A stretch of 64,000 bases of DNA from a virus. The DNA lies in the IMG/VR virus record IMGVR_UViG_3300034061_005520, positions 88,677 to 152,676 of that record, one strand, 5' to 3'. The notes under the pieces were generated by a model. It saw nothing but the letters and a program-made list of their open reading frames with translations, had not been told where the DNA came from and did not search any database. How positions within the stretch are numbered: the stretch's first letter is position 1; each line of letters starts with the position of its first letter. Positions 1-64,000 of the stretch are shown in pieces. The position numbers and the translations under genes are program-made.

Positions 1-545
1 TCTCCGCCCAGTTCACGATCTAATATGTCCAAAATCTCTTTATTTGCCACACTATCTCCTAGGGTTCCCTTAGAGTGAGTTTGATGAATTAAAGAAAAGT
101 CTTCTACTCCTGTTAGATACATAAGGTTCTTTTTAGCATCGTTTCTTTTACTCCAACTAGCGTATAGATCACAATCCGCTTTGTTATTATATTTAGAGCA
201 CTGACTAACGCTAACCTTACAGTGAGCATCATACAGAGGGCATGTTAAGCAGGGTTTATTGGGGCGTTGGTAATTATCTCTCTTATAGTTAAAAAGACGA
301 TTCCTAACGTGGGTCCATAAGAAGTTTTCTAGTGGTCGTACACCATCATAATTTTTAACACCCTCCAAAGCAAATATGGTTATTTGCTGTTTCATATCCT
401 CGTGCTCATGATAGCCGAACTTAAACTTATAGGCCAATTTTTTGCTAATAACTTCAATAACTTCTAATAGTTCACTTTCAGATACTTTGACCTTCTTGCG
501 CGCTTTGGTCTTTTTCTTTTTGGTCTGGTTGGGTTTCTTCTTCAT
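1..545 (-). CDS. Phage sigma factor, T4 gp55-like (partial, runs off left edge)
   Basis: Reverse reading frame open from an ATG at 545 to the window edge; no stop seen. About 20 N-terminal residues are Lys/Arg-rich. Residues 36-92 read like sigma70 region 2: a KKLAYKFKFGYHEHEDMKQQ core helix, then GVRPLENFLWTHVRNRL, then a basic KRDNYQRP stretch, matching the core-binding and -10-recognition helices. A cysteine cluster follows (CLTC at 99-102, further Cys near 109, 116 and 125), which may bind metal. In T4 the equivalent protein (gp55) directs host RNA polymerase to late promoters. The start is uncertain: it is the only Met upstream of region 2 and overlaps the upstream small gene by about 68 bases. 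Region 2 similarity is seen; late-gene role is inferred. Confidence 0.75.
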   Translation of the reverse strand, partial: MKKKPNQTKKKKTKARKKVKVSESELLEVIEVISKKLAYKFKFGYHEHEDMKQQITIFALEGVKNYDGVRPLENFLWTHVRNRLFNYKRDNYQRPNKPCLTCPLYDAHCKVSVSQCSKYNNKADCDLYASWSKRNDAKKNLMYLTGVEDFSLIHQTHSKGTLGDSVANKEILDILDRELGG

Positions 546-675
546 TATTTTCTTGTAGTAATTGTGCTATGCTCTTTTCTGGATCTTTAATTTTAAGCTC
601 TTTAGCTACTTCTGCTTCTAATGAGGCGCTAGCTTTGGTGTCTAGAACGGAAGGAATAAATTGGTAATTATCCAT
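478..675 (-). CDS. Small acidic protein upstream of sigma factor
   Basis: 65 residues, start chosen at the ATG at 675 because AAGAGG sits 6 bases before it; an earlier Met at 702 has no ribosome site. Rich in Glu, Gln and Lys, with a Q/E/K-rich tail; no recognised domain. Its end overlaps the sigma-factor start in another frame, so the two are probably co-transcribed and perhaps translationally coupled. Confidence 0.55.
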   Translation of the reverse strand: MDNYQFIPSVLDTKASASLEAEVAKELKIKDPEKSIAQLLQENNEEETQPDQKEKDQSAQEGQSI

Positions 676-684
676 GGTGGCCTC

Positions 685-712
685 TTGCGAAAAAATGGTC
701 AAGCTATACTAT
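685..712 (+). promoter_or_regulatory. Sigma70-type promoter for the SANT/AT-hook gene
   Basis: TTGCGA, 16-base spacer, TACTAT. A reverse-strand -35 (TTGACA, complement of 735-740) with an A/T-rich -10 region near 710-717 overlaps it, so the two genes appear to be driven by overlapping divergent promoters. Confidence 0.45.
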
Positions 713-751
713 ATAGTAGTTGATACACAAATTTTGTCAAAAGGAGAGTAT

Positions 752-982
752 ATGGCTACATATAAAAAGTGGACAGACGCTGAACTGCAGTTCATTCGAG
801 ATAATCTTAATAGTTTAGCGGATAAGGACTTGGCCAATAAGCTTAGTGGTATGACCGGAGAAAATATTAGTCAAGCTATGGTTAGAAGGCAAAGACGAAA
901 GCTGGGCGTTAATAAGCCTAGGGGTCGTCCTCGCAAGGTTGTGGCGATTTCGGCTAATGATCAAAGTAGTACTGTGGGCTAA
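752..982 (+). CDS. Small DNA-binding protein, SANT/Myb-like plus AT-hook
   Basis: 76 residues. AAGGAGAG lies 5-6 bases before the ATG at 752. Residues 4-50 have the pattern of a SANT/Myb-like helix-turn-helix (KKWTDAELQFIRDN, then DLANKL, then MVRRQRRKLG), and residues 57-64 (KPRGRPRK) are a textbook AT-hook that inserts in the minor groove. Likely a small transcription or DNA-packaging regulator. A terminator follows directly. Domain assignment is by motif only. Confidence 0.7.
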   Translation: MATYKKWTDAELQFIRDNLNSLADKDLANKLSGMTGENISQAMVRRQRRKLGVNKPRGRPRKVVAISANDQSSTVG

Positions 983-992
983 ATATCACAAA

Positions 993-1029
993 GAAAAGGG
1001 GCCTGGCAAAAAGCTGGGCCTCTTTTTTT
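993..1029 (+). terminator. Rho-independent terminator
   Basis: GGCCTGGC and GCTGGGCC pair (with G-U wobbles) around an AAAAA loop and are followed by a run of seven T. Confidence 0.8.
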
Positions 1030-1048
1030 ATAACTATAGGGAGAGAGA

Positions 1049-1360
1049 ATGATGAAAAATATTATTTTAGGATTAGTTTTGATGTTGTGTGTTTTTGGTG
1101 AGAGGGGATTTGCTAATGAAGTAAGCTTTTATAATTATGGTTATGCTCCAGCATCTCCGGTAGTTGTAAATGTTCCACAGGTTCAAACAACGTGGGTTCC
1201 TATATCAACAGTTGTTAGTCAGCCAGTTGTTTATTATACAACTTATGTGTGGACCAATCCTGTGGTTGTTAATCCGTCGTGGGGCTTGGTGGAAAAGCAT
1301 AGATGTTTTATGTGGCCACCTAGATATTATTATGCGCCTTATCAGGCATATAAATACTAA
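1049..1360 (+). CDS. Secreted Val/Tyr/Pro-rich protein
   Basis: 103 residues. A signal peptide is evident: MMKN, a hydrophobic core IILGLVLMLCVFG and a likely cleavage after GFA-N near residue 23. The mature part is rich in Val, Tyr, Pro and Trp (VVYYTTYVW; MWPPRYYYAPY) without a recognised domain. Start ATG follows AGGGAGAGAGA; a second ATG is 3 bases on. Function unknown; exported phage proteins of this sort may act at the cell envelope. Confidence 0.7.
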   Translation: MMKNIILGLVLMLCVFGERGFANEVSFYNYGYAPASPVVVNVPQVQTTWVPISTVVSQPVVYYTTYVWTNPVVVNPSWGLVEKHRCFMWPPRYYYAPYQAYKY

Positions 1361-1378
1361 TCGGTTAAGTTCAAAAAT

Positions 1379-1405
1379 TAGCAGGCTTCGGCCTGCTTTT
1401 TTTAT
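1379..1405 (+). terminator. Rho-independent terminator
   Basis: AGCAGGC, TTCG loop, GCCTGCT, then a T tract: a strong intrinsic terminator ending the secreted-protein gene, and lying between convergent genes. Confidence 0.9.
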
Positions 1406-1456
1406 TGACTTTTGAAATTTTCTAATAAAAGAGTTAGGATAATAGTATAAATTATA

Positions 1457-1906
1457 TTAACCTATATCAAAACCAATAGAAAACCTATTACATTTTGACC
1501 AAACACAATGCCACTGTGGAATATCAAAAATTCTAATATTAAAACCAGTTTCATCTTTATCTATTATAATATTATCTTTTTCCACGTCATACCAATTCAT
1601 ACCACTATCACCACTTTCTGACCACGATATATATATTCTTTTGCCAGATTTTGGACCGTTAGTATGCCACCCCATGCCGCCGTGTGGTGGATAAAATATG
1701 AGATTTTTGCATCTATACCCTAAAAATTCCATGTGCTCTTCTAAAAATATTTTTTGAAAATAGCCGGTTTTGTTTTCATAATCCAACAAGTCTAATGGTC
1801 TATCGAATAGTTTATCAAAATTAAAATCTGTCGTATTAACATAATTTGTGCGATTAATATTATTTAATAGATGTTTGATGCTTATATTATCTAATTTAAA
1901 ATTCAT
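1457..1906 (-). CDS. 2OG-Fe(II) oxygenase-like protein (prolyl-hydroxylase type), HxN variant
   Basis: 149 residues. The order YPPHGGMGWHTN (72-83), IYISW (91-95), then WHCVWSKCNRFSIGF (132-146) follows the double-stranded beta-helix oxygenases of phage and prolyl-hydroxylase type, with proximal metal motif H81-x-N83, distal H133 and a 2-oxoglutarate-binding Arg141 followed by Ser. In canonical enzymes the proximal motif is HxD; here it is HxN, so activity is not assured. The start overlaps the end of the upstream fibre gene by 4 bases (ATGA-type overlap), implying coupled translation with the Pro/Thr-rich fibre. Substrate (fibre prolines, or something else) is inference. Confidence 0.6.
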   Translation of the reverse strand: MNFKLDNISIKHLLNNINRTNYVNTTDFNFDKLFDRPLDLLDYENKTGYFQKIFLEEHMEFLGYRCKNLIFYPPHGGMGWHTNGPKSGKRIYISWSESGDSGMNWYDVEKDNIIIDKDETGFNIRIFDIPQWHCVWSKCNRFSIGFDIG

Positions 1907-3333
1907 TGTATATTAGCTGAAAAAGATTGTACTCTCGCTCCCCATTCGTTTAAGATATACAATCTGATTATATCATTAGTAGCCACAGAAAATGTTGTAG
2001 ATCTAGACAGTGTGGCTCCGGTTGGGAAGGATGGATCCCAAGCCAATGTGTTGTTTTTCGTGACCTGTATTATATCACACCCAAAATCACCACAACCACT
2101 GCGTACTGTCATTGTCAGACTTAATATTCCGGCAGTAAGAGATGTGAACATTAAATATGTGCCATTATTTTCAACTAATCCATTCCATATTAATGGACTA
2201 GAAGATGTTCCAGAACCCGCAGATGTATTAAATACCCCAGTTGAAGCTTTTTGTAATAAAGCTGAAGGAGAAGGAGTAGTAGTCGGGGCGATTGTGGTTG
2301 TAGTTGTCGGGACAGCCGTGGTCGTGGTTGGCACTACCGTTGTTGTGGTTGGTGCTACTGTTGTGGTTGGCACTACCGTTGTTGTGGTTGGCACTACCGT
2401 TGTTGTGGTTGGTGCTACTGTTGTGGTTGGCACTACCGTGGTAGTTGTTGTGGGAGTAACCGTGGTCGTGGTTGGCGCTACTGTGGTCGTGGTTGTGGGA
2501 GCAACCGTTGTTGTGGTTGGCGCTACTGTGGTCGTGGTTGTGGGAGCAACCGTTGTTGTGGTTGGCACTACCGTGGTAGTTGTTGTGGGAGTAACCGTGG
2601 TCGTGGTTGGCGCTACTGTGGTCGTGGTTGTGGGAGCAACCGTTGTTGTGGTTGGCGCTACTGTGGTCGTGGTTGTGGGAGCAACCGTTGTTGTGGTTGG
2701 CGCTACTGTGGTCGTGGTTGTGGGAGCAACCGTTGTTGTGGTTGGCGCTACTGTGGTAGTTGAGAACGGTCCGCTAGTTGTAGTGGACAATCCCGTGCAG
2801 TCGGTAAAAGCTTGGTCGTTATCAAATATGGTAATGGGGAATCCAATTTTATCTATTCTTTTGGTTATAATAAGCTCAGAGTTATTATTTAAAGATGATA
2901 AGCTATTGAATATTGTGGTGGGTCTATAGGACGTATATCCAGAACCAGAAGGATTAACAGCATAAATGGTATCTATATGAGATTTACATTCATTAGAAAT
3001 AGAGTCTAGAGACACATTAGGGCCATTATATGCTAGAATATTTAATTGTTGAGCAGTAGAATAGATCAGAGTGGGGTTTGTGGGTTGTAGAGATGGTGGT
3101 ATATCTATGGAAACGGGCTGTTGTGAGACGATGATATAGGACACATTAGACTTTAGAGTGGATAGTGAATTAAATAAAGATGCTGGATTGTATGATATGT
3201 ATCCCGATCCACTATTGTTTGTGGCATAAATGGCCGATATATGCTGTGAACTACCGAAAATTGAGCTTGCGGGAGTGTCCTGAAATGTCCATTCTACTAT
3301 GGTGATTCTTTTATTTAAAATTATTTGAGTCAT
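1903..3333 (-). CDS. Mucin-like Thr/Pro-rich tail fibre or appendage
   Basis: 476 residues. The N-terminal part contains two copies of an unnamed module of about 50 residues with the signature IYAxNxxGSGYxSYxP, then FNSLSxL and a YIIxS-like strand. Residues about 188-350 are a low-complexity stalk of VAPTTTT repeats. The C-terminal roughly 120 residues form a predicted beta-rich domain with CGDFGCD, probably the tip. Related to the protein starting at 62389. Thr-dense Pro-spaced repeats are classic O-glycosylation substrates in other organisms. Assignment as a fibre is inferred from composition and phage context. Confidence 0.65.
   Translation of the reverse strand: MTQIILNKRITIVEWTFQDTPASSIFGSSQHISAIYATNNSGSGYISYNPASLFNSLSTLKSNVSYIIVSQQPVSIDIPPSLQPTNPTLIYSTAQQLNILAYNGPNVSLDSISNECKSHIDTIYAVNPSGSGYTSYRPTTIFNSLSSLNNNSELIITKRIDKIGFPITIFDNDQAFTDCTGLSTTTSGPFSTTTVAPTTTTVAPTTTTTVAPTTTTVAPTTTTTVAPTTTTVAPTTTTTVAPTTTTVTPTTTTTVVPTTTTVAPTTTTTVAPTTTTVAPTTTTTVAPTTTTVTPTTTTTVVPTTTVAPTTTTVVPTTTTVVPTTTVAPTTTTVVPTTTTAVPTTTTTIAPTTTPSPSALLQKASTGVFNTSAGSGTSSSPLIWNGLVENNGTYLMFTSLTAGILSLTMTVRSGCGDFGCDIIQVTKNNTLAWDPSFPTGATLSRSTTFSVATNDIIRLYILNEWGARVQSFSANIQ
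2270..2762 (-). repeat. Tandem repeat encoding the Thr/Pro stalk (45-base unit)
   Basis: Imperfect tandem array; the commonest unit is 45 bases (15 codons, VAPTTTTTVAPTTTT), with shorter variants at the 3' end of the coding strand. Such arrays change length easily by slippage or recombination. The opposite strand is also open here (a Val/Gly shadow frame), an artefact of composition. Confidence 0.85.
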
Positions 3334-3463
3334 TTTGGTGTCCTATTATTAATGTAGCACATGTTATGATTTACACCGCATCGGGGTGTTGACTTTACAA
3401 AATTTTCTGATAGGCTGGCAACTAGTGGCAAAAATGTTCACAAAGTTTCGAAAGGACTCGACT

Positions 3464-4708
3464 ATGAAGAAGACTACTCTAGGGATAGAGAATCTAGAAA
3501 ATAGGTCTCTTTTAACTCCTGTGGTGGCAATTATAGATAGCGGCATAGATATTAATCATGAAGGTTTAAAAGATAGTTTGTGGAAAAATCCTGGGGAAAT
3601 AGTGGCTAATAATATTGATGATGATAACAATGGATATGTGGATGATATCTATGGGTGGAATTTTAGCGGAAATAATAATGTGGTGCAGGATGGGTACGGT
3701 CATGGTACTCATGTGGGTGGGATAGTATCTAGTTATGGGGCGGTTAAAATAATGGTGTTGAAATTTCAGGATGATAGGGGATTGGGTTTTACGGGCGATG
3801 CTATAAGGTCTATTGATTATGTGGTGATGATGAAAAGGGATTTTGGGGTGGATGTGGTGGCTATAAATAATAGTTGGGGTGGAACTACTGGTTATTCGAG
3901 CGCGTTAGATGGCGCTATAACTAGAGCGGGCGAACAGAATATAGTTTTTGTTGCAGCTGCTGGGAATAGTGGATCAGATAATGATCTTGTTCCTAGATAT
4001 CCTAGTTCTTACCCTCAGTCTAATATTATAGCTGTTGCGGCTTGTGGGTCAGATAATGTAACCTTGGCGGGGTTTTCTAATTATGGAAAAAATAGTGTAG
4101 ATGTTGCGGCTCGTGGAACAGCAATATATTCAACACTACCTGGTAATAGATATGGATATTTGAGTGGAACTAGTATGGCTGCTCCTCAAGTTAGTGGAAC
4201 AATAGCAGCATTGTGCAGAAAATATGGGCCTATGAGAGTGGAGGATATTAGAGCGAAAATTTTTAGTACTGTTGATACTAGTGTGGGATTGATGGATAAA
4301 GTGAGTAGTGGGGGATCTTTAAATGCTGGTCGGGCCTTGGGGGATGAGAGTTTTAAAGTGGTGGCTCCTTCTTTGCCAGTAGTTGTTAAAAGCTGGAATG
4401 AGAGAGTGGTGGGGCGAGTTGATATAATGAATATTAATAGAGTGAGAGGGTGGACTTTAGATTCTGATAGGATTCATGATAGGGTTAGGGTCAAAGTATT
4501 AATTAATAATGTGGTGGTGAGCGTGGCGGATGCTAATAGATATAGAAACGATCTGAGGCGTTGGGGCGATGGTAGCCATGGATTCGACTTTAGATTAAAT
4601 CGCAGAATGTTCGCTAGAGGATGGAATGAGGTCAAGGTGGTGGCTGAGAATAAAGATACGGGGGAGCTTAAGGTTATAGGTTTCAAGAGAATTAGGAGAA
4701 TAATATAA
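3464..4708 (+). CDS. Subtilisin-like serine protease with LExRxLL export motif
   Basis: 414 residues from the ATG at 3464 (AAAGGA 6 bases upstream; an earlier in-frame Met lacks a ribosome site). Residues 11-17 are LENRSLL, resembling the LEPR-XLL type N-terminal motif found on exported planctomycete proteins. Peptidase S8 triad: D25 in AIIDSG, H80 in GHGTHVGG, S237 in GTSMAAP, with oxyanion N168 in AAAGNSG. There is no long propeptide, which is unusual. Residues about 335-414 form a separate beta-type domain (VVGRVDIM, RGWTLD, ADANRYRNDL, HGFDF) like accessory domains of bacterial surface proteins. Probably acts outside the cell or on the host envelope, or matures virion proteins. Confidence 0.85.
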   Translation: MKKTTLGIENLENRSLLTPVVAIIDSGIDINHEGLKDSLWKNPGEIVANNIDDDNNGYVDDIYGWNFSGNNNVVQDGYGHGTHVGGIVSSYGAVKIMVLKFQDDRGLGFTGDAIRSIDYVVMMKRDFGVDVVAINNSWGGTTGYSSALDGAITRAGEQNIVFVAAAGNSGSDNDLVPRYPSSYPQSNIIAVAACGSDNVTLAGFSNYGKNSVDVAARGTAIYSTLPGNRYGYLSGTSMAAPQVSGTIAALCRKYGPMRVEDIRAKIFSTVDTSVGLMDKVSSGGSLNAGRALGDESFKVVAPSLPVVVKSWNERVVGRVDIMNINRVRGWTLDSDRIHDRVRVKVLINNVVVSVADANRYRNDLRRWGDGSHGFDFRLNRRMFARGWNEVKVVAENKDTGELKVIGFKRIRRII

Positions 4709-4971
4709 TGGCTATTAAACTGGCCAATTTAGTATAGGGGTGCCTACTATTTTTGGACCTCCGGCGACTTTAGGCCGCCCAAATTGTGTACCTTATCTAA
4801 ATTGAAAAAACCTCCCTTGCCCTAAAGCCTTATGAGGCAAGAGTTTAGGGCGAGTATGGCCCGCAAAATTTGTCCTAAGTACTTATGTAGCAAGGATTTA
4901 CGTTAAATAAATATCTTTCAAGTATACGTTGGGATATGTCGATATTGTATATATAAGAAAGAGAGGCTATA
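4709..4971. other. Intergenic stretch holding the first stem-loop element
   Basis: No credible gene. Contains GCCCTAAA/TTTAGGGC and CTTGCC/GGCAAG inverted repeats, then the stem-loop described next, and an A/T-rich promoter-like stretch (GATATTGTATATATAAG) before the ATG at 4972. Confidence 0.5.
4819..4886. repeat. Promoter-associated stem-loop element, copy 1 (divergent)
   Basis: TTTAGGGCGAG...CCTAAGTACTTA resembles the later copies, with an extra inverted repeat upstream (GCCCTAAA/TTTAGGGC) that can pair alternatively. Confidence 0.55.
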
Positions 4972-5148
4972 ATGTACGATATGATTTTGGCTATCACGTT
5001 CATGGGATTTGGGGTTGGATACGAGGGATATAGTGATGGGAAATATTATCTTGGGACGTATACTCCTACTAAGGAATATGGGTGGGTTGTAGAGAATGGG
5101 GAAATTCATTTAGATTCTATTCTAGAAAAAACAAATGTTCAGTATTGA
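4972..5148 (+). CDS. Hypothetical protein, 58 aa
   Basis: MYDMILAITFMGFG start, preceded by AAGAAAGAGAGG. A short hydrophobic N-terminus, then a Tyr/Gly-rich segment. Its stop codon lies inside the -35 box of the next promoter. No family recognised. Confidence 0.55.
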   Translation: MYDMILAITFMGFGVGYEGYSDGKYYLGTYTPTKEYGWVVENGEIHLDSILEKTNVQY

Positions 5149-5173
5149 CCACAAATAGCCGATACTGTATAAT
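5145..5173 (+). promoter_or_regulatory. Sigma70-type promoter with internal GCCGATA
   Basis: TTGACC, 17-base spacer containing GCCGATA, TATAAT. Drives the gene at 5205. Confidence 0.85.
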
Positions 5174-5204
5174 AGATACAACACAAGAGAAGAAGGAAAG
5201 AACA

Positions 5205-5357
5205 ATGGAAAACGATCTGCTGTATATGGCTCGCTCGCTGGGTTTCGAAGGAGAATCGCGGGAGGATCTGAATAGACTGTGCGATGAGCATAAGGTATCG
5301 GACGATATGCGAGAGAAGATGGTTAAGGAATACGAAGAAGGATATTTTGATTGGTGA
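5205..5357 (+). CDS. Small charged protein, 50 aa
   Basis: Start follows AGAAGGAAAG. Mostly helical, Glu/Asp/Arg-rich (MARSLGFEGESREDLNRL), ending in EEGYFDW. Unknown function; own promoter suggests an early gene. Confidence 0.65.
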   Translation: MENDLLYMARSLGFEGESREDLNRLCDEHKVSDDMREKMVKEYEEGYFDW

Positions 5358-5371
5358 ATATCGGTACAGTA

Positions 5372-5399
5372 TTGATTCCTAAAGATTTTGTGGTATAAT
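5372..5399 (+). promoter_or_regulatory. Sigma70-type promoter, CCGATA just downstream of -10
   Basis: TTGATT, 16-base spacer, TATAAT, then ACCGATATAAG. Here the shared motif lies in the initially transcribed region rather than in the spacer. Confidence 0.8.
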
Positions 5400-5428
5400 A
5401 CCGATATAAGAAGTAAAGGAGAAAAGAG

Positions 5429-5515
5429 ATGAGTTGCCCTGACCCACTGTATGATTATGCTGATTGGCTCGAAGAAGACGAAAGGGAATACGATGAACCC
5501 GAATCAGACGAGTAG
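5429..5515 (+). CDS. Tiny acidic protein, 28 aa
   Basis: Start follows AAAGGAGAAAAG, a good ribosome site. MSCPDPLYDYADW resembles the N-terminus of the acidic protein at 8967 (MSHPDPCYD), so the two are probably paralogues. Very acidic. Function unknown. Confidence 0.6.
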   Translation: MSCPDPLYDYADWLEEDEREYDEPESDE

Positions 5516-5570
5516 CGAATTGGCTATGATTGTTGCTATTCTTAAGGATATGAATAGTAAACGTAAGTAG
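5493..5570 (+). CDS. Tiny protein, 25 aa
   Basis: Starts inside the previous gene in another frame and ends in NSKRK. No domain. Weak support: right position before the stem-loop and no stop, but very short. Confidence 0.35.
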   Translation: MNPNQTSSELAMIVAILKDMNSKRK

Positions 5571-5578
5571 TTGCTACG

Positions 5579-5626
5579 TAAGCACTTAGGGCGAGCCGGC
5601 CCCGCAAAATTTGACGTAAGTGCTTA
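5579..5626. repeat. Stem-loop element, copy 2
   Basis: Perfect 10-base arms TAAGCACTTA/TAAGTGCTTA enclosing GGGCGAGCCGGCCCCGC and AAAATTTG. The clearest copy; followed by an A/T tract and a promoter. Confidence 0.9.
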
Positions 5627-5671
5627 TCCCGTAACGAGTTATATCTAATCTAAAAAAACATTTGTATAGTA

Positions 5672-5699
5672 TTGACTTTTAAAGAATCTTTGGTATAAT
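5672..5699 (+). promoter_or_regulatory. Sigma70-type promoter
   Basis: TTGACT, 16-base spacer, TATAAT followed by GTCGATATAAG, very like the promoter at 5372. Confidence 0.8.
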
Positions 5700-5736
5700 G
5701 TCGATATAAGAAGTAAGAAAGAAAGAGAGAAAGAAG

Positions 5737-5883
5737 ATGATGAATAAGACTATGAAGAATGCAAGTAAGAGAATTAAGAATCTTCAGATTCGTGAAAAGG
5801 CATATGCTATGCCGATTGTGAATAAAGATATGATGATGAATGATGAAAGCGTAAAGAAGTTTTTTGAGAGTATGAAAAACTAA
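5737..5883 (+). CDS. Small basic Met-rich protein, 48 aa
   Basis: Start ATGATG follows GAGAGAAAGAAG. Lys/Met/Asn-rich helix; no recognised family. Stop lies just before the next -35. Confidence 0.55.
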   Translation: MMNKTMKNASKRIKNLQIREKAYAMPIVNKDMMMNDESVKKFFESMKN

Positions 5884-5886
5884 CGC

Positions 5887-5916
5887 TTGACAACAAACTA
5901 TCCGATAAGGTATAAT
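5887..5916 (+). promoter_or_regulatory. Promoter giving a probable leaderless mRNA
   Basis: TTGACA, 18-base spacer with TCCGATA, TATAAT, then exactly 6 bases before the ATG at 5923, so the expected +1 is the A of the start codon. Confidence 0.8.
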
Positions 5917-5922
5917 GTGATC

Positions 5923-6072
5923 ATGGGAAACAAGAAACATATCTGGTGGACAACCGCTAATCGGATTGGTGATCGCTTTGTGCTGTATGTGAATGGGGAA
6001 ATTATGGGTAATTACCTCACTCTTGACGAATGTTGGAATCTTTATCAGGCTATCTCAAAGGAAACAAAATGA
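5923..6072 (+). CDS. Hypothetical protein, 49 aa, probably leaderless
   Basis: MGNKKHIWWTTANRIGDRF; small alpha/beta-looking protein with two Trp. No ribosome site; start falls at the predicted transcription start. Overlaps the next gene by 4 bases. Confidence 0.65.
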   Translation: MGNKKHIWWTTANRIGDRFVLYVNGEIMGNYLTLDECWNLYQAISKETK

Positions 6073-6266
6073 GCGTTTATTCTTTTGCTTGGTTGGTTGA
6101 GGCTATGCGTACTCGTCGTGAAATCATTCTGGTAAGCCATGATTGCAAGCCTGTAAAGGGTTTGGTGAATGGTATTCGGCCGGAAGATGGTAGCGGAAAG
6201 AATTGGCTTGTGACCATTTGTTCAGTAGGCCAACCATCTAAGGAAGTGTTTGTTCAGGCGTCGTAA
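6069..6266 (+). CDS. Hypothetical protein, 65 aa
   Basis: ATGA overlap with the gene before; MSVYSFAWLVEAMRTRREIILVSHD then GLVNGIRPEDGSGKNWLVTI, which reads as a small beta-barrel-like fold (an RNA- or DNA-binding OB/SH3 shape is possible). No family recognised. Confidence 0.65.
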   Translation: MSVYSFAWLVEAMRTRREIILVSHDCKPVKGLVNGIRPEDGSGKNWLVTICSVGQPSKEVFVQAS

Positions 6267-6280
6267 GGCGTTGTGAACAA

Positions 6281-6325
6281 AGGACTTACGGCGAGCCGGC
6301 GCCGCGAAATTCGCCCTAAGTATAT
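6281..6325. repeat. Stem-loop element, copy 3
   Basis: AGGACTTACGGCGA pairs with TCGCCCTAAGTAT around a GCCGGCGCCGC core; A/T tract and promoter follow. Confidence 0.85.
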
Positions 6326-6383
6326 GCTACATATAGACTTACAACGCAAAATAAAAAATCTGAAAAAATTCATGTGGCTAGGC

Positions 6384-6412
6384 TTGACAAGCCGATATTA
6401 GTAGTGTAGAAT
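6384..6412 (+). promoter_or_regulatory. Promoter with GCCGATA spacer
   Basis: TTGACA, 17-base spacer AAGCCGATATTAGTAG-type, TAGAAT. An ATG at 6419 lies 6 bases after the -10, as in leaderless genes here. Confidence 0.85.
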
Positions 6413-6442
6413 CGTGGTATGAGAAAGAAAGAGGAAAAGAAG

Positions 6443-6634
6443 ATGACTTTGGAAGTTTATCAGAATGGTTCGGCTGTTGGTTTCGTTCGTGCTAAGAATA
6501 CGCTCGAAGCGTATAAGATTGTGAGAGAGTTCTTTCCGGATTGCTCTAATGTTCGCACTGGACATTTGCCGATCTCTGATGTAAGATGCGTAAAGGTGAA
6601 CGATAACGTCTATACTTGGAACCTTACCAAATGA
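6443..6634 (+). CDS. Hypothetical protein, 63 aa
   Basis: Start taken at 6443 (GAGGAAAAGAAG before it); an alternative leaderless start is the ATG at 6419, adding MRKKEEKK. MTLEVYQNGSAVGFVRAKNTLEAYKIVREFFPD has a beta-beta-alpha pattern. Overlaps the next gene (ATGA). Confidence 0.65.
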   Translation: MTLEVYQNGSAVGFVRAKNTLEAYKIVREFFPDCSNVRTGHLPISDVRCVKVNDNVYTWNLTK

Positions 6635-6837
6635 GTCCTGAACTAATCGCTATGGCTTGCCTGTTTGTGGTGGGTATTATTATCATGGGATTGGTTTGTG
6701 CTGTGCTTGCTATTGGGGATACCCTGTGTAAAAGAATGGCCGAAAAAGAATTGAATGATGCGGGGTTTGGGACTGATGGATTTATCAGTACAGATGAGGA
6801 TGGTGTTCGGTGGCTCGTAGGATATAAAAAGGATTAA
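6631..6837 (+). CDS. Single-pass membrane protein, 68 aa
   Basis: Hydrophobic helix at residues 5-30 (LIAMACLFVVGIIIMGLVCAVLAIG), then a soluble tail ending in GVRWLVGYKKD. Likely anchored in the cytoplasmic membrane. Function unknown. Confidence 0.65.
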   Translation: MSPELIAMACLFVVGIIIMGLVCAVLAIGDTLCKRMAEKELNDAGFGTDGFISTDEDGVRWLVGYKKD

Positions 6838-6852
6838 AGAAAGGAACACGGG

Positions 6853-6963
6853 ATGTTCGATAATATAGATATAGATTGGACGTGGATGCTTGTGGGATTT
6901 GTTGTTGGTATTGGTAGTGCTTGGTTTGTTTCTGATTTGGTTTTTCCTATAAGGAAGAAATAA
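6853..6963 (+). CDS. Small membrane protein, 36 aa
   Basis: One hydrophobic segment (WMLVGFVVGIGSAWFV) followed by FPIRKK. Start follows AAGGAACACGGG. Its stop overlaps the next start (TAATG). Confidence 0.55.
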   Translation: MFDNIDIDWTWMLVGFVVGIGSAWFVSDLVFPIRKK

Positions 6964-7040
6964 TGAATCTTTACGATAAGGTAGTGCTTTCTGTATCCTT
7001 TGCTTTCGGTTGTGTGGTTGCTTGGGTGATTAACTCTTAA
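6963..7040 (+). CDS. Tiny membrane protein, 25 aa
   Basis: MNLYDKVVLSVSFAFGCVVAW; one possible membrane helix, TAATG overlap with the gene before. Confidence 0.4.
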   Translation: MNLYDKVVLSVSFAFGCVVAWVINS

Positions 7041-7060
7041 CCTAAGTGGTTGACACATAA

Positions 7061-7102
7061 GGACTTAGGGCGAGCCGGCGCCGCCCCGCTTGCCGTAAGT
7101 TG
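7061..7102. repeat. Stem-loop element, copy 4
   Basis: ACTTAGGGCGAGC pairs with GCTTGCCGTAAGT (one mismatch and a wobble) around CGGCGCCGCCCC. A partial second copy of the left arm (AAGGACTTAGGG) is at 7197-7208. Confidence 0.85.
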
Positions 7103-7236
7103 TTTGATACCAACGCTTTACGAGCAATTTCTCACGATACCATGTGTCCACTGTAGCACCTAAAGAAAACGGTTAGACGCAACAGCCGGCCAGATAAGGA
7201 CTTAGGGAAAATCGGATAATTTTCTAAACATTGCGT

Positions 7237-7265
7237 TTGACTTTTGACGATCTCTTAGGTATAAT
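7237..7265 (+). promoter_or_regulatory. Sigma70-type promoter
   Basis: TTGACT, 17-base spacer with GACGATC, TATAAT. Confidence 0.85.
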
Positions 7266-7291
7266 TCAGCATAAGAAAGAGAGAGTGAAAG

Positions 7292-7480
7292 ATGGAAAAG
7301 TTGACTGTGAGTGAAGAAATCGTTGTGGCTGCTCTGCTGAAAACCAGTGAGCAGAATATGGCTTCTCTGGTGGAAAGCGGAGTAAGTGAGAATCTGACCA
7401 AGATGCTCATTGAGGATCTGCAAACCATTCGCGTGATTCGTCGCAAGTTGGGTTTGGATGCCTACAATTATTCAAAGTAG
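7292..7480 (+). CDS. Hypothetical helical protein, 62 aa
   Basis: Start follows AAAGAGAGAGTG. All-helical, amphipathic (MEKLTVSEEIVVAALLKT; LIEDLQTIRVIRRKLG). Possible small regulator; no family recognised. Confidence 0.65.
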   Translation: MEKLTVSEEIVVAALLKTSEQNMASLVESGVSENLTKMLIEDLQTIRVIRRKLGLDAYNYSK

Positions 7481-7483
7481 GGT

Positions 7484-7513
7484 TTGACACTCACCAAAGA
7501 GTTTTGCTAGAAT
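7484..7513 (+). promoter_or_regulatory. Sigma70-type promoter lacking the CCGATA motif
   Basis: TTGACA, 18-base spacer, TAGAAT, immediately after the previous stop codon; no intervening stem-loop. Confidence 0.75.
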
Positions 7514-7536
7514 CAAACCAACACGAAAGGGAAAAC

Positions 7537-7878
7537 ATGAAACAGAAATTTGAGATTATCGAAAACGCTAAGAAACAGGCTCGTATGTGCTTTCTTGGGA
7601 TTGCGATTCCCCACCAACCCTCTCTGGCGGATGGTGAGTATGGGCCGATCAAGAGTGAGAAGGTTTTGAAGTTCAACCGCAAGGCACTTCGCAACCTTGG
7701 CAAAGTGAAGAAAGAGAAGTCCGATCCGCGATTTGTGGGTGGTGAGGATACCATGATCGTAAAGGCTGGAAAGCCGGGTTCGCAGGAACGCATTGAGGCT
7801 CTTGCCCACCAGTATGCTGCGATTCTCGCGTGTGGCGAGGAAGTTTCGCCCTTCGCGTTCAAAGGGGACGATGAATAA
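7537..7878 (+). CDS. Hypothetical protein, 113 aa
   Basis: Start follows GAAAGGGAAAAC. Basic N-terminal half (KFNRKALRNLGKVKKEKSDPRF) then a helical Ala-rich segment. Opposite-strand open frames across it are shadows. Function unknown. Confidence 0.65.
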   Translation: MKQKFEIIENAKKQARMCFLGIAIPHQPSLADGEYGPIKSEKVLKFNRKALRNLGKVKKEKSDPRFVGGEDTMIVKAGKPGSQERIEALAHQYAAILACGEEVSPFAFKGDDE

Positions 7879-7923
7879 TCGTTCACCACTGAACAAAAAA
7901 CTGAACCTAAACCCTTGCTACTA

Positions 7924-7970
7924 AAAGACTTAGAGCGAGGCCGGCGGCGAAAATTTGCTCTAAGTGCTTA
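7924..7970. repeat. Stem-loop element, copy 5
   Basis: Perfect ACTTAGAGC/GCTCTAAGT arms around GAGGCCGGCGGC; note the compensating change (A-GAGC with GCTC-T) relative to other copies, which supports a conserved paired structure. Confidence 0.9.
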
Positions 7971-8017
7971 TGTGATAACGACTTAGGAACAGAATAAAAA
8001 TCTTCTAAAGATTATGC

Positions 8018-8046
8018 TTGACTCTTGCCGATCTATACTATATAAT
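8018..8046 (+). promoter_or_regulatory. Promoter with GCCGATC spacer
   Basis: TTGACT, 17-base spacer containing GCCGATC, TATAAT. Confidence 0.9.
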
Positions 8047-8062
8047 CGAGTGTAGGAGAAAG

Positions 8063-8212
8063 ATGATGAAAACGAAGAAGAAGCCAGTAAGTGGATTTCA
8101 GAAAACGGAACTCAGGATGAAGCAAGAGACTGGTCGTGCTTTGGCTCAAGTAAAGTTTCTGGAAAAACTGTATCGTGAAACGTTGGAAAGCAAGCAAAAG
8201 GAAAACAAGTAA
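8063..8212 (+). CDS. Small basic helical protein, 49 aa
   Basis: Start ATGATG follows AGGAGAAAG. Lys-rich, probably one long helix or coiled coil (ALAQVKFLEKLYRETLESK). Stop overlaps the next start. Confidence 0.65.
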   Translation: MMKTKKKPVSGFQKTELRMKQETGRALAQVKFLEKLYRETLESKQKENK

Positions 8213-8523
8213 TGAATCATTCCGAAGCGGTTAAGATGGTTCGTGGCAAGCGTAACGCTAACCGTCGCAAGGTTGGTAATAATACTTACGCTGAGATTCT
8301 GCATGATGGTAGCGTGGGTATTATGCTGCACAGTACCTATGTGGTCAAGATTCACGAAGATGGTACTTATACACTCAATAGTGGTGGCTGGCAAACTCTG
8401 ACCACTAAGGATCGTATCAACCAGTATAGCCCACGTTATGTTTATCAAAAGAATTTTGAATGGTTTGTGAAAATTAACGACAAATCCTATCCTTTTATGG
8501 ATGGTATGGTTGTGGGAAATTGA
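8212..8523 (+). CDS. Conserved phage protein of the GGWxTLTTKxRIN type, 103 aa
   Basis: Residues 25-75 alternate beta strands: NNTYAEIL, GIMLHSTYVVKI, GTYTLNSGGWQTLTTKDRIN. I recognise the SGGW-x-TxTTKxRIN signature as one shared by many phage proteins of unknown function. Co-transcribed with the gene upstream (one-base overlap). Confidence 0.75.
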   Translation: MNHSEAVKMVRGKRNANRRKVGNNTYAEILHDGSVGIMLHSTYVVKIHEDGTYTLNSGGWQTLTTKDRINQYSPRYVYQKNFEWFVKINDKSYPFMDGMVVGN

Positions 8524-8542
8524 CGTAAAGCCTTGTCCCTAA

Positions 8543-8588
8543 AGAACTTAGGGCGAGGCCGCGCCGCCCGCCGCGTCGTAAGTCCTTA
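8543..8588. repeat. Stem-loop element, copy 6
   Basis: AAGAACTTAGGGCG...CGTCGTAAGTCCTT around GCCGCGCCGCCCG; followed by GCAACACTTTAC and an A/T tract. Confidence 0.8.
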
Positions 8589-8641
8589 TGCTGCAACACT
8601 TTACATCGACAATTTTTTTTAGATTTTTTATAGATACCCTA

Positions 8642-8669
8642 TTGACTTGGCCGATATACTCTGTATAAT
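8642..8669 (+). promoter_or_regulatory. Promoter with GCCGATA spacer
   Basis: TTGACT, 16-base spacer with GCCGATA, TATAAT. Confidence 0.9.
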
Positions 8670-8706
8670 GGTAGTATCACAAGTGAAACCCCAAAGGAAG
8701 TCAAAA

Positions 8707-8904
8707 ATGTATTCTTTCGAAGAAATCAACTCGATTCTGGATCAAATGGCCCAAGAGGGTACGATTGAGCCTATGGTCGAGCCGATTGACGATCCTAGCG
8801 TGGAAGTCAACTTTTGGGATTGGGCAGATGTTGTGGGTTGTGTGGATGATTTTGCTCCTGTCGAGATGATGGATGAAAACGGCGAAACGTGGATTGTGGA
8901 ATAG
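8707..8904 (+). CDS. Acidic hypothetical protein, 65 aa
   Basis: Start follows AAGGAAGTC. Strongly acidic with a central NFWDWADVVG segment. Could be a protein-binding inhibitor or DNA mimic, but that is only composition-based. Confidence 0.65.
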   Translation: MYSFEEINSILDQMAQEGTIEPMVEPIDDPSVEVNFWDWADVVGCVDDFAPVEMMDENGETWIVE

Positions 8905-8907
8905 GGC

Positions 8908-8936
8908 TTGACAGCCTAAAGTTTTTAGGATAGAAT
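8908..8936 (+). promoter_or_regulatory. Sigma70-type promoter
   Basis: TTGACA, 17-base spacer, TAGAAT followed by CCCGATAAC; starts right after the previous stop. Confidence 0.8.
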
Positions 8937-8966
8937 CCCGATAACACTAGTAAAGAGGAAAAAGAA

Positions 8967-9209
8967 ATGAGCCATCCTGACCCGTGCTATGATCCTGACA
9001 ACTCTTACGAGGACGATATGAACTACGACGATTACAATGATTTCAATTACGGTGAAGTTGACGCTGATGAACTGGAGAACAGTTGGGATGATTCGTATGA
9101 TGATAGTATGGATGGGGATCATGAGAGTGGCCTATCTTCCGCTGGATGGGGAACCGATGAGGATTACGGATATTATGGTGATGATACCGAAATGAATGAA
9201 GATTACTAA
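8967..9209 (+). CDS. Highly acidic protein, 80 aa
   Basis: Start follows AAGAGGAAAAAG. Almost every third residue is Asp or Glu with many Tyr and Asn; begins MSHPDPCYD like the 28-residue protein at 5429. Such composition is seen in DNA-mimic and anti-nuclease proteins, but no specific family is recognisable. Confidence 0.7.
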   Translation: MSHPDPCYDPDNSYEDDMNYDDYNDFNYGEVDADELENSWDDSYDDSMDGDHESGLSSAGWGTDEDYGYYGDDTEMNEDY

Positions 9210-9231
9210 TTTACCTTTAAGGAAAAAAGAA

Positions 9232-9459
9232 ATGAAGTGCGTTGTAACCCATACTGATACTTTTGCTGGTGAGGCTAACTACGGCTGGGTCAAGCGTTGG
9301 GAGTTTGTACCCAAGTATGATTCTCAGCGTAGCATTATTCGCAAGGCCAAGGCTTTGGCTGGCTTTACGGGTGTGAAATCTGAAACCGAAGATTATGGCG
9401 ATAGTTTCAAGATTAAGCCTCGCGGCTACAATCAAGTAATTTTCGTAGACTTCGAATAA
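9232..9459 (+). CDS. Hypothetical protein, 75 aa
   Basis: Start follows AAGGAAAAAAG. Beta/alpha pattern (MKCVVTHTDTFAGEANYGWVKRW; RSIIRKAKALAG); ends in VIFVDFE. Co-transcribed with the acidic protein before it. Confidence 0.65.
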   Translation: MKCVVTHTDTFAGEANYGWVKRWEFVPKYDSQRSIIRKAKALAGFTGVKSETEDYGDSFKIKPRGYNQVIFVDFE

Positions 9460-9483
9460 AACTCTCCGCAAACCCTTTGTGCA

Positions 9484-9532
9484 TAAGCACTTAGGGCGAG
9501 CGGGGGCCGCCGGCCTCGTCGTAACTCCTTAC
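9484..9532. repeat. Stem-loop element, copy 7 (imperfect arms)
   Basis: TAAGCACTTAGGGCGAG with CTCGTCGTAACTCCTTA; two arm mismatches. Followed by GCAACACTTTACGTC and an A/T tract. Confidence 0.75.
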
Positions 9533-9576
9533 ACAGCAACACTTTACGTCTAAAAAAATTTTTTAAAGATTTCCTC

Positions 9577-9604
9577 TTGCATTTGCCGATCTATATGGTA
9601 TGAT
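9577..9604 (+). promoter_or_regulatory. Promoter with GCCGATC spacer
   Basis: TTGCAT, 16-base spacer with GCCGATC, TATGAT. Confidence 0.8.
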
Positions 9605-9629
9605 TACAGCAGACATGAAAGGAACAATT

Positions 9630-9881
9630 ATGAGTTACAATGGCTACTCTAATTACCAGACTTGGAATGTTTGTCTGTGGATTGCTAATGATGAAGGTCT
9701 GAACGATTTTGCGGCCTCTTGCAAAGATTATGATGCTTTCAAGTCTGGCTTGCGTGAAATTGACGAAAATTCGTCTTTTGCATATGAGACACAGGATGGT
9801 GTGGCATGGAGTGATAGTGCCATAAACCTTGAGGAAATGCACGACTTTTGGGCCGAAAATTTTTCTAATGTTGAGGCTTGA
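9630..9881 (+). CDS. Conserved phage protein of the NYQTWNV type, 83 aa
   Basis: MSYNGYSNYQTWNVCLWIANDEG: the NYxTWNVxLWxxND signature is common to a family of small phage proteins of unknown function. Start at 9630 after AAAGGAACA. Its stop overlaps the next -35. Confidence 0.75.
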   Translation: MSYNGYSNYQTWNVCLWIANDEGLNDFAASCKDYDAFKSGLREIDENSSFAYETQDGVAWSDSAINLEEMHDFWAENFSNVEA

Positions 9882-9906
9882 CAACAGTCGATACATAGTG
9901 TAGACT
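9878..9906 (+). promoter_or_regulatory. Promoter, possibly leaderless
   Basis: TTGACA, 17-base spacer with GTCGATA, TAGACT; an ATG (9913) is 6 bases downstream. Confidence 0.8.
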
Positions 9907-9948
9907 TGTGATATGTTGATTGAGGGTTTTCTAACTGAAAGGGTTTTT

Positions 9949-10353
9949 ATGAACGATGTTCTTCTGTTTGGTGGTATTCTGGCTGGTGTGACTGCTGTTA
10001 TTGTGGCTGCTCTTGCCTATGCTGTTTATGGTGGTGTTCACGGTACGCTTGCATCTGCTAAGCCGGGTGAAATCTACAATTTCATCTACAAGCAGCCTTT
10101 GCAGGGCGAACCGGAGCGTTATCTTGCGAAGGTTGTGGAAGTTCACACTCTGGATGACTACTCTATTCGTAGGCTCAATGCTCGTAGTCGCTATCGTGCG
10201 AATGATCCCGAGTTTCAGCGTACTCGCCACCTTGTGACTTGCGAAATGCCCAATGGTACGGTTCGCAACTTCTATGCGGAACGTACTGAAAAGTGCCGTA
10301 GGCCGGTTGGGGCTCAGGCTCTGTTCGCTACGGGTCTGGCTCATCTTATCTAA
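9949..10353 (+). CDS. Membrane-anchored protein, 134 aa
   Basis: One N-terminal membrane helix (residues 4-29, VLLFGGILAGVTAVIVAALAYAVYGG) followed by a soluble Arg-rich domain with beta strands (YNFIYKQPL; RYLAKVVEVHTL). Start at 9949 follows GAAAGGG; a leaderless alternative at 9913 would add 12 residues. Function unknown. Confidence 0.65.
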   Translation: MNDVLLFGGILAGVTAVIVAALAYAVYGGVHGTLASAKPGEIYNFIYKQPLQGEPERYLAKVVEVHTLDDYSIRRLNARSRYRANDPEFQRTRHLVTCEMPNGTVRNFYAERTEKCRRPVGAQALFATGLAHLI

Positions 10354-10385
10354 ACTGTCTTCTTCGCCAATCGGTGAAACCCTCA

Positions 10386-10458
10386 CCCTAAGTTGTTGCT
10401 ACGGCAGCACTTAGGGCCGAGGGGCGCCGCCCGGCTCGTCGTAACTCTTTATGCTGCA
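10386..10458. repeat. Stem-loop element, copy 8
   Basis: GCACTTAGGGCCGAG...CTCGTCGTAACTCTTT with GGGCGCCGCCCGG core, then GCAACACTTTACATC. Confidence 0.75.
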
Positions 10459-10496
10459 ACACTTTACATCAAAAAATATTTTTTCAAGAAACCCTA

Positions 10497-10524
10497 TTGA
10501 CAAACCGATAATAGATAGTAGAAT
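10497..10524 (+). promoter_or_regulatory. Promoter of a non-coding transcript
   Basis: TTGACA, 16-base spacer with ACCGATA, TAGAAT. No gene starts within 500 bases downstream; an ATG overlapping the -10 cannot be translated from this transcript. Confidence 0.8.
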
Positions 10525-10530
10525 GATTGA

Positions 10531-10714
10531 AGAACAAGCAAACGCTTGTTGGTTGTGTCGGGCCGAGCAGCCGGTAAAAGCGGTAGTTGATGTCCTAGGA
10601 AACGTCTTCTACAATCGGTCCTAACAATACAAACTTTCGTGGGTCCATGCTCAGGGACTAGATTGGGATAAGCCATTACGATAAACCTCTCGTTCAGCGA
10701 AGCAATCGCCGGGG
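10531..10714 (+). ncRNA. Candidate structured non-coding RNA A
   Basis: Predicted transcript from the 10497 promoter. Hairpins visible: ACAAGC/GCTTGT near 10535-10551, and GC-rich segments around GGGCCGAGCAGCC and GATTGGGATAAGCC. G+C-rich compared with neighbouring genes and contains stops in all frames apart from a 33-codon frame whose ATG lies in the -10. 3' end unknown. No known RNA family recognised. Confidence 0.5.
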
Positions 10715-10742
10715 TTGACAACGGGCTTATACGTTGTATAGT
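10715..10742 (+). promoter_or_regulatory. Promoter of second non-coding transcript
   Basis: TTGACA, 16-base spacer, TATAGT; lacks the CCGATA motif. Confidence 0.75.
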
Positions 10743-10748
10743 AATGCC

Positions 10749-11020
10749 AATCTATGGGGGATAGCGTCCTCACCACGACCAATACAATCGGATAGGCGGA
10801 GTAACTGAGGCGCTTCATCGTATAGGTGTCCCGGCCTGTCCGAATAATACAACCAGTAACCGTTGCCTCTGATAAACTGCCTGATATTAGGTACCCGAAA
10901 GCAGTGAAGCAGCGTGGGCGGTTTCCATCAATTTTTACCTTGCTCCAAGGGTTCAGAATATCGGGGTATTGGTGGGTTATAGAATCGGATCGTAAAAGAT
11001 TCGCTGGTTTTAATACAAGG
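10749..11020 (+). ncRNA. Candidate structured RNA B or long structured leader
   Basis: Predicted transcript start near 10749. A 9-bp stem CGGATAGGC/GCCTGTCCG spans 10791-10846. The stretch continues without a convincing gene to the ATG at 11028, so it is either a separate RNA or a 280-base 5' leader of the small operon 11028-11944. No riboswitch class recognised. Confidence 0.5.
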
Positions 11021-11027
11021 AAAGCAG

Positions 11028-11165
11028 ATGAAGGTTTATGTTGTTTTTGATATGCCGGGAATTGATCCAGACTGTGAAGAAGCAGACGAGATTATCGAAG
11101 TTTTAGAAGATACTATTGACGAACTAGGATACGAGTGGTATATTGATGATGCCACAGAGGATTAA
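11028..11165 (+). CDS. Acidic hypothetical protein, 45 aa
   Basis: Start follows AAGGAAAGCAG. MKVYVVFDMPGIDPD, then an acidic helix; beta-alpha shape. First gene of a five-gene run. Confidence 0.65.
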   Translation: MKVYVVFDMPGIDPDCEEADEIIEVLEDTIDELGYEWYIDDATED

Positions 11166-11168
11166 ATA

Positions 11169-11393
11169 ATGACCGTTAACGAACTTATTGAGCAGTTGAA
11201 GAACTATCCCGGCGATATGACAGTATTGACTCTTGGGTATGAGGGTGGGTTTAATGACCTTAGCCTGAGAACTGAGGATATTGTATTCAATGTGAATGAT
11301 GAAGATAAATGGTATTATGGCCCTCATGAGTGTGTTAAGTATACTGATAGTGATATTAGTATGAAATGTGTGATTGTTGGAAGGGGTAGGTAA
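11169..11393 (+). CDS. Hypothetical protein, 74 aa
   Basis: MTVNELIEQLKNYPGDMTVLTLGYEGGFNDLS: the NELIxxLKxYPxDMxV pattern with following beta strands is common in small phage proteins of unknown function. Three bases after the previous stop. Confidence 0.75.
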   Translation: MTVNELIEQLKNYPGDMTVLTLGYEGGFNDLSLRTEDIVFNVNDEDKWYYGPHECVKYTDSDISMKCVIVGRGR

Positions 11394-11396
11394 ATA

Positions 11397-11663
11397 ATGG
11401 AGTGGCTTAGTTTTTTTGGTTATCGTCGCCCTATTAATGGCCAGAAGATTATTTATTATGGTGAGCCTATTGGGGTGTGGCGTGGAACATATAAGATAGA
11501 CCGATCTGATCCATATTGTGAGCATCTTATTTTTTGTGGCGAAGGAACTATTGGTGGTGTGGTAGATCGTATGGATGCTCCGTGGTGGATGCCAGACGAG
11601 GGACAAGACAAACCACAACCGCCTAAAAACCCATACCCGAAGGATTATCCATCTTATGACTGA
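11397..11663 (+). CDS. DUF551-like phage protein, 88 aa
   Basis: MEWLSFFGYRRPINGQKIIYYGE, then DAPWWMPDE, resembles the W-x-P-x-x-G-Q-x-V pattern with a C-terminal W.P segment of DUF551-type phage proteins. Role unknown. Confidence 0.6.
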   Translation: MEWLSFFGYRRPINGQKIIYYGEPIGVWRGTYKIDRSDPYCEHLIFCGEGTIGGVVDRMDAPWWMPDEGQDKPQPPKNPYPKDYPSYD

Positions 11664-11829
11664 AGATAGAGAAAAAGCCATGATCTATATTCTGAGTTTT
11701 TTCAGAAATAGAATGGCCGCTGTGAATAAAAACAATGTAGATAAGACTAAAGAACTAATCGGTACTCATGAGATTTCACTACCTGAACTTGTTAATAAAT
11801 ATGTGGAGTTAGTTTATGAAAATTCTTAG
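11656..11829 (+). CDS. Hypothetical helical protein, 57 aa
   Basis: Overlaps the previous gene by 8 bases; MTEDREKAMIYILSFFRNRM and LPELVNKYVELVYENS helices. No family recognised. Confidence 0.6.
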   Translation: MTEDREKAMIYILSFFRNRMAAVNKNNVDKTKELIGTHEISLPELVNKYVELVYENS

Positions 11830-11944
11830 TGATATTTGTCAGTGTGGCGAGAACAACGATATGGCCTATAGGCTAGATGATCGTGGTGTGTGGTGGTATT
11901 GGTGTGGAACTTGTGGCTGGTGGCACCTAAGTGATTGGAAATAA
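11816..11944 (+). CDS. Mini zinc-ribbon protein, 42 aa
   Basis: CQCG and CGTCGWWH give a CxC...CxxC ribbon around WWYW; 14-base overlap with the gene before. Probably binds zinc. Confidence 0.6.
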   Translation: MKILSDICQCGENNDMAYRLDDRGVWWYWCGTCGWWHLSDWK

Positions 11945-11992
11945 AGGACTTACGAACAGGGCGGCGGGGCCGATTCGTTCTAAGTTGTTATT
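11942..11992. repeat. Stem-loop element, copy 9
   Basis: ACTTACGAAC/GTTCTAAGT arms around GGGCGGCGGGGCC: different inner stem sequence yet still paired. Followed by CAACACTTTACGAC. Confidence 0.85.
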
Positions 11993-12034
11993 TCTCAACA
12001 CTTTACGACTAAAAAATTTTTTCAAGTTTCTCTC

Positions 12035-12062
12035 TTGACTTAGCCGATAATAGATGTATATT
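12035..12062 (+). promoter_or_regulatory. Promoter of a non-coding transcript
   Basis: TTGACT, 16-base spacer with GCCGATAA, TATATT; no gene before 12319. Confidence 0.75.
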
Positions 12063-12067
12063 TAACT

Positions 12068-12275
12068 CAAGACGATAGATGAGGGCCGCTGGCAGAATGA
12101 TATCAAAGAAGCCGCGGTTAAATGCAAGGCCGAGTATGGCATAACCCAATCTATCTGTCTGACCTAATCCTACGGATTTGGGCTGAGTGGGTATAGTCAG
12201 CGAATATTGGGGTACCTTATAAGCGGTGGAAGTCTAAAACGCTACTGGACGTAGGCCAGTATAGGTATCTTTTTC
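12068..12275 (+). ncRNA. Candidate structured non-coding RNA C
   Basis: GATAGAT (about 12075) and ATCTATC (about 12160) can close a long domain containing GGGCCGCTGGC and GCCGCGG segments; a second hairpin ACTGG/CCAGT lies near 12244-12261 before a CTTTTTC tract. It contains a copy of the recurring AATCCTACGGATTTG...ATAGTCAGCG element. No coding frame. Confidence 0.5.
12168..12213 (+). repeat. Recurrent CCTACGGATT-TAGTCAGCG element, copy 1
   Basis: TAATCCTACGGATTTG hairpin (AATCC-TAC-GGATT) followed about 15 bases later by ATAGTCAGCGAAT. Similar blocks occur near 20052, 21344, 22060 and 23015. Confidence 0.75.
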
Positions 12276-12283
12276 TAAAGGTA

Positions 12284-12312
12284 TTGACAAGAGTTGGTCG
12301 ATAAGGTATAGT
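12284..12312 (+). promoter_or_regulatory. Promoter giving a probable leaderless mRNA
   Basis: TTGACA, 17-base spacer with GTCGATA, TATAGT, then 6 bases to the ATG at 12319. Confidence 0.85.
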
Positions 12313-12318
12313 ATAAGT

Positions 12319-12732
12319 ATGAAACCGAAACCACTACACGCCGAAGTCCGTTTCCATCTTGGACGAGGCCAGCATTATATGCACTGGCAAATCAAGATTA
12401 TGCAGGGAAGAAGGAAGGTCGATGTTTATTATTATAATCCGGCCTACTATCAGTTGGAAATGATTGGTTGTAAGTTGGTGAATCAGCCTAATAAGGCTAA
12501 GAAGGTTCATGAGGCCGGTGTGCATGATGTTAGTGGGTGGGTGAAATGTGAGGATGTTAGAATAAATAACGAGATTGGTGTTGACAATCTTGAAAAGGTA
12601 TACTATAATCCGATTCGTGACCCACACTGGCGACGAGAAAGCGATAGCAACGAGTTTATTTGGGACGATAGCGAATACGCTACTTTAATTACACAAGGCA
12701 AACAAGTTTACGTTTTGGAAGAAAGGATTTGA
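12319..12732 (+). CDS. Hypothetical protein, 137 aa, probably leaderless
   Basis: MKPKPLHAEVRFHLGRGQHYMHWQIKI; Tyr/Asn-rich middle (VYYYNPAYYQL) and a WVKCEDVRIN strand. No family recognised. No ribosome site; start at predicted +1. Confidence 0.65.
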   Translation: MKPKPLHAEVRFHLGRGQHYMHWQIKIMQGRRKVDVYYYNPAYYQLEMIGCKLVNQPNKAKKVHEAGVHDVSGWVKCEDVRINNEIGVDNLEKVYYNPIRDPHWRRESDSNEFIWDDSEYATLITQGKQVYVLEERI

Positions 12733-12733
12733 G

Positions 12734-13105
12734 ATGATTAAGTTGGAACTGACGGTTCGTGAGGCCATGAATCTTGCGACTAACTGCAATCTGGATATTT
12801 ACGAGCGGATCGTGAACGCTTTTGAGGTTGCTCTCGGCGTGAATCAGTACCGAACGGTGACCATTACCGGTGGAATGACCACCGACAACCGGATCGCTTC
12901 CATCAAGGCTATTCGGCTTGCTACCGGATGGGGCTTGAAGGAGTCGAAGGATTGGAGCGATGAACTGATGGGTGCGTATGATTACACCCTGTGTCGTTTT
13001 GTAAACGGCAAGGGTCGTAATAGCGTGACTCTGCCCACGCCAGCAGCGGCCGAGAAGTTGCTGCGTGATCTTGTGGCTTTGGGTTGTCAGGGTTTTCTCT
13101 CATAA
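12734..13105 (+). CDS. Ribosomal L7/L12 C-terminal-domain-like protein, 123 aa
   Basis: Start follows GAAAGGATTTG. Residues 56-75 (RIASIKAIRLATGWGLKESK) match the helix-turn-helix of the bL12 C-terminal domain, in which KxxVIKxVRxxTGLGLKEAK is the factor-binding surface. The N-terminal bL12 dimer region is absent. May mimic the ribosomal stalk or be a general phage protein using this fold. Assignment from motif only. Confidence 0.6.
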   Translation: MIKLELTVREAMNLATNCNLDIYERIVNAFEVALGVNQYRTVTITGGMTTDNRIASIKAIRLATGWGLKESKDWSDELMGAYDYTLCRFVNGKGRNSVTLPTPAAAEKLLRDLVALGCQGFLS

Positions 13106-13120
13106 CCTAAACCCCTACGC

Positions 13121-13171
13121 CGTAAGCACTTACGGTAAACGGGGCCGGCCCGGCTCGACGTAACTCGTTAT
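13121..13171. repeat. Stem-loop element, copy 10
   Basis: TAAGCACTTACGG...CGACGTAACTCGTTA with GGGGCCGGCCCGG core; then CCAATGACTTAGAAC in place of the usual CAACACTTTACG. Confidence 0.75.
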
Positions 13172-13228
13172 GTACCAATGACTTAGAACAAATTTTTGGA
13201 AATCTCAAAAAATGATTCACGAATGGGG

Positions 13229-13256
13229 TTGACAGTGCCGATAACTATTGTATACT
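13229..13256 (+). promoter_or_regulatory. Promoter with GCCGATAA spacer
   Basis: TTGACA, 16-base spacer GTGCCGATAACTATTG, TATACT. Confidence 0.9.
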
Positions 13257-13317
13257 GATAGCATCACACGACAAGACGACAGCAGATGCCAAACAGCAGA
13301 AACCATCTGGCAGACTC

Positions 13318-13346
13318 TTGACAAGTGATGACTGATTAGGTAAAAT
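13318..13346 (+). promoter_or_regulatory. Second promoter in same leader
   Basis: TTGACA, 17-base spacer, TAAAAT. Lies after a CAGATG/CATCTG hairpin in the leader from the first promoter. Confidence 0.7.
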
Positions 13347-13388
13347 TGGTTTACTTGGTTCGATAACACTTTGGAAAAGGGTTTACAA

Positions 13389-13637
13389 ATGAAGAAGTTT
13401 AGTTTTGTTGTTGACGTTGTTGCCGATGAACTTGACCGTGAAGGTGTGGTTGACTCGATTCGTTCGTGCCTGAGTGATTCGCTTCCTGGCGATGTTCACG
13501 CGAATGTGAAGGCTGGGGAAATCAAGGCTTTTAGCGAGCAGGGCTACAAGGTGTGGCGTGCTAGGGTGACGGGCGTGACTGCCGAGCAGGCAGGAGATGC
13601 TCACAACGCGAAGGTGACTGCCGAGACTGTTGCCTGA
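13389..13637 (+). CDS. Hypothetical protein, 82 aa
   Basis: MKKFSFVVDVVADELDREGVVDSIRSCL, with a C-terminal KVWRARVTGVTAEQAG strand; alpha/beta fold of unknown family. Higher G+C codon choice than the 20-47 kb genes. Confidence 0.65.
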   Translation: MKKFSFVVDVVADELDREGVVDSIRSCLSDSLPGDVHANVKAGEIKAFSEQGYKVWRARVTGVTAEQAGDAHNAKVTAETVA

Positions 13638-13658
13638 GCCTAGCGTATATGCTATAAT
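13630..13658 (+). promoter_or_regulatory. Promoter for tRNA-Arg
   Basis: TTGCCT overlapping the stop codon, 17-base spacer, TATAAT. Confidence 0.65.
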
Positions 13659-13659
13659 A

Positions 13660-13700
13660 AGCCGATATGCCGCTGGTAATCTAGCGGCTATCGGTCTTTC
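13660..13700 (+). terminator. Strong hairpin before tRNA-Arg
   Basis: GCCGATATGCCGCT and AGCGGCTATCGGT pair almost fully and are followed by CTTTC. Could terminate the gene before or guide 5' processing of the tRNA. Confidence 0.6.
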
Positions 13701-13772
13701 GGCCCCATAGTTAAATGGATATAACAGGACTCTTCTAAAGTCTAGTTAGAGGTTCGATTCCTCTTGGGGCTA
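13701..13772 (+). tRNA. tRNA-Arg(TCT)
   Basis: Acceptor GGCCCCA/TGGGGCT, anticodon stem GGACT/AGTCT with loop CTTCTAA (anticodon TCT), T-loop TTCGATT. CCA is not encoded. Reads AGA/AGG, frequent in the A/T-rich genes here. Confidence 0.92.
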
Positions 13773-13774
13773 CT

Positions 13775-13855
13775 ATGAAAAACGAAGCAGAAACTACTGA
13801 ACAGTTTTTGAGTATGTGTGAACTGCTCCTAAACTCTTTGAGGATAAAGACTTAG
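13775..13855 (+). CDS. Possible tiny protein, 26 aa
   Basis: ATG directly after tRNA-Arg, like the gene that follows tRNA-Ile at 37830; MKNEAETTEQFLSMCELLL. Ends inside the stem-loop arm. Weak support. Confidence 0.3.
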   Translation: MKNEAETTEQFLSMCELLLNSLRIKT

Positions 13856-13892
13856 GGCGAACCGGCGCGGCCCGGCTTGACGTAACTCCTTT
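13845..13892. repeat. Stem-loop element, copy 11
   Basis: AAAGACTTAGGGCGA...TTGACGTAACTCCTTT with CCGGCGCGGCCCGG core; then CAACACCTTGCGTC. Confidence 0.75.
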
Positions 13893-13937
13893 AGCATCAA
13901 CACCTTGCGTCAAAAATAATTTCTTCAAGAAAATGCC

Positions 13938-13966
13938 TTGACAGTACCGATAACCTAGTGTAGAAT
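13938..13966 (+). promoter_or_regulatory. Promoter with ACCGATAA spacer
   Basis: TTGACA, 17-base spacer with ACCGATAACC, TAGAAT. Confidence 0.9.
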
Positions 13967-13988
13967 CATCAGACACGCTAGGAGAAGA

Positions 13989-14696
13989 ATGATGAAAACC
14001 GCAGACGGTAATGATAAGTTGGGTAAGGGTTGCATTGTGGTTTCGCGTCCGGTTGGCGATACCTGCCCGTCAGATTGCGATTATCTTGGAAACGGCTGTT
14101 ATGCCGAAGGTACTGAACGGCAGTACAAAAACGCCCGTGTCGCTGGTTTTGCTAACGTAGTCACGGAGAAAAACAAAATCCGTGCCATGATTCTTGACGC
14201 AAAAAAGCGTGAGAAATCTATCCGCTGGCATGAACGCGGCGATTGGTTTCTCAACGGTCAACTTGACACAGACTACGTTGATAATGTAACGTGGGCTTGC
14301 GAGAGTATTCTTGCTAGTGGCGATAGTCTGCCCGATATGTGGTTCTATACTCATATCTACGATAGTCGGCTCGTGGCTCTGGAAAAGTATATGGCAGTCT
14401 ATGCTAGTGTTCACGACGATAACGATATGAATGAGGCTAAGAATCAAGGCTTCAAAATGTTTGCGTGGTGCGATAGCGATATGAAAATTGCCCCGAAGCG
14501 ACCAAAGAACAAGGCTAAGGCCGACGCTTGGCGGCAAGCGTTGCCCAAACTGGTCGTGCTGAACGGTGAGAAGTTTGTGACTTGTCCAGAAATTCGTCGC
14601 GGTCGTTCGGTTATCACTTGCACCGGCACGAAGGATAGTATAAGTTGTGATATGTGCGTCAAGGGTTTGGCTAACGTACTGTTTCCCGCTCACTAG
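13989..14696 (+). CDS. GP88-like conserved phage protein, 235 aa
   Basis: Start ATGATG follows AGGAGAAGA. Begins NDKLGKGCIVVSRPVGDTCPSDCDYLGNGCYAEG, the cysteine-rich opening of the phage gene-88-type family, followed by IRWHERGDWF and a C-terminal CPEIRRGRSVITCTGTKDSISCDMC segment. The Cys pattern suggests metal or Fe-S binding. The family occurs widely in phages but its role is not established. Confidence 0.75.
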   Translation: MMKTADGNDKLGKGCIVVSRPVGDTCPSDCDYLGNGCYAEGTERQYKNARVAGFANVVTEKNKIRAMILDAKKREKSIRWHERGDWFLNGQLDTDYVDNVTWACESILASGDSLPDMWFYTHIYDSRLVALEKYMAVYASVHDDNDMNEAKNQGFKMFAWCDSDMKIAPKRPKNKAKADAWRQALPKLVVLNGEKFVTCPEIRRGRSVITCTGTKDSISCDMCVKGLANVLFPAH

Positions 14697-14704
14697 GAAT
14701 AATC

Positions 14705-15298
14705 ATGGCTACTAAATTTAGTTATGTTGGAAAGTATGAGAATAGTGGTAGCAGGAACTCTTTCTATAAACTGTCTGGAAAACCATATGGTTTCAAGAGT
14801 TTTCCTAATAAGAGTTTGGCCGAGTTTGCTCATGCTGTTCAAAGTCATTTAGCCCCATATCTTGCCCCAAAGGTTTACAGTTCGGTTTGCAAAATCCGTA
14901 TTGCTAACTATTTTGTGGATGGTATAGAGAATAACAAGATTAAATATCGAACCGAAATGGTTTTGAGTGATTGGGGTTACTTAACCGAAATTGCAAAGCC
15001 TTTTGTGTGTAGAAATAGTGAATGTGAGGGGTCTTGCATAGATTCTGGATGTTGCCCTAACTATTATGTTTTATCTGATTTGTTGGAAGAAATCAGCGAC
15101 TACGGGGTGGAATACTCTGATTGCCATGAGGGTAATTTTGGATATGTTAGGCGTGGCAAATCTAGGATATTAGTTCCGATTGACTTTGGACGAGAAAGTA
15201 TCGGATATACGGACGATGATATGTTTCCAGAAGTTTGCTATCAAGGCGTTGATGATGCTTATTGTGACTGCCCTAAATGCGAGGAATGTTATGTCTAA
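14705..15298 (+). CDS. Kinase-fold-like protein with Cys-rich tail, 197 aa
   Basis: Residues 138-146 (SDCHEGNFG) and 157-162 (VPIDFG) reproduce the catalytic loop DxHxxN (D139, H141, N144) and the metal-binding DFG-type motif (D160) of aminoglycoside-phosphotransferase and protein-kinase folds. An N-terminal strand-rich lobe is plausible, but no clear Lys-Glu pair is recognisable. Additional Cys clusters at 107-117 and a CDCPKCEECYV tail may bind zinc. A paralogue is at 45828. Kinase activity is inference. Confidence 0.6.
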   Translation: MATKFSYVGKYENSGSRNSFYKLSGKPYGFKSFPNKSLAEFAHAVQSHLAPYLAPKVYSSVCKIRIANYFVDGIENNKIKYRTEMVLSDWGYLTEIAKPFVCRNSECEGSCIDSGCCPNYYVLSDLLEEISDYGVEYSDCHEGNFGYVRRGKSRILVPIDFGRESIGYTDDDMFPEVCYQGVDDAYCDCPKCEECYV

Positions 15299-15533
15299 AT
15301 ATTATGTCAAATGTGGTACGCTAGAACTAATCTACTCAACAAGTAAAAATCCTCTTGAGGCAGCAGTAACTACTCTTGGTGAAAGCAATAAGTTCGATGT
15401 TCTAGATGAATACTTCTATATAGATGAGCGTGGTTTTAGAGACTATGCGACAGCAGATAAAGAAACTCAGGTAATCAAATTGAATAAGGTGTGTAGAAAA
15501 GCGGGCTGGGAAATTAATAGAGAAGACGAGTAA
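15291..15533 (+). CDS. Hypothetical protein, 80 aa
   Basis: ATG overlaps the end of the kinase-like gene by 8 bases. MSKYYVKCGTLELIYSTSKNPLEAA, then IDERGFRD; resembles small phage proteins with an N-terminal beta-hairpin. Function unknown. Confidence 0.65.
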   Translation: MSKYYVKCGTLELIYSTSKNPLEAAVTTLGESNKFDVLDEYFYIDERGFRDYATADKETQVIKLNKVCRKAGWEINREDE

Positions 15534-15556
15534 AACTAACCGCAAACCCTTTGGGC

Positions 15557-15606
15557 GTAAGCACTTAGGGCTAGCGGGGCGCCTCCGATTCTTCGTAACT
15601 CCTTAT
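15557..15606. repeat. Stem-loop element, copy 12
   Basis: TAAGCACTTAGGG...TTCGTAACTCCTTA with GCGGGGCGCCTCCG core; then CAACCACTTAG. Confidence 0.7.
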
Positions 15607-15639
15607 ACTTCAACCACTTAGAAAAAATTAAAGAATGGG

Positions 15640-15668
15640 TGGACGGATACCGATAAGTATGATATGCT
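15640..15668 (+). promoter_or_regulatory. Weak promoter with ACCGATAA spacer
   Basis: TGGACG, 17-base spacer with ACCGATAAG, TATGCT. Confidence 0.6.
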
Positions 15669-15690
15669 AATCAGACGCAGAGGAGAAAGA

Positions 15691-16059
15691 ATGATCCAGT
15701 GGATAGGGGTGATAATTGCCCTGTTAGGTTTGGCCTATAATGGTGTAAAAGACTATCAAAAGGGTGATATAAAAATACCCAAACTACCAAAAAAAGAAGT
15801 ATTGACAAAGGTGGTTTATCCGGTACAATACTGCTTAATGGCTTACGACCCTAATGTTGACAAGGTTTTTTACTTACACGAAAATGGACAATGGCATGAT
15901 TACGCTCCACAACAACGACGATACCCGACCACGCCGCAAGTACGGCAAGATCAAAGTCAAGGCCAAGCAGCCTTGGGAGGCTCCTACGGGACACAAGGAG
16001 TATCGGGATACTACTATGGACAGCAGGCCCAAGCGACAGCGAACACGACGAGACATTGA
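15691..16059 (+). CDS. Membrane-anchored Gln/Gly-rich protein, 122 aa
   Basis: Start at 15691 follows AGAGGAGAAAG. Residues 2-18 are a hydrophobic helix (IQWIGVIIALLGLAYNG); a conserved-looking middle (YCLMAYDPNVDKVFYLHENGQW) and a low-complexity tail rich in Gln, Gly, Tyr and Ser. The tail is overprinted by another open frame. Confidence 0.6.
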   Translation: MIQWIGVIIALLGLAYNGVKDYQKGDIKIPKLPKKEVLTKVVYPVQYCLMAYDPNVDKVFYLHENGQWHDYAPQQRRYPTTPQVRQDQSQGQAALGGSYGTQGVSGYYYGQQAQATANTTRH

Positions 16060-16090
16060 CAGGGGTTGGCAGCAAGAGTATGATATGTAG
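15884..16090 (+). CDS. Overlapping basic protein in another frame, 68 aa
   Basis: Frame +1 relative to the gene above. MDNGMITLHNNDDTRPRRKY then KPW-like and RPKRQRTRRDIDRGW segments look like a genuine basic nucleic-acid-binding peptide, whereas the overlapping tail of the other frame is low complexity. Start uncertain (15884 or the Met four codons later). Contains the -35 box of the tRNA promoter. Confidence 0.4.
   Translation: MDNGMITLHNNDDTRPRRKYGKIKVKAKQPWEAPTGHKEYRDTTMDSRPKRQRTRRDIDRGWQQEYDM
16056..16084 (+). promoter_or_regulatory. Promoter of the tRNA cluster
   Basis: TTGACA, 17-base spacer, TATGAT, 10 bases before tRNA-Thr. Confidence 0.75.
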
Positions 16091-16094
16091 GATT

Positions 16095-16167
16095 GCCGAT
16101 GTAGCTTCAATGGCAGAGCAACGGTTTTGTAAACCGTGGGTTGTAGGTTCGACTCCTATCATCGGCT
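16095..16167 (+). tRNA. tRNA-Thr(TGT)
   Basis: GCCGATG/CATCGGC acceptor, ACGGT/ACCGT anticodon stem, loop TTTGTAA, T-loop TTCGACT. No encoded CCA. Confidence 0.92.
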
Positions 16168-16168
16168 C

Positions 16169-16239
16169 TCCGGGGTAGTGTAACGGTAGCACCAGAGATT
16201 TTGGTTCTCTTTGTCTGGGTTCGAATCCTAGCCCCGGAA
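16169..16239 (+). tRNA. tRNA-Gln(TTG)
   Basis: TCCGGGG/CCCCGGA acceptor, AGAGA/TCTCT anticodon stem, loop TTTTGGT with anticodon TTG. Confidence 0.92.
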
Positions 16240-16257
16240 TTAATAAAGGAGATAATT

Positions 16258-16680
16258 ATGCTTGGAAGTAATGCGATATACTTGGCAAGAGAAATCGGCA
16301 GTTGGGGTCTCACCAAGATGGACGAGGCTCAAAGAATAGATACTATCAAAAAGAATGAAGTTACTATTCGTTCTTTTAATAATTCTATTAGCGATATGGG
16401 GATAATGATGTATGAGTTTATGACTAATAACAGTAGATCTAACCTGTATGGTTATAAAATGAAATTTGCTGCTATAGAGAACATATCGGCCGAATTGCTT
16501 TCTTGTTTGACCTATAATAGTAATGTAGCATTTGGTTCTTGCGAAAAAGACTATAATAGAATAGCAGATGACTTGACAGTTATGGCAAAGATTTTGGATT
16601 TTGAGATAGAGAATAATATGACAAGCACTGATATTCGTAGTAAGACTTATAAGATTATGCCAAGGGAAGTGGCGGTATAA
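16258..16680 (+). CDS. Hypothetical helical protein inside tRNA cluster, 140 aa
   Basis: Start follows AAAGGAGATAATT. Helical throughout (MLGSNAIYLAREIGSWGL; CEKDYNRIADDLTVMAKIL). Sits between tRNA-Gln and tRNA-Asn on the same transcript. No family recognised. Confidence 0.7.
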   Translation: MLGSNAIYLAREIGSWGLTKMDEAQRIDTIKKNEVTIRSFNNSISDMGIMMYEFMTNNSRSNLYGYKMKFAAIENISAELLSCLTYNSNVAFGSCEKDYNRIADDLTVMAKILDFEIENNMTSTDIRSKTYKIMPREVAV

Positions 16681-16686
16681 TTTTTT

Positions 16687-16756
16687 GCCCGATAGCACAA
16701 TGGTAGTGCGGCAAACTGTTAATTTGTAGGTTCTAGGTTCGAGTCCTAGTCGGGCA
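16687..16756 (+). tRNA. tRNA-Asn(GTT)
   Basis: GCCCGAT/GTCGGGC acceptor, GCAAA/TTTGT anticodon stem, loop CTGTTAA. Confidence 0.92.
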
Positions 16757-16760
16757 GTTT

Positions 16761-16847
16761 GGAATCTTGGCCGAGTGGTTTAAGGCAGCGGTTTACTAAA
16801 CCGCCGAGGGTTAAAATCCTCCGGGGGTTCGAATCCCTCAGATTCCG
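16761..16847 (+). tRNA. tRNA-Ser, anticodon ACT
   Basis: Type II tRNA: GGAATCT/AGATTCC acceptor, long variable arm, G discriminator as in Ser tRNAs. Anticodon stem GCGGT/ACCGC encloses TTACTAA, giving ACT; the usual bacterial AGY-reading tRNA has GCT. A34 here is unusual. Confidence 0.8.
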
Positions 16848-16873
16848 TCGGAGGCTGACGCAGAGTTGCGGAC

Positions 16874-16944
16874 ATTGGCGTAGTTCAACGGTAGAATGAC
16901 GGTCTCCAAAACCGTAGATGAAGGTTCGATTCCTTCCGCCTTTG
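16874..16944 (+). tRNA. tRNA-Trp(CCA), imperfect acceptor stem
   Basis: Anticodon stem ACGGT/ACCGT with loop CTCCAAA, T-arm GAAGG/CCTTC. Acceptor ATTGGCG against CGCCTTT has two T-T mismatches at positions 2 and 3, so it may be degenerate. Confidence 0.75.
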
Positions 16945-16959
16945 CTTAAAGTTTTGCTC

Positions 16960-16988
16960 TTGACAGGCCGATAACAGTAGTGTAGACT
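16960..16988 (+). promoter_or_regulatory. Promoter with GCCGATAA spacer
   Basis: TTGACA, 17-base spacer with GCCGATAACAG, TAGACT. Confidence 0.9.
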
Positions 16989-17010
16989 ATTGGAAAGAAA
17001 GGAAACCAAT

Positions 17011-17199
17011 ATGAAAACTGTTCGCTTCTACGATATGGTTATTGATTGTTTTGAGAATGGCGTTGAGACAACTCGACAACTTGAGAATGAATTGCGTCTA
17101 CAACTGCCCCAAGATTTTGATCTGAACGATGCTTTTGATATGTTAAATCGGGAAACTGGGTGTGATGTGTGTTCTTTTAAGTATGAAAATATAGCCTAA
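17011..17199 (+). CDS. Hypothetical protein, 62 aa
   Basis: Start follows AAGGAAACCAAT. Helical, Glu/Asp-rich (ENGVETTRQLENELRLQL). Followed directly by tRNA-Lys. Unknown. Confidence 0.65.
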   Translation: MKTVRFYDMVIDCFENGVETTRQLENELRLQLPQDFDLNDAFDMLNRETGCDVCSFKYENIA

Positions 17200-17226
17200 A
17201 AAGATGGTTCAGTGGTTGGCCGATTT

Positions 17227-17299
17227 GGAGGCGTAACTTAGTGGCTAAAGTAGCGGTCTTTTAAACCGAAAACCGTGGGTTCGAGTCCCACCGCCTCCA
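17227..17299 (+). tRNA. tRNA-Lys(TTT)
   Basis: GGAGGCG/CGCCTCC acceptor, CGGT/ACCG anticodon stem, loop CTTTTAA, T-arm GTGGG/CCCAC. Confidence 0.9.
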
Positions 17300-17322
17300 C
17301 TAGTATGGTGTATAACTAGAGT

Positions 17323-17348
17323 AGCAGATTACTAGTAAACTACTCTAG
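17323..17348 (+). promoter_or_regulatory. Hairpin ahead of the PD-(D/E)XK gene
   Basis: AGAGTAG/CTACTCT arms around ACTAGT-type loop, ending next to the AGGAGATAATA ribosome site; could control translation or mark the boundary of an inserted gene. Confidence 0.55.
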
Positions 17349-17357
17349 GAGATAATA

Positions 17358-17771
17358 ATGCACAGTAAAAGAAAAGGTAATATAGGGCAGTTCGGTGTTG
17401 GTTTAGCATTAACTAAACTGGGGTACTCCGTATTCACAGAAGAAGGAGACATTTCTAAAATAGATATTATTGCCGAAAAAGATGGCAACCTAATAAAAAT
17501 ACAATCTAAGGCAATAACACCGGTGGATGGTTGTATTAAAATACCTCTAAAAAAGAGTGGCCCAAACTATCAGTTTTATTATGATGCTTCAATGTTTGAC
17601 TACTTTGCCGCATACGATCTAGAGGATGGTAAGGTGTACCTAGTATCCTCAGATATACTGACAGAAAACAATACCTTGTTTAACCTAAGAAAAGAATTTC
17701 CAAAAAATAATCAAAAAGATAAAATTAATCTTGCTTCTGATTACGAGATTGAAAAAATTCTTGGGTCTTGA
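17358..17771 (+). CDS. PD-(D/E)XK endonuclease, group I intron-associated/homing type, 137 aa
   Basis: KRKGNIGQFGVGLALTKLGYSVF, then SKIDIIAEKDGNLIKIQSKA gives the D...(D/E)xK core: D50-type acidic residue in KIDII and IQSK. This arrangement is that of small restriction-fold nucleases associated with group I introns. It lies between tRNA-Lys and a tRNA-like sequence, typical of homing at tRNA genes. Nuclease activity is inferred from motif. Confidence 0.7.
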   Translation: MHSKRKGNIGQFGVGLALTKLGYSVFTEEGDISKIDIIAEKDGNLIKIQSKAITPVDGCIKIPLKKSGPNYQFYYDASMFDYFAAYDLEDGKVYLVSSDILTENNTLFNLRKEFPKNNQKDKINLASDYEIEKILGS

Positions 17772-17796
17772 CAGTTTGACCGCTTTGGTGTAAGAT
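17768..17796 (+). promoter_or_regulatory. Sigma70-type promoter
   Basis: TTGACA overlapping the previous stop, 17-base spacer, TAAGAT. Confidence 0.75.
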
Positions 17797-17820
17797 AAGA
17801 ATCTAGAAAGGAGTAAGCCT

Positions 17821-18009
17821 ATGCGTTATTATGACGAAGAAACAGATTATCCGTTTGATTACGAAAATATGATGAGCGGTGGGTTTGATGATCTTCTGGA
17901 GGAAGAAGATTACACCGACGATGAACTGTATGAAGTTAACGACGAGAACGACGTTGACGAATGGGTTAACTCCTACAATAATGTAGAAGATGAAATTGTT
18001 GACGAGTAA
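17821..18009 (+). CDS. Very acidic protein, 62 aa
   Basis: Start follows AAAGGAGTAAGCCT. Asp/Glu/Tyr-rich throughout (MRYYDEETDYPFDYENMM; EEEDYTDDELYEVND). Composition-based DNA-mimic or inhibitor candidate; no family. Confidence 0.65.
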   Translation: MRYYDEETDYPFDYENMMSGGFDDLLEEEDYTDDELYEVNDENDVDEWVNSYNNVEDEIVDE

Positions 18010-18013
18010 TAAT

Positions 18014-18100
18014 GTGGATGCCTCTCGGTGGGACGAGACTCTTTTCTATAAATCCTTTCTTTCTTATCTCAAGTAGTACGTTCGAATCGTACCATCCACT
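18014..18100 (+). tRNA. tRNA-like sequence, type II, anticodon arm not formed
   Basis: Perfect GTGGATG/CATCCAC acceptor, TCTCG/CGAGA D-stem, perfect GTACG/CGTAC T-stem with TTCGAAT loop. The 37 bases between cannot form an anticodon stem; a CTATAAATC segment recalls the tRNA-Tyr loop CTGTAAATC. Either a degenerate tRNA, an interrupted one, or a tRNA mimic. Confidence 0.5.
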
Positions 18101-18103
18101 CTT

Positions 18104-18610
18104 ATGAATACGCTGAATCAGAACGTAGACGATTTCAGGGTAATGGCAGACGGTAAGGTTATCCAAGGTGCTAGCCACACCTGTATGGTATTGAATCATA
18201 AGATTCGTAATAAGGCTATCATTAAGGCAATTTGCGATCTGCGTAGAATTAGCAATCAGTTTGATAGTATCGTTTGCTGCGGAACTAGCGGACTAATGGT
18301 TGTTCCGCAAATAGCAGAATTGCTAGATAAGCATATTGTTGTAATTAGAAAGCCAGAAACAAAATCATATAGTGGTTTTGCTATAGAGGGCGTGATTCCT
18401 TTTAGGTACGTTATTGTTGATGATCTGGTTTGCTCTGGTTCTACTATAAAATTTATTAAGAATACTATCTACGAAGAATGCCCTAAATCTAGGTGTGTTG
18501 GCGTTTATTGTTATATGCCAGATGAGTGTGCGTACAACACCGAGAACGCTAAACTTTTTGAACGTGACTTTGGCACACTGTTCTTAAATCCAGGCCCGCC
18601 AAGAACTTAG
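18104..18610 (+). CDS. Phosphoribosyltransferase-like protein, 168 aa
   Basis: Residues about 100-115 (FRYVIVDDLVCSGSTIK) are the PRPP-binding signature (hydrophobic, DD, xxxxG/SxT) of type I phosphoribosyltransferases; an upstream VCCGTSGLMV segment is the pyrophosphate-loop position. Likely salvage of a base or nucleotide-related ligand; substrate unknown. Begins four bases after the tRNA-like sequence with no clear ribosome site. Confidence 0.75.
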   Translation: MNTLNQNVDDFRVMADGKVIQGASHTCMVLNHKIRNKAIIKAICDLRRISNQFDSIVCCGTSGLMVVPQIAELLDKHIVVIRKPETKSYSGFAIEGVIPFRYVIVDDLVCSGSTIKFIKNTIYEECPKSRCVGVYCYMPDECAYNTENAKLFERDFGTLFLNPGPPRT

Positions 18611-18648
18611 GGCGAGGCGGGGCGGCCCCGCGTGACGTAACTCCTTAC
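18601..18648. repeat. Stem-loop element, copy 13
   Basis: AAGAACTTAGGGCG...GACGTAACTCCTT with GGCGGGGCGGCCCCGC core; then CAACACCTTGCGAC. Overlaps the end of the PRTase gene. Confidence 0.75.
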
Positions 18649-18693
18649 GTATCAACACCTTGCGACGAGAAAATTTTTTCGCAAGATTTCCTA

Positions 18694-18721
18694 TTGACAA
18701 GCCGATAACATACTGTAGAAT
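18694..18721 (+). promoter_or_regulatory. Promoter with GCCGATAAC spacer
   Basis: TTGACA, 16-base spacer with GCCGATAACA, TAGAAT. Confidence 0.9.
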
Positions 18722-18764
18722 AGGTGGAGTTGAACGAAGTACGATAACACGAAAGGTTAATGAG

Positions 18765-19715
18765 ATGGCTCATGCAGTTGAACAGATGATGTTTGTTGGT
18801 GCTACTCCGTGGCATGGTCTTGGCAATCAGTTGGATGAGGCTCCCACGATTAGCGAGGCAATTACCGCCGCTGGTCTGGACTGGGAGGTTGGTCTTAAGG
18901 ATTTGTTTACGAGCGAAGGTACTCCGGTTCCGGCTCGTGCAACCTATCGCAAAACCGACAACTCTATCTTGGGTGTTGTTGGCCCGCGATATACTCCGCT
19001 GCAAAACAGCGATGCTTTCGATTGGTTTCAGCCGTTTCTTGATGCTAACGAGTGCCAACTTCATACTGCCGGATCGCTCCATAGCGGTCAAAAGGTGTGG
19101 GTTCTCGCTCAACTCAACCGCGACAATAGCGAGATCGTGAAGGGTGATGAGGTTTCCAAGTTTATCCTTCTGTCTAACAGCCATGATGGTACAACTGCAA
19201 TTCGCGTCGGCTACACCCCGATTCGTGTTGTGTGTGCTAACACGATGGCAATGGCCCATAGCAAGGGTAGCGGTTCGCAGTTGATTCGGATTCGACACAC
19301 TCGCTCCAGCCAGAAGAATCTGGAACAGGTTCGAGATATTATGGATAATATCAATGTCCAGTTCGAGGCTACTGCGGAACAGTTTCGGTTCCTCGCTAGC
19401 AAGAACTTTAATCAGGGTGATATTCGTCGATATGTTAAGTCGATGCTGGGCATCGAAGGTACGCCCGACGAAGATGTTAAGACTCGCACCAGAAATATCA
19501 TGGACGAGATTCTTGCTCTGGTCGAAGGGCCGAAGCAATCAGCAACGGGTGTTAGGGGTACTTGGTGGGCTGCTTATAACGGCTACAATGAATACCTTAA
19601 CTATAACAAGGGTCGCACGACCGATAACCGGCTCGATTCGCTCTGGTTCGGTCAGAACGCGAACGATAACAGCAAGGCGTTAACGACTGCTCTGGAGTTT
19701 GCGAACGCTATCTAA
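18765..19715 (+). CDS. DUF932 (phage/plasmid-like, TIGR03299-type) protein, 316 aa
   Basis: MFVGATPWHGLGNQL at residues 9-23 and the later DAFDWFQPF, HSGQKVWVLAQL, SHDGTTAIRVGYTPIRVVCANTM segments match the DUF932/LGT family found on phages and plasmids of many bacteria. Length fits the family. Start follows CGAAAGGTTAATGAG. Function not established; the family name records domain similarity only. Confidence 0.85.
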   Translation: MAHAVEQMMFVGATPWHGLGNQLDEAPTISEAITAAGLDWEVGLKDLFTSEGTPVPARATYRKTDNSILGVVGPRYTPLQNSDAFDWFQPFLDANECQLHTAGSLHSGQKVWVLAQLNRDNSEIVKGDEVSKFILLSNSHDGTTAIRVGYTPIRVVCANTMAMAHSKGSGSQLIRIRHTRSSQKNLEQVRDIMDNINVQFEATAEQFRFLASKNFNQGDIRRYVKSMLGIEGTPDEDVKTRTRNIMDEILALVEGPKQSATGVRGTWWAAYNGYNEYLNYNKGRTTDNRLDSLWFGQNANDNSKALTTALEFANAI

Positions 19716-19734
19716 CTTTTCGTGTCACGATGAA

Positions 19735-19783
19735 AAGGGGAAGGGCCGTGGCTGGGAAACCGGCTGCGGCCTTTTCTTTTAAT
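19735..19783 (+). terminator. Strong rho-independent terminator
   Basis: GGGCCGTGGCTGG, GAAA loop, CCGGCTGCGGCCT, then TTTTCTTTT. Confidence 0.9.
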
Positions 19784-19813
19784 TCATTGACCACTAGACG
19801 TAACTCTTTAATA

Positions 19814-19862
19814 CGTAAGGACTTAGGGCAAGCCGGGCCCCGAAAATTAGTCGTAAGTTTAA
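19814..19862. repeat. Stem-loop element, copy 14 (last)
   Basis: GTAAGGACTTAGGGC...GTCGTAAGTTTAA with AGCCGGGCCCCG core. No further copies are seen to the right of this point. Confidence 0.75.
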
Positions 19863-19913
19863 TGCTGGTAAGGGGTTACGGCAAATTTTTTCAAAGAATC
19901 TCAACTTACGTCA

Positions 19914-19942
19914 TGGACAACTGCCCTAAGTGACGATACAAT
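19914..19942 (+). promoter_or_regulatory. Promoter ahead of 20126 gene
   Basis: TGGACA, 17-base spacer with GACGA, TACAAT. Confidence 0.6.
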
Positions 19943-20049
19943 GGGGTGTAAGGCTAGTAATGGTAAGGGTTTAGGATAAGAAAGATTTAGAGTTATGTCT
20001 ACTGGTATAATTCTAAGTCTATTTAAGTCCACCCCTTGATTGTCCAATG

Positions 20050-20098
20050 TAATCCTACGGATTTGGCGGTCGTGGCGATAGTCAGCGAATTTCTAGGG
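20050..20098 (+). repeat. Recurrent CCTACGGATT-TAGTCAGCG element, copy 2
   Basis: TAATCCTACGGATTTGGCGG then GGCGATAGTCAGCGAATTT, ending 28 bases before the start codon at 20126. Confidence 0.75.
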
Positions 20099-20125
20099 GT
20101 CAATTAATTTAGCAGGAGAAAAGAA

Positions 20126-20317
20126 ATGGTGACTGTTACGGATAAAAATAGAGAAGATATTATTCGGGTCTATGCTTCTAACATCTTGGATCATATGGAC
20201 TTTGATACTCTATATAGTTTTGCTTATGAACAGTTGGTGGAGAGTAAGAGTCTTATGGATAATGAGCCTTTGGAAAATGAGATTAAAGAATATTACCCTG
20301 AGATTCTGGAAGATTGA
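20126..20317 (+). CDS. Hypothetical protein, 63 aa (paralogue of 21534)
   Basis: Start follows AGCAGGAGAAAAGAA. MVTVTDKNREDIIRVYASNIL, ending LENEIKEYYPEILED; the LxNEIxxxxPxxLxD ending recurs in the protein at 21534. Helical phage protein of unknown role. Confidence 0.65.
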   Translation: MVTVTDKNREDIIRVYASNILDHMDFDTLYSFAYEQLVESKSLMDNEPLENEIKEYYPEILED

Positions 20318-20355
20318 TTGTGCAGGGTTGATGTAAATCCTTTATAGTCAAGGAC

Positions 20356-20383
20356 TTGCGGCAACCGATAACTGTGGTATACT
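20356..20383 (+). promoter_or_regulatory. Promoter with ACCGATAA spacer
   Basis: TTGCGG, 16-base spacer with ACCGATAACTG, TATACT; no gene within 240 bases. Confidence 0.7.
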
Positions 20384-20590
20384 TGTGTCTCTTGTCCGGT
20401 CAATCCTCTCAACCCATTAGGTGATTTTATTACTATTATTATTCTTGTTAGTATGATTGTTGGTCTGGTTCACGGCAATATGGCTATGGCAAGGTAGCCA
20501 ACAAGCTATCATAGTCTGGGTGGGTACTGGGTCAAGTAGAGATTTGTTAGTGTTTGTATAAGAGATATATAACATCCCCGGACCTGCATA

Positions 20591-20618
20591 ATATTATAAC
20601 ACAGGTTCAATTTGTCAA
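20591..20618 (-). promoter_or_regulatory. Reverse-strand promoter with conserved leader
   Basis: On the complement: TTGACA, 16-base spacer, TAATAT, then a GCAGGTCCGGGG leader shared with the promoter at 61557. No reverse gene lies downstream, so an antisense RNA is possible. Confidence 0.6.
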
Positions 20619-20628
20619 GGGAGCAAGC

Positions 20629-20817
20629 ATGATTAAACCAATCGAAGCTATCTTGTATTTTTACGTTTGGATTAATGGTAGTTGGTCTGTGGAATTATCT
20701 AATAAAGTATACCATGAGCCAACACATTGTCAAGTTACCGTTAATGATTTAATTACTAATGAGAATGTTTATGATCTAAATAAAACATTAGAGTCTGTCT
20801 TGATTAAGGAAGACTAG
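20629..20817 (+). CDS. Hypothetical protein, 62 aa
   Basis: Start follows AAGGGAGCAAGC. MIKPIEAILYFYVWINGSWSVEL; mixed fold, no family recognised. Confidence 0.6.
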   Translation: MIKPIEAILYFYVWINGSWSVELSNKVYHEPTHCQVTVNDLITNENVYDLNKTLESVLIKED

Positions 20818-20830
20818 GAAGGACATAATA

Positions 20831-21328
20831 ATGCAGGTACAAAAAATATGGTCTAAGGTTATTGTATTCACTATTTGTTGCTTGTCTATTTCTCCAAGCC
20901 TGTGCCATGCACAGGACTCTTGGTCTCTAAATAATAGAGTACTATCTTTTGCTAATAATAGTATTGGTAGAAGTATTAATAATGGTAATTGCTGGGTTTT
21001 TCCTAGGGACGCTTTGTTCTACGCTGGAGGTAGATTTCCGGGGCCTCGAGGAAGTTATAGAACTACAGTTTTTGGCAGAGTAGTGAGTCTTAATGAATTA
21101 AGGCCCGGTGACATTATCGCCTTTGAATCTGCTACATTCGCTAGTCGTGGCAGAATATACGCACGCACAGGAGCAAATCATTATGCAATAGTCGAGAGTG
21201 TTTATCGCGGACAGATAACCATGCTACATCAAAACTGGGCCGGAAAAAGATATGTTATTCGTGGTTATTGTAATCCTAGGGACTTAGTTTTTGGTAAAAT
21301 TATTTACTATAGACCACAGTTAAAATAG
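20831..21328 (+). CDS. Secreted cysteine peptidase-like protein (CHAP/NlpC-P60 type), 165 aa
   Basis: Signal peptide: MQVQKIWSKV, hydrophobic IVFTICCLSISPSL, cleavage likely after CHA near 27. Candidate nucleophile C54 in NGNCWVFPRDAL, then LRPGDIIAFES (88-100), candidate base H117 in GANHYAIVES and a following HQNW, the order seen in CHAP/NlpC enzymes that cut peptidoglycan peptides. May be a lysis or entry enzyme; near a cluster of mini membrane proteins. Confidence 0.7.
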   Translation: MQVQKIWSKVIVFTICCLSISPSLCHAQDSWSLNNRVLSFANNSIGRSINNGNCWVFPRDALFYAGGRFPGPRGSYRTTVFGRVVSLNELRPGDIIAFESATFASRGRIYARTGANHYAIVESVYRGQITMLHQNWAGKRYVIRGYCNPRDLVFGKIIYYRPQLK

Positions 21329-21343
21329 GTTAGAATATGTTAT

Positions 21344-21389
21344 TCCTAATCCTACGGATTTGCGGTCTTGGCGATAGTCAGCGAGTTTA
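21344..21389 (+). repeat. Recurrent CCTACGGATT-TAGTCAGCG element, copy 3
   Basis: CTAATCCTACGGATTTGCGG then GGCGATAGTCAGCGAGTTT. Confidence 0.75.
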
Positions 21390-21533
21390 TAAGAACACTC
21401 TAAAAAGTTGATGGACAAACTGTTGACCTGTGGTAAAATGGGAAAGTCAACGGGGCCAAAGGCCACTCGTGAAAATGATGGGCCGATGGAATCATGGGCA
21501 AATGTATTTATTACTTTTACCATGAGGTGAGTT

Positions 21534-21764
21534 ATGTATAAGATTGATAGTTTTAATAGGAATTATGTTATAGAAAGATATGTTGATGATATTGTAGGGG
21601 GCATGCATTTTCTAGATATTAAAGCAAGACTAAAAGATTATTTGTTGGCTGAAAAATTGCAACTAACAAATGATGAACTAGAAAATGAAATAGCTAGACA
21701 CGACCCACAACTCTTATCCGATATTTATATCGAAGAAATAGTAGAGGAGGTGTCAAATGCCTAG
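21534..21764 (+). CDS. Hypothetical helical protein, 76 aa
   Basis: Start follows ATGAGGTGAGTT. Ends with NDELENEIARHDPQLLSD-type pattern like the protein at 20126. Overlaps the next gene by 8 bases. Confidence 0.6.
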   Translation: MYKIDSFNRNYVIERYVDDIVGGMHFLDIKARLKDYLLAEKLQLTNDELENEIARHDPQLLSDIYIEEIVEEVSNA

Positions 21765-21999
21765 ATTATTTAATAGGGTATTAACGTTTCATGTTGAAGG
21801 AGAAATCTATGATCGTGAAACAAAACCCGAAGATATTATCAAAAATTATAATTGGACTTATAAAGATAACTCCGATGACAACCACTTCTTTATTTCTGCT
21901 CAACACAAAGATAATCGGGGCAGGATAACTAAGATGACAAAGCTACCAAAGATTCATAGATGGAAAAAACCAGATACTGAATTCTTTTTAAATATGTGA
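21757..21999 (+). CDS. Hypothetical protein, 80 aa
   Basis: Start follows GAGGAGGTGTCAA. MPRLFNRVLTFHVEGEIYD; basic C-terminus (LPKIHRWKKPDTEFFLN). No family recognised. Followed by a terminator. Confidence 0.6.
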   Translation: MPRLFNRVLTFHVEGEIYDRETKPEDIIKNYNWTYKDNSDDNHFFISAQHKDNRGRITKMTKLPKIHRWKKPDTEFFLNM

Positions 22000-22010
22000 T
22001 AAAGAAGAAC

Positions 22011-22038
22011 TCCCCCGAACAAACTCGGGGGTTTTTTG
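22011..22038 (+). terminator. Rho-independent terminator
   Basis: CCCCCGA, ACAAAC loop, TCGGGGG, then TTTTTTG. Confidence 0.92.
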
Positions 22039-22051
22039 TTTCAGCTAATAT

Positions 22052-22108
22052 AATAAGATTGGTTTTAGTGGTCGTAGTCAGCGGGTTTTGGTGGTCAGCG
22101 AACTTGCC
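22052..22108 (+). repeat. Recurrent TAGTCAGCG element, copy 4 (divergent, doubled)
   Basis: GTCGTAGTCAGCGGG and GGTGGTCAGCGAA repeat the 3' half of the element twice; the CCTACGGATT hairpin is not kept. Confidence 0.5.
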
Positions 22109-22136
22109 ATGAATGATTTGTTGTTTATTATGGAAT

Positions 22137-22991
22137 ATGAGCAACAAACTTCTAACAATCGGCATGGCAACCTATGATGATTTTCATGGGGTTTATTTTA
22201 GCCTTCAAGCACTAAGAATGTACCACCATATCTGTTCAACAGATCGGGTGGAATTTTTAGTTATAGATAATAATCCCGATGGTGCTCATGGCAAAGCAGT
22301 TCATGATCTTGTTAGAGGGTGGGTTGGTCATACAGCAAAATATATTCCTTATAAGAATAAAACCAGTACCGCTGTTAGAAATGAAATCTTTAGAAATGCA
22401 ACTGGCAAGTATACCATCTCTATTGATTGTCACGTAATGATTAGGTCTGGCGGAATAGATAAATTATTAGAATATTTTAGCAATAATCCAGATTGTAAGG
22501 ATATAGTCCAGGGACCTTTATGGTATGATGATCTGAAAAATTTCTCCACAGAATTTTCTCCGGTGTGGAGAGATAATATGTATGGAACTTGGGATACTAA
22601 TCAACAAGGCTATAATAGTGGCCAACCTTTTGAAATTCCAATGATGGGCCTGGGATTATTCTCATGTGAAACCAAAAACTGGCTTGGATTTAATGAACAC
22701 TTTAGAGGGTTCGGTGGAGAAGAAGGATATATTCATGAGAAGTTTAGGAGAGCCGGAGGCAAGGCTATATGTATACCACAACTTAAGTGGGTTCATAGAT
22801 TTGGCAGACCAGACGGGGTTAAGTATCCACTCTTAACAGAGCACAGAGTTTTTAATTATTTTGTTGGGTGGTTAGAAATTACCAAAGACCCAAATCATGA
22901 AATGGTTAAATCTGCTTATGATCACTTTAAGGATAAGATCCCGGGCAGAATAGACGAACTATTAGAGGAAGCAAAAAAGTTGAGCCTATAA
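22137..22991 (+). CDS. GT2/GT27-like glycosyltransferase with DXH motif, 284 aa
   Basis: GT-A fold opening LLTIGMATYDDF (5-16), FLVIDNN (40-46). Residues 93-100 (TISIDCHV) supply a D97-x-H99 metal motif, the hallmark of polypeptide GalNAc-transferases (GT27) rather than the usual DxD. Residues 191-210 (GFGGEEGYIHEKFRRAGGKA) match the WGGEN-x-E-x-S-x-R-x-W-x-C-G-G acceptor-side motif, followed by WVHRFGR. No lectin domain. Start at 22137 rather than 22113 because the latter adds only MICCLLWN; ribosome site weak. Could glycosylate the Thr-rich fibres of this phage (inference), or a host glycan or DNA base. Confidence 0.75.
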   Translation: MSNKLLTIGMATYDDFHGVYFSLQALRMYHHICSTDRVEFLVIDNNPDGAHGKAVHDLVRGWVGHTAKYIPYKNKTSTAVRNEIFRNATGKYTISIDCHVMIRSGGIDKLLEYFSNNPDCKDIVQGPLWYDDLKNFSTEFSPVWRDNMYGTWDTNQQGYNSGQPFEIPMMGLGLFSCETKNWLGFNEHFRGFGGEEGYIHEKFRRAGGKAICIPQLKWVHRFGRPDGVKYPLLTEHRVFNYFVGWLEITKDPNHEMVKSAYDHFKDKIPGRIDELLEEAKKLSL

Positions 22992-23009
22992 AAATTGTCT
23001 CACCTTAAC

Positions 23010-23052
23010 CCCCAGATTCGGTTTTTAGTGTTATAGTCAGCGAGTTTTTTAC
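23010..23052 (+). repeat. Recurrent TAGTCAGCG element, copy 5
   Basis: CAGATTCGGTTTTTAGTG then TTATAGTCAGCGAGTTTTTT, immediately upstream of the start codon at 23065. Confidence 0.6.
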
Positions 23053-23064
23053 AAGGAATAAGTT

Positions 23065-23223
23065 ATGGCAAAGAAAAAAGCAGTTAAGAAAGTTTGTGCA
23101 AAGAAATGTAAGAGGGTTTGTACAAAGAAGACTAATGTAATAGATAGTCCAGAACCAGTTGTATCTTTTGAATCATCAACACCCAAGACTCTTCTACAAA
23201 GAATATATGATTTCTTTTTTTAA
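23065..23223 (+). CDS. Lys/Cys-rich small protein, 52 aa
   Basis: Start follows AAGGAATAAGTT. MAKKKAVKKVCAKKCKRVCTKK: a highly basic, cysteine-bearing N-terminus that could bind nucleic acid or metal; hydrophobic LLQRIYDFFF end. Confidence 0.55.
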   Translation: MAKKKAVKKVCAKKCKRVCTKKTNVIDSPEPVVSFESSTPKTLLQRIYDFFF

Positions 23224-23225
23224 TT

Positions 23226-23384
23226 ATGATAAATATAATTGGTCAAATCCCCTCTATAGTTAAACGCCCACTCTGCCCCACATTTGTGCATGATGATCCC
23301 ACAAGAATAATCATATCAATTTTGGGAATAGTAATAGCATCCATAGTCCTATACAACATACTCAAATGTTTCAACAACTCATGA
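23226..23384 (+). CDS. Small membrane protein, 52 aa
   Basis: One membrane helix (RIIISILGIVIASIVLYNIL) near the C-terminus. Starts three bases after the previous gene and overlaps the next (ATGA). Confidence 0.5.
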   Translation: MINIIGQIPSIVKRPLCPTFVHDDPTRIIISILGIVIASIVLYNILKCFNNS

Positions 23385-23497
23385 CAACTCTACAAATATT
23401 GGCTATTTTATTTTGCGCTTTTAGTTGGCCACTTATAGTTTTCACCACATACTATTTTCACTCTGCTAAAATAAAAGACCCCACATCTCATAAGTAG
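23381..23497 (+). CDS. Small membrane protein, 38 aa
   Basis: MTTLQILAILFCAFSWPLIVFTTYYF: N-terminal helix spanning the membrane, short polar tail. ATGA overlap with the gene before. Confidence 0.5.
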   Translation: MTTLQILAILFCAFSWPLIVFTTYYFHSAKIKDPTSHK

Positions 23498-23504
23498 CAT
23501 TTTT

Positions 23505-23633
23505 ATGGACATGGAAAAAATTGAAGAAATTAGTACCAAAACATATAGAAGCATAGTTTTTGTAGGAGCAAGTACCTTGTTTCTTATGATTGCTGTGAGA
23601 CTTTTTGTTTTTTCTTTATTCTACACCCCATAA
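23505..23633 (+). CDS. Small membrane protein, 42 aa
   Basis: Polar MDMEKIEEISTKTYR head then a hydrophobic segment (SIVFVGASTLFLMIAVRLFV). Candidate holin- or spanin-like component by size only. Confidence 0.45.
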   Translation: MDMEKIEEISTKTYRSIVFVGASTLFLMIAVRLFVFSLFYTP

Positions 23634-23811
23634 AACCTATCACTTTTTCACTTTGCATTTCCCACGTTAAGGGTAATGTTGGCTTTTATAGCGTTTTTCT
23701 TATCTATATTTCATAAAAATGAACGCATTTTAACTTATTGCTTTTGCCGGTAATCTAATACGGTGAAGAAAAGGGCTAAAGTCAAAGATTACGAATGGTC
23801 GATACTCTCTA

Positions 23812-23840
23812 TTGACAACCCTATGGATAGGTTGTATACT
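23812..23840 (+). promoter_or_regulatory. Sigma70-type promoter
   Basis: TTGACA, 17-base spacer, TATACT; GTCGATA lies just upstream of the -35. Confidence 0.8.
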
Positions 23841-23882
23841 GGTATGGATGGTAAGAGGAGGTTTTAGGTATTTGTCGGGAAA

Positions 23883-24071
23883 ATGATGTATAAACAGATT
23901 CTACTAACCGATAAGGAACTGGAACTTTTAGCCTCCATAATTCAGTCTTATATTGATGGAAAAAAGACCAATCCCGGCTTTCAAATCAATAATGCTCATA
24001 TTCTATTACGTCATATAAGTGGTAAACAACCCACAGAAAACATTAATCAAATAACCTTTTATGGCAAATGA
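23883..24071 (+). CDS. Hypothetical protein, 62 aa
   Basis: MMYKQILLTDKELELLASIIQSYIDG, a helix-rich phage protein of unknown role. Convergent with the HNH gene that follows. Confidence 0.6.
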   Translation: MMYKQILLTDKELELLASIIQSYIDGKKTNPGFQINNAHILLRHISGKQPTENINQITFYGK

Positions 24072-24099
24072 GGATGAAATCCCACAGAAATCAAAATAA

Positions 24100-24723
24100 T
24101 TAGATATTGTTCGGGCCTGTGTCCCACAAATCTGATTTTTTGAGATTATCAATAGCCCATAAGGGCTGTAAATTGGAGTAATGAAAACATTCCTTAACTT
24201 GCTCAGGATCAGAAAGATCGAACGAAGATATGGGGCGAATGTGGTCAATGTGCCAACCATTTAATGACCAATTATCCCAATTCATGCCCTCACTGAATTT
24301 GGTCTCAAGATACTGCATAAATTCTTCTTTTGAACACCCTAATAGTTCTATAGTAGATTTCTCTGTTCTAAGGTCTGATTTTTTGATAGATTGCCAAAGT
24401 CGTACTCTTAATAAATGACCTAATTTATATTGAGTATTATTATGATAGTATTCTTTGTGAGATTTTCTTTTATTCTCTAAATAGTATTTTCTATTTTTTC
24501 CATTTCTGTATTTTTTCCCATATTCTTTTATTTTATCGGGATTGTTTTTACGAAATTTTGCAATACTTTGTTTATGTTGTTCTTTCCTTTTCGGGTCTTT
24601 TTCTCTTATTCTGAAATATAATTTACGATATTTTTCTTGACAAGAATCACAACGCTTTTTAGCATTTCCAACATCTACCAACTTTTTGTCACAATCTAAG
24701 CAATTTTTTGTCGTTTTACTCAT
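24100..24723 (-). CDS. HNH endonuclease, homing type, 207 aa
   Basis: Start follows AAGGAGAAAATC (complement). Zinc-finger-like N-terminus CLDCDKK...CDSC, a long basic helix, then HNH core at the C-terminus: NGWHIDHIRPISSFDLS, HYSNLQPLWAIDNLKKSDL. This NUMOD-free HNH type is common as a free-standing homing nuclease in T4-like phages. It sits alone on the reverse strand between forward genes, consistent with invasion. Confidence 0.85.
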   Translation of the reverse strand: MSKTTKNCLDCDKKLVDVGNAKKRCDSCQEKYRKLYFRIREKDPKRKEQHKQSIAKFRKNNPDKIKEYGKKYRNGKNRKYYLENKRKSHKEYYHNNTQYKLGHLLRVRLWQSIKKSDLRTEKSTIELLGCSKEEFMQYLETKFSEGMNWDNWSLNGWHIDHIRPISSFDLSDPEQVKECFHYSNLQPLWAIDNLKKSDLWDTGPNNI

Positions 24724-24733
24724 GATTTTCTCC

Positions 24734-24761
24734 TTGACTGTCGATAGCCTTATGGTACAAT
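24734..24761 (+). promoter_or_regulatory. Promoter with GTCGATA spacer
   Basis: TTGACT, 16-base spacer with GTCGATAGCC, TACAAT; overlaps the ribosome site of the divergent HNH gene. Confidence 0.75.
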
Positions 24762-24796
24762 ACACCGAAACCCACAAATTCAACCATAACCCACAA

Positions 24797-25036
24797 ATGA
24801 ACAAAGAATCAAATTCCGACAGTTTCCACAAATATGCTCTTAGTGTTGCGGACTATATTGATGCTGAATATGGCGACTCAGAGTTTGAGGGGCTAAATGA
24901 AGATGAAAAGCAAACCATTTATAATATGATGGTGGCCCATTATCATTATGATGGTTGTGTGAGTAATGTGGCTAATGAGATTGTTCATTATCTTAGAATT
25001 AGTAGGTCTTATAATAAGGAGAATGTTAATGACTAG
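24797..25036 (+). CDS. Hypothetical acidic protein, 79 aa
   Basis: MNKESNSDSFHKYALSVADYI; helix-rich, with HYHYDGCVSNVANEIVHYL. Begins a run of about 16 co-oriented tiny genes. Unknown. Confidence 0.6.
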   Translation: MNKESNSDSFHKYALSVADYIDAEYGDSEFEGLNEDEKQTIYNMMVAHYHYDGCVSNVANEIVHYLRISRSYNKENVND

Positions 25037-25199
25037 TTATGGCGTGATTGAGCAGAATGGTAAGTTTGTGGTGACTAAAAATGGTCAACCTATCAATCTT
25101 CCTAGTAGCAGCGGATCGTCTATTGTTACGGTCTTTGATACTAAGAGTGATGCTGAGAGGTATTTGGGTATTTTGAAAAATTTGACCAAATCAAAGTGA
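25029..25199 (+). CDS. Hypothetical protein, 56 aa
   Basis: MTSYGVIEQNGKFVVTKNG, a short beta-rich protein ending in a helix (DAERYLGILKNL). Overlaps both neighbours. Confidence 0.6.
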   Translation: MTSYGVIEQNGKFVVTKNGQPINLPSSSGSSIVTVFDTKSDAERYLGILKNLTKSK

Positions 25200-25414
25200 T
25201 GAAAAAATTTACCTACTCTAGCGACTATCTAAACTTTCATATCATTCAAGATATGTTTGGGGGATTTACTGATAATTTAACCAAGTATGAGTTTGGACTT
25301 ATATTTGGGCCAACAAAGAATGTTGTTAATCCTCCTATGACTAGGGAGGAACTAAAGGGGTTAGCCGATTTTATTTATACCATCCTAGACAATGACAAAA
25401 ATCAGAGTAATTGA
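25199..25414 (+). CDS. Hypothetical protein, 71 aa
   Basis: ATG overlaps the previous stop (GTGATGA). MKKFTYSSDYLNFHIIQDMFGG; no family recognised. Confidence 0.6.
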   Translation: MKKFTYSSDYLNFHIIQDMFGGFTDNLTKYEFGLIFGPTKNVVNPPMTREELKGLADFIYTILDNDKNQSN

Positions 25415-25580
25415 ACTAGAGTATGATCTGATAGAAATTCACTACAACCCTATTCTCAAGAATAATCCCTATTTAGTTAGAATTTTTAGTTATAACAGCC
25501 ATGATCCACAAGAAATTAGAGTGGATAAATCTAAGATAGACAATCTGTATAAGTTTCTTAAAGAAAACAAATATTTATAG
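25392..25580 (+). CDS. Hypothetical protein, 62 aa
   Basis: 23-base overlap with the gene before. MTKIRVIELEYDLIEIHYN, beta strands then a C-terminal helix (KIDNLYKFLKENKYL). Confidence 0.6.
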   Translation: MTKIRVIELEYDLIEIHYNPILKNNPYLVRIFSYNSHDPQEIRVDKSKIDNLYKFLKENKYL

Positions 25581-25593
25581 TTGAAGAATAACA

Positions 25594-25707
25594 ATGATTA
25601 GTAGAGAGGCAATTATCTGGACTTTAGGAGCATGGTGTGGTGGTAGTCTTGTGGGACTAATTATGTCGATTGCTTTTAGTATTATCATCTCAAGGATGGA
25701 ACGATGA
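25594..25707 (+). CDS. Small membrane protein, 37 aa
   Basis: MISREAIIWTLGAWCGGSLV with a hydrophobic continuation and SRMER tail; one membrane helix. Confidence 0.5.
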   Translation: MISREAIIWTLGAWCGGSLVGLIMSIAFSIIISRMER

Positions 25708-25723
25708 TTTTGGAGAATAAATA

Positions 25724-25813
25724 ATGGCTGGACTTGTATTGTTTGGTATACTAGGATACATGGCTTGTATACGAATTTATGATTGGTGGAATGGATATGG
25801 GGATTTATTTTAA
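25724..25813 (+). CDS. Tiny membrane protein, 29 aa
   Basis: Start follows TGGAGAATAAATA. MAGLVLFGILGYMACIRIYDWW.. type; one helix with a Trp-rich end. Confidence 0.4.
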   Translation: MAGLVLFGILGYMACIRIYDWWNGYGDLF

Positions 25814-25833
25814 TAATTATTGGAGAATAAGTA

Positions 25834-26088
25834 ATGTCTTGGAATTATCGCGTAGTAAAAACTGTAACTAAAATTCCTCTTGGAGATACTGACACTACTT
25901 ACTCTATTCATATTGTTTATAGTGATGAAAGTGGAGATATTGTTAATATATCCGAACAGCCAGCATATCCTATCGCGGATGATGCTGAAAGTCTACGGTG
26001 GCGATTACAAAAAATGATGGAGTGTTGTAATAAACCAATTATTGATTACCATACTGGTGAAGAACTTGGGAAAAAAAATGAATATTAA
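25834..26088 (+). CDS. Conserved small phage protein, 84 aa
   Basis: Start follows TGGAGAATAAGTA. MSWNYRVVKTVTKIP, then YSIHIVYSDESG; a SWNYRVV start with four strands and a helix (SLRWRLQKMMECC) is common in phage proteins of unknown role. Confidence 0.7.
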   Translation: MSWNYRVVKTVTKIPLGDTDTTYSIHIVYSDESGDIVNISEQPAYPIADDAESLRWRLQKMMECCNKPIIDYHTGEELGKKNEY

Positions 26089-26245
26089 TCTTGATAAGCA
26101 TGAAATTGGCCTTATTCTTGATGCTCTTGAAAGTTATCAACTAGATATTGAACACGGCAACGAGAATGGCTATGAGTATGTTTGGACTGAAAACGAAGTA
26201 CAAAATCTTATTGAACAATTAAATAACACTTTGGAGAACAACTAA
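26078..26245 (+). CDS. Hypothetical helical protein, 55 aa
   Basis: MNINLDKHEIGLILDALESYQ then ENEVQNLIEQL; a two-helix protein. Overlaps the gene before and abuts the next. Confidence 0.6.
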   Translation: MNINLDKHEIGLILDALESYQLDIEHGNENGYEYVWTENEVQNLIEQLNNTLENN

Positions 26246-26475
26246 TGAGTCTTATTCAGTGTTTTAGTAATGTTATCGGGCATAAAGAGGCTCAAGAGAT
26301 CGTTACTGATCTTAACCAGATGAAATCAAGTTTGTCTGAGGACTTTTATATCAAATATGATAAAGATCAAGATTATTCTAAGGATGATAATTATTTGGTG
26401 ATTGGTAATGTTACCAAGGAAGATTGGAGTGAACTAAATCTGGATATGGACTTTATGGAAGCGGATATTATCTAA
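26245..26475 (+). CDS. Hypothetical protein, 76 aa
   Basis: MSLIQCFSNVIGHKEAQEIV; acidic with a DYSKDDNYLVIGNV strand. One-base overlap with the gene before. Confidence 0.6.
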   Translation: MSLIQCFSNVIGHKEAQEIVTDLNQMKSSLSEDFYIKYDKDQDYSKDDNYLVIGNVTKEDWSELNLDMDFMEADII

Positions 26476-26486
26476 TTGGAATTATA

Positions 26487-26654
26487 ATGGATATTAGTAC
26501 CGAACTAGATATTGTATATTCTTTTTTGAAAGATGCTAGACCTTATGGATTAGAGCCGGAAGTTGTTTTGTTCGCTCTAAAGTATTTACAAAAAAATCCA
26601 GACGCTAGTATTGAAATGGCTATGAGTCATGGTTTTTATGAGTGGGTCAAGTAA
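26487..26654 (+). CDS. Hypothetical helical protein, 55 aa
   Basis: MDISTELDIVYSFLKDARPYG, helices throughout, ending GFYEWVK. No family recognised. Confidence 0.6.
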   Translation: MDISTELDIVYSFLKDARPYGLEPEVVLFALKYLQKNPDASIEMAMSHGFYEWVK

Positions 26655-26670
26655 AAACTAAAGGTGGCTC

Positions 26671-26699
26671 TTGACAAAAGCCGATAAGTGAGTTATGCT
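26671..26699 (+). promoter_or_regulatory. Promoter with GCCGATAA spacer
   Basis: TTGACA, 17-base spacer with AGCCGATAAGTG, TATGCT. Confidence 0.85.
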
Positions 26700-26723
26700 A
26701 AATGCTCACAACGGAGAAACAAG

Positions 26724-26849
26724 ATGATTTACCTTTATCTGAATGAAACACAAAAGTTGGCCGAAATCGTAGCAGAACTTGTTAAGTTGAATATGGGGGT
26801 TGTGGCTGAACTTCATGGCAATAAGTGGCATATCGAAGTTACACAATGA
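26724..26849 (+). CDS. Hypothetical protein, 41 aa
   Basis: Start follows CGGAGAAACAAG. MIYLYLNETQKLAEIVAELV; beta-helix-beta. ATGA overlap with the ASCH gene. Confidence 0.6.
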   Translation: MIYLYLNETQKLAEIVAELVKLNMGVVAELHGNKWHIEVTQ

Positions 26850-27244
26850 CTGGTTTAAATATTCAAGCCCCTTGGTCTAATCTTTTAATAAACGGCACCA
26901 AAACTGTCGAAACCCGCTCATATGCTTTACCAAAAAAGCATGAGGGAGTTGAATTAGCATTGATTGAAACGCCGGGAAAGAGGGGTAAGTTTAAGGCTCG
27001 GATTATAGGGACTATTACTTTTAGCCACAGTTTTCTTTATGTGTTTAAGCAAGATTGGGTTGATGATTATAGTAGGCACAAGGTAGAAGATAGCAATAAA
27101 TTATATGGATGGAATTCAACTAAACCTAAATACGGATGGGTAGTGAGCAATATTAAAAAGTTTAAGAAGCCTCTTGACATTTCTCAAAGACGAGGTATAG
27201 TGTTTACTAGCAACATCACTCTTTTGGAGACGAATCATGCCTAA
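26846..27244 (+). CDS. ASCH-domain protein, 132 aa
   Basis: LNIQAPWSNLLINGTKTVETR (4-24) is the ASCH opening strand-helix-strand with the G-x-KTxExR signature; GTITFSHSF and GWVVSNIKKF follow in order. ASCH/PUA-like domains bind RNA or modified bases; some are nucleases or hydrolyse acylcytidine. Family assignment is good, biochemical role open. Confidence 0.8.
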   Translation: MTGLNIQAPWSNLLINGTKTVETRSYALPKKHEGVELALIETPGKRGKFKARIIGTITFSHSFLYVFKQDWVDDYSRHKVEDSNKLYGWNSTKPKYGWVVSNIKKFKKPLDISQRRGIVFTSNITLLETNHA

Positions 27245-27506
27245 ATATCTGGTTACTATGAATTACGTTGAGGCTAAGAGTACCTCTTTTGTTATTGAGG
27301 CTGAAAACAAGGATGACGTTCACGATGGTCTTGGAGAACTAGACTTTACTTTCTTTGAGAAGAATTGTCAGTGGACAACTACAGAATATGAGCCTCCTAT
27401 TGTTGAAAGCGTTGAAGAAACTAAAAAGGGGCTTGGGTTTTGCGATGCTCCGAAAAATAAGAAGATTCAAAATAAATTTAACAAGATTATCAAGGAACTT
27501 ACCTAA
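27237..27506 (+). CDS. Hypothetical protein, 89 aa
   Basis: MPKYLVTMNYVEAKSTSFVIEAENKDD, a beta-rich N-terminus and basic C-terminus. Eight-base overlap with the ASCH gene. Confidence 0.65.
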   Translation: MPKYLVTMNYVEAKSTSFVIEAENKDDVHDGLGELDFTFFEKNCQWTTTEYEPPIVESVEETKKGLGFCDAPKNKKIQNKFNKIIKELT

Positions 27507-27521
27507 ATAGGAGCAATAAAT

Positions 27522-27740
27522 ATGCGTACACAAACTGAAGTGAATTATACTGAAGCCGCTATGGAGTGTGCTAGATATATTTTTGATTGTGATAGTGAGC
27601 AAATTAGTTATCAAGAATTTATTCAGGATGGTAGCGATCCTAGAGATCATATCTTGTATCATGCTGCTGTTGTTTTAGGCCAAGCGGATGAATTTAAGAC
27701 AGATATTGAGGAATATGAAAAGGAGATTGCTAATGGATAG
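27522..27740 (+). CDS. Hypothetical protein, 72 aa
   Basis: Start follows TAGGAGCAATAAAT. NYTEAAMECARYIFD, HILYHAAVVLGQADEF; helical. Seen in this genome once. Confidence 0.6.
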   Translation: MRTQTEVNYTEAAMECARYIFDCDSEQISYQEFIQDGSDPRDHILYHAAVVLGQADEFKTDIEEYEKEIANG

Positions 27741-27945
27741 GTTCGATCTAGAAAACAAGATTAATCAAACAGCACTTTTTGCGGATCATCTGCGGTCTGT
27801 GACAAATGCTGTGCTGGAAAATAAGATGAATAATGATAAACTCGCTAATGTTTTAGAGGGTTTGGCCGTTTTGATCGAACTTCATACCGATGATACCTTT
27901 GAGGCTTTTACCCAAGCACTTAAACTTGATAACCATAAAGAATAA
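27733..27945 (+). CDS. Hypothetical helical protein, 70 aa
   Basis: MDRFDLENKINQTALFADHLR; antiparallel helices. Eight-base overlap with the gene before. Confidence 0.6.
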   Translation: MDRFDLENKINQTALFADHLRSVTNAVLENKMNNDKLANVLEGLAVLIELHTDDTFEAFTQALKLDNHKE

Positions 27946-27947
27946 TT

Positions 27948-28169
27948 ATGCCAATAGTTACGTTGAGATTTAACTTACCAGAAGAACAGAGCGAATTTGA
28001 TACCGCTATTAATGCGGCGAAAGCCAAGAGTATGCTATGGTATTTTGCTCAACAACTTCGTTCTTGGCAGAAACATGGTAATGACTTTAAAGATGCTGAT
28101 GATGCTCTTGATAAAATTCGTGAAGAATTCTATAGGTTGGTGAATGAACATGGGGTGGAACTGGAATAA
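27948..28169 (+). CDS. Hypothetical phage protein, 73 aa
   Basis: MPIVTLRFNLPEEQSEFDTAINA then SMLWYFAQQLRSWQKHG. The FxLPEExxEF...LRxxxKxG arrangement is frequent in phage proteins of unknown function. Confidence 0.7.
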   Translation: MPIVTLRFNLPEEQSEFDTAINAAKAKSMLWYFAQQLRSWQKHGNDFKDADDALDKIREEFYRLVNEHGVELE

Positions 28170-28170
28170 T

Positions 28171-28902
28171 ATGTTTAAATTAAGCAAAAGAAGTAGAATA
28201 AATTATTGGAGTTGCTCTAGTTTAGCAGACTGGATTAGGGGAACAGATAAACCATATGCACTAGCATGGGAAGGTTGGGACGAATGGCGTAAAGAGGCTC
28301 AAAATAAGCATCCTTATAGATATTGGGTGGCAGAAAAACTACTTGATCGTTTGCAGGATATAATTTATTTACCCTGTGATATTTACTATACCATAGAGGC
28401 TTACGTTCGCAATAGATTTATAGACAAAACTCATTGTCTTAATACGGGATTAAAGCCGGGCAATTACTATGACTTAGACTATAGAATTATTCATGGTCTT
28501 TTTAATGAACTTGTTGATCTTGTAGAAATAGAATACGCCCATTTATTCAAGTGTTATAAGGAAAAGAAGTATAAATTTGTTCACGGTCGCTGCGTTGAGG
28601 CTGGGCTTGATTATTTAAAATGGGCTAGTGGTTTGACCTATAACAAAGATTATGGCTTTAGAAAGGGAGATAAGGGGTTTGGTGAGCCAACTGAACAGGC
28701 AGTCGCCGCTCGTAAAACAACAGAGTTATATAACTGGTGGAAAAACAGAGACAACAGACCAGACCCTTACGAAATTTTCTCTGAGGAAAAGCACGGCAAG
28801 AGTTATTATAAGAAAATTAGTAAAATGCAAGACGATTACGAAAAAGAAGATACAAAGATGCTTATTGAACTTATTAAGATCAGAGGAAGTCTTTGGACAT
28901 GA
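28171..28902 (+). CDS. Conserved phage protein of unknown function, 243 aa
   Basis: Trp/Tyr-rich; SLADWIRGTDKPYALAWEGW near the N-terminus and YYDLDYRIIHGLFNELVDLVEIE in the middle. Start at 28171, one base after the previous stop; an in-frame ATG upstream overlaps that gene. No catalytic motif recognised. Confidence 0.7.
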   Translation: MFKLSKRSRINYWSCSSLADWIRGTDKPYALAWEGWDEWRKEAQNKHPYRYWVAEKLLDRLQDIIYLPCDIYYTIEAYVRNRFIDKTHCLNTGLKPGNYYDLDYRIIHGLFNELVDLVEIEYAHLFKCYKEKKYKFVHGRCVEAGLDYLKWASGLTYNKDYGFRKGDKGFGEPTEQAVAARKTTELYNWWKNRDNRPDPYEIFSEEKHGKSYYKKISKMQDDYEKEDTKMLIELIKIRGSLWT

Positions 28903-29117
28903 CATTTCAGCAGTTCAAAAACCATATTGATAGTCAATACCGTTTAGGCATTAGAGAAGGTCAAAATATTATGAATTGCTTAAATAAAGTTTGGCCCGAT
29001 AAATATAGAGAATTAACAGGCTCGCACCTTGACTGTTTTTATAATGATCGTAAAATACCAGATATTATGAACCATTTAGAGAAGAACTGGCATGAAATAC
29101 TTCACAAGTCCCGATAG
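28899..29117 (+). CDS. Hypothetical helical protein, 72 aa
   Basis: ATGA overlap. MTFQQFKNHIDSQYRLGIREG, with PDIMNHLEKNWHEIL; resembles small phage proteins of unknown role. Confidence 0.6.
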   Translation: MTFQQFKNHIDSQYRLGIREGQNIMNCLNKVWPDKYRELTGSHLDCFYNDRKIPDIMNHLEKNWHEILHKSR

Positions 29118-29577
29118 GGGAAGTTTTATGATGAACCATTATAAAAAGTCCCTAGATAAAGGCGATATTACTCAAGAGCAGTATGATTCAATGAAAGAGA
29201 TGTTGTCGCATAAAGAAATGCCTCAAGATAATGATCTAGGTTGGGATTTGAGGGGGTGTGAGTGGATTGCTAATAAATGCAAGAATAGTAATACTTACAG
29301 TCAAAACCTATACGCTGCTTTGTGCAACAATAGATTTTTACAAAACAAAAAAGAATGGACTTGCTCTTGGAGATATGCTGGTGGTATTGTTGCTGATCTA
29401 AATGAAAAGGGAGACTATATTGATTGGTATTGTAGTGGCATAGGACAACATAATGTAGAAGGTTATGCTGGTGAGGGTTTTGTTACAGATGAGATTAGGT
29501 TAGATCTACTAAAACTAGGCTGGACTGTCGAACCATATAATTTTGACGATATGGAAATATTCGATGAAAACATATAA
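29092..29577 (+). CDS. Hypothetical protein, 161 aa
   Basis: Central WTCSWRYAGGIVADL and DYIDWYCSGIG strands; C-terminal EIRLDLLKLGWTVEPYNFD, a beta-helix-beta ending. No family recognised. Overlaps both neighbours. Confidence 0.65.
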   Translation: MKYFTSPDRGSFMMNHYKKSLDKGDITQEQYDSMKEMLSHKEMPQDNDLGWDLRGCEWIANKCKNSNTYSQNLYAALCNNRFLQNKKEWTCSWRYAGGIVADLNEKGDYIDWYCSGIGQHNVEGYAGEGFVTDEIRLDLLKLGWTVEPYNFDDMEIFDENI

Positions 29578-29842
29578 GATTGTTGAAAGAAAAGTTGAAG
29601 ATGGAGTTTATTGTGACGTTTGTGGAAATCCTTGTTCCATAGAACAAATTGGTAATGAATATGCTACATTAGAAGCAATATGGGGCTATGGATCGAAATA
29701 TGATGGCACAAAGTTTGATATTCAAATTTGCGAAAAATGCTTTGACGATACTCTTGACTGGATAAAGAAAAGGCGTAAACAAAATCTTGGCCCGTTCAAC
29801 TATCCTTATAGTAAAGACCCCCTAGAGGGTGAAAGGTATTAA
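29564..29842 (+). CDS. Zinc-ribbon protein, 92 aa
   Basis: CDVCGNPC (17-24) and CEKC (58-61) form a treble or ribbon-type zinc site; WGYGSKYDG between. Likely a small zinc-binding protein. Confidence 0.65.
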   Translation: MKTYKIVERKVEDGVYCDVCGNPCSIEQIGNEYATLEAIWGYGSKYDGTKFDIQICEKCFDDTLDWIKKRRKQNLGPFNYPYSKDPLEGERY

Positions 29843-29848
29843 CCTAAA

Positions 29849-30259
29849 ATGATTAAACATTTCCCAATGACAAATACAAACAACATCACAGAATATTATT
29901 CTGTAAAAGATGGTGTTCCAGTGAACTATGTTTGTACCACAGACTTTAGACGAAGTGATACTCCTGCGGATATTTTTTATAGAGAAACACCACATCCAGA
30001 ATTTGGCAATAGATATTTTGGTTTTGGTTATGACCATGATAGAGAGAAATATGTAATATTTAATGCCGATAGCATAGAGGATTTAACTTTCGGTATGGTA
30101 GAAGATGATAATGGTGATCTACAATATTCTCAATTTCGTCACGACTATAAGAGTTTCAAAAACGGCAATATGATTGATGGTGGTAGAGACTATATTCGAT
30201 CAAGCATTAATGTTAAGATTTATGTGGTAAAAGATGGTACGATGGTAGAAAAGGAATAA
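29849..30259 (+). CDS. Hypothetical protein, 136 aa
   Basis: MIKHFPMTNTNNITEYYSVKDG; YFGFGYDHDREKYVIFNAD beta region. No family recognised. Confidence 0.65.
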   Translation: MIKHFPMTNTNNITEYYSVKDGVPVNYVCTTDFRRSDTPADIFYRETPHPEFGNRYFGFGYDHDREKYVIFNADSIEDLTFGMVEDDNGDLQYSQFRHDYKSFKNGNMIDGGRDYIRSSINVKIYVVKDGTMVEKE

Positions 30260-30260
30260 T

Positions 30261-30380
30261 ATGAGTGAACAACTACCAGACAGCAAAATTCCTTGGTGGG
30301 ATAATGAATATGAAGGAGTTTATAGCGACGATCCCAAAGATGGATACCCATACGATATGGGAACCAAGGTGCAAGAATAA
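30261..30380 (+). CDS. Tiny acidic protein, 39 aa
   Basis: MSEQLPDSKIPWWDNEYEG; begins at the first base after the previous stop region. Pro/Asp/Tyr-rich. Confidence 0.5.
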   Translation: MSEQLPDSKIPWWDNEYEGVYSDDPKDGYPYDMGTKVQE

Positions 30381-30386
30381 TAATTT

Positions 30387-30569
30387 ATGGATACTAAAAT
30401 AGCAATATCTCTCACCCAACAACAGATTTCTTGCGAAAAAATATGTCAACTAATTCAAATGCTAGTATCCAAAAACTCAAGCAATAAAAACCTATCATTA
30501 CTTACCATAGAACTAAAAGAAGTATTGGACGATACAAACCTAATACCAAAGATAGAACACAACCAATGA
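30387..30569 (+). CDS. Hypothetical helical protein, 60 aa
   Basis: MDTKIAISLTQQQISCEKICQ, amphipathic helices, ATGA overlap with the next gene. Confidence 0.55.
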   Translation: MDTKIAISLTQQQISCEKICQLIQMLVSKNSSNKNLSLLTIELKEVLDDTNLIPKIEHNQ

Positions 30570-30760
30570 AAGAAACACCCAACCCTCTGAAATATAGAAT
30601 ACTAGAAGAGAATATTGACATACAAGACTCCGCCATACAAACATATATTGATGGTCTTAAAGAGTTAATTTCTTATCAGTATCATGTTATTAAAGAGCAA
30701 AGAGCAGAAATTATAGCGATTAAGCATAAGGATGCGTGGAAAAGATATGACAAAAAATGA
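30566..30760 (+). CDS. Hypothetical coiled-coil protein, 64 aa
   Basis: Helical with heptad-like spacing (ELISYQYHVIKEQRAEIIAI); basic end. Confidence 0.55.
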   Translation: MKETPNPLKYRILEENIDIQDSAIQTYIDGLKELISYQYHVIKEQRAEIIAIKHKDAWKRYDKK

Positions 30761-30959
30761 TTATGATTTGCTTATTAGAATTTGTCAATATTCGTTGAGA
30801 AAAGGCTATGGCCTCGACCAAGAACAAATATCTGACATTGACAGGATGCTGAACAAGTTGTATAATGAGCGTAACTCTAGGGAGAAACTGGATGCTTTGG
30901 TCAGAAATAAAAAAGTGGGCAAAACAACAGGGGTACGAAACCCTCAAGGAAAAGGGTGA
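30747..30959 (+). CDS. Hypothetical protein, 70 aa
   Basis: Start at 30747 after GGAAAAGAT. MTKNDYDLLIRICQYSLRKG; basic tail. Overlaps both neighbours. Confidence 0.5.
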   Translation: MTKNDYDLLIRICQYSLRKGYGLDQEQISDIDRMLNKLYNERNSREKLDALVRNKKVGKTTGVRNPQGKG

Positions 30960-31140
30960 CGAAGAAAAGGGAGAGCCTGTACAATATTACTGGTCAAAAG
31001 CAGATGATTCAAACCGTAGCGGAGTTGCAAAGAGCGTTAGCAAATTAGCCAAAGCAATTTATAATGACATGACAGATAATAAATGGTTGGATCATCAACA
31101 AACATATTTACTAAACATGGAAATCAAAAATTATAAGTAA
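30892..31140 (+). CDS. Hypothetical protein, 82 aa
   Basis: Start chosen at 30892 since AGGGAGA lies 8 bases before; a longer frame starts at 30865. MLWSEIKKWAKQQGYETLKEK, then VQYYWSKADD and SVSKLAKAIYNDMT. Overlaps the preceding gene by 68 bases, so one of the two ends may be mis-called. Confidence 0.5.
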   Translation: MLWSEIKKWAKQQGYETLKEKGDEEKGEPVQYYWSKADDSNRSGVAKSVSKLAKAIYNDMTDNKWLDHQQTYLLNMEIKNYK

Positions 31141-31273
31141 TGTAAAACTAGTTAGCGTAACTCCAGATGCAGAAAACCATATAATCAATAGGCCAAAAAA
31201 AAATAAAATATTCTTACTATTTCTATGGTAATTGGTGTATTAGATAATATAACCATTTATTATGGAGATAACT

Positions 31274-31876
31274 ATGAAAAACAAACCAGCACAAAATTTG
31301 ATAGGTAAAACATTTGGCAGATTAACAGTTACCGAATTTATGGGTTTTAAAGTATTTTGGAAGGATAGGAGGGAAAGTTATTGGAAAGTTAAATGTGTTT
31401 GTGGTCAAGAAAAAATATTGAGAATAGGTTGCTTAAAAAGAACCAAGAGTTGCGGATGTTTGTTAGATGAGTTTAGAAAAAATATTCTTCCAGAAAAAAC
31501 TGCACAAAGAAATACTAAGCCTTTAGGTGAAGCGGCAAAACACTGTTGCTATAAGGGCTATGTAAATCGAAGCCAAAACAAGAAAATAGATTTTGAATTT
31601 ACAAAAGAAGAATTTTTAGAATTAACACAAAAACAATGTTATTATTGTGGCAGATTGCCTAGAACAACAATAAAAACCAACATAGGAAAAAGAAAAAGAA
31701 ATGGCTCTTTTACATATAATGGTTTAGATAGAATTGATTCTAGTAAAGGATATACAAAAAATAATACCGTAACTTGTTGTGAAATCTGCAATAAAGCAAA
31801 ACGAGATATGAGCCAGGAACTATTTTTAGAATGGATAAATGACCTCATACAATATAGGACTAAATATGCAAAATAA
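31274..31876 (+). CDS. HNH homing endonuclease, 200 aa
   Basis: N-terminal LIGKTFGRLTVTEF and KVKCVCGQEK...SCGC segment as in AP2/HNH phage homing nucleases (DNA-recognition zinc element), then CYYCGR (about 130), YNGLDRIDSSKGYTKNNTVTCCEICNKAK, the HNH core with paired cysteines. Free-standing and inserted right before thyX (11-base overlap); thymidylate synthase genes are classic homing targets. Confidence 0.88.
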   Translation: MKNKPAQNLIGKTFGRLTVTEFMGFKVFWKDRRESYWKVKCVCGQEKILRIGCLKRTKSCGCLLDEFRKNILPEKTAQRNTKPLGEAAKHCCYKGYVNRSQNKKIDFEFTKEEFLELTQKQCYYCGRLPRTTIKTNIGKRKRNGSFTYNGLDRIDSSKGYTKNNTVTCCEICNKAKRDMSQELFLEWINDLIQYRTKYAK

Positions 31877-32492
31877 TGTTGAGTTGGTAGGATACTACGG
31901 TGATGATAAAATTATAAGTTGTTCTGCTTGGACTAGCACTTCTAGAGATTTATCAGAAGATAAAATCAATAGAATCCCCAAACTGTTAAAAATGTTAGCG
32001 GATGAAGGGCATCATACTCCTTTTGAAAAATCTTATCTACACTTTCTTGTAACCACAGATATAGCCTCTCATATACATATTATCAAACATCGTATCGGCG
32101 TTAGTGTCAACGGAGAATCTGCAAGATATAAAGAGATCAAAGAAGATAAATATTTAGTCCCTGAAGACTGGCCCGAACTATGGAAAGAACAATTAAAGCA
32201 TTATACGGAAAATGGGTTGAGACTATACCATGATTGTATTAAAGATTTAACAGATAATTATGGTGTTGATCGAAAAAGAGCCAAAGAATCTGCTCGATTT
32301 TTTAGAGGATATAATACACAAATTACCGCTGATGTGAGTTTTAATTGGAGAAGTTTTTATCATTTTCAATCTTTAAGAAATAAAGACAACGCTCAACTAG
32401 AAATCAGAGAAATAGCACAACAAATGTTAGAATTAGTGAAAAATATACCAGATAAGCCATTTAAATATACTATTGAAGCGTTTGGACTATAA
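31866..32492 (+). CDS. thyX: Flavin-dependent thymidylate synthase
   Basis: 208 residues. ThyX motif at residues 74-88, KHRIGVSVNGESARY, corresponding to RHRxxSxNExSxRY with Lys replacing the first Arg. Upstream FEKSYLHFLVTTDI and downstream ESARFFRGYNTQITADVSFNWRSFYHF segments match FAD- and dUMP-binding regions. Converts dUMP to dTMP using methylenetetrahydrofolate and FAD; supplies thymidine for phage DNA with the deaminase at 34860. Confidence 0.93.
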   Translation: MQNNVELVGYYGDDKIISCSAWTSTSRDLSEDKINRIPKLLKMLADEGHHTPFEKSYLHFLVTTDIASHIHIIKHRIGVSVNGESARYKEIKEDKYLVPEDWPELWKEQLKHYTENGLRLYHDCIKDLTDNYGVDRKRAKESARFFRGYNTQITADVSFNWRSFYHFQSLRNKDNAQLEIREIAQQMLELVKNIPDKPFKYTIEAFGL

Positions 32493-32493
32493 T

Positions 32494-32616
32494 ATGGTAA
32501 ACTTTAGACTTAGTGAATATAGCGACATATTGTTCGCTTTCCCGTTCATATTTATAGGAATATGCTGTATAATGTTTACTATTTTTGGAATTGTACTTAA
32601 AATAACGAAAGACTAG
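32494..32616 (+). CDS. Small membrane protein, 40 aa
   Basis: One helix (ILFAFPFIFIGICCIMFTIFG) following a polar start. Immediately after thyX. Confidence 0.5.
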   Translation: MVNFRLSEYSDILFAFPFIFIGICCIMFTIFGIVLKITKD

Positions 32617-32618
32617 AT

Positions 32619-32777
32619 ATGTTAATAAATCTTGTGCTATCTTTGTTCGCCATATATTTACTTGTTGGACTGGTAGTATTCTTTGGTGGATTATTCTTTT
32701 TAGTTTCTACGGCCTATTATATGCAGAAGGAAGATAAACTGAGACAAGAAAACTATAACAAGAAAGAAAAAATATAA
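32619..32777 (+). CDS. Small membrane protein, 52 aa
   Basis: N-terminal helix (LVLSLFAIYLLVGLVVFFGG) then a Lys/Glu/Tyr-rich tail. TAATG overlap with the next gene. Confidence 0.5.
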   Translation: MLINLVLSLFAIYLLVGLVVFFGGLFFLVSTAYYMQKEDKLRQENYNKKEKI

Positions 32778-32968
32778 TGTTAGAATTTTTAGTTACTGGT
32801 CAGGGATACGAAAAAAACGATAAGTATAAGCAAACTATTTTGCTGCATGAAACTTTTTTTACAACAACCGAACTAGAAGCACAACTGGCTTTTCAGCAAT
32901 ATTTTGAACCCACCCATAAAGTTATGAGAATTTATTCTGCGATAGACGTTACCGAAAACAGAGCATAA
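32777..32968 (+). CDS. Hypothetical protein, 63 aa
   Basis: MLEFLVTGQGYEKNDKYKQTILL, then a helix; resembles a short beta-sheet protein. No family recognised. Confidence 0.6.
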   Translation: MLEFLVTGQGYEKNDKYKQTILLHETFFTTTELEAQLAFQQYFEPTHKVMRIYSAIDVTENRA

Positions 32969-32970
32969 GT

Positions 32971-33594
32971 ATGGATACTAAACTAAATTTTATCACCAAA
33001 TGCACCAGAGAACTTTTAGCCAATGGATTTTCTGTGTTGATACATAGAAAAAAGGAATTAGATGGTTATGGAGGATGGTTTGGTGCAGAAGATGGTGAGA
33101 GGGAATTGGTTGTTGCTTTAGACCATGATATGGGTTTTGAAGTATTCTTGCATGAATATTGTCACTACTTACAGTGGAAAAATAATCGTGACCTATGGGA
33201 TAGGTCGTTATTAACATATGACACTTTATTTGAATGGATAGATAAGCCAGAGTCTAATTATACGGATGAGGAATTAAACCAAAGTCTTCATGATATTCTA
33301 GAATTAGAACATGATTGTGAGAACAAGGCACTAAGATTGCTGCACAATAACCCTATAGAAGATGTAAGTGTTGATAAGTATATTCGTGCAGTTAACGCAT
33401 ATCTGCTTCATTATCACATTAATCGCTCTTTACGCAAAAGACCAAAGAATCCCATCTATTCTGATAGGGTTCTCAGTCATATGCCTAATACATTTCATAT
33501 GAATCTTGCCTATTATCTAGATTCTAATAATATCACAGAGCCTATGAGAGCAGCACTTCTGCAAGAATACGAAGAAACTCAAGAATCGCGTTGA
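32971..33594 (+). CDS. Zincin-like protein (HExxH), 207 aa
   Basis: Residues 56-69 (FEVFLHEYCHYLQW) include the HExxH zinc site H61, E62, H65. Upstream ELVVALDHD and downstream helices fit a minimal metallopeptidase like those seen in phage and mobile-element proteins; a third metal ligand may be among E/H near 110-115 (ELEHDCENKA). Predicted zinc peptidase; substrate unknown. Confidence 0.7.
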   Translation: MDTKLNFITKCTRELLANGFSVLIHRKKELDGYGGWFGAEDGERELVVALDHDMGFEVFLHEYCHYLQWKNNRDLWDRSLLTYDTLFEWIDKPESNYTDEELNQSLHDILELEHDCENKALRLLHNNPIEDVSVDKYIRAVNAYLLHYHINRSLRKRPKNPIYSDRVLSHMPNTFHMNLAYYLDSNNITEPMRAALLQEYEETQESR

Positions 33595-33618
33595 CAGATG
33601 CCGATAGCGTAGTATACT
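33591..33618 (+). promoter_or_regulatory. Promoter with GCCGATA spacer
   Basis: TTGACA, 16-base spacer with TGCCGATAGC, TATACT; -35 overlaps the previous stop. Confidence 0.9.
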
Positions 33619-33639
33619 GATGCTATCTTAGGAGAATCT

Positions 33640-34554
33640 ATGGCTTACGGTCTGTGCTGCATATCTTTAAAACTTAAGGAACAGGGTCATGGATTTAAAA
33701 CAATGACCTACAAGCGTTTCGCTTCACTTCCAAGAGTGGAAGCGTTGAGTATCCTTGGTGATCGTATCCACAATAATATGGTTGTAACCAATGAAACAAT
33801 CCAGTTTTGCGGTGATAATGGCTACTCTTATAGAGTTAGTAGTGATCTATTTCCTCTTATCACTTTTGATGAGGCTAATATTTCTCTAGAAGATTTGCCT
33901 AATTATGACGATATTCAAGATGAAATGGACAATATAGAACAAACCATTAAAGATAAGGGTGTTCGCATATCTTGTCACCCATCAGAGTTTAATGTTCTTG
34001 CATCCACCAATGAAAAAGCAGTAGAAAAAACTATTACAGAACTTAATTTCTATAGCAGTTTTCTCGACAGGATTGGCTGTAAAGCAAATTACTACAACCC
34101 AATGAATTTGCACGTTCATAATAAAAATGGAACGTATGATGAAATCATTGAACGATTTAAACGCAACTTTGATAAATTAGACGATAATTGCAAGGCAAGA
34201 CTTGTTATTGAGAATGATGACAAATTGAATTGTTGGAGTGTTCGTGAACTAATCACTCATTTTCATCCTAAAACCAATATCCCTATCACGTTCGACTATT
34301 TGCATCACAAATGCCATTCTGATATGCTTAATGAAAATACAGCCATTATTGCGTGTCACGACACTTGGCATGGACACAAACCACTATTTCATTATAGTGA
34401 ATCAAGAGAAGGTAATAATCCTAGAGCCCATGCAGATTATGCCTATAATAAGTTTGAAACCTATGGACTAGATTTTGATGTAGATATGGAACTAAAAGCA
34501 AAAGACTACGCTATAGAGAAGCACGAAGAAATTTGTAAAGGAGTATTAACATGA
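33640..34554 (+). CDS. uvdE: UV-damage endonuclease UvdE/Uve1
   Basis: 304 residues with the TIM-barrel landmarks of UVDE: GLCCISL start, RISCHPSEFN (about 120), NLHVHNKNGTYDE (about 166), LVIENDDK (about 197), FDYLHHKCHSD (about 223) and CHDTWHGHKPLFHYSESREG (about 244) supplying the His/Glu/Asp metal ligands. Nicks DNA 5' of UV photoproducts and other lesions, starting alternative excision repair. Start after TAGGAGAATCT; separate promoter. Confidence 0.92.
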   Translation: MAYGLCCISLKLKEQGHGFKTMTYKRFASLPRVEALSILGDRIHNNMVVTNETIQFCGDNGYSYRVSSDLFPLITFDEANISLEDLPNYDDIQDEMDNIEQTIKDKGVRISCHPSEFNVLASTNEKAVEKTITELNFYSSFLDRIGCKANYYNPMNLHVHNKNGTYDEIIERFKRNFDKLDDNCKARLVIENDDKLNCWSVRELITHFHPKTNIPITFDYLHHKCHSDMLNENTAIIACHDTWHGHKPLFHYSESREGNNPRAHADYAYNKFETYGLDFDVDMELKAKDYAIEKHEEICKGVLT

Positions 34555-34697
34555 GTGGATGGCTAATAGCACTAACTGGCTGCGTATATGCTTATGTTAG
34601 TATAGAGCAGTTTTGTAAAGGCAATTATGGTCTTGGCATAGCGTATGCTGGCTACTCTTTTGCTAACTGCGGCCTATATATGCTTGCTACTAAATAG
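34551..34697 (+). CDS. Small membrane protein, 48 aa
   Basis: ATGA overlap with uvdE. Two short hydrophobic segments (WLIALTGCVYAYV; LGIAYAGYSFANCGLYML). Confidence 0.55.
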   Translation: MSGWLIALTGCVYAYVSIEQFCKGNYGLGIAYAGYSFANCGLYMLATK

Positions 34698-34705
34698 GAC
34701 ATAAT

Positions 34706-34888
34706 ATGAAAGAGCCACAAAAAATCAAACTAACAGACTCTCCACAAAGTAAGAGGGTAAATCTTGTCCCATTGTCATCTGCCGATAAGTTATATCCAGA
34801 GCCAGTGATAGACGATACTTATAGCAAAACATATCAAAGCACATTGGATAATACGGATAATGAAAATAATAAACAAGACAATACGTAA
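34706..34888 (+). CDS. Hypothetical polar protein, 60 aa
   Basis: MKEPQKIKLTDSPQSKRVNLVPLS, Asn/Asp/Thr-rich, probably disordered. Overlaps the deaminase start by 29 bases. Confidence 0.5.
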   Translation: MKEPQKIKLTDSPQSKRVNLVPLSSADKLYPEPVIDDTYSKTYQSTLDNTDNENNKQDNT

Positions 34889-35318
34889 AGCATACGCTAA
34901 TTGGAATCCAAGTCCTCTTATTAGGTGTTACCACTATGCCGCTGCTTTTCATGGTAACAAAATGATTTGTTTCACCAAAAACAATCCGATAAAAACTAAT
35001 ACCAGAGCCTATCGTATAGGTGAGCAGTTTAATCTTCCTAAATATATAGAATATCCATATGTACACGCTGAATCTCATCTTATTTCTAAACTTTTGGATC
35101 AATACAATACCATTCGTTCTGATTGGACATTATGTGTTCTTAGAATTAATCGAAAGGGACTAATACTTGGAAGTAAACCTTGCGAAAATTGTAATAAACT
35201 CTTAAGTGCTGTTGGATTGAAAGATATTTATTATAGTACCGATGGCGGCAATTTTAGTGACAGTATTGGAAATTTGATTACAGTAGACGAGTTGACAATG
35301 CCGATGACTATGGTATAA
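34860..35318 (+). CDS. Cytidine/dCMP deaminase-family protein, 152 aa
   Basis: Zinc-deaminase motifs: H69-A-E71 in YVHAESHLISKLL and P107-C-x-x-C111 in GSKPCENCNKLL, with downstream KDIYYSTDGG as the closing strand. Could make dUMP from dCMP (feeding thyX) or act on another cytosine compound. Length is short for T4-type dCMP deaminase. Confidence 0.8.
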   Translation: MKIINKTIRKAYANWNPSPLIRCYHYAAAFHGNKMICFTKNNPIKTNTRAYRIGEQFNLPKYIEYPYVHAESHLISKLLDQYNTIRSDWTLCVLRINRKGLILGSKPCENCNKLLSAVGLKDIYYSTDGGNFSDSIGNLITVDELTMPMTMV

Positions 35319-35319
35319 T
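35292..35319 (+). promoter_or_regulatory. Promoter with GCCGATG spacer
   Basis: TTGACA, 16-base spacer with TGCCGATGAC, TATAAT. Confidence 0.9.
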
Positions 35320-35338
35320 CCGCTAAACGGAGGTTGCC

Positions 35339-35557
35339 ATGAACTGTATCTATTGTAAAAACTGCGTTGGTATTGATCGGTATGAGTTTTTAACTGAGAC
35401 TGGACGCAAAATCATTTGCACAGAATGTAGTGTTGAGCATCGTGCTGTTGGTTTTATGGATTGGGGACATAAAACAGCACCAAGTTTAGTTATGGTTCCA
35501 AGTAACGCCAAAGAAACTATTCGTATTCTTCATAGAGCAAATCGGAGGGCTAGGTAA
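35339..35557 (+). CDS. Zinc-finger protein, 72 aa
   Basis: Start follows CGGAGGTTGCC. CIYCKNC at 3-9 and CTEC near 27-30 with a basic C-terminus (RILHRANRRAR). Small zinc-binding phage protein. Confidence 0.65.
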   Translation: MNCIYCKNCVGIDRYEFLTETGRKIICTECSVEHRAVGFMDWGHKTAPSLVMVPSNAKETIRILHRANRRAR

Positions 35558-35805
35558 TGGATTTAGAGATTGAGAGTTTATTGTTTAAGCAGGTAGATAA
35601 GCCCAAAAACTATTTGATGATTAAAATTATTAATGTTTTTGAAAACCGCTATCGCATTAATATCTATGTTGAAATCGAAGAAAACAATTTAATTAAACGA
35701 AAGATTAAGCAAAGTTACTTTTGTCACTATAGCCCCGGTAAACTTACTATCATACCAGAACCGGATTATAAATCAGAAGAACAAAAAAGAAAACAAAGAC
35801 TATGA
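35557..35805 (+). CDS. Hypothetical protein, 82 aa
   Basis: MDLEIESLLFKQVDKPKNYLM; beta strands and a basic end. One-base overlap before and ATGA overlap after. Confidence 0.6.
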   Translation: MDLEIESLLFKQVDKPKNYLMIKIINVFENRYRINIYVEIEENNLIKRKIKQSYFCHYSPGKLTIIPEPDYKSEEQKRKQRL

Positions 35806-36221
35806 ACAGCGAATTACAAAATCAGTTATACGAAAAATATCCACAACTTTTTGTCAATAAAAACAAGACTCCTATGGAAAGCCCTATGTGTTTTGGCATA
35901 GAGTGCGGAGAAGGTTGGTATGACATTCTATCTTCTCTTTGTTGGATGATTAACCAGCATGAAGGAAACATTGAAGCCAGAACAAAATATAATCCAGAAT
36001 ATGCTACTATTACTGAGTATTTTCCTGTAAAATTTGACCAAATTAAAGAAAAGTACGGTGGTCTTAGAGTTTATTTTAGTGGTGGGGATGAATATATAGA
36101 AGGTTTAGTGAGCATGGCAGAAGCAATGAGTTATAAGATTTGCGATATTTGTGGAAACAAAGGAGAGCCCAATAAAGAGGGTTGGATTTCAACTCGTTGT
36201 GAGGCTCATAGAAATTCTTAA
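35802..36221 (+). CDS. Conserved phage protein with C-terminal zinc motif, 139 aa
   Basis: CGEGWYDILSSLCWMI (35-50), QIKEKYGGLRVYFSGG and a CDICGNKGE...RC end. The GWxxIxxxLC, KFGxLRxY and CxxCG combination is one I associate with many phage proteins of unknown function. Confidence 0.75.
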   Translation: MNSELQNQLYEKYPQLFVNKNKTPMESPMCFGIECGEGWYDILSSLCWMINQHEGNIEARTKYNPEYATITEYFPVKFDQIKEKYGGLRVYFSGGDEYIEGLVSMAEAMSYKICDICGNKGEPNKEGWISTRCEAHRNS

Positions 36222-36231
36222 AGACTATGGC

Positions 36232-36259
36232 TTGACAGTGCCGATTGGTATGTTATACT
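36232..36259 (+). promoter_or_regulatory. Promoter with GCCGATT spacer
   Basis: TTGACA, 16-base spacer with TGCCGATTGG, TATACT. Confidence 0.85.
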
Positions 36260-36297
36260 TAGAGCGTATCAGTTACTCAATCACAGGAGATCAGATT

Positions 36298-36711
36298 ATG
36301 GGTCTTGGTAAAGGTAAGAAGGCTTGTGACAAGTGCGGCACGGTTACTGGCCCCCGTGCATATATGTGCAAGAATTGTAATCATCCATTTGTTTTTAAGG
36401 CAAAAAGCAAGGAATCAAAAAATACAAAGATTATTCGTGACTTTAATTGGAGAGAACTGATTAAGGGGGATAGGATCAAGGTTGCTGGCGGCCCATTCTA
36501 TGTAAGCCGGGGTGAATTTATCCCAATGGGTTATCGCGGACGTTTTGTTGTGGAAAAGGTAGATGAAAATGGTATTCTCGCATGGGGTATTGACAAGCAG
36601 GCCGGTTTCTGTCATATTTGGATGAATGGGGATATTCAAAACAAGGAAACTGGAGTTTGGAAAACCAAACATAAAATGATGAAACTTAAGCCCCGAGAAC
36701 AAGTCACATGA
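36298..36711 (+). CDS. Zinc-ribbon plus SH3-like protein, 137 aa
   Basis: Start at 36298 after AGGAGATCAGATT. Zinc ribbon at 8-27 (CDKCG...CKNC) and a C-terminal beta-barrel (GDRIKVAGGPFYVS; YRGRFVVEKVDENGILAWG). May bind nucleic acid. No family name. Confidence 0.7.
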   Translation: MGLGKGKKACDKCGTVTGPRAYMCKNCNHPFVFKAKSKESKNTKIIRDFNWRELIKGDRIKVAGGPFYVSRGEFIPMGYRGRFVVEKVDENGILAWGIDKQAGFCHIWMNGDIQNKETGVWKTKHKMMKLKPREQVT

Positions 36712-36989
36712 ATTTTACACAAGAACAAAGGGATCAATTCAATAAACTAATAGACTATAGGGATGAAATTACCAATAGTATGTTTCATATTGAGCGTATC
36801 CTAAAGCATTATTTTCCAGAGGAATTTGAAATAGCCTACCAGCATTATATTCCTCAAATAATGACCGCTCTTTATGAAGATAGTAAGTGGCTCCCAAGAG
36901 GAAACTATAATTTACAGCAAACCATAGATAGACTGCTAGAGAAAATGGCTAATAATCAGGATTCATCAAGTATTAAAAGATTTATCTAG
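36708..36989 (+). CDS. Hypothetical helical protein, 93 aa
   Basis: MNFTQEQRDQFNKLIDYRDEI; helical bundle with HIERILKHYFPEEF. ATGA overlap with the gene before. Confidence 0.65.
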   Translation: MNFTQEQRDQFNKLIDYRDEITNSMFHIERILKHYFPEEFEIAYQHYIPQIMTALYEDSKWLPRGNYNLQQTIDRLLEKMANNQDSSSIKRFI

Positions 36990-37005
36990 TTTTAGGGGTA
37001 TTAAT

Positions 37006-37407
37006 ATGGAAACTTACAGCGTGTTAGATTTGGATGCTTATGCCGATAGTATTAGATCAGCAGCAGCATCCTCTTTGTGTGAAAACTATACAGAAAATCT
37101 GGACGACTTTATAACCATCAATCAAGTTAAGGATATTATCTCAAATCATATTGTTGGTATTGACGAGAACGATAGATATATAGTCGATGAAGATAGTTTT
37201 AATGACACATTTGAAGAGGTTAGCATTTGGCTACACGAAGTTGGTTTAGCGAAACTTGCTGCGGCTGGAAAACTTGAGTGTGCATGGGATGATGAAAGTG
37301 GCGAAATGATTTTTTGGATGCCGCAAAATAAAGGTAACAATACTGAGGTATCCAATAATGAACATCAACCAAATAATCGAACTAAAAGCGGAGATAGACA
37401 AGATTAA
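37006..37407 (+). CDS. Phage protein, 133 aa, paralogue of 52850
   Basis: Start follows TAGGGGTATTAAT. Acidic helical protein; LAAAGKLECAWDDESGEMIFW near the C-terminus matches LSKQGLIESAYDDELNDFVFW in the 52850 protein, and both share the D-x-x-D-F-x-x-I helical start. A winged-helix-like ending is possible. Function unknown. Confidence 0.7.
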   Translation: METYSVLDLDAYADSIRSAAASSLCENYTENLDDFITINQVKDIISNHIVGIDENDRYIVDEDSFNDTFEEVSIWLHEVGLAKLAAAGKLECAWDDESGEMIFWMPQNKGNNTEVSNNEHQPNNRTKSGDRQD

Positions 37408-37510
37408 AGAATATGTAGACTCCGAACTATGCAAAAAATGTATGGATATGGATTCTAAACTACAAGAGTGCCAAAGAATACTAAGGTCGCTAGAATCAAA
37501 GGACGAATAA
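37358..37510 (+). CDS. Hypothetical coiled-coil protein, 50 aa
   Basis: Heptad-like MNINQIIELKAEIDKIKEYV and SKLQECQRILRSLES with a CKKC pair; overlaps the gene before by 50 bases. Confidence 0.5.
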   Translation: MNINQIIELKAEIDKIKEYVDSELCKKCMDMDSKLQECQRILRSLESKDE

Positions 37511-37689
37511 TGGAAAGACTCAGCCAAAAAAGGCTTGATAAACTTAAGAGGCAGGGTAAACTCAGGGATAGTTTTGAGTTATGGGTAGATAAACACAACC
37601 ATAAGTTTGAACTTATTCGCACACTTACTAGTATTGTGGGCTTAGTTATGAGTTCTATTATTATGATGAAAGTTTTTGGTGTTCTCTGA
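37510..37689 (+). CDS. Basic protein with C-terminal membrane helix, 59 aa
   Basis: MERLSQKRLDKLKRQGKLRD, then LIRTLTSIVGLVMSSIIMM. Tail-anchor-like topology; TAATG overlap. Confidence 0.55.
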   Translation: MERLSQKRLDKLKRQGKLRDSFELWVDKHNHKFELIRTLTSIVGLVMSSIIMMKVFGVL

Positions 37690-37712
37690 CATTTATTTTT
37701 TAGGCTCAAGTG

Positions 37713-37741
37713 TTGACAACCGATGGTCGATGATGTAGAAT
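37713..37741 (+). promoter_or_regulatory. Promoter for tRNA-Ile
   Basis: TTGACA, 17-base spacer with CCGATGGTCGATG (two motif-like copies), TAGAAT. Confidence 0.85.
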
Positions 37742-37754
37742 AACAGAACAATGC

Positions 37755-37827
37755 GGGGCGTTCGTCTAATGGTCTAAGACGCTACTCTTATAAGGTAGTT
37801 AAGGGAGTTCGATTCTCTCACGCCCTA
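37755..37827 (+). tRNA. tRNA-Ile(TAT)
   Basis: GGGGCGT/ACGCCCT acceptor, CTACT/GGTAG anticodon stem, loop CTTATAA. Reads ATA directly, a rare codon in many hosts but frequent in these genes. Confidence 0.92.
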
Positions 37828-37829
37828 TT

Positions 37830-38033
37830 ATGAAAAATGCACTTATTGTAATGTTGTTTTTGTCTCTCGTATTTTCTGCTACGCTCAATATTGTGCTATG
37901 GCAAGAAATGGAGAATTTTAGAGCAGAACTAACCAGGATAATCATGCCTGTTGGTGATGATGATCTACAAAAACTTATGGAGGAAATTAAAAATCTATCT
38001 AATACGGATATAAATGCCGGGAATGAGACCTAA
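37830..38033 (+). CDS. Membrane-anchored protein, 67 aa
   Basis: ATG two bases after tRNA-Ile. MKNALIVMLFLSLVFSATLNIVLW helix (signal anchor) then an acidic tail. Function unknown. Confidence 0.55.
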   Translation: MKNALIVMLFLSLVFSATLNIVLWQEMENFRAELTRIIMPVGDDDLQKLMEEIKNLSNTDINAGNET

Positions 38034-38060
38034 AAAGACTCTAGGTGTATATAAAATTAC

Positions 38061-38416
38061 GGGCGAGTAAAGGTTTCGATTGGATATGGAAAATTATGTA
38101 AGCAAGTAGTGGTTGATCTGGAGGCCACTTTAAAACCGGATCAAATGCTTTAACTGGCACAACTCAGTTAGCACTTGCTGCCTAATAAAAACGGGCAGTA
38201 ACAGACTGCGATTGCGAATGAGGGTAGCGATCAAAAGTCTGTCGTTAAATCCCTCTGCACTTACAATGTCCAACGGGTTGTAGGTTAAGAGCAGTTGGTA
38301 AGATAGGAATGAATCTTGTTTGTTCTGTAATCCTATTTAACCCATGAACAAAATAAACTTGTAGAAGATGTAATTAGAAATATCACAAGACTCGGGTTCG
38401 ACTCCCGACTCGTCCA
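38061..38416 (+). ncRNA. ssrA: tmRNA (transfer-messenger RNA)
   Basis: GGGCGAG at the 5' end pairs with CTCGTCC at the 3' end (seven pairs, one G-U), giving the tRNA-like acceptor; the 3' domain has GACTCGGGTTCGACTCCCGA as T-arm. An internal frame ends ...LTGTTQLALAA followed by two TAA codons (38183-38188); ALAA is the classical degradation tag ending. The resume codon is probably within 38120-38140. About 356 bases, normal for tmRNA. No CCA is encoded. tmRNA with SmpB rescues stalled ribosomes; phage copies are uncommon. Confidence 0.92.
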
Positions 38417-38445
38417 CTTTAAACTAATATTAATAGGAGATTATT

Positions 38446-38583
38446 ATGAGCGTATGGAAGAAACTTTTTAAGAAAACCCAAAAAGAAAACAACAAGCATC
38501 GCCAAAAAGAAATGGAGTATCTTAAACTTCTAGAAAAAAGAATGGCTAAACTAGAAAAGAAAGTCAAAAAGAAAAAGAAGTAA
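38446..38583 (+). CDS. Lys-rich helical protein, 45 aa
   Basis: Start follows TAGGAGATTATT. MSVWKKLFKKTQKENNK, a long basic helix ending in KKVKKKKK. Confidence 0.55.
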   Translation: MSVWKKLFKKTQKENNKHRQKEMEYLKLLEKRMAKLEKKVKKKKK

Positions 38584-38589
38584 GTTAAG

Positions 38590-38928
38590 ATGCCAAGAAA
38601 AATTTGTTCGTATTGTGGCGAAAGGAAAAATAGGAAAAGTTTTCCTAAACACAGTATGTACAAAGATAAATTGGATAGTAGATGTAAAAAGTGCGTTAAA
38701 AAACATTCTAAGATTAGAGGCAAACTACATAAAGAGGCTCCACCAAGACCCGAAATTTGTGAGTGCTGCAAAAAGATACCAATAAAATGGGTATTAGATC
38801 ATGACCATACGGATGATAGTTTTAGGGGTTGGATATGCGACAGATGTAATACTGGCATAGGCAAACTAGGGGACAACTTAACTGGAATTGTTAATGCTAT
38901 GAACTATTTATTGTCGAGATCTAAATGA
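38590..38928 (+). CDS. Recombination endonuclease VII-like protein, 112 aa
   Basis: CSYCGERK and CKKCVKKH zinc pairs at 6-40, then CECCKKIPIKWVLDHDHTDDSFRGWICDRCNTGIGKLGDN, the LDHDH...RGWICxxCNxGxGxLGDN signature of the endonuclease VII family. T4 endo VII resolves Holliday and branched DNA before packaging; free-standing relatives can be homing nucleases. Length suits the minimal family. Confidence 0.85.
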   Translation: MPRKICSYCGERKNRKSFPKHSMYKDKLDSRCKKCVKKHSKIRGKLHKEAPPRPEICECCKKIPIKWVLDHDHTDDSFRGWICDRCNTGIGKLGDNLTGIVNAMNYLLSRSK

Positions 38929-39578
38929 GCAACTATCTGAATATTGATACTCCTATTTTCATAGCGTATCTTGACACAAATTTCCTATATAACAAATCTC
39001 CAGACATAAATTCAGATAGAATACCAGTAGAAGTATTTAACTTTACGAGTATTCCACAAAGATGCGGCTTGTTTTCTGTTATGACAGAGTATGGCAGTCA
39101 ACACGCCAGAGTTCCAATCCACTATTTAAGAGCAAATGAAAGTGGAGGCTCAGACTATCCTTTGGACTGGATTCAATTATGGGATAGTATGAGTTATTAC
39201 GCTAGTATAAAAATTGATCAATATACTAAAAATAGAGCAGCAAATATTCTTCTAAAGAATAAAACACTACACAAGGCTAAATATCTATTTACTATAGACT
39301 GGTGTTTTGGGCCTCAGTATCAAAATGGCTATGGTGAAATAGCGGCTGGACATAAATGCGGTCATGTTTTTGAAGGAAATGGTGGTCAGTATTTTATTCA
39401 ACCAAATAATAGAATCTTGTGGATGGATGGTGGTTCCTTTATCAGCAAAAGGTTTGATAAAAAACCAGACTGGAAGGTGTTTGGACTGGAATTTAGTTGT
39501 GAAAACACTGGAAGCAGATGGGTGAGTGAAAGCGACGAAGAGGTTTATTTCTATGAATTTAAAGAAAAGGTGGATTGA
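38925..39578 (+). CDS. Conserved phage protein of unknown function, 217 aa
   Basis: PQRCGLFSVMTEYGSQHARVP region and FTIDWCFGPQYQNGYGEIAAGHKCGHVFE in the middle; beta-rich. No catalytic motif recognised. ATGA overlap with the endo VII-like gene. Confidence 0.65.
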   Translation: MSNYLNIDTPIFIAYLDTNFLYNKSPDINSDRIPVEVFNFTSIPQRCGLFSVMTEYGSQHARVPIHYLRANESGGSDYPLDWIQLWDSMSYYASIKIDQYTKNRAANILLKNKTLHKAKYLFTIDWCFGPQYQNGYGEIAAGHKCGHVFEGNGGQYFIQPNNRILWMDGGSFISKRFDKKPDWKVFGLEFSCENTGSRWVSESDEEVYFYEFKEKVD

Positions 39579-39774
39579 ACACTTAGAAGAAAATGGGATG
39601 ACGTATTTACAGCACTTTAAGTTTGCTGTTTTTTATGGATTTGTTTGTTTTTTATCGGGGGCTCTATTAATTATTCATGCTATTTGCCCGGCATTTTATC
39701 AGACTGCTGGTAGCGACCTAATACAAATTATGGCTAGGGTGTTCAAGAAACGCAAACAAATTGACGATACTTGA
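39553..39774 (+). CDS. Membrane protein, 73 aa
   Basis: Central helix FAVFYGFVCFLSGALLIIHAI; basic tail ARVFKKRKQ. Overlaps previous gene by 26 bases. Confidence 0.6.
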   Translation: MNLKKRWIEHLEENGMTYLQHFKFAVFYGFVCFLSGALLIIHAICPAFYQTAGSDLIQIMARVFKKRKQIDDT

Positions 39775-39799
39775 CAAGACGATTGGCTTATGCTAGAAT
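39771..39799 (+). promoter_or_regulatory. Promoter with GACGATT spacer
   Basis: TTGACA overlapping the previous stop, 17-base spacer, TAGAAT. Confidence 0.85.
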
Positions 39800-39825
39800 G
39801 TTGGGATAACACAGGAGGATTTGGT

Positions 39826-41133
39826 ATGACCGATAGTTTTGAACATCTTGATGGTTTTGTTCGTGATCTTCGTGCCACCAGTAGCACAAACGATAAAGTG
39901 GACATTATTACAGACTATGTTTCTGGTAATGGTGCTGGTGCAAATTTTATTAAGAACATTCTGCTTTATACTTATCATCCAACTTGGCAATATTTTGTGA
40001 CAAGCGATAATCTTAAGAAAAAATCTCATCTGAGAGGTCATGCTTATAAAAGTATTTTTGATTTGCTTGATGCTCTTAAAAATAGAGAGATTACTGGTCA
40101 CGATGCTATTGGTGCGGTAAATAGTTTCGTCGATTCTCATCCAGAGCATAAAGAACTTATCCATTGTATTATTGATAAAGACCTAAAAACTCGTGCTGGC
40201 GATAAGTTGATTAATAAAGCGATTCCAGATTTTATTCCCACATTTAGCGTTGCACTCGCTGAAAAATATGAACCTAAAATTGTAGACTGGAAGGACGATT
40301 GGTATGTTAGTCGTAAAATTGATGGCGCTAGGTGTATTGGCGTTGTGGATAGTAAAGGCGAAACCATTTTCTTTTCAAGAACAGGTAAGGTTTTCGATAC
40401 TCTCTCTGTTGTTGCTGATGGTATACGCAATTTGGGTATTTCTAACGTAGTATTCGACGGTGAACTTTGCCTTGTGGACGAAAATGGTAACGAGGATTTC
40501 CAGGGAGTTATGAAGGAACTTCGTAAGAAAGACCACACTATTCCAAATCCCTCGTACAAAATATTCGACATGATTAGTCATGACGAATTCTATAGTCAAA
40601 AGGGTACTAAGGGCAAACTGTTTTCTCATAGGTATAATAATCTTAGAGAAGTAATGAGAAAGAATACCTGTCCATGTTTGAGCGTTTTGGCTCAAGATAA
40701 GGTTAAGGATGATGCTCATTTTGAAGAATGGGTATCCTTGTCTAATGAATATGGCTGGGAAGGACTGATGCTGAGAGCGGACGAACCATATAAGGGAAAA
40801 AGATCGAAAGATTTGCTTAAGTATAAGTCATTTTCTGATGATGAATATGAGGTTGTTGATGTTGAAATGGGGCCATTTCGTTATGTTAAAGATGGTCAAG
40901 AAACAGAAGAAACTATGCTTAGTTGCGTAACCATTAAGCATAAAGGCTATGATGTTAGAGTCGGCAGCGGCTTTAGTATCGAACAAAGACAGGACTTTCA
41001 TAAGCATCCCAAAAAGATTCTTGGTAAGATTATTACTGTCCAGTACTTTAGCGAGAGTGAGAATCAAGATGGCGGTATCTCTTTAAGATTTCCCACTTTC
41101 AAAATTTTACATGGAGGTAGTCGTGAAATATAA
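39826..41133 (+). CDS. ATP-dependent DNA ligase, T4-like
   Basis: 435 residues from the ATG at 39826 (AGGAGGATTTGGT upstream). Adenylation motif I KIDGAR with K164; RTGK motif Ia-like (FSRTGKVFDTL), motif III FDGEL, motif IV EGLMLR, motif V KYKSF. OB-fold C-terminus ends VQYFSESENQDGGISLRFPTF. N-terminal helical domain as in T4 gp30. Seals nicks in replication, recombination and repair. Confidence 0.93.
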   Translation: MTDSFEHLDGFVRDLRATSSTNDKVDIITDYVSGNGAGANFIKNILLYTYHPTWQYFVTSDNLKKKSHLRGHAYKSIFDLLDALKNREITGHDAIGAVNSFVDSHPEHKELIHCIIDKDLKTRAGDKLINKAIPDFIPTFSVALAEKYEPKIVDWKDDWYVSRKIDGARCIGVVDSKGETIFFSRTGKVFDTLSVVADGIRNLGISNVVFDGELCLVDENGNEDFQGVMKELRKKDHTIPNPSYKIFDMISHDEFYSQKGTKGKLFSHRYNNLREVMRKNTCPCLSVLAQDKVKDDAHFEEWVSLSNEYGWEGLMLRADEPYKGKRSKDLLKYKSFSDDEYEVVDVEMGPFRYVKDGQETEETMLSCVTIKHKGYDVRVGSGFSIEQRQDFHKHPKKILGKIITVQYFSESENQDGGISLRFPTFKILHGGSREI

Positions 41134-41419
41134 AGCAAATAGATATAGTAAAAGTTCACAATTTAGAGGTAATCGTAGAATTATTCAAGAGTATGGTTTA
41201 CAAGAAGCAAAAAGAATAGGAGCATTAGATTCTATTCAAGAGCAAAAAGAAACAAAGAAAACCCTAAAAAAACAACGAAAATTCCAGAATAAAAAAAAGA
41301 AACAAGAAGAAAAACAAAAATCTCAAAAAAAGGGGTTTCATACTGGTGTTTTATATCAAGAAAAACATCAGGAATTTATTAACAATGGTGGCGATCCAAA
41401 CGCTTGTCCATTTGATTGA
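41123..41419 (+). CDS. Basic protein, 98 aa, GTG start
   Basis: A perfect GGAGG lies 6 bases before GTG 41123; the alternative ATG at 41111 has no ribosome site. Very Lys/Gln-rich helix in the middle (KKTLKKQRKFQNKKKKQEE), with QEFINNGGDPNACPFD end. Possibly DNA- or ligase-associated; unknown family. Confidence 0.6.
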   Translation: MKYKANRYSKSSQFRGNRRIIQEYGLQEAKRIGALDSIQEQKETKKTLKKQRKFQNKKKKQEEKQKSQKKGFHTGVLYQEKHQEFINNGGDPNACPFD

Positions 41420-41430
41420 AGTAATGACAC

Positions 41431-41459
41431 TTGACAAGCCGATACCTTTAGTGTAGAAT
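41431..41459 (+). promoter_or_regulatory. Promoter with GCCGATA spacer
   Basis: TTGACA, 17-base spacer AGCCGATACCTTTAGTG, TAGAAT: close to the consensus. Confidence 0.92.
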
Positions 41460-41495
41460 CGGAGCATACACTTTGGAACAAACATTGGAGTAAAT

Positions 41496-42194
41496 ATGAG
41501 CGAAGCAGTAGTTGAGAAAAAGCCCGTAGTTATTAATACGTCTAAGGCCGACGAATTCTTTAAGAACTTTCCCAAGGATAAGATTGTAGCCTATAAGGAT
41601 TATTGGGAGAGCGTTCGCCCGAAAACCAATGAAGATATTTTTCGGCGTTATCTTTTCGCATATTGCAGCGTCCATACCACTTGGCAGGGTAATGTCAAGG
41701 GTTATAATGCCATCAAAAATTTTAACGAATGGATTGATAGCAAAGAAGTTCTTCTTGAAAAACTCCACAAGAGCGGAGTCGGTCTGCACAATAACCGAAC
41801 CAATTATATTTGGGACTTTAGCACAAAGTTTTGGGCCAATCCTAAAGACTTTTATCTTACAACTAAGAAGTATCACGTTAAGAAGCGAGACAGTATCCTA
41901 AATAAGATTAGCGGTATTGGTTTGGCTAAGATTAGTTTTGCTCTTGAAATGATTCATCCCAATGAGGCCAGAGTACTCTGTGGGGATATTCACCAGTTGA
42001 GGCTGTACGATGTTGAAAGTCTGAAGTATAATAAGAGTAAGTCTGGTTCGTTCGTATATAAGCAAATGGAGCGTCACTGGATGATAAATTGTGGCAAGCA
42101 TAAGATTCCTTCTTATATTGCCCGTTCTATTTATTGGGACGATCTTCAGAAGAAGGAAGATAGTCGTTACTGGTCATTCGTATTGGAGGAATAA
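41496..42194 (+). CDS. Possible HhH DNA glycosylase-like protein, 232 aa
   Basis: Start follows TTGGAGTAAAT. Middle segment ILNKISGIGLAKISFALEM resembles the L-x-G-I/V-G-x-K-x-A helix-hairpin-helix of the HhH-GPD superfamily, followed by CGDIHQLRLY at the position where glycosylases carry the catalytic Asp (GDIH). N-terminal helices include HTTWQGN. Repair glycosylase is a guess; phage T4-like genomes also carry structural relatives without activity. Confidence 0.5.
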   Translation: MSEAVVEKKPVVINTSKADEFFKNFPKDKIVAYKDYWESVRPKTNEDIFRRYLFAYCSVHTTWQGNVKGYNAIKNFNEWIDSKEVLLEKLHKSGVGLHNNRTNYIWDFSTKFWANPKDFYLTTKKYHVKKRDSILNKISGIGLAKISFALEMIHPNEARVLCGDIHQLRLYDVESLKYNKSKSGSFVYKQMERHWMINCGKHKIPSYIARSIYWDDLQKKEDSRYWSFVLEE

Positions 42195-42326
42195 ATGAGT
42201 GAAAATGGTAAGGGGTCGAAACGCAGACCAAAGAGCGTAGACCCAAAAACATGGGCTGATAACTACGATAGAATCTTTAAGAAAAAGGAACCAAAAAATG
42301 TCAGCAGGAGTAAGGGTTCTAATTGA
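42195..42326 (+). CDS. Small basic protein, 43 aa
   Basis: MSENGKGSKRRPKSVDPKTWADNYDRIF: the GKGSxxRP...W...YDxIF pattern is a widespread small phage protein. Start after GGAGGAATAA. Overlaps the next gene by 29 bases. Confidence 0.7.
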   Translation: MSENGKGSKRRPKSVDPKTWADNYDRIFKKKEPKNVSRSKGSN

Positions 42327-42516
42327 TACTAATGATGGGAATAACCACGCCATAACAGAATATGGCTATATTACCAGAAGGCTAAACTCTCAACTGTATG
42401 AGATTTGGGGAGAATCTTCTCAAGTCACATATCTATTAAGTCCACAAGAATTTACTGAAATAAAGGAAGATCAAGGAGGATCGCACCTATATGGGATGCG
42501 TGACAAAATACAGTAA
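42298..42516 (+). CDS. Hypothetical protein, 72 aa
   Basis: MSAGVRVLIDTNDGNNHAITEYG; beta-rich with LYEIWGESSQVTYLL. No family recognised. Confidence 0.55.
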   Translation: MSAGVRVLIDTNDGNNHAITEYGYITRRLNSQLYEIWGESSQVTYLLSPQEFTEIKEDQGGSHLYGMRDKIQ

Positions 42517-42775
42517 AGATAAAACAACATCGGTATTTGTGCCTTGTGATTGTAAAGGCGAGATTCTATATATAGAGTATGACCATGAGTGCCAAATAGC
42601 AGACCTATCTATTTACTCCTACCCGTCATATGCCAGAAGCCTGTCATTATGGCAAAAATTAAGATATATCTGGCAGGTTTTGGTACACTCGAAACCATAT
42701 TCAGATCAAATAGTTTTAACACATGCCCAGTTGAAAGACTTGAGGCGATTTCTGGTCGAAATTGATATCAAATAG
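42491..42775 (+). CDS. Hypothetical protein, 94 aa
   Basis: FVPCDCKGEILYIEYDHEC N-terminal beta-hairpin with paired Cys, then SLWQKLRYIWQVLVHSKPY and a C-terminal helix. The CDCxxEIL...D...LWxRLKxAWxxLxxGxxxxDxxV-like layout is a common phage protein. Confidence 0.7.
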   Translation: MGCVTKYSKDKTTSVFVPCDCKGEILYIEYDHECQIADLSIYSYPSYARSLSLWQKLRYIWQVLVHSKPYSDQIVLTHAQLKDLRRFLVEIDIK

Positions 42776-42817
42776 TGTATTTAATATATGTAGTATATTC
42801 CTAAAAAGGAGTTTATC

Positions 42818-43009
42818 ATGAGCATGAATAATTATGTGGGTGATGAGTTGGCTAAGAAAGTCAAGGTTCTAAGTATGGCACTTTCGGATGCTGATAGAAT
42901 TATTCAAATACTACAAGAAGAAAATAAAACTCTAAAAGACGTTCTTAATGGTCTAGCGTCTGTAAATAAAGAAGATCATGTTAGTACTCAAGAGGTAGTT
43001 TGTGTCTAG
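42818..43009 (+). CDS. Coiled-coil protein, 63 aa
   Basis: Start follows AAGGAGTTTATC. DADRIIQILQEENKTLKDVLNG coiled coil. Overlaps the next gene. Confidence 0.6.
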   Translation: MSMNNYVGDELAKKVKVLSMALSDADRIIQILQEENKTLKDVLNGLASVNKEDHVSTQEVVCV

Positions 43010-43271
43010 TAATATAAAATCTAGATATGGAAGGAAAAGAACTGTAACTCAAATAAATGATAATCAGTTTATAGTCGAAGGAGATAGCGGGTTTTTAAGA
43101 ATAGGCTTTGAAGTAGACCCAAGTAGTCCAACATATGCAGATTTTGAGGGTGGCCCATTTTTGCATATTGGTTATGATTTTTTTGGAAAAGGAAGGGTCA
43201 CAGAAATACAAATCATAGATAGCGATAGAGAAGACTATGCTATTATTAAAGTCACACTAGAAAATAATTAA
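43002..43271 (+). CDS. Hypothetical protein, 89 aa, GTG start
   Basis: GTG start (MSSNIKSRYGRKRT), no ATG available. Beta-rich; GGPFLHIGYDFFGKGRVTEI. Unknown. Confidence 0.55.
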   Translation: MSSNIKSRYGRKRTVTQINDNQFIVEGDSGFLRIGFEVDPSSPTYADFEGGPFLHIGYDFFGKGRVTEIQIIDSDREDYAIIKVTLENN

Positions 43272-43292
43272 GTCGATATGGTGGAGTAAACC

Positions 43293-43691
43293 ATGAAACG
43301 ATTGTCCACAGTTGTTACTCTATTGTGTTTATTTATCTCCACTTTAGCAAACGCTCAAGTTTCTGAAACTTCATACGTCATTAAAGACGATTATGAAACA
43401 GCAAAGGTTTTGGCAAAAGAAGCCGATATGCCAATACTTTTAATATTTAGTGCTGATTGGTGCGGATACTGTCAGCAACTTAAAAAAGATCTATCAAACA
43501 TAGAAGACATAGATAGATATATTGTATGTATTATAGACATAGAAGCGAATCCAGACTTTAAGGCAAAGATGGGTGTTAAAAGTTTGCCAACGTCTATTAT
43601 TATAAATCAAATCAATAATAATGAGATGTCAAGAAAAACAGGATATAAAGCACCAGAATATTCTCGCTGGTTGCGAAGAAAGTCTAACTAG
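43293..43691 (+). CDS. Secreted thioredoxin-fold protein, 132 aa
   Basis: Signal peptide (MKRLSTVVTLLCLFISTLANA, cleavage near 21). LIFSADWCGYCQQLKKDL has the CGYC redox pair (C58, C61 approx), and VKSLPTSIII supplies the cis-Pro loop. Short thioredoxin, like periplasmic disulfide reductases. Probably acts on disulfides outside the cytoplasm. Confidence 0.85.
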   Translation: MKRLSTVVTLLCLFISTLANAQVSETSYVIKDDYETAKVLAKEADMPILLIFSADWCGYCQQLKKDLSNIEDIDRYIVCIIDIEANPDFKAKMGVKSLPTSIIINQINNNEMSRKTGYKAPEYSRWLRRKSN

Positions 43692-43751
43692 GACACAATT
43701 TAGTTTTTTCAAAAAACGAGTTGGAACGCAAAAATTTTTCAAGGATGCGTA

Positions 43752-43780
43752 TTGACAGTGACGATACACTGTTGTACAAT
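43752..43780 (+). promoter_or_regulatory. Promoter with GACGATA spacer
   Basis: TTGACA, 17-base spacer with GTGACGATACAC, TACAAT. The leader contains a GCAGGA/TCCTGC stem-loop. Confidence 0.88.
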
Positions 43781-43859
43781 GAAAGGACAAGGCAGGAGTT
43801 AATCGGTCGCGTGATCGAATCCTGCTGAGTGAGTTTGGATTAAGATTTGGAGGTTGATT

Positions 43860-44141
43860 ATGGCTGAAGTTACTACTCTGGAAAAGCAGAAGCGTGTTCG
43901 TTGCAGCGACGAGCAGTTTCTTGAGGCGGTGTTTTCTAGCAAGACCTATGCTGAGATTGCTACTAAGACGGGTCAGAAGGTCGCTAGTACGATGGCTCGT
44001 TTTGCTCGTACCAAGGAGGCTCTTAAGGCCAAGGGTATTGAGTTGCCCACAATGGAACGTGCGAAGCCAATCAAGACGGTGGACAATGTTGAGCAGATGG
44101 CTCAGATTGTGGCCCGTCTTAAGGCTCATGCCAACGGCTGA
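43860..44141 (+). CDS. Small helical protein, HTH-like, 93 aa
   Basis: Start at 43860 after TTGGAGGTTGATT. KTYAEIATKTGQKVASTMARFARTKEALK looks like a helix-turn-helix; the EQFLEAVFSSKTYAEIA motif resembles sigma-region-4-like or Trp-repressor-like tri-helices. Could be a regulator. High-expression codons. Confidence 0.6.
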   Translation: MAEVTTLEKQKRVRCSDEQFLEAVFSSKTYAEIATKTGQKVASTMARFARTKEALKAKGIELPTMERAKPIKTVDNVEQMAQIVARLKAHANG

Positions 44142-44237
44142 TTAAAACCCAAGATGCACTGGCTACACAAACTAAACGAGAGGCACAAAGTTATAGTCAA
44201 CCTCAAATCAATGGTTTGTGTAGTCGGTGTGTTTTAT

Positions 44238-44310
44238 GGGAGTGTAGACCAATGGCAGAGTCACAAAACTTAAAATTTTGCAAGTGTGGGTTCGACTCCC
44301 ACCACTCCTA
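44238..44310 (+). tRNA. tRNA, type I body with anticodon TAA
   Basis: GGGAGTG/CACTCCT acceptor, perfect CAAAA/TTTTG anticodon stem, loop CTTAAAA (anticodon TAA, Leu), variable loop only CAAGT, T-arm GTGGG/CCCAC. Leu tRNAs are normally type II; this one lacks the long variable arm. D-stem is short (GAC/GTC). Confidence 0.75.
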
Positions 44311-44329
44311 CTGCATACAATTTTGTATG

Positions 44330-44358
44330 TTGACAGTGGATACTGAGCGGACTATGAT
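44330..44358 (+). promoter_or_regulatory. Sigma70-type promoter
   Basis: TTGACA, 17-base spacer with GTGGATACTG, TATGAT. Confidence 0.8.
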
Positions 44359-44421
44359 ACTCAGTTAACTGAGTCGAATGGATTTGACCTTTTATTTTTT
44401 AAACACCAAGGAGATTCTAAT

Positions 44422-44640
44422 ATGAAGAATATTGTTCTGTTTCTAGTTGTTGCTCTTTCGATTCCGGCACTATCTTTTGCTGGAGATTGCCAGTCTGGTA
44501 ATTGTGCGGTTGTTCGCGGTCGAAAAGTTGTGACTGTTACAAAGAGTGTTGTTCGTGAAACCGTAGTTCTACCAAAGAGAATTGTTTCAGGTTGTGCTAA
44601 CGGTGTTTGTCGCACCCGTAACGTAACTGTTATCCGATAA
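44422..44640 (+). CDS. Secreted Cys-containing peptide, 72 aa
   Basis: Start follows CAAGGAGATTCTAAT. Signal peptide MKNIVLFLVVALSIPALSFA, mature GDCQSGNCAVVRGRK and SGCANGVCRTRN: two CxxxxC-like pairs that could form disulfides. Basic mature part. Unknown role; exported. Confidence 0.7.
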   Translation: MKNIVLFLVVALSIPALSFAGDCQSGNCAVVRGRKVVTVTKSVVRETVVLPKRIVSGCANGVCRTRNVTVIR

Positions 44641-44650
44641 TTTTTATGAA

Positions 44651-44703
44651 AAAGAAACCCCCGATGCCTCTTAATAATGCACACTTTCGGGGGATCTTTT
44701 TAT
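44651..44703 (+). terminator. Rho-independent terminator
   Basis: CCCCCGATG ... TTTCGGGGGA with an A/T-rich loop, followed by TCTTTTT. Confidence 0.85.
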
Positions 44704-44731
44704 CCCATCTATAACTTTCAAGGAGGAAATT

Positions 44732-45031
44732 ATGAAGAAGGCTTTTATTATTGGTCTGTTCTTGGTCTGCCCCGTAGTTGCTAATGCTCAAAATGTGAAT
44801 AAAACATACGCATATACAACGTCATCAGCACAAGGGGTTGCAAATATTCAGGCCCAAAGAAATTCTATGGGTCATTGTGGTGGAAATAGAGGCTATGAAG
44901 GGGTGGGTTTTTCTCCCATTAGTGCGGATCGTGCTATTAAAAATTGTTGCTATTGGGGACAAAAGACTCCGGTAGAAATTGGGGTTGCCAGAGGGGCGAG
45001 AGGATGGTATGCTTGTGTTAGGTATCGCTAG
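44732..45031 (+). CDS. Secreted Cys-containing protein, 99 aa
   Basis: Start follows CAAGGAGGAAATT. Signal peptide MKKAFIIGLFLVCPVVANA; mature GHCGGNRGYEGVGFS, NCCYWGQ and GARGWYACVRY. Gly/Cys/aromatic-rich compact domain, not a family I can name. Exported. Confidence 0.7.
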   Translation: MKKAFIIGLFLVCPVVANAQNVNKTYAYTTSSAQGVANIQAQRNSMGHCGGNRGYEGVGFSPISADRAIKNCCYWGQKTPVEIGVARGARGWYACVRYR

Positions 45032-45048
45032 AAATACAAAGGAGATAT

Positions 45049-45264
45049 ATGAGTAAGAATACTATAGAACTATATAAGATTGGTAGCCAAGTAAAGTTGG
45101 CAGATGATGTGTTTGGTACAATAGTTGGAATAAATATTAGGGGCGAAAACCACATTACATACGAGTGTGGCTGGTGGAATAGTCGCTCTTATACAACTCA
45201 AACATTTTCTGCCAATGAGATAGAAGTAACACTTTCCGAAAAAACTAGAATAGGATTTGCATAA
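45049..45264 (+). CDS. Hypothetical SH3-like protein, 71 aa
   Basis: Start follows AAAGGAGATAT. GSQVKLADDVFGTIVGINIRG...ITYECGWWNSRS reads as a small beta barrel (the VxLxDxxxGxVxxI...YxCxWW pattern of short phage proteins). Confidence 0.65.
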   Translation: MSKNTIELYKIGSQVKLADDVFGTIVGINIRGENHITYECGWWNSRSYTTQTFSANEIEVTLSEKTRIGFA

Positions 45265-45265
45265 A

Positions 45266-45508
45266 ATGGAACAACACGCCAATCCGATAGAATATTTAAT
45301 TGAATTTGCGTGGGCTAATGGTGCTGATCGTTTTGTGGTTAACAATGCCAAAGACGAACTCAAAAGACTAAAAGCCAAGTATGAAAAACTTGACCAACCA
45401 GTTGCTTGGGCTAAAATAAACCAGTATGGAGATTTGTATGATCTGAGACTACAAAATAATCCATATAACGACCAAAAAACAGTAGTTCCTCTTTATAGGC
45501 AAGATTAA
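45266..45508 (+). CDS. Hypothetical protein, 80 aa
   Basis: MEQHANPIEYLIEFAWANGAD, then a coiled helix and DQPVAWAKINQYGDLYDLRLQNNPY; the P-V-A-W-A-x-x-x-x-x-G-D-L...L pattern is typical of a small phage domain of unknown role. Confidence 0.7.
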   Translation: MEQHANPIEYLIEFAWANGADRFVVNNAKDELKRLKAKYEKLDQPVAWAKINQYGDLYDLRLQNNPYNDQKTVVPLYRQD

Positions 45509-45510
45509 AC

Positions 45511-45831
45511 ATGACAACAATTAGTAATAGGTTTTTTAGAGGCATTGGGTTGAATACCGGAAATCCTAGATCTCATTTTCAGTATTTTGCTATAGACACC
45601 GTAAAAGAAATTAAGGATTATGAGGGCGGGGTTATCTTCGATGCTGTAAAAGATGCAGAAGACTATTTTTCTAGAGATGAAACGGTTGGGGAACCATTCT
45701 ATGTGGTTTTTGGGTCTTTTAAAGCGGATCATGTTCAATCTGGTATGCACATAGGAACCTTTGATAATCTTAGTGATGCGGTTCGTCTTGTTGAAATGCT
45801 AACCGGAAATCCCATTGAAGAAAAACAATGA
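45511..45831 (+). CDS. Hypothetical protein, 106 aa
   Basis: GIGLNTGNPRSHFQYFAIDTVKE; alpha/beta protein. ATGA overlap with the next gene. No family recognised. Confidence 0.65.
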   Translation: MTTISNRFFRGIGLNTGNPRSHFQYFAIDTVKEIKDYEGGVIFDAVKDAEDYFSRDETVGEPFYVVFGSFKADHVQSGMHIGTFDNLSDAVRLVEMLTGNPIEEKQ

Positions 45832-46361
45832 GTAAAAACTATCTTATAGATATAAATCTATACGATGAAGGAGGCTATGCTCAATTCTATAGCATAGTAA
45901 GCCAAAACGATCTTGGATTTAAAGAGTTTCGTAATAAGCAAAAGGCTTTAGATTCATATTGGAGACAAAAGAAGTTGAGTCTTTTTGACCTAGCCCCAAA
46001 AGTTCTTGGAGATGTTTGTCAACTACAATTCTGCTCTGATATAGATTGTCCTTCTATGACTAGTGGCTGGGGGTATATTACCGAAAAAGCACAGATGCCC
46101 ATATGTACTAATGATAGGCCACATTCTTTAAGGTCTATACAAAATCTAGTAAATAAAATATATCAAAAAACCAAATTAAAGTTTTGGGATTGCCACTATT
46201 GGAACATTGGACTAATAGAAAGAAAGGGCAAAACTAAACTAGTATGTATAGATACCGGGAAAGAAAGTTTTGATGGTTATGCTAATGCTTGGGGTTTTTC
46301 AAGCCCTGGGCCTAAATGTTGTTATTGTAATAAGTATCAATGTAGATGCAGCGAGGACTAA
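45828..46361 (+). CDS. Kinase-fold-like protein with Cys-rich tail, 177 aa
   Basis: WDCHYWNIG (120-128) and VCIDTG (139-144) parallel SDCHEGNFG and VPIDFG of the 14705 protein: catalytic-loop D121, H123, N126 and metal-binding D142. Tail CCYCNKYQCRC is cysteine-rich as in the paralogue. Sequence otherwise strongly diverged. Possibly a phage kinase or a dead kinase-fold protein. Confidence 0.6.
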   Translation: MSKNYLIDINLYDEGGYAQFYSIVSQNDLGFKEFRNKQKALDSYWRQKKLSLFDLAPKVLGDVCQLQFCSDIDCPSMTSGWGYITEKAQMPICTNDRPHSLRSIQNLVNKIYQKTKLKFWDCHYWNIGLIERKGKTKLVCIDTGKESFDGYANAWGFSSPGPKCCYCNKYQCRCSED

Positions 46362-46364
46362 AAA

Positions 46365-46694
46365 ATGCCATATATAGATGAATCTAATAGAAGTAAACTT
46401 GACGAGTGCGTAGGCGAACTCATTCTTTGTCTTAAAAATACGGTTCTGGATAAGCCTTTTGATACAACCGAACTGAGTAATGAACAACTATTAAAGATCG
46501 CGGGTAATATTAACTATGTTTTTAGCCGAGTTAGTGCTGGTTTAATGGGTACTCCATCCTATCCTAAAATAGCGATCATAACTGGTGTATTAGAAAACAT
46601 AAAACAGGAGTATTATCGTAGGGTCGCATCAACATATGAAGATCAAAAAATATCCCAAAATGGAGATATAAAAGAATACAAAAGGCTAGGCTAA
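46365..46694 (+). CDS. Conserved phage protein of unknown function, 109 aa
   Basis: MPYIDESNRSKLD, LSNEQLLKIAGNINYVFSRVS and GVLENIKQEYYRRV: a pattern (YI-x-x-x-x-R-x-x-x-D; GxLNYxxxxxI; GxxxxxxEFYRR) found in many phages, function not established. Confidence 0.8.
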   Translation: MPYIDESNRSKLDECVGELILCLKNTVLDKPFDTTELSNEQLLKIAGNINYVFSRVSAGLMGTPSYPKIAIITGVLENIKQEYYRRVASTYEDQKISQNGDIKEYKRLG

Positions 46695-46703
46695 GGAGAT
46701 ACT

Positions 46704-47024
46704 GTGTCTAAAGAAATTAATGATATTCTGAAAGAAATCAACAAAAACCATAGAGAGATATCCCAAGTGGAAACAAAAAACTCTAAAGAAATAGCGGCGT
46801 TAAGCAAAGATGTTGACGCTATGAAAAAACAGATCAACTTAATGATCAATAAGTTAGATACTCTTATGGAAATGATGATGACAATCACATTATTTCTAGA
46901 GGACGCAGCAGAGATAGGCGAAGAAGATATGAACGAAGATGAAGAATACGAATCAAATGAGGGTTGGATTCACGACAATGAAGAATGGAGGAATTCATTA
47001 GAGGATGATGATTTAGATAACTAA
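46704..47024 (+). CDS. Coiled-coil protein with acidic tail, 106 aa, GTG start
   Basis: GTG start 8 bases after AAGGAGAT. MSKEINDILKEINKNHREI and VDAMKKQINLMINKLDTL heptads, then an Asp/Glu/Asn-rich tail. Structural or scaffold role possible. Confidence 0.6.
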   Translation: MSKEINDILKEINKNHREISQVETKNSKEIAALSKDVDAMKKQINLMINKLDTLMEMMMTITLFLEDAAEIGEEDMNEDEEYESNEGWIHDNEEWRNSLEDDDLDN

Positions 47025-47035
47025 TGAATATATAA

Positions 47036-47275
47036 ATGTTTAGTTTGGCATTATTCGTATCAATCATTTTTTTATGGATTTTATTTTCTGGGCCATTTTG
47101 TTTTGTTATTAGTGGCTGTTCTTTTATACCAACTTGGTTTGTAGTCTTATTTTCTATTATAACCATATTTTCTGGTTTATGGTTTTTTCTATTGCCAATA
47201 CCAGCAGTAAGATATGTTGGTATTTTATCTCTATTATTAGGAGTCTTGTCTATTAATAACCGGATAAGGAAATAA
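47036..47275 (+). CDS. Membrane protein, 79 aa
   Basis: Two to three hydrophobic helices (LALFVSIIFLWILFSG; FVVLFSIITIFSGLWFFLL; VGILSLLLGVLS). Candidate holin or membrane effector upstream of rIIA by topology; not proven. Confidence 0.6.
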   Translation: MFSLALFVSIIFLWILFSGPFCFVISGCSFIPTWFVVLFSIITIFSGLWFFLLPIPAVRYVGILSLLLGVLSINNRIRK

Positions 47276-47299
47276 TTTGACGAGGCGAACGATTAAAGG

Positions 47300-47328
47300 T
47301 TGACAAGCCGGATTGCCGATGCTATACT
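47300..47328 (+). promoter_or_regulatory. Promoter of rIIA
   Basis: TTGACA, 17-base spacer with GCCGGATTGCCGATG (motif doubled), TATACT. Confidence 0.9.
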
Positions 47329-47368
47329 TACGCTATCACAGGAACGATAACACTTTTGGAGAACAAAG

Positions 47369-50056
47369 ATGAAGTTGGCAGATCGTACAATCGAAACTCA
47401 CAGTTCTGGAGTTTCTAGCAAGAACCAGTTTAATATCGCTCAGACGAGCAAGATGTTTAAGATTTTGTCGGACTCTCTTTATTCCGATAAAGTAATGGCC
47501 GCTATTCGTGAACTTTCAACCAATGCTTATGATAGCCATATTTCTGCCGGAAATAAGAATCCCTTTAAGGTATTTCTTCCTACCGCTGCCAATCCTACTT
47601 TTATGGTGCGAGACTATGGCACTGGTCTTAGTCAGGAAGATATGGAGAACCTGTATACTACCTACGGTGCTTCAAATAAGAACGATAGCAATGATTTTGT
47701 GGGGTGCTTGGGTCTAGGGTCTAAGAGTCCGTTTGCATATACAAAAAGTTTTACTACTGCGTCTTATTTTAACGGCAAGAAGTATACGTATATCGCTGCT
47801 ATTGATGATAGTGGTGTTCCTACTCTGAATCTTTTTAATACTTCCGACACAAAAGAACCAAACGGTCTTGAAATTAGTTTTGCTGTTAAGCAGCAGGATT
47901 TTGCTGAGTTTACTAACAAGGCTATGAGGATTTTTCATTATTTCCGAATGAAGCCTATTATTGAGGGTGGTGTTGCACCAAATCTCCAAGACCATAAGTA
48001 TAGCAATACCAATATTGTAATCAGTGGTACTGGATGGAGAGTCTGTAGACTTAATAACGATAGTCAGTATTATCCTAATAATTATCATCGTATTGATAGC
48101 GGCGTTGTGGCTATCATGGGCAATATCGCATATCCTGTGCATACTGCACAAATTGTTGGGCAAGAGAAAGAGGATACTCCAGATCATATCCAGAGGTGGA
48201 ATCGTGCTTTCCAGAAGGCGGATATTGATAGTTGGAAGAGTTTTATTGGAGAGATCATTCACTCGGGTCTCTATCTTGAACTGGATTTTGGAATTGGCGA
48301 ATTGGAAATGGACGTTTCTAGAGAAGGCTTGCAGTATACGAAGCAGGTTATTAAAACGCTGCGTCAAAAGACTCAAGACATCTATATGGAAATGAAGGAG
48401 GAATTCTCCAAAAAGATCGCCGCCGCCAAAACCAAGGTAGAAGCCATCAGTCTGTATTATACAATGAATGAATTGGCGGGCGGTTGGGGTGTTGGTGCAT
48501 CTTGGAAGGATGATACCGGCAAGGAGCATCAGATTAATTCTGGTAATGATCTTGAGTATAAAATCCCAGCCGGTAAGAGTCTGTATGTCTTTAACTATAA
48601 GAGCAGCGGCTACCGTTCTCGTAGGCTTGTTGCTCTCACAGATAAGATTCATCACGAAACCTTGACTGGCAAGGGATATTCTTACTGGAATTCCACCAAG
48701 AAGAATGGTAGCATGGCTTTCTTTGTTTGTGATGTTAAGAGCGAAGAAACAGCCAAAAAGATTATCACAAGATATTGTAATCAGAACGATTGCTTTGCGT
48801 ATATGATGCTTGATAGTAAGGATTATACCCAAAGTCACGAAGGTTTTGATAAGTTGCGAAAGGATGTGGGCGAGGATAACATTCTTAAAGTCTCTGACTA
48901 TAAGCATCTAACCCAAAATTCCGGCCCAAGAAAGCAGTCCGCTAGAAATAGCAAGGGTAGTGTCAGCGACCAAGATGTATTTTTCATCTATGGGGCAGAC
49001 GCCAAGAGCAAGAGCATTAGTAATCCGTATAACGATGCTCAGTGTCTTAAGATGCTATCGGAAGATCAGTTGAATGACTTTCTGGAAACAGACGAGATTG
49101 TTTATGTGCCTATGGTAAGATATAAGTCTCAAGAGGGTTCTGGCTTTCCAGAGATCGCAGATATTTCTCTCACACTACATGACGATCATATCAAGCATAT
49201 AATGAAGGACTTGATTGGAAAAAATAAGATCTATGCTATCAAGAGTGCGTTTGTCGCTAAACTTGAAAACGATGGTCATACACTTACTAATTTCAATGAG
49301 TTTCTAAAGCGTCAACTCAAGGTTGTTGCACAGAAGCATTTTAAAAATATTGCCTCGTACAACGCTATTATTGAGTATGCCAAGAGAGAGTATGAAAAGC
49401 AAGAAAAGTCCGACTCCTATAGGTACTATAACTATGGGTCTGTGGATAGACAGTTTATGTTCCATATGCTCAATATCTTTGGGTTAGACTATGGTAAATT
49501 TATTAGCAACAAGAAACTGTCAGAAGCAGTTGATAATACCATGATTTTGGAGTTCTTTGCCCATACTGTTCATGATTCTAAGTTTGCTATAACCAGATTC
49601 AATGAAACGGATTACCTAAACCATATGACAAAACTGTTGAGTGATCTTGGCATTAAAGACGTTGACAGTAACCAGATTCGTAATGGTAATGTTGCGTACA
49701 ATTATCTGCTACAAACTATCGAAAACAGACTATACGGTGGGGACAAGGCTACTCTGGCTATTGAGTATGCCAAAATAATCAAGACGGAAGTATCCGAGAA
49801 GTATACTCTGCCAAAAATTAGTGAGATTAGAGAAAATATTAAAGCGGAGGTTGACAAGAACCCGATGCTAAAGTATATTCTTGGTAGTCACCAAGTTAGC
49901 GGGAACCTGCGAGAACTCAAAACTAACAAGAACCCGATCAATCAACTTGATGAGCGAAATAGTTATTACAATAATAATGGTAAAGATTGGTTTAGTCAAA
50001 TGAGTCAAGACAATGTTGATTTGTTTAAGATTCAGTTGAGTAGTTTAATTAGGTAA
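47369..50056 (+). CDS. rIIA: rIIA-like protein (GHKL ATPase fold)
   Basis: 895 residues (T4 rIIA is 725). N-terminal ATPase motifs: N-box RELSTNAYDSH (about 46-56), G1 VRDYGTGLS (about 75-83), G2 CLGLGSKSPFAY (about 110-121). The rest is conserved in rIIA relatives only loosely. Start follows TTGGAGAACAAAG. In T4, rIIA/rIIB allow growth despite host exclusion (rex) and influence lysis; the two genes are adjacent here too (25 bases apart). Confidence 0.9.
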   Translation: MKLADRTIETHSSGVSSKNQFNIAQTSKMFKILSDSLYSDKVMAAIRELSTNAYDSHISAGNKNPFKVFLPTAANPTFMVRDYGTGLSQEDMENLYTTYGASNKNDSNDFVGCLGLGSKSPFAYTKSFTTASYFNGKKYTYIAAIDDSGVPTLNLFNTSDTKEPNGLEISFAVKQQDFAEFTNKAMRIFHYFRMKPIIEGGVAPNLQDHKYSNTNIVISGTGWRVCRLNNDSQYYPNNYHRIDSGVVAIMGNIAYPVHTAQIVGQEKEDTPDHIQRWNRAFQKADIDSWKSFIGEIIHSGLYLELDFGIGELEMDVSREGLQYTKQVIKTLRQKTQDIYMEMKEEFSKKIAAAKTKVEAISLYYTMNELAGGWGVGASWKDDTGKEHQINSGNDLEYKIPAGKSLYVFNYKSSGYRSRRLVALTDKIHHETLTGKGYSYWNSTKKNGSMAFFVCDVKSEETAKKIITRYCNQNDCFAYMMLDSKDYTQSHEGFDKLRKDVGEDNILKVSDYKHLTQNSGPRKQSARNSKGSVSDQDVFFIYGADAKSKSISNPYNDAQCLKMLSEDQLNDFLETDEIVYVPMVRYKSQEGSGFPEIADISLTLHDDHIKHIMKDLIGKNKIYAIKSAFVAKLENDGHTLTNFNEFLKRQLKVVAQKHFKNIASYNAIIEYAKREYEKQEKSDSYRYYNYGSVDRQFMFHMLNIFGLDYGKFISNKKLSEAVDNTMILEFFAHTVHDSKFAITRFNETDYLNHMTKLLSDLGIKDVDSNQIRNGNVAYNYLLQTIENRLYGGDKATLAIEYAKIIKTEVSEKYTLPKISEIRENIKAEVDKNPMLKYILGSHQVSGNLRELKTNKNPINQLDERNSYYNNNGKDWFSQMSQDNVDLFKIQLSSLIR

Positions 50057-50081
50057 TTTCACAGGTAATAGGAGAATTAAA

Positions 50082-50942
50082 ATGGCTGTTCCTTTTATGT
50101 TTGTCGATGGTAATTTGACGCTGGTTCTTAATAACCAGAGTTATCAGGTGTTGCCGGATCATATTAACTACAAGATGATCCTTGAGGCTCTGCCCACAGC
50201 AACCGCAGAAGAACTCTTGGATATTGTTGATGTAGAAAAGGCTGTTGCTAATTTTAGTGATGGTTTGGTCGAGATCAAGAATGGACAAGTTACTTATGAG
50301 GGTGAAGTTGTTCACGGCAGTATCAGTAAGCGTATCCTTGAGTTTATGAGCAAGGGTCTGCCCTTTGAACCGCTTGTGACCTTTCTAAATAATCTTATGG
50401 AGAATCCAAGTATGCAGAGTCAAAAGGAACTCTATGATTTCTTGGAGCATGAACATCTGCCTATTACGGAGGACGGTCACTTCCTCGCCTATAAGGCTGT
50501 TCGTTCAGATTATAAGGATAAGTACCGTGGGGTATTTGATAACAGTGTTGGTCAGGTAGTTAGTATGCAACGAGCAAAGGTGGACGATAATCGTAGTCGT
50601 GGATGCTCTGATGGTCTCCATGCTGGTGCATTAAATTATGTTGCTAGTTATGGTAGTGTGGAAAGCGGTGATCGTATCGTGATTGTTAAAATCAATCCCA
50701 AGGATGTGGTAAGCGTTCCAAGCGACTGTAATTGTGAAAAACTTCGTACCTGTCGATATGAAGTGGTTGGGGAATACGAAGGCGAACTACTCAAGCCTCT
50801 TTATTCAGCCGATTTTACTCAGGACGAGTATGAGGATGATGAGGATGATTATCTTAATGACTATGATGAAAGTTATTGGGGTCAGTTCGACGAAGAAGAT
50901 GAAGAAGATTACGAGGACGAGGATTACGATAATCAGTATTGA
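50082..50942 (+). CDS. rIIB: rIIB-like protein
   Basis: 286 residues, starting after TAGGAGAATTAAA. LEHEHLPITEDGHFLAYKAVR, DKYRGVFDNSVG, VDDNRSRGCSDGLHAG and IVIVKINPKDVVSVPSD are the conserved C-terminal rIIB blocks (the SxGLHxG and KINPxDVVSVP motifs). Ends in a long Asp/Glu/Tyr-rich tail not present in T4 rIIB. Partner of rIIA. Confidence 0.9.
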   Translation: MAVPFMFVDGNLTLVLNNQSYQVLPDHINYKMILEALPTATAEELLDIVDVEKAVANFSDGLVEIKNGQVTYEGEVVHGSISKRILEFMSKGLPFEPLVTFLNNLMENPSMQSQKELYDFLEHEHLPITEDGHFLAYKAVRSDYKDKYRGVFDNSVGQVVSMQRAKVDDNRSRGCSDGLHAGALNYVASYGSVESGDRIVIVKINPKDVVSVPSDCNCEKLRTCRYEVVGEYEGELLKPLYSADFTQDEYEDDEDDYLNDYDESYWGQFDEEDEEDYEDEDYDNQY

Positions 50943-50953
50943 TTAATAGTCAA

Positions 50954-51030
50954 GGTGGCGTGTGGATCTTATTAGCAGTATCTAATAGTTTGTGTTGCTA
51001 ATAACGAGGGTTCGATTCTCTCGGCCATCT
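50954..51030 (+). tRNA. Degenerate tRNA-like sequence, possibly His(GTG)
   Basis: GGTGGCG against GGCCATC acceptor (one mismatch, one wobble), T-arm GAGGG/CTCTC with TTCGATT. A GGAT/ATCT D-stem with an unusual 12-base loop lacking GG, and an anticodon arm TAGT/GCTA around TTGTGTT (GTG). ATTAGCA/TGCTAAT also forms a competing long stem. Confidence 0.4.
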
Positions 51031-51109
51031 TTTAGATATTGCTCTTGATAGCGATGTTCACTATCCCAATATCGAAAATGTAGTTAGTAGTTTGGAAAAG
51101 GGAAAACAG

Positions 51110-52177
51110 ATGTTTAGCGATACTTTGGCTTTTAATCCGTTCGATAAGACTCATAGTGCTATTGGAACAGATACTCAGATAGCATTGAGAAATAAGTTTT
51201 TGGCTTCTTTTGGTGGTCAGCATATTTTCTGTTATAACGGTGATCCTCGCAAGAAGATCAGTAGTATGAATCATACGGATCATCTTACTACTGTTGCTAT
51301 TGCAAATGATAGTCAGGGTGCCGATGCTTATTTTTATGTTAATGGTGGTCGCAAGCAATATGCTATTAGCAGGATTCGTGCTTGTTTTGTTGATATGGAT
51401 GCTGGACGAGACGATAAGGGGTCTTATTTCAAGCCTAGTATTGTTATGCGAAAGAAGAAGGAATTCTTGAATAAGATTAATAACTTTCCTGTCAAGCCAA
51501 GTTGGGTTGTTGATACTCGCAATGGTTATCAGTGCTATTGGATTCTAAACCCAAACGCTAATAGTCCTAACAAGACTTATTGGAGTGGTATTCAAAAGAA
51601 ACTGGTAAACCACTTTGAGGGTGATGCCCGAGCCATCAAAATTAATCAGATTTATCGAATCCCATATACTTGGTGGAGAAAAGCCTGGGAGGGAAAGCAG
51701 CCTTATTTTACTAGTATTTTGTCGGGATCAAATGGTAACCCGGTAAATATTGAACATCTTAAACAAGCTCTTGATGGTGTTTCTGCTCTTGTTAATCTTG
51801 TAGCCAATAAGACTAGTGACGAATGGTTTAAGGAATATTCCAAGGCTTATAAGAAGTCCGATATTACCGGTGTTCCTGTATCAGTAAATGTTGCAACAGA
51901 TATTCTGAATCAGATGAGGGCTTATGGCGATCCAATGCTTGTTCAGTCTGTTTATGGTGACAGATTTGTAGGCGATGAGGACGGGTCTAAGGATGCACAC
52001 GATGCTCTGCCAGAAGAGGATATAAACCTTGATGGATCACAGATCAAACTTTTAAAAACAGTTGTCGAGTACCTAAACCAAGCATCCACAGCACTATACT
52101 TTAGTAACAATCGTTTTTTGGCTAGTTCTGCCAAAGATCTTGCTGCTCAAATTAGTGATAAATTTTGTATTGGATAA
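51110..52177 (+). CDS. AEP-type DNA primase/RepB-like, 355 aa
   Basis: Start at 51110 after AAAAGGGAAAACAG; a TTG at 51092 is an alternative. Residues 90-98 (RACFVDMDAG) give the DxD catalytic pair (D95, D97), 129-145 (KPSWVVDTRNGYQCYWI) the substrate-binding motif with sGxGxHxyW shape, and YRIPYTWWRK the third basic motif. Layout of archaeo-eukaryotic primases of the RepB/PrimPol type. No helicase domain. Synthesises primers for phage replication (inference). Confidence 0.8.
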   Translation: MFSDTLAFNPFDKTHSAIGTDTQIALRNKFLASFGGQHIFCYNGDPRKKISSMNHTDHLTTVAIANDSQGADAYFYVNGGRKQYAISRIRACFVDMDAGRDDKGSYFKPSIVMRKKKEFLNKINNFPVKPSWVVDTRNGYQCYWILNPNANSPNKTYWSGIQKKLVNHFEGDARAIKINQIYRIPYTWWRKAWEGKQPYFTSILSGSNGNPVNIEHLKQALDGVSALVNLVANKTSDEWFKEYSKAYKKSDITGVPVSVNVATDILNQMRAYGDPMLVQSVYGDRFVGDEDGSKDAHDALPEEDINLDGSQIKLLKTVVEYLNQASTALYFSNNRFLASSAKDLAAQISDKFCIG

Positions 52178-52180
52178 TAT

Positions 52181-52633
52181 ATGCACGAACCATATGATGA
52201 TTATGAAGACTATTATGAAGATGACTACGATGATAGTCATGACTATGATCAGGGTCAGCAAGAATCAGACTGGAATAAATTTTATTTTAAGTTTGATGTT
52301 AGTAGTGGCCCTATATCAGAGTGGGTTCAGAAAATGATAGACAATCTAATTAACAATCCACCGGGCCACTCAAATGATTGGTATAAAATTAATAATACTA
52401 CAGACTTTCCGTTTGTTTCGTTACCTGTGACTGATTGGGTCTCCAATACAGTGGGTGGAGGAAACTCCCTCCTGTATTTGGGGAACAATCAGTACAACGA
52501 ACCAATATATAAAGCAAAGCATTTCGTGGAAGATAAACTGCTAAATATTTATACTAAACATATACAGCAATATGCAGCATATTTTGTCAAGCAACCAAAC
52601 TATTACAAGGGACTGTATGACATACTCAACTAA
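52181..52633 (+). CDS. Hypothetical protein with acidic Tyr-rich start, 150 aa
   Basis: MHEPYDDYEDYYEDDYDD-type start followed by a globular part (ISEWVQKMIDNLINN; TDWVSNTVGGGNSLLYLG). Three bases after the primase gene. Confidence 0.65.
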   Translation: MHEPYDDYEDYYEDDYDDSHDYDQGQQESDWNKFYFKFDVSSGPISEWVQKMIDNLINNPPGHSNDWYKINNTTDFPFVSLPVTDWVSNTVGGGNSLLYLGNNQYNEPIYKAKHFVEDKLLNIYTKHIQQYAAYFVKQPNYYKGLYDILN

Positions 52634-52853
52634 TGTGAAGTTTAAACTATTTTTCTCGTCTGGGGATATGATAACTGTACTATCTAGACAAGAAGCAATA
52701 AAAGAAATAGAAGTTAGAATTAACGAACTACAAGATTGTGTTATGCAAGTTATCGAGTATAATGGTTCTGAGACCATAGTATATAAGCCAATATATTCTG
52801 CCGCTTTGAACTGGACGGAGTATACTAATGAAGGAGGCACGTACTCATTATGA
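52617..52853 (+). CDS. Hypothetical protein, 78 aa
   Basis: Start at 52617 (AAGG 6 bases upstream) overlapping the gene before by 17 bases. MTYSTNVKFKLFFSSGDMITVL; beta then helix (ITVLSRQEAIKEIEVRI). Confidence 0.6.
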   Translation: MTYSTNVKFKLFFSSGDMITVLSRQEAIKEIEVRINELQDCVMQVIEYNGSETIVYKPIYSAALNWTEYTNEGGTYSL

Positions 52854-53272
52854 GTCAAAAATTTATTATCGACAATATAGAAAAGTTTACAGATAGTGCT
52901 AGGTTAGTTGTTTTTAATAGTTTCGGTAAGGACATGATAGAAAATGCAGATGATTTTACTGAACTTCTAACAGGCGCTTCTGAGGAAGATATAAAAGAAC
53001 TGAATTCTGTTTTAACACAAAAAGAATCTTTGGTTATTGTTGAGCAAAATGCTAAAAAGCAGGTAAACAAGAATACCAAAGAGGTAAGATATATTATTGA
53101 TGAGAAAATATTTGCTGATATTCTTGAGGCTTTAAACTCTAGACTTGTCAGCAACCTGTTGGCAAACTTAAGTAAGCAAGGTCTGATAGAGTCTGCGTAT
53201 GATGACGAACTTAATGACTTCGTATTTTGGACAAAAGATGAAAACAAAAAAGAGAAGCCTGAAACCGATTAG
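52850..53272 (+). CDS. Phage protein, 140 aa, paralogue of 37006
   Basis: ATGA overlap. Acidic, helical; LSKQGLIESAYDDELNDFVFW ending equals the pattern in the 37006 protein. Possibly a winged-helix regulator. Translationally coupled to the RuvA-like gene downstream. Confidence 0.7.
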   Translation: MSQKFIIDNIEKFTDSARLVVFNSFGKDMIENADDFTELLTGASEEDIKELNSVLTQKESLVIVEQNAKKQVNKNTKEVRYIIDEKIFADILEALNSRLVSNLLANLSKQGLIESAYDDELNDFVFWTKDENKKEKPETD

Positions 53273-53684
53273 TCTAGACGCTCATTTTAAATATGAGTGT
53301 CCAAACACAGAATGTACCATACAGCACTGGCTATCTCTTAAAGAGACTCAAACAAAAAACTTCAAAGTTGTTTGTGATTGCGGAACTGTTTTTCAACCAA
53401 AAAGAATATCTAAGATAAAGATCCTTTATAGTAAACCTAAAACCAAAAAAGAAATCCCTGTCGATACGGAGATCGTTAACAAAAAGCCAGAGTCAGAGGA
53501 TAGAGAAGTTGTTAAAATTCCGATTGACCTACTAGACAGGTCTGCTAAAATATTAAGTACGTATGGTTTTACCGATAAAGAGGCTAGAGAACTTCTGGTA
53601 GACGCATATGACAAAATAAAGACCGAAGATATTGGCAACTTAGTTAAATATACATTGGAAACATTTGGAGGAAAGCATGGCTAG
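53238..53684 (+). CDS. Zinc-ribbon plus RuvA domain III-like protein, 148 aa
   Basis: Start taken at 53238 (35-base overlap with the gene before). N-terminal zinc-ribbon-like YECPNTEC...VCDCGTVF (residues about 17-50). Residues about 107-140 (LLDRSAKILSTYGFTDKEARELLVDAYDK) match the three-helix RuvA domain III, which binds and activates RuvB. RuvA's junction-binding domains I and II are absent. Its end overlaps ruvB by 8 bases, so the pair is coupled. Predicted RuvB loader that uses a different DNA- or protein-binding element. Confidence 0.65.
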   Translation: MKTKKRSLKPISLDAHFKYECPNTECTIQHWLSLKETQTKNFKVVCDCGTVFQPKRISKIKILYSKPKTKKEIPVDTEIVNKKPESEDREVVKIPIDLLDRSAKILSTYGFTDKEARELLVDAYDKIKTEDIGNLVKYTLETFGGKHG

Positions 53685-54576
53685 TATTATTAGACCAACG
53701 AGATTTGATGATGTTGTTGGTCAGCAAGATGTTGTGGAGCGGCTCAGAGTCTCTGTGGTGGGTTGTAAAAACTCTGGTGGTGTGATGCCTCATGTTTTAA
53801 TAGACGGCCCTCCGGGGCTAGGCAAGACCACTATAGCGAGTGCCATAGCAAACGAGATGGAAGTCAACCTATATACTCTCAACGCGGCAAACGTAAGAAG
53901 CGTAAAGAATATACTTCCGTACTTAATGGGTATGGCACCAAGATCTGTTCTTTTTATAGACGAGATTCATAGATTACCAAAACTAGTAGAAGAATTTCTA
54001 TATCCAGTAATGGAAGACTTTGTTCTTAGTATAATGGTAGAAGATAAACCAGAACAAATAGATATTCCGGCATTTACTTTGGTTGGAGCCACAACAAGTG
54101 GTGGTAGTCTTAGTCAGCCCTTTTATGATCGTTTTCAGATTAAGGAACATCTTTCTTTTTATAGCCACGATGATCTTGCTAAACTAGCCGAATTGAACGC
54201 TAAAAAGCTAGGAATAGATTTAGACCAGGATACCGCACTAGAAATAGCGAAAAGAAGCAAGGGAACTCCTAGAATCCTTAATGGTAGACTTCAGTGGTAC
54301 AAAAATTGTGTCGCATACTATAAAGATAAGAATATGGGAGTAGACGATATATTTAATAGTCAGGGGGTAGATGGGAACGGGCTAGATCTTTATGATAGAA
54401 TGTATTTAGATATACTAGTCAAGCATAAAGGTAATCCCCTTGGACTTAAGAGTATTTCTTCTTTGACTGGTATTGCAATAGAGACTATAGAGAATAGTAT
54501 AGAGCCATTTCTAGTTAGGATGGGGTTTGTAGTCAGAACTCAAAAGGGAAGAGTCATAGGATCGTATGGAAGATAA
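53677..54576 (+). CDS. ruvB: RuvB-like Holliday junction helicase
   Basis: 299 residues from ATG 53677 (TTGGAGGAAAGC upstream). Walker A GPPGLGKTT (44-52), Walker B VLFIDEIHR (91-99), sensor segment FTLVGATTSGGSLSQPFYDRF, arginine-type PRILNGRL and a winged-helix C-terminus. About 35 residues shorter than E. coli RuvB. Drives branch migration of recombination intermediates; with the RuvA-III-like gene and endo VII at 38590 this suggests a virus-encoded junction-processing set. Confidence 0.88.
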   Translation: MASIIRPTRFDDVVGQQDVVERLRVSVVGCKNSGGVMPHVLIDGPPGLGKTTIASAIANEMEVNLYTLNAANVRSVKNILPYLMGMAPRSVLFIDEIHRLPKLVEEFLYPVMEDFVLSIMVEDKPEQIDIPAFTLVGATTSGGSLSQPFYDRFQIKEHLSFYSHDDLAKLAELNAKKLGIDLDQDTALEIAKRSKGTPRILNGRLQWYKNCVAYYKDKNMGVDDIFNSQGVDGNGLDLYDRMYLDILVKHKGNPLGLKSISSLTGIAIETIENSIEPFLVRMGFVVRTQKGRVIGSYGR

Positions 54577-55411
54577 ATCTACCAAAAAGCCATTTGTTGT
54601 TCATTGTGGTTTTAATAATGAGAGAGAAGTAAATCTTATTAAGAGATTTGCTAATGAATACGAGTGCGATTACTGGTGGGAAGGTATTAAGAATGAGGTC
54701 TTTAAATCAGCAGATAAGATCAAGTATGCAAATTTTGCTGTTATTTGGAATGGCTATCAGCATACAGCATTATCAGTATCTAAAATATGCGAACTCAGAG
54801 GTATACCAAAATGCTATTTAGAATGGGGTATGCTACCACAGTCAGACAATTTTTTTGTTGATCCTTTAGGATTCTGTGGAAGTTCTATTCTGTGTAAAGA
54901 TTTATCTTGGATAACCAAGCAAGATATCGACTCTATGTATTCTAAAAGAGAAGAACTGCAAACAAAATATCCTTTAAGAGATGAGGGATATGTGCTGGTT
55001 CCTATGCAAATAGAAAACGACACCCAAGTGCTACATAATTCTCATTATAATAATATGGAAGAATTTGTTGCTCATGTTGAATATATGTACCCAAACAATA
55101 AGATTGTAGTCAAGGCACACCCAAACTCTAAAAGAAAAAGAAGTTTTAACAGAGCGGAGTATTCCGACTGTACAGACTTCTTAGAACTAGCCTCTAAGGC
55201 GTCTGTTGTAGTATCAATATCCTCTACTTGCTTATATGAGGCGGGTATCTTAGGTGTTCCAGTGGTAGCGCTGGGTGATCATCCGGTAAGAATAAATAAA
55301 AAGGATAAATTGGAACAAGTCTTGGCCGGGGCTTTAGCTCTCAATATTGACAGATCAAACGGTAGTCTTAAGAATATTTTGGATAGATTTGATAGAAAGC
55401 CTATTCTTTAG
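54566..55411 (+). CDS. Capsule-type glycosyltransferase (KpsS/KpsC-like), 281 aa
   Basis: Starts 11 bases before ruvB ends. AVIWNGYQHTALSVSKIC, CYLEWGMLPQSDNFFVDPLG, VLVPMQIENDTQV, VVKAHPNSKRK and SISSTCLYEAGILGVPVVALGDHP are the successive landmarks of the capsule-synthesis GT fold (GT-B; E-x-G, H-P and S-S-T-x-x-x-E-A). Transfers a sugar to an unknown acceptor. Leads into the glycan module. Confidence 0.78.
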   Translation: MEDKSTKKPFVVHCGFNNEREVNLIKRFANEYECDYWWEGIKNEVFKSADKIKYANFAVIWNGYQHTALSVSKICELRGIPKCYLEWGMLPQSDNFFVDPLGFCGSSILCKDLSWITKQDIDSMYSKREELQTKYPLRDEGYVLVPMQIENDTQVLHNSHYNNMEEFVAHVEYMYPNNKIVVKAHPNSKRKRSFNRAEYSDCTDFLELASKASVVVSISSTCLYEAGILGVPVVALGDHPVRINKKDKLEQVLAGALALNIDRSNGSLKNILDRFDRKPIL

Positions 55412-55440
55412 TTAAAAGAATCTATGTTGTATAGAATAAT

Positions 55441-56994
55441 TTATTTTCCTATAGTATTCACCACTATATCAGTAAAAGTATTCTTAAGTTTTTTAGCTAG
55501 AGTTGGCAGTATTTCATTGTTGACTACAAGCAAATCTTTATACAGATGAAGGAAAGAGCAGGTATTATTTATTGCTTTTTCAATAGTTGTGGCAATAATT
55601 TTATCATGTTCGGGAACATTTCTAACAGGAGCATTGCTTTGCCAGCCGATAAGTCTTCCTGTGTCATGGATATTGTATTTTTCAAATGATCTTCCAGGAC
55701 AAAACCATGTTCTTCCGCCTAAAGAAGTACACTCCATTTGGTGTCCTATCTCAAAGTCTTCAAAGAATCCAAGACGTTTTTTTTGTGTCATGTCTAAATA
55801 ATGTTTAAATATATGATAAACATCGCAAGTATGATTATATGTTTGAAGGAACATATTTGATGAGTATCCGCTACCATGTGAATCAACTATAGTAGAATTT
55901 TTTGTGGTAGATATAATGTAGTTTATATATTCTTGACTGAATGGTTTAAGATAAGATCTGCGACAAACCTCTAGCATTGGAGAGTTCTTTTCTAACAGAA
56001 TGTTATATATTTGACGAAGGTATAAACAATCTCTTTGTGAAAAAACTAAATTTTTATCTGTCGGTAGGGCTAATGCTGTTAAAACTAAAATAGGCAAATT
56101 AAATTGTGATTGATCTATCCAAATCAATCTCTGGGTTGGGGATTCATAGTTTAATGGGTCTTCAGTCCAAATTCCTTTATAAAGAGGAGTGTAGGTGTGT
56201 GCGTCGTGACAAACAAGACTGGTGCCGTCGAAATATAGTTTCACAAAAGTATTCTTATATTTTTTGTTTCTTAAAAGAAAATGGTCTTCAAAATTTTTAT
56301 TTAAAGTATATAGATATACTTGGCCATGGATTTCTTCAATCCAGTCATGACCAGCTATATTTTGAAAAGAACCAGCACTATGAATAAACGAAGACTTTGG
56401 TGCAAAATATGGATTCGATAGTCTAGCCCTACGCATAAGAGCTGCTAAAAAATATTGATTATTGTCGCTCAAGTACCGCTCTTCTTGTGTAAATTCATTG
56501 CCACCAAAAAAAATACTATTGAAACCAAAACTTCTAGACATTTTGATATCAGAATGTAAATTATCCCCATAATGATTTTCAATATTAATTTTAGAGTTTT
56601 TTAGAGAAGACCATACTCTTCCAGAATGTTTACCACCATATGTAGATATAATTCTTATATCCTTATTGAAACCGTGATGGTCTAGCAGGTCTCGAATCTG
56701 CGAAGACGATAAATACATGTCTGAGATAATAATATCTCCATCTTTTACGCGATTCCAGTTTTCTAAAATAGGAAAAGAATACTCTTTTTCTGTTTGTATC
56801 TCTAGTGTGGAGTCATATTGTGGTAAGTGTGCATATATATCTTCGTATGTCTTGTGCTTAGAGAGTCTTTCAGCGTCTATTCTTTTTTGCGTAAAGGATA
56901 AATCTCCAATTTTTTTACCCACTATATCAAAAATAGATTTAGGACTATGAAAAGATCTAGCTATCAAAGTGTCGAAACAATCCCATGAATTCAT
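55441..56994 (-). CDS. HAD-superfamily protein with C-terminal extension, 517 aa
   Basis: N-terminal HAD motifs: motif I WDCFDTLIAR (4-13), motif II IISDMYLSS (about 89-97), motif IV HYGDNLHSDIKMS (about 140-152), as in the FDxFDTLI type linked to sugar-transferase clusters. The C-terminal 300 residues (IDQSQFNLPILVLTALALP; VDSHGSGYSSNMFLQTY) are separate, of unknown fold. Adjacent to a cupin gene, both reverse. May act in sugar or lipid-linked glycan metabolism. Confidence 0.7.
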   Translation of the reverse strand: MNSWDCFDTLIARSFHSPKSIFDIVGKKIGDLSFTQKRIDAERLSKHKTYEDIYAHLPQYDSTLEIQTEKEYSFPILENWNRVKDGDIIISDMYLSSSQIRDLLDHHGFNKDIRIISTYGGKHSGRVWSSLKNSKINIENHYGDNLHSDIKMSRSFGFNSIFFGGNEFTQEERYLSDNNQYFLAALMRRARLSNPYFAPKSSFIHSAGSFQNIAGHDWIEEIHGQVYLYTLNKNFEDHFLLRNKKYKNTFVKLYFDGTSLVCHDAHTYTPLYKGIWTEDPLNYESPTQRLIWIDQSQFNLPILVLTALALPTDKNLVFSQRDCLYLRQIYNILLEKNSPMLEVCRRSYLKPFSQEYINYIISTTKNSTIVDSHGSGYSSNMFLQTYNHTCDVYHIFKHYLDMTQKKRLGFFEDFEIGHQMECTSLGGRTWFCPGRSFEKYNIHDTGRLIGWQSNAPVRNVPEHDKIIATTIEKAINNTCSFLHLYKDLLVVNNEILPTLAKKLKNTFTDIVVNTIGK

Positions 56995-56996
56995 AA

Positions 56997-57359
56997 TTAA
57001 TTCTTTCTATTAGGACTTATTAAATGACCACAAGAATCTCTAATAATGTCATTATCTTCTAGTTCTAAATAATATATCTCATAAGCTATCGTGTCTTCTA
57101 GTGCTACAAACTGATGAAATAGTCCGGGTTTGATTTCTGTCGATTGACCTGGAGATAGTATGGTTTCATCAACTAAGTCATAGTCTTTCTGCCAGACTAG
57201 AATCTTAAGATTTCCATTCTCAACAAAAAACCTATTATATTTGTGTAAATGATAGTGTTTTGAGCAGGTTCCTCCCTTTTTTATGTCTATTCTGTGTATA
57301 GATACATTATTATGTTTAAAAATACACTGAGTAGTTCCCCATACCTTGCCGGAAATCAT
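56997..57359 (-). CDS. Cupin (mannose-6-phosphate isomerase type) protein, 120 aa
   Basis: KGGTCSKHYHLHKYNRFFVENGNLKI (28-53) and LSPGQSTEIKPGLFHQF form the two cupin motifs (HxH, E, H). Similar to the short WxG-type sugar-nucleotide-linked cupins. Start follows AGAAGGAGAATCC. Three bases from the HAD gene. Confidence 0.8.
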   Translation of the reverse strand: MISGKVWGTTQCIFKHNNVSIHRIDIKKGGTCSKHYHLHKYNRFFVENGNLKILVWQKDYDLVDETILSPGQSTEIKPGLFHQFVALEDTIAYEIYYLELEDNDIIRDSCGHLISPNRKN

Positions 57360-57431
57360 GGATTCTCCTTCTTAAGCGTTCTTTTTGTGAGCGTATTACA
57401 ATTATATTATACACGATAAAAGTATAGCGAA

Positions 57432-57743
57432 ATGTTTAATTTTTTAAAACCAAAAGAAATCAGATATGCAAGTAGATCTCCTAGATGGAAAGATCTAAGA
57501 AGAGAACACTTAGCAAAATACCCTAAATGTTCCGCTTGTGGAAAAACAAAAGGGTTAGAGGTTCATCATATAAAACCAGTACATAAATACCCCGAACTAG
57601 AATTAGACCCATTAAATTTGATAACATTATGCGATAATCAGTGTCATTTAACATTTGGGCATTTTATGGATTATAAGAGCTGGAATAAAGATGTCGAACA
57701 TGACTGTGCGGTGTACTATAGTAAGGTGAAAAATAAGCCATGA
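57432..57743 (+). CDS. HNH endonuclease-like protein, 103 aa
   Basis: KYPKCSACGKTKGLEVHHIKPVHKYPELELDPLNLITLCDNQCHLTFGH: CxxC, HHIKP, NLITLC and CH residues of the HNH fold with a zinc site. Free-standing; may be a homing or packaging nuclease. Confidence 0.8.
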   Translation: MFNFLKPKEIRYASRSPRWKDLRREHLAKYPKCSACGKTKGLEVHHIKPVHKYPELELDPLNLITLCDNQCHLTFGHFMDYKSWNKDVEHDCAVYYSKVKNKP

Positions 57744-57758
57744 TCACGGGGGTGGTAT

Positions 57759-58508
57759 ATGAAACTCCTTTTAGCTTTAGCCATATTTATGGTAGCTTCT
57801 ATCTCATTTGGTGGCACAATAGATCCAAATACGCCAGACGAAAAGTATGTGGAATATGGGTCAAAATTCAAGTTTGTTTTAAAGGTTTGCGGAAAATATA
57901 AGGATGGAAAGCCGTTTTGTGCCTCTGCTGTGGCAATAAAACCAAGATGGGTAATGACAGCGGCCCATGTTGTACAGAACTGCGAGACTTGCTATGTTAC
58001 TTCTGGGGACAAAAAAATATGTGTCGAGACAGTAACATATCATGAGAACTATCACGAAAATAATTTTGGTGAATATGATATTGCTTTAGGCAATACAGAA
58101 GAAGATCTTGGATTGGATTTTTATCCAGAATTTTATAGTGATGATGATGAGGTAGGAGAGGTGTGTTCCATATCAGGATTTGGTTTACATGGAACTTTTA
58201 ATACAGGCGTAAAATACAGTGACGATAAAAGACGGGCTGGTTCTAACATAATAGAATCTATAGATAGAAAACTATTAGTCTGCACTCCTTCTCGTCATAA
58301 TAGAACAGAACTAGAGTTTATTATAGGTAGTGGGGATAGTGGCGGTGGATTATTTATTGGAAATAAATTAGCTGGTATTAATTCTTGTGTTATGGCTATG
58401 GATGGAAAGCCAGACTCAACATATGGGGACGAGAGTGGACATACTAGAGTCAGCTTGTATATTGATTGGATAAACAAAACAATAAATGGAGAAAATGATG
58501 AAAAATAG
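57759..58508 (+). CDS. Secreted trypsin-like serine protease, 249 aa
   Basis: Signal peptide MKLLLALAIFMVASISFGG. Triad: H70 (TAAHVV), D107 (YDIAL), S194 (GSGDSGGGLF). Several Cys pairs (CETC, C-x) suggest disulfides. Start follows GGGGGTGGTAT. A chymotrypsin-fold protease in a phage is uncommon. Coupled to the subtilisin gene that overlaps its end. Confidence 0.88.
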   Translation: MKLLLALAIFMVASISFGGTIDPNTPDEKYVEYGSKFKFVLKVCGKYKDGKPFCASAVAIKPRWVMTAAHVVQNCETCYVTSGDKKICVETVTYHENYHENNFGEYDIALGNTEEDLGLDFYPEFYSDDDEVGEVCSISGFGLHGTFNTGVKYSDDKRRAGSNIIESIDRKLLVCTPSRHNRTELEFIIGSGDSGGGLFIGNKLAGINSCVMAMDGKPDSTYGDESGHTRVSLYIDWINKTINGENDEK

Positions 58509-59433
58509 ACGTAATAAAAAAGATTGTGGTCTTCTTCCATATGATAGAGAGAACGTTTATGGCTTATCAACCTCTAGTGGTCAGTATTGTGGTTGGGAAA
58601 TTACAAAATTTAATATAAAAGATCAATGGCAATATTCTAAAGGTGAAGGCGTTGTTGTTGCAGTAATAGATACTGGTTGCGATTTATATCACGACGATCT
58701 TAAAGACAACTTAATTCAAGGTAAGAATTTTTTAGAAGATAAAGATCCCATTGATGGTAATGGTCACGGTTCTCATGTTAGCGGTACAATCGCCGCCACA
58801 GACAATGGTTTAGGTATGGTGGGTGTTGCCCCTAAAACTAAAATAATGCCTCTCAAGGCATTGAATGATGATGGTCTGGGTGATACTAGGGCCATAGCCG
58901 AGGCGGTATCTTGGGCAGCAGATAATGGTGCGGATCTAATCACGATGTCTCTTGGTTCTCCTTCGTCAAGTCAGGCGATTAAGCAAGCAATAGATTATGC
59001 GTGTTCTAAAAATGTTGTAGTCTTTTCTGCTGCTGGTAACGCTGGCGAAAGATCCTCTATAATGTATCCTGGTAAATATTCTAATGTTGTTAGTATTGGT
59101 GCGATAGACAAGAATCTGGAAAGAACCAGCTTTACATGTAGCGGAGAAGAGCTAGACTTTTTAGCTCCTGGACATGAGATAGTTAGCTCTGTTCCGGGTA
59201 ATAAATATGCTATGATGAGTGGCACAAGCATGAGTAATCCATTTGCTGTGGGATGTGCTAGTCTGCTGCTTTCATATAGTCGCAAAATAAAGTACTCTGC
59301 TATGGACGGGATGCTAAAAACAGCAGATGACTATATAAATGTATTTAAGAAAAAGTCTAGGTCTTTAGACAATCCAAAGTATTCTGGTAAAAAAGAATAT
59401 GAGGGCTATGGAATATTATATCCTGTACTATAA
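58498..59433 (+). CDS. Subtilisin-like protease, 312-codon gene
   Basis: Peptidase S8 triad D58 (VAVIDTG), H90 (GHGSHVSG), S244 (GTSMSNP), with oxyanion N181 (AAGNAG). Start uncertain: ATGs at 58486, 58495 and 58498; the last has GGAG at best spacing. No signal peptide, so either intracellular or in the virion (prohead protease or injected). Followed by a Lys-rich end. Confidence 0.85.
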   Translation: MKNRRNKKDCGLLPYDRENVYGLSTSSGQYCGWEITKFNIKDQWQYSKGEGVVVAVIDTGCDLYHDDLKDNLIQGKNFLEDKDPIDGNGHGSHVSGTIAATDNGLGMVGVAPKTKIMPLKALNDDGLGDTRAIAEAVSWAADNGADLITMSLGSPSSSQAIKQAIDYACSKNVVVFSAAGNAGERSSIMYPGKYSNVVSIGAIDKNLERTSFTCSGEELDFLAPGHEIVSSVPGNKYAMMSGTSMSNPFAVGCASLLLSYSRKIKYSAMDGMLKTADDYINVFKKKSRSLDNPKYSGKKEYEGYGILYPVL

Positions 59434-59437
59434 AAAA

Positions 59438-59935
59438 TTAATAATTAATAAAATAACCGTATCTATTATTTCCAAATAATTTATTTAAGCTATAAAATTT
59501 AATCATTTTATCTTCTGTCAGATCGGGCTGTAGGTGTGTTTCGTGGATATTGCCATAACACTCTCCTTGAGGATACATATATGGAACAGCTATAAGACAT
59601 TTTTTATTTAAGCCATTAATTTTGTCAAGAATTTTTATAGAATCATATTGAGAAAGATGTTCAAATACATCACCCATAATTATATAATCATGTTTATAAA
59701 TATTAAATATTTTTATATCGGCTAAAAAAACATTAGAATAGATATTTTTTAAGTTATAGTGGTTTATATATGGTTCAAAAATTTCAATAGCGTCTATTTT
59801 ATTAAAATAGTCTCTTAGTAGAAGACCATACGTTCCTAGTCCGGCGCCAACATCTAAGATATTTGAATCTGGGTCGAGAGTTGAACAGAGATGTCTCTTG
59901 ATCTCTTCTTTGAAATCACTATATGATCCAGGCAT
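59438..59935 (-). CDS. SAM-dependent methyltransferase (class I), 165 aa
   Basis: Motif I ILDVGAGLGTYGLLL (26-40), acidic EIFEP (51-55), motif IV-like YIIMGDVFEHLSQYD (about 84-98). Likely methylates a sugar or another small molecule in the glycan module. Start lies eight bases after the glycosyltransferase stop. Confidence 0.8.
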   Translation of the reverse strand: MPGSYSDFKEEIKRHLCSTLDPDSNILDVGAGLGTYGLLLRDYFNKIDAIEIFEPYINHYNLKNIYSNVFLADIKIFNIYKHDYIIMGDVFEHLSQYDSIKILDKINGLNKKCLIAVPYMYPQGECYGNIHETHLQPDLTEDKMIKFYSLNKLFGNNRYGYFINY

Positions 59936-59942
59936 TATGTCT

Positions 59943-61499
59943 TTAGTACCTTTGTTTTGACAGATTAAATAATTTTTCTAAATTAGGATAGGTGTCAATG
60001 ATATCTTTTGTTGTGGGATTTTCTTTTATTTTTCCATTCAGTTCGGCACCTATTTGACTCCAGTGAAATATTATCATTTGTAGTTTTGACGCTTCCATAT
60101 TAGAAAAATCCCATTTGTCTATTAAGTTATTATTATATCCATAGGTTGCTATATCTTTTAGACCAAATAAATTCCATCCTATTCTGTCTTTCCATTTTTG
60201 GGCAGACTTTATGATGCCATTGATTCCTAGTCCAGACCACCCTATTTGTTGGTCTGTTTTTAAAAATTCATGTATATTATTATATGCTTCCCTAATTATT
60301 AAGCCGTGGGGTTTAGAACTTAAAATAGGGGTCGTGATATTACCAACAATATTATATTCCCAAGGAAAAACAGTCTCATTATGTGTCAAAAAGTTAAAAT
60401 AATATTTGTCTAAGTCTCCAACAACATATGTGTCAGCATCAAACCACCAGCCACCAAAATAATTTAATAAGTATATTCTGATATAGTCGGCCTTTTGCTG
60501 TGGTCCACAAGATAGGATCTTATCGGGTATTTTAATTTTTAAAACATTATTGATATAATCATCATCTGTAATTTCTACTTTGGCAAATGTGTTTTCTTGT
60601 ATGCTTCTGTTACATTCTTTTATAAACTGTGGGATATTTTTACTATCCCAATATAGCCAAGCTTTGTATTTATCGACATGATCATACATATAAATATTAT
60701 TAGATAATAGTTTTAGCAGAAACTCGGCTTTTCTGTCACTATCAAAGTTTAACACTTTATTAGATGAAAAATCATAGCTACACTTATGTAAAAAATCAAA
60801 AAAAAGAGAACTTACGCCCTTTGGCGTTAAAGCTTTATTAATACCTGTATCAGAATTATTCCTATGCGGGCCAGCAGACTGTAGGTGAGCATAGGATTTT
60901 CCATATCCCCATCTATACACGGCGGTTATTTTGTCGTTTAGTATAAAATGATTATTTGAGTTGGCTGTACCTGTCCATAGCAGATGCGGGTGCGTGTAGT
61001 GCTCTGATTTGGTGTCATTGATCCCGGAGTTAAAAAAGACAATGTCTTTTCTGGCTATCATTCCAGCTTCAAGATTGTTTTGCATGAAGCTATACTCTAT
61101 TCCCGTAGCATTATTTATGTCTTGCCAATATCCAGCAGCAGGTCTTATAGCTAATTTTTCTTTAGAGGATATTAATTTATTCATGTTGTCAGATAAATGC
61201 CATGGGAAATACATATCGTCATCGTCCCATATCGCAATGTATTCTGAGTCATGAGAAACATACTGTAGAGCGTCGCTATATATTTTCTGCATAGACTTTC
61301 CACTATAGTCCCCAGCATTAATAACTTTAATATTATGCTTTATTAGCTTTGGATGAATTGCCATTGGCTCTGGATGATTATTAAATACAATCATTTCCTT
61401 ATTGGAATAGTCCTGTAAAAGAAAAAACGCCAAAGATTCCCTTAAGGTGTCAAATCTACCTCTTGTTGGGCAAAGACACGATACTTTGGGGTGGATCAT
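59943..61499 (-). CDS. Two-domain glycosyltransferase (GT2 + GT32-like), 518 aa
   Basis: N-terminal GT-A of GT2 type: SCLCPTRGR (7-15) and IAIWDDDDMYFPWH (88-101). C-terminal domain with KADYIRIYLLNYFGGWWFDADTYVVGD (336-362), the GGxYxDxD-like motif of sugar-binding DXD (Gly_transf_sug/GT32) enzymes. Two catalytic domains in one chain imply sequential addition of two sugars. Start follows AGGAAATATCA on the complement; promoter at 61557. Confidence 0.82.
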   Translation of the reverse strand: MIHPKVSCLCPTRGRFDTLRESLAFFLLQDYSNKEMIVFNNHPEPMAIHPKLIKHNIKVINAGDYSGKSMQKIYSDALQYVSHDSEYIAIWDDDDMYFPWHLSDNMNKLISSKEKLAIRPAAGYWQDINNATGIEYSFMQNNLEAGMIARKDIVFFNSGINDTKSEHYTHPHLLWTGTANSNNHFILNDKITAVYRWGYGKSYAHLQSAGPHRNNSDTGINKALTPKGVSSLFFDFLHKCSYDFSSNKVLNFDSDRKAEFLLKLLSNNIYMYDHVDKYKAWLYWDSKNIPQFIKECNRSIQENTFAKVEITDDDYINNVLKIKIPDKILSCGPQQKADYIRIYLLNYFGGWWFDADTYVVGDLDKYYFNFLTHNETVFPWEYNIVGNITTPILSSKPHGLIIREAYNNIHEFLKTDQQIGWSGLGINGIIKSAQKWKDRIGWNLFGLKDIATYGYNNNLIDKWDFSNMEASKLQMIIFHWSQIGAELNGKIKENPTTKDIIDTYPNLEKLFNLSKQRY

Positions 61500-61556
61500 T
61501 GATATTTCCTAATGGATATTGTCTAGAGAGTAGTAGAATAACCCCGGACCTGCACA

Positions 61557-61584
61557 ATATTATCCCCGGTATTCGATTAGTCAA
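61557..61584 (-). promoter_or_regulatory. Reverse-strand promoter of glycosyltransferase
   Basis: Complement reads TTGACT, 16-base spacer, TAATAT followed by TGTGCAGGTCCGGGG. The leader block GCAGGTCCGGGG and the -10 recur at 20591. Confidence 0.75.
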
Positions 61585-61607
61585 GCGAAGAAATTTTTAT
61601 TTTAGCC

Positions 61608-61635
61608 TTGACAAAAACAAAACCGGCCATAGTAT
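61608..61635 (+). promoter_or_regulatory. Forward promoter of 61675 operon
   Basis: TTGACA, 16-base spacer, TAGTAT; divergent from the reverse promoter nearby. Confidence 0.65.
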
Positions 61636-61674
61636 AAGATACACAATAGCTTCGCACTCTCACCTATAAAAAAA

Positions 61675-61857
61675 ATGAAAGATCCAGAAAACAGAAAAGA
61701 TAGTCGTAGAAAAAATCTACAAAGTAATTTTCGTTCCAAGCAAGAAGTTTCCGAAGAACAAAGGTTTCTCAACAAATCTAAGAAACAGCTTAAAAAGAAA
61801 ATGGAAGATACAAGAGCAGACGAAGCGTGGGAAGATTGGGAGACAGATGAAGAATGA
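61675..61857 (+). CDS. Highly charged helical protein, 60 aa
   Basis: MKDPENRKDSRRKNLQSNFR, all Lys/Arg/Glu, probably a disordered or coiled segment; ends EDWETDEE. ATGA overlap with next gene. Confidence 0.55.
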   Translation: MKDPENRKDSRRKNLQSNFRSKQEVSEEQRFLNKSKKQLKKKMEDTRADEAWEDWETDEE

Positions 61858-62114
61858 AATATTTAGAGGAGTTAAATAACGGGGATATCTTTGCCCTTAA
61901 TGATAATAAGTTTGCATTAAGTGCAGATTTTAGACATAAGAATAAGAATGTTCAAAAGATGTGTGTTAATATATCTAATGGATTTGTGCAGTGGTTTGAT
62001 GGGAATACTATAGTGGAGTATCTTGATCTATATTATAGAGATATAGATGGGAATATTTTACCACTAAAGGATTTTCCTAAAAATGACCTTTCTCAGAATA
62101 GCCACATTTCTTAA
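61854..62114 (+). CDS. Hypothetical protein, 86 aa
   Basis: LEELNNGDIFALNDNKFALS; small beta-rich fold reminiscent of the LxxLxxGDxF...DxFxLT phage family. Unknown role. Confidence 0.65.
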   Translation: MKYLEELNNGDIFALNDNKFALSADFRHKNKNVQKMCVNISNGFVQWFDGNTIVEYLDLYYRDIDGNILPLKDFPKNDLSQNSHIS

Positions 62115-62319
62115 ATCTTTATTTTGGCATATCTACTCTGGCTCGCCAAAAAGCTCTCAAGGCGAAATAGGTCGCAGATTTACAATATGTTCTTCGTGTG
62201 AGTTTTTTGATAGAAAAAATAGCCAATGTTTACAATGTGGCTGTAATGTGAATAATAAAAAGGTGTTTCTGAACAAACTGGCTTGGGGCGATCAGAAATG
62301 CCCAGTTGGTAAATGGTAA
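62083..62319 (+). CDS. Zinc-ribbon phage protein, DUF6171-like, 78 aa
   Basis: ICSSCEFFDRKNSQCLQCGCNVNNK then LAWGDQKCPVGKW: C-x2-C...C-x2-C-x-C with a C-terminal W-x-x-x-x-C-P-x-x-K-W, typical of small phage zinc-ribbon proteins. Overlaps the gene before by 32 bases. Confidence 0.75.
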   Translation: MTFLRIATFLKSLFWHIYSGSPKSSQGEIGRRFTICSSCEFFDRKNSQCLQCGCNVNNKKVFLNKLAWGDQKCPVGKW

Positions 62320-62388
62320 AAAAAACAGCATTACTCAAGTTGGGGGTGTAAGTAAAGCTTATAGAGCATTCCTAAAAAAAACAAGGAT

Positions 62389-64000
62389 ATGATGTTAGTA
62401 AATAAACCCCTTATATTTCTACAGTGGTTAAGAGATCAAACAAATATCTTCGATCTACAAGGCCAGGGAATCAAGAATATCTATTCCACTAATAGTGTGG
62501 GGTCTGGCTACGTATCCTATTCTTCTAGTAGTAACTTCAATTCTCTCTCTTTTCTTAGTAGAGATCGTGTTTATCTCATAGAAAGTAATTCAAATCAACT
62601 ACCATATAGTCTGAACATACCTTCTACCCCTCCAGACTATGATGCTCCTATTTTTTATATAGTCAGAGAGCCACTAAGGACCGTAAAATATTTTGGAGAT
62701 TCAGTAAATCTATCTCAGTCTGCATTTAAAGATAAGCTAATAACAGCATATACAACAAATGCCAACGGCACAGGCTATCTCTCCTATTCTCCTTCCAATA
62801 TTTTTAATTCATTATCTAGTTTTACAGATAATACCTCCTATATTATTTTAAGTAAAACAGAAGAGCTTCCATACGTTTTGTATAAACCATACAACGCAAA
62901 CGAAGCAATGTATAGTCAGCAAGGAAATACGATAGAGGTCACTCTCCCAAATCACGGACTTTCTGCCGGGTCTATAGTACAGTTCGAGACTATTACTGGA
63001 TTATCAATATCTGGAACCTATAATGTATCGACAATATCAAATTCTTCTACTTTTACTATTACAACAAACGACTCTATTACAACTAGTGGTACTGTTTTAA
63101 TTATTCCAAAATGCGCAGACCTGTTTATAACAGGCGATTGCGAAGCTCCATGTTATCGTACAACAACTATAGGGGAAAGTGGTTGTCCAGAATTAGTATG
63201 TTTAAATCTAGACGGCTCTCCGTGTGGTAGTGCCACTACTACACAACAACCGCAAACCGGAGCTTGTTGTTTCCGCCTATCAGACGGAACATTTTTAGGA
63301 TGCAACATAACCACATACGAAAACTGCATGTTGGTTCCAAGACCATCCTCAATAATTACACAATTCACTCCAGGCGAGACCTGTGAACAAGTAGGCTGTG
63401 TAAGTCTGACCACGACTCCTTCTCCATGCGAAGGACAAATAGTTTGTGTTAGAGACATAATTTCTATCTTAACAGAGAATAACTTATCTATAGTTTCAGA
63501 ATCTGTTAACACTCTTAGTTCTGAATCAGCCTGTCTAGCAATTAGTCTTTGCGATTTTGATCCAACTCAACATGAAATTTGTGAATGTCCCACAACAACT
63601 GGCGGTCCTACTACAACCAGCGGACCAACCACAACGGGCGTTCCAACTACCAGTGGCCCAACCACAACTGGCGGTCCAACCACCACGAGCGTTCCAACTA
63701 CCAGTGGCCCAACCACAACTGGCGGTCCAACCACCACGAGCGTTCCAACTACCAGTGGCCCAACCACAACTGGCGGTCCAACCACCACGAGCGTTCCAAC
63801 TACCAGTGGCCCGACCACAACCAGCGGTCCAACCACCACGAGCGTTCCAACTACCAGTGGCCCGACCACAACCTGCGGTCCAACCACCACGAGCGTTCCA
63901 ACTACCAGTGGCCCGACCACAACCAGCGGTCCAACCACCACGAGCGTTCCAACTACCAGTGGCCCGACCACAACTGGCGGTCCAACCACCACGAGCGTTC
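62389..64000 (+). CDS. Mucin-like Thr/Pro-rich tail fibre (partial, continues past right edge)
   Basis: Open from ATGATG (62389, after AAGGAT) to the window end. Residues 1-170 carry GSGYxSY modules: IKNIYSTNSVGSGYVSYSSSS...FNSLSFL and LITAYTTNANGTGYLSY...FNSLSSF, homologous to those of the fibre at 1903. A ubiquitin-activating-like SNTFTITT beta segment follows (residues about 185-240), then Cys-rich 260-390 (CFRLSDGTFLGC, CEQVGCVSLTT), and from about 400 a repeat of GGPTTTSVPTTSGPTTT. Confidence 0.7.
   Translation, partial: MMLVNKPLIFLQWLRDQTNIFDLQGQGIKNIYSTNSVGSGYVSYSSSSNFNSLSFLSRDRVYLIESNSNQLPYSLNIPSTPPDYDAPIFYIVREPLRTVKYFGDSVNLSQSAFKDKLITAYTTNANGTGYLSYSPSNIFNSLSSFTDNTSYIILSKTEELPYVLYKPYNANEAMYSQQGNTIEVTLPNHGLSAGSIVQFETITGLSISGTYNVSTISNSSTFTITTNDSITTSGTVLIIPKCADLFITGDCEAPCYRTTTIGESGCPELVCLNLDGSPCGSATTTQQPQTGACCFRLSDGTFLGCNITTYENCMLVPRPSSIITQFTPGETCEQVGCVSLTTTPSPCEGQIVCVRDIISILTENNLSIVSESVNTLSSESACLAISLCDFDPTQHEICECPTTTGGPTTTSGPTTTGVPTTSGPTTTGGPTTTSVPTTSGPTTTGGPTTTSVPTTSGPTTTGGPTTTSVPTTSGPTTTSGPTTTSVPTTSGPTTTCGPTTTSVPTTSGPTTTSGPTTTSVPTTSGPTTTGGPTTTSV
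63591..64000 (+). repeat. Tandem repeat encoding the Thr/Pro stalk (51-base unit)
   Basis: 51-base unit (17 codons) such as GGPTTTSVPTTSGPTTT, repeated at least seven times with few substitutions and reaching the window end, so array length is not known from this window. Confidence 0.9.

Follow-up and report, generated by a model that had tools for sequence, protein, structure and literature searches.

Integron attC sites carry four boxes arranged as two inverted pairs and lie beside stop codons. Among phages, the PeSLs of T4-like phages combine an early promoter with a stem-loop and are repeated between small genes (PMC4503421), and the stoperators of cluster A mycobacteriophages are mostly not associated with promoters (PMC6550527). 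In E. coli, CRP class I sites act at centers near -60.5, -70.5, and -81.5 (PMC6301791). The elements described here share features with each of these systems, and no description of such an element was found among the literature matches listed, in a search that most subscription journals lay outside.

The window, that is, the whole stretch of 64,000 nucleotides analyzed, belongs to a 152,676-base IMG/VR record in which we found 14 elements of what we call type A, each 82 bp long, aligned without gaps at about 61% identity, and all on the plus strand. A sequence-only reading had described an intergenic family of 14 confined to one cluster, and two scans agree with it: a matrix built from the 14 copies retrieved the same 14 places in the window, and a two-arm scan of the whole record, slice by slice, gave 14 matches, with zero on the reversed record sequence. 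The core pattern had 19 matches on the two strands of the window, against 1.2 expected in shuffles. The copies from the matrix scan, with their promoter-like hexamers, and the gene that served as an anchor for finding relatives are as follows.

4821..4902, plus strand, type A copy 1 (boxes 1-4 and G/C core); weak promoter-like TTGGGA 4929 / TATAAG 4952
5562..5643, plus strand, copy 2; TTGACT 5672 / TATAAT 5694
6262..6343, plus strand, copy 3; TTGACA 6384 / TAGAAT 6407
7041..7122, plus strand, copy 4; nearest promoter-like TTGACT 7237 / TATAAT 7260, 114 bp away
7906..7987, plus strand, copy 5; TTGACT 8018 / TATAAT 8041
8524..8605, plus strand, copy 6; TTGACT 8642 / TATAAT 8664
9467..9548, plus strand, copy 7; TTGCAT 9577 / TATGAT 9599, 28 bp away, by eye
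10387..10468, plus strand, copy 8; TTGACA 10497 / TAGAAT 10519
11926..12007, plus strand, copy 9; TTGACT 12035 / TATATT 12057
13106..13187, plus strand, copy 10; TTGACA 13229 / TATACT 13251
13828..13909, plus strand, copy 11; TTGACA 13938 / TAGAAT 13961
15541..15622, plus strand, copy 12; weak TGGACG 15640 / TATGCT 15663
18583..18664, plus strand, copy 13, 5' of the DUF932 gene; TTGACA 18694 / TAGAAT 18716
18765..19715, plus strand, DUF932 gene (PF06067, E 2.3e-49)
19799..19880, plus strand, copy 14, 3' of the DUF932 gene; TGGACA 19914 / TACAAT 19937, in another helical phase

One additional box lies at about 7193-7206, between copy 4 and its nearest promoter-like pair.

Each type A element consists of four copies of one 12-bp box, placed with exact dyad symmetry around a nearly G/C-only core in which the order of G and C is nearly free. 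The CAACACTTTACG box, earlier set apart as an extra conserved feature, turns out to be the fourth copy of the common box and the mirror partner of an upstream box 1 that had not been listed. Internal spacing is tightly held, with a gap of 14 in 490 of 503 two-arm elements from the window and 80 related loci. One record, G018, has a gap of 13 in 13/13 elements, that is, 1 bp shorter, and its elements are as diverse (63% identity) as those of the window (61%); six other A records show the gap of 14 in 14/14, 15/15, 25/25, 15/15, 9/11, and 13/14 elements, and record G011 mixes two spacings. A records carry 11 to 25 copies.

An automatic scan placed promoter-like hexamers 17 to 41 bp 3' of 12 of the 14 copies; for copy 7 it gave a poorer match at 54 bp, and the better pair was picked by eye. 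Copy 4 has only the distant pair listed above, and the hexamers of copies 1 and 12 are weak. The broader description, a multicopy family preceding promoter-like sequences between small genes, was borne out, also in related phages, with a promoter-like pair (consensus match) at most 110 bp downstream of 370 of 390 distinct A elements. All promoters and start sites named here were predicted by consensus matching, which gave 65 promoters where shuffles led one to expect 32.

The distance from element to -35 hexamer is helically phased: for a period of 10.5 bp, R is 0.645 (n=64 after deduplication by sequence, as some loci come from the same contigs; 375 before), compared with a null value of 0.109 and 0/2000 jitters as high; the control distance, from stop codon to -35, gave R=0.135 (n=52). 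Elements following DUF932 are phased still more sharply (R=0.925, n=13; 63 before deduplication), about 4 bp off the phase of the others, and pooling all type A elements gives R=0.440 (n=76). Distances fall one turn apart within downstream gene families, at 18/19 and 28/29 for family 28 and at 11/12, 23, and 33 for families 1 and 24. With the start site assumed, the center of box 4 falls near -60.5, -70.5, and -81.5.

These observations lead us to propose, with confidence evenly divided, that early promoters are regulated from these elements, each being the upstream binding site of a rigid protein complex that is type-specific and faces RNA polymerase; activation appears more likely than repression. 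Protein dimers on the boxes at both sides of the core would form one rigid complex, which would fix the internal spacing to the base pair, and this complex and RNA polymerase would sit on one side of the helix, with the -35 a whole number of turns downstream. Together with the intervening A/T tract, which we take to be UP-like, the complex may recruit RNA polymerase as class I activators do.

The likeness to CRP class I sites lies in an upstream palindrome, a 10.5-bp periodicity to the promoter, and comparable centers, and the helical phasing reported above (type A against its control, and R=0.450 in type B) speaks to position, not activity. The elements differ from CRP class I sites in their 82-bp length, their build of four boxes in type A and two palindromes in type B, their G/C-rich core, and their copy number per A record, and activation is here a matter of inference. 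Several further observations count against an activator site: the phase offset of copy 14-type elements, the different helical phases of types A and B, a reverse asymmetry relative to the promoter in 42/411 elements, the mixed spacing in G011, the lack of a binding protein in our searches, repressive-looking half elements at +1, and promoters that stand without an element. The last of these include, by our own assignment, 10 of the 19 promoter-like pairs in the cluster with 11 or 12 of 12 consensus matches, so not every promoter requires the element, and an early promoter that matches the consensus may do without an activator. Such element-free pairs are also compatible with architectural or segregation sites (looping, partition, or nucleoid-like bridging) that lie at promoters by chance and owe their phasing to DNA bending by a bound complex, as are the clustering of numerous rigid palindromic sites and the G/C-only core of free order, which suggests a need for shape or stiffness; we consider this quite improbable, given the in-phase promoter-like pairs downstream of nearly all distinct A elements.

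The sequence-only reading had favored a conserved stem-loop supported by compensatory arm changes in copies 2, 5, and 9 and had called for a covariation check. No helix covaries among 176 divergent copies, in shuffles that account for kinship only through an 80% cut, and among the 14 window copies the boxes pair at chance and the core below chance (with copy 1 anchored 2 bases off in this test), so that the compensatory changes were not upheld. Allowing G-U pairs of either strand brought no helix above shuffles beyond z 1.1. Chimeras built from unrelated halves gave more stable folds than natural copies (6/6 permutations), and neither strand of the natural copies folds better than such chimeras. 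The core is anti-palindromic (z -3.8 in type A and -4.4 in type B), G stands opposite G at dyad pair 45/72 in 224/395 copies, and a plus-strand terminator-like pattern occurs in just 1/14 copies (copy 12). On these tests the hairpin and terminator readings were rejected, and the absence of covariation together with the poorer folding favors DNA-protein recognition.

The same results bear on the suggested kinship with PeSLs, in which a promoter and a stem-loop terminator would form a cassette mediating modular shuffling. T4 PeSLs and the present elements share a repeated early promoter (here by consensus) with a palindromic element between small genes, and a unit of families 5, 14, and 6 is placed elsewhere in loci L081 and L084; the elements here differ in having neither a selected stem-loop nor element-centered shuffling, and a hairpin would not need exact spacing. 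The commonest-neighbor share, over 64 distinct strings, was 0.69 across elements (21 families) versus 0.66 elsewhere (39 families), so neighbors are not more variable across elements, and cassette shuffling was rejected. Two of the tested PeSL features, a conserved stem-loop or terminator and gene shuffling, are thus lacking and the consensus promoter is present; we regard a PeSL-type cassette as very improbable. Extremely improbable, in our view, are site-specific recombination sites resembling integron attC, with two inverted pairs of binding sites around a short core. The four boxes in two inverted pairs and the frequent position right after stop codons recall attC; here, unlike in attC, promoters are attached and no folding signal is seen, and the commonest neighbors are kept across elements. 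PF00589 and PF00239 recombinases gave zero matches in 12 records of 138 to 229 kb, possibly incomplete (controls were positive in 14 and 10 of 14 genomes), and recombination sites give no reason for a helical phase with promoters.

The same element was found in related phages, across related loci. In 10 of the 80 related loci its equivalent places are occupied by element B, CTGCCAAAATGGCAG-N14-CTGCCAAAATGGCAG, which is unrelated to A and also has a G/C-rich core. No locus or virus among the 80 related loci carries both A and B, one of the type-exclusivity counts including several loci of the same contigs, and the genes between elements are largely intermixed between the types. Type B elements are phased as well (R=0.450 at 10 bp and 0.387 at 10.5 bp, n=78 of 355). 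IMG/VR records may be fragments, and gene calls came from a simple scorer made for this analysis. No close isolated phage was found: the best DUF932 match was 45.7%, to an uncultured 595-kb phage, the next was 34%, and window positions 1-25000 gave no match. Scanning genome contigs for element B gave one 5.2-kb MAG contig. A generic search for more element types, with poor thresholds that missed even known elements in L013, gave nothing, and a 10-mer count and inspection by eye showed no repeated element in L437/L438.

The complex would come in two or more versions of different specificity, A and B, with all full elements of a genome fitting the one in use. We speculate, more tentatively and with some doubt, that the types are exchangeable codes: all full elements of a genome would share a single kind of composite docking site, with one of two or more specificities that are unrelated to each other, and a rigid complex would read it, spanning the G/C-rich core and turned toward RNA polymerase in helical phase. 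Genes would flow between A and B with the code swapped only as a whole set, which would imply either a compatibility barrier or a match to the current factor of the host or phage.

Half elements provide a further clue, and two lie just beyond copy 14.

19947..19975, plus strand, half element of two boxes with 15-bp center spacing, just 3' of the copy 14 promoter
20332..20360, plus strand, half element ending in a box that overlaps the -35 of a promoter-like sequence (TATACT ~20378, hexamers by eye)

The position after the copy 14 promoter is common to type A and type B phages. By their placement, half elements seem to occupy operator-like places of other promoters, and those at +1 look repressive. 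They fit an explanation in which the elements are repressor or roadblock sites like stoperators, a type-specific repressor silencing the early region or halting elongating polymerase and A and B being immunity types. In line with this, 236 of 489 elements, about half, lie within 20 bases of a preceding stop codon or overlap it, the elements of five records are, among the matches listed, confined to one 14-20 kb stretch except for one weak match in G008, and exclusive types despite gene exchange resemble heteroimmunity. The stoperators of L5 and cluster A comprise many sites of one motif per phage, with a motif that differs among relatives and is consistent within each genome, as here; in contrast to the promoter-phased composite sites of this locus, those sites are asymmetric and served by a known repressor in temperate phages, and most are not associated with promoters (PMC6550527). 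Helical phasing to a downstream -35 is not expected of a roadblock, no integrase or resolvase family appeared in the 12 records, and no cognate repressor was found in 16 records, several of them fragments; we consider this explanation unlikely.

For the regulatory complex that we favor, inspection by eye of the same 16 records, with the proteins of six as queries, gave no DNA-binding-looking family that tracks type. A Pfam check covered four B-enriched proteins (families in at least 4/5 large B records and at most 1/7 A records) and two A-enriched proteins; the former are a SpoU methylase (PF00588), a 115-aa protein whose surroundings suggest a structural role, one of 133 aa whose start is signal-like, and one of 73 aa, and none of seven A-enriched rows was recognized as DNA-binding. 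The family at 12379-12732, a weak, below-cutoff relative of L5 gp82, alone separated A from B perfectly (nearest-neighbor test, 27 families, 10 records); it was dropped as a type-specific gene because four changes are needed for its 6 B rows among 49, in what are weak short-protein trees. One further protein is encoded beside the cluster.

752..982, plus strand, small protein, predicted to fold into three helices, with an AT-hook-like tail (model pLDDT 77.9)

It is present in 9/10 records of both types, with a third-helix region that looks alike in A and B by eye. Its AT_hook match is below cutoff, there is no fold match at E 0.001, and the best-ranking folds, those of small terminases and homeodomains, all have E above 0.8; it is a weak candidate for a binding protein.

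Our findings caution that palindromic promoter cassettes of large phages are not all stem-loops. If our reading is true, sequence alone would reveal the geometry of a protein-DNA complex down to the single base pair, and viruses whose genes otherwise recombine would, in nature and more than once, have replaced their entire regulatory code, which opens the testable question of how a many-site regulatory system switches specificity without mixed intermediates.

The source record is an IMG/VR virus of 152,676 bases, of which the window takes bases 88677-152676, and our scans found the 82-bp type A element there in 14 copies at 4821-19880, all on the plus strand. Scans of the reversed sequence gave no matches, and the 14 related elements that the sequence-only reading had placed at about 4.8-19.9 kb are confirmed. 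The copies align without gaps at a mean identity of 61%. With index 40 set at the first base of ACTTA in box 2, the element spans index 18-99, its dyad lies at 58.5, and four boxes can be distinguished.

Boxes of the type A element (index positions, plus strand)
18-29, box 1, CCTAAATCCTTG
35-48, box 2, AAAGGACTTAGGGC
71-82, box 3, CGTAAGTCCTTA
88-99, box 4, CAACGACTTACG

The boxes are a single motif in alternating orientation, spaced 15, 38, and 15 bp from centre to centre, around a core in which 96-99% of copies have G or C at index 55-61 and 85% at 62, with G and C interchangeable in order (n=378). One extra box (7193-7206), which separates copy 4 from its distant promoter, suggests an element remnant or insertion.

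Relatives were collected by a protein search of viral contigs with the DUF932 gene product, and the best 80 of 104 loci were used. The window and these loci hold 508 type A elements above 10 bits, 486 above 40 bits, and 395 distinct ones (control, 0). Type A is present in 70 of the best 80 of 104 loci, including L035 and L052, whose shorter spacing leaves none above 40 bits under the standard matrix. The other 10 of the best 80 lack type A and instead carry element B, upstream of DUF932 and elsewhere, which consists of CTGCCAAAATGGCAG, 14 bp with a G/C-rich centre (90-98% G/C at seven positions, 197 distinct cores), and CTGCCAAAATGGCAG again. In these 10 loci, the gap is 14 bp in 83 of 86 box pairs lying within 40 bp. 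A pattern scan of viral contigs located element B in 79 stretches, some on contigs already sampled, and the 78 newly found loci have no type A element above 25 bits. When five further loci are added to these, 677 box pairs are separated by 5-25 bp (both strands, so partly counted twice); the gap is 14 in 580 of them, and the remainder are scattered across 13 other gaps, in part overlaps and chance. No full type A element was found in nine B records scanned; ten A records gave 0 to 5 matches each to the 13-bp B core with at most one mismatch, none 29 bp apart among the matches listed, and one A locus, L087, carries a lone B-like palindrome without a partner. Single A box pairs (at most two mismatches) were found in 3 of 13 B records, one per record, that of G033 being identical in sequence to a half element of G021, and no mixed A/B locus was seen among the loci examined.

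Of 503 type A elements from the window and related loci, 490 have an inter-arm gap of 14 (two have 10, one has 12, nine have 13, and one has 15). The gap is 14 in 13 elements of record G017, which has one additional odd match, and 13 in all 13 elements of record G018, which are as diverse as those of other records. That every G018 copy is 1 bp shorter without homogenisation points to a putative trans-acting partner that would gauge the inter-arm distance, and record G011, with gap 14 in nine elements and 13 in two, shows that the single-spacing rule is not absolute.

A conserved hairpin with compensatory arm changes, as had been proposed, is not supported by our data. In 176 copies at below 80% identity, drawn from 378 distinct plus-strand copies, Watson-Crick pairing relative to shuffled columns gave z values of 0.0 for box 1:2, -8.0 for box 3:4, -3.9 for box 1:4, and -3.8 for the core. 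Only box 2:3 scored positively (z +3.0), and its score comes from one dinucleotide, 40-41 with 76-77. Of the 30 copies in which the outer pair of this dinucleotide is not A-T, 19 have C.C or G.G, so that the signal reflects a coupled choice of half-site version and not pairing. Natural copies fold at a mean of -22.3 kcal/mol versus -23.3 to -23.8 for left/right-half chimeras, which are more stable in six of six permutations on both strands. On the strength of the pairing scores, the chimera folding, and the G that faces G at index 45/72 in 224 of 395 distinct copies, the stem-loop label should be dropped. The arms of element B are direct repeats, with AAA facing AAA. A terminator-like pattern accompanies copy 12 (plus strand) and copy 6 (minus strand) and is absent from the other 12 window copies on either strand; the region holds 17 such patterns versus 12.3 expected.

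In the DUF932 tree, B loci fall in six places, some at weak forks, type needs 6 changes for 10 B rows (shuffled mean, 9.5), and L076 (B) and L072 (A) are sisters at support 100/97. Among 15 gene families with enough members, changes range from 2 for 6 B rows in family 23 (shuffled, 5.5) to 6 for 6 B rows in family 9 (shuffled, 5.8), so most families, although not all, are strongly intermixed between types. No gene tracking element type was found among the records compared, several B ones being partial. A SpoU-family methylase gene (PF00588; L089 2209-2742 and relatives) occurs in 4 of 5 large B, 1 of 4 small B, and 0 of 7 A records. The idea that the elements mark a gene-shuffling zone did not hold, as the commonest right-hand neighbour has a share of 0.69 across an element (21 families) versus 0.66 elsewhere (39 families). 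Only 13 of 359 gene pairs are found both with and without an intervening element. In L081 and L084 the unit of families 5, 14, and 6 has a different location; families 5 and 6 are similarly placed in the B loci L069 and L073. This is modest rearrangement rather than element-centred shuffling.

Several other features were noted. A repeated non-coding stretch, TAATCCTACGGATTTGG...GATAGTCAGCGAAT, possibly a structured RNA, lies at 12156-12205, 20041-20090, and about 21341-21390 (the third by eye), and recurs in relatives, L069 and L073 among them. Some 560 bases without a called gene behind copy 8 (10470-11027) contain TTTCGTGGGTCCATG..., present by eye in the same two relatives. Neither had an Rfam match in an E-value search of window 1-24000. 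Seven tRNAs lie at 13701-17300, a tmRNA gene (tag GTTQLALAA) with two more tRNAs at 37755-44311, and a long array of near-identical GTTGTGGTTGGC-type repeats (by eye) at 2280-2760 within minus-strand ORF 1903-3333. A 22-kb part of a 595-kb phage, L374 (LR756511.1), has AAAGCTGTAC 34 times at 3226-18906, on one strand only; many of the copies are directly 5' of an ATG (by eye), and the sequence may serve this phage as a promoter motif.

Among the 489 elements preceded by a plus-strand gene, 183 start 0-19 bases past its stop codon and 53 run into its called end, by 25 bases at most; a further 125 are 20-199 bases away and 128 are at 200 or more; 395 of 508 overlap no called gene and two do so by more than 40 bases. 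Downstream is an A/T-rich tract (78-83% A/T at 84-95 from the element start), followed by TTGACA/TATAAT-like hexamers in 377 of the 411 copies whose flanks are complete, or in 370 of 390 distinct elements by another count, in agreement with the promoter that had been predicted there. The converse fails: window 4700-20400 has 19 plus-strand promoter-like pairs that match at 11-12 of 12 positions, and nine of them (including that of copy 4) are behind an element and ten are not. Of 81 loci, 39 (30 of the 71 A and 9 of the 10 B loci) have a simple -10 pattern behind DUF932, and all 39 have a pair of A boxes (at least 11.5 bits) within the following 45 bases. Elsewhere, in A as well as B records, half elements extend over the -35 hexamer of a promoter-like sequence (hexamers by eye). 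Since half elements occur in both types, an A-box reader is probably common to A and B phages, and B phages would be distinguished solely by their full early-cluster elements.

The spacing between the element end and -35 falls mainly into four groups, 17-19, 26-32, 36-41, and 59-62, and a single downstream gene family can lie at distances one turn apart in different phages. Pooled type A promoters are significantly phased (R=0.440, n=76, 0 of 2000 as high). When split by DUF932 position, a division chosen after the pooled result was seen, all other positions gave R=0.645 at 10.5 bp (n=64 deduplicated promoters, 375 before; jitter null 0.109, 0 of 2000 jitters as high), and the post-DUF932 position gave R=0.925 (n=13, 63 before; distances 10-12, 23, and 31-33), about 4 bp off the main phase. 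As a control, the distance of the same -35 hexamers from the stop codon before them gave R=0.135 (n=52); for element B (n=78), R was 0.450 at 10 bp, or 0.387 at 10.5 bp. Taking the first base of the -35 hexamer as -35 puts the box 4 centre at about -60.5, -70.5, -81.5, and -102.5, and in the post-DUF932 class, with the start site likewise assumed, near -54.5, -65.5, and -75.5. The passages of PMC6301791 on class I action by CRP give maxima at -61.5, -71.5, and -82.5 and a complete loss of action at -66.5 and -76.5, peak positions that resemble our main-phase centres, with start site and box 4 contact assumed.

These observations lead us to regard the elements as regulatory DNA sites that lie upstream of, and in phase with, likely early promoters; a rigid complex of several protein dimers most likely binds them. 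The elements could possibly serve as sites of repression; activation is favoured as their putative role because of the helical phase and the accompanying A/T tracts.
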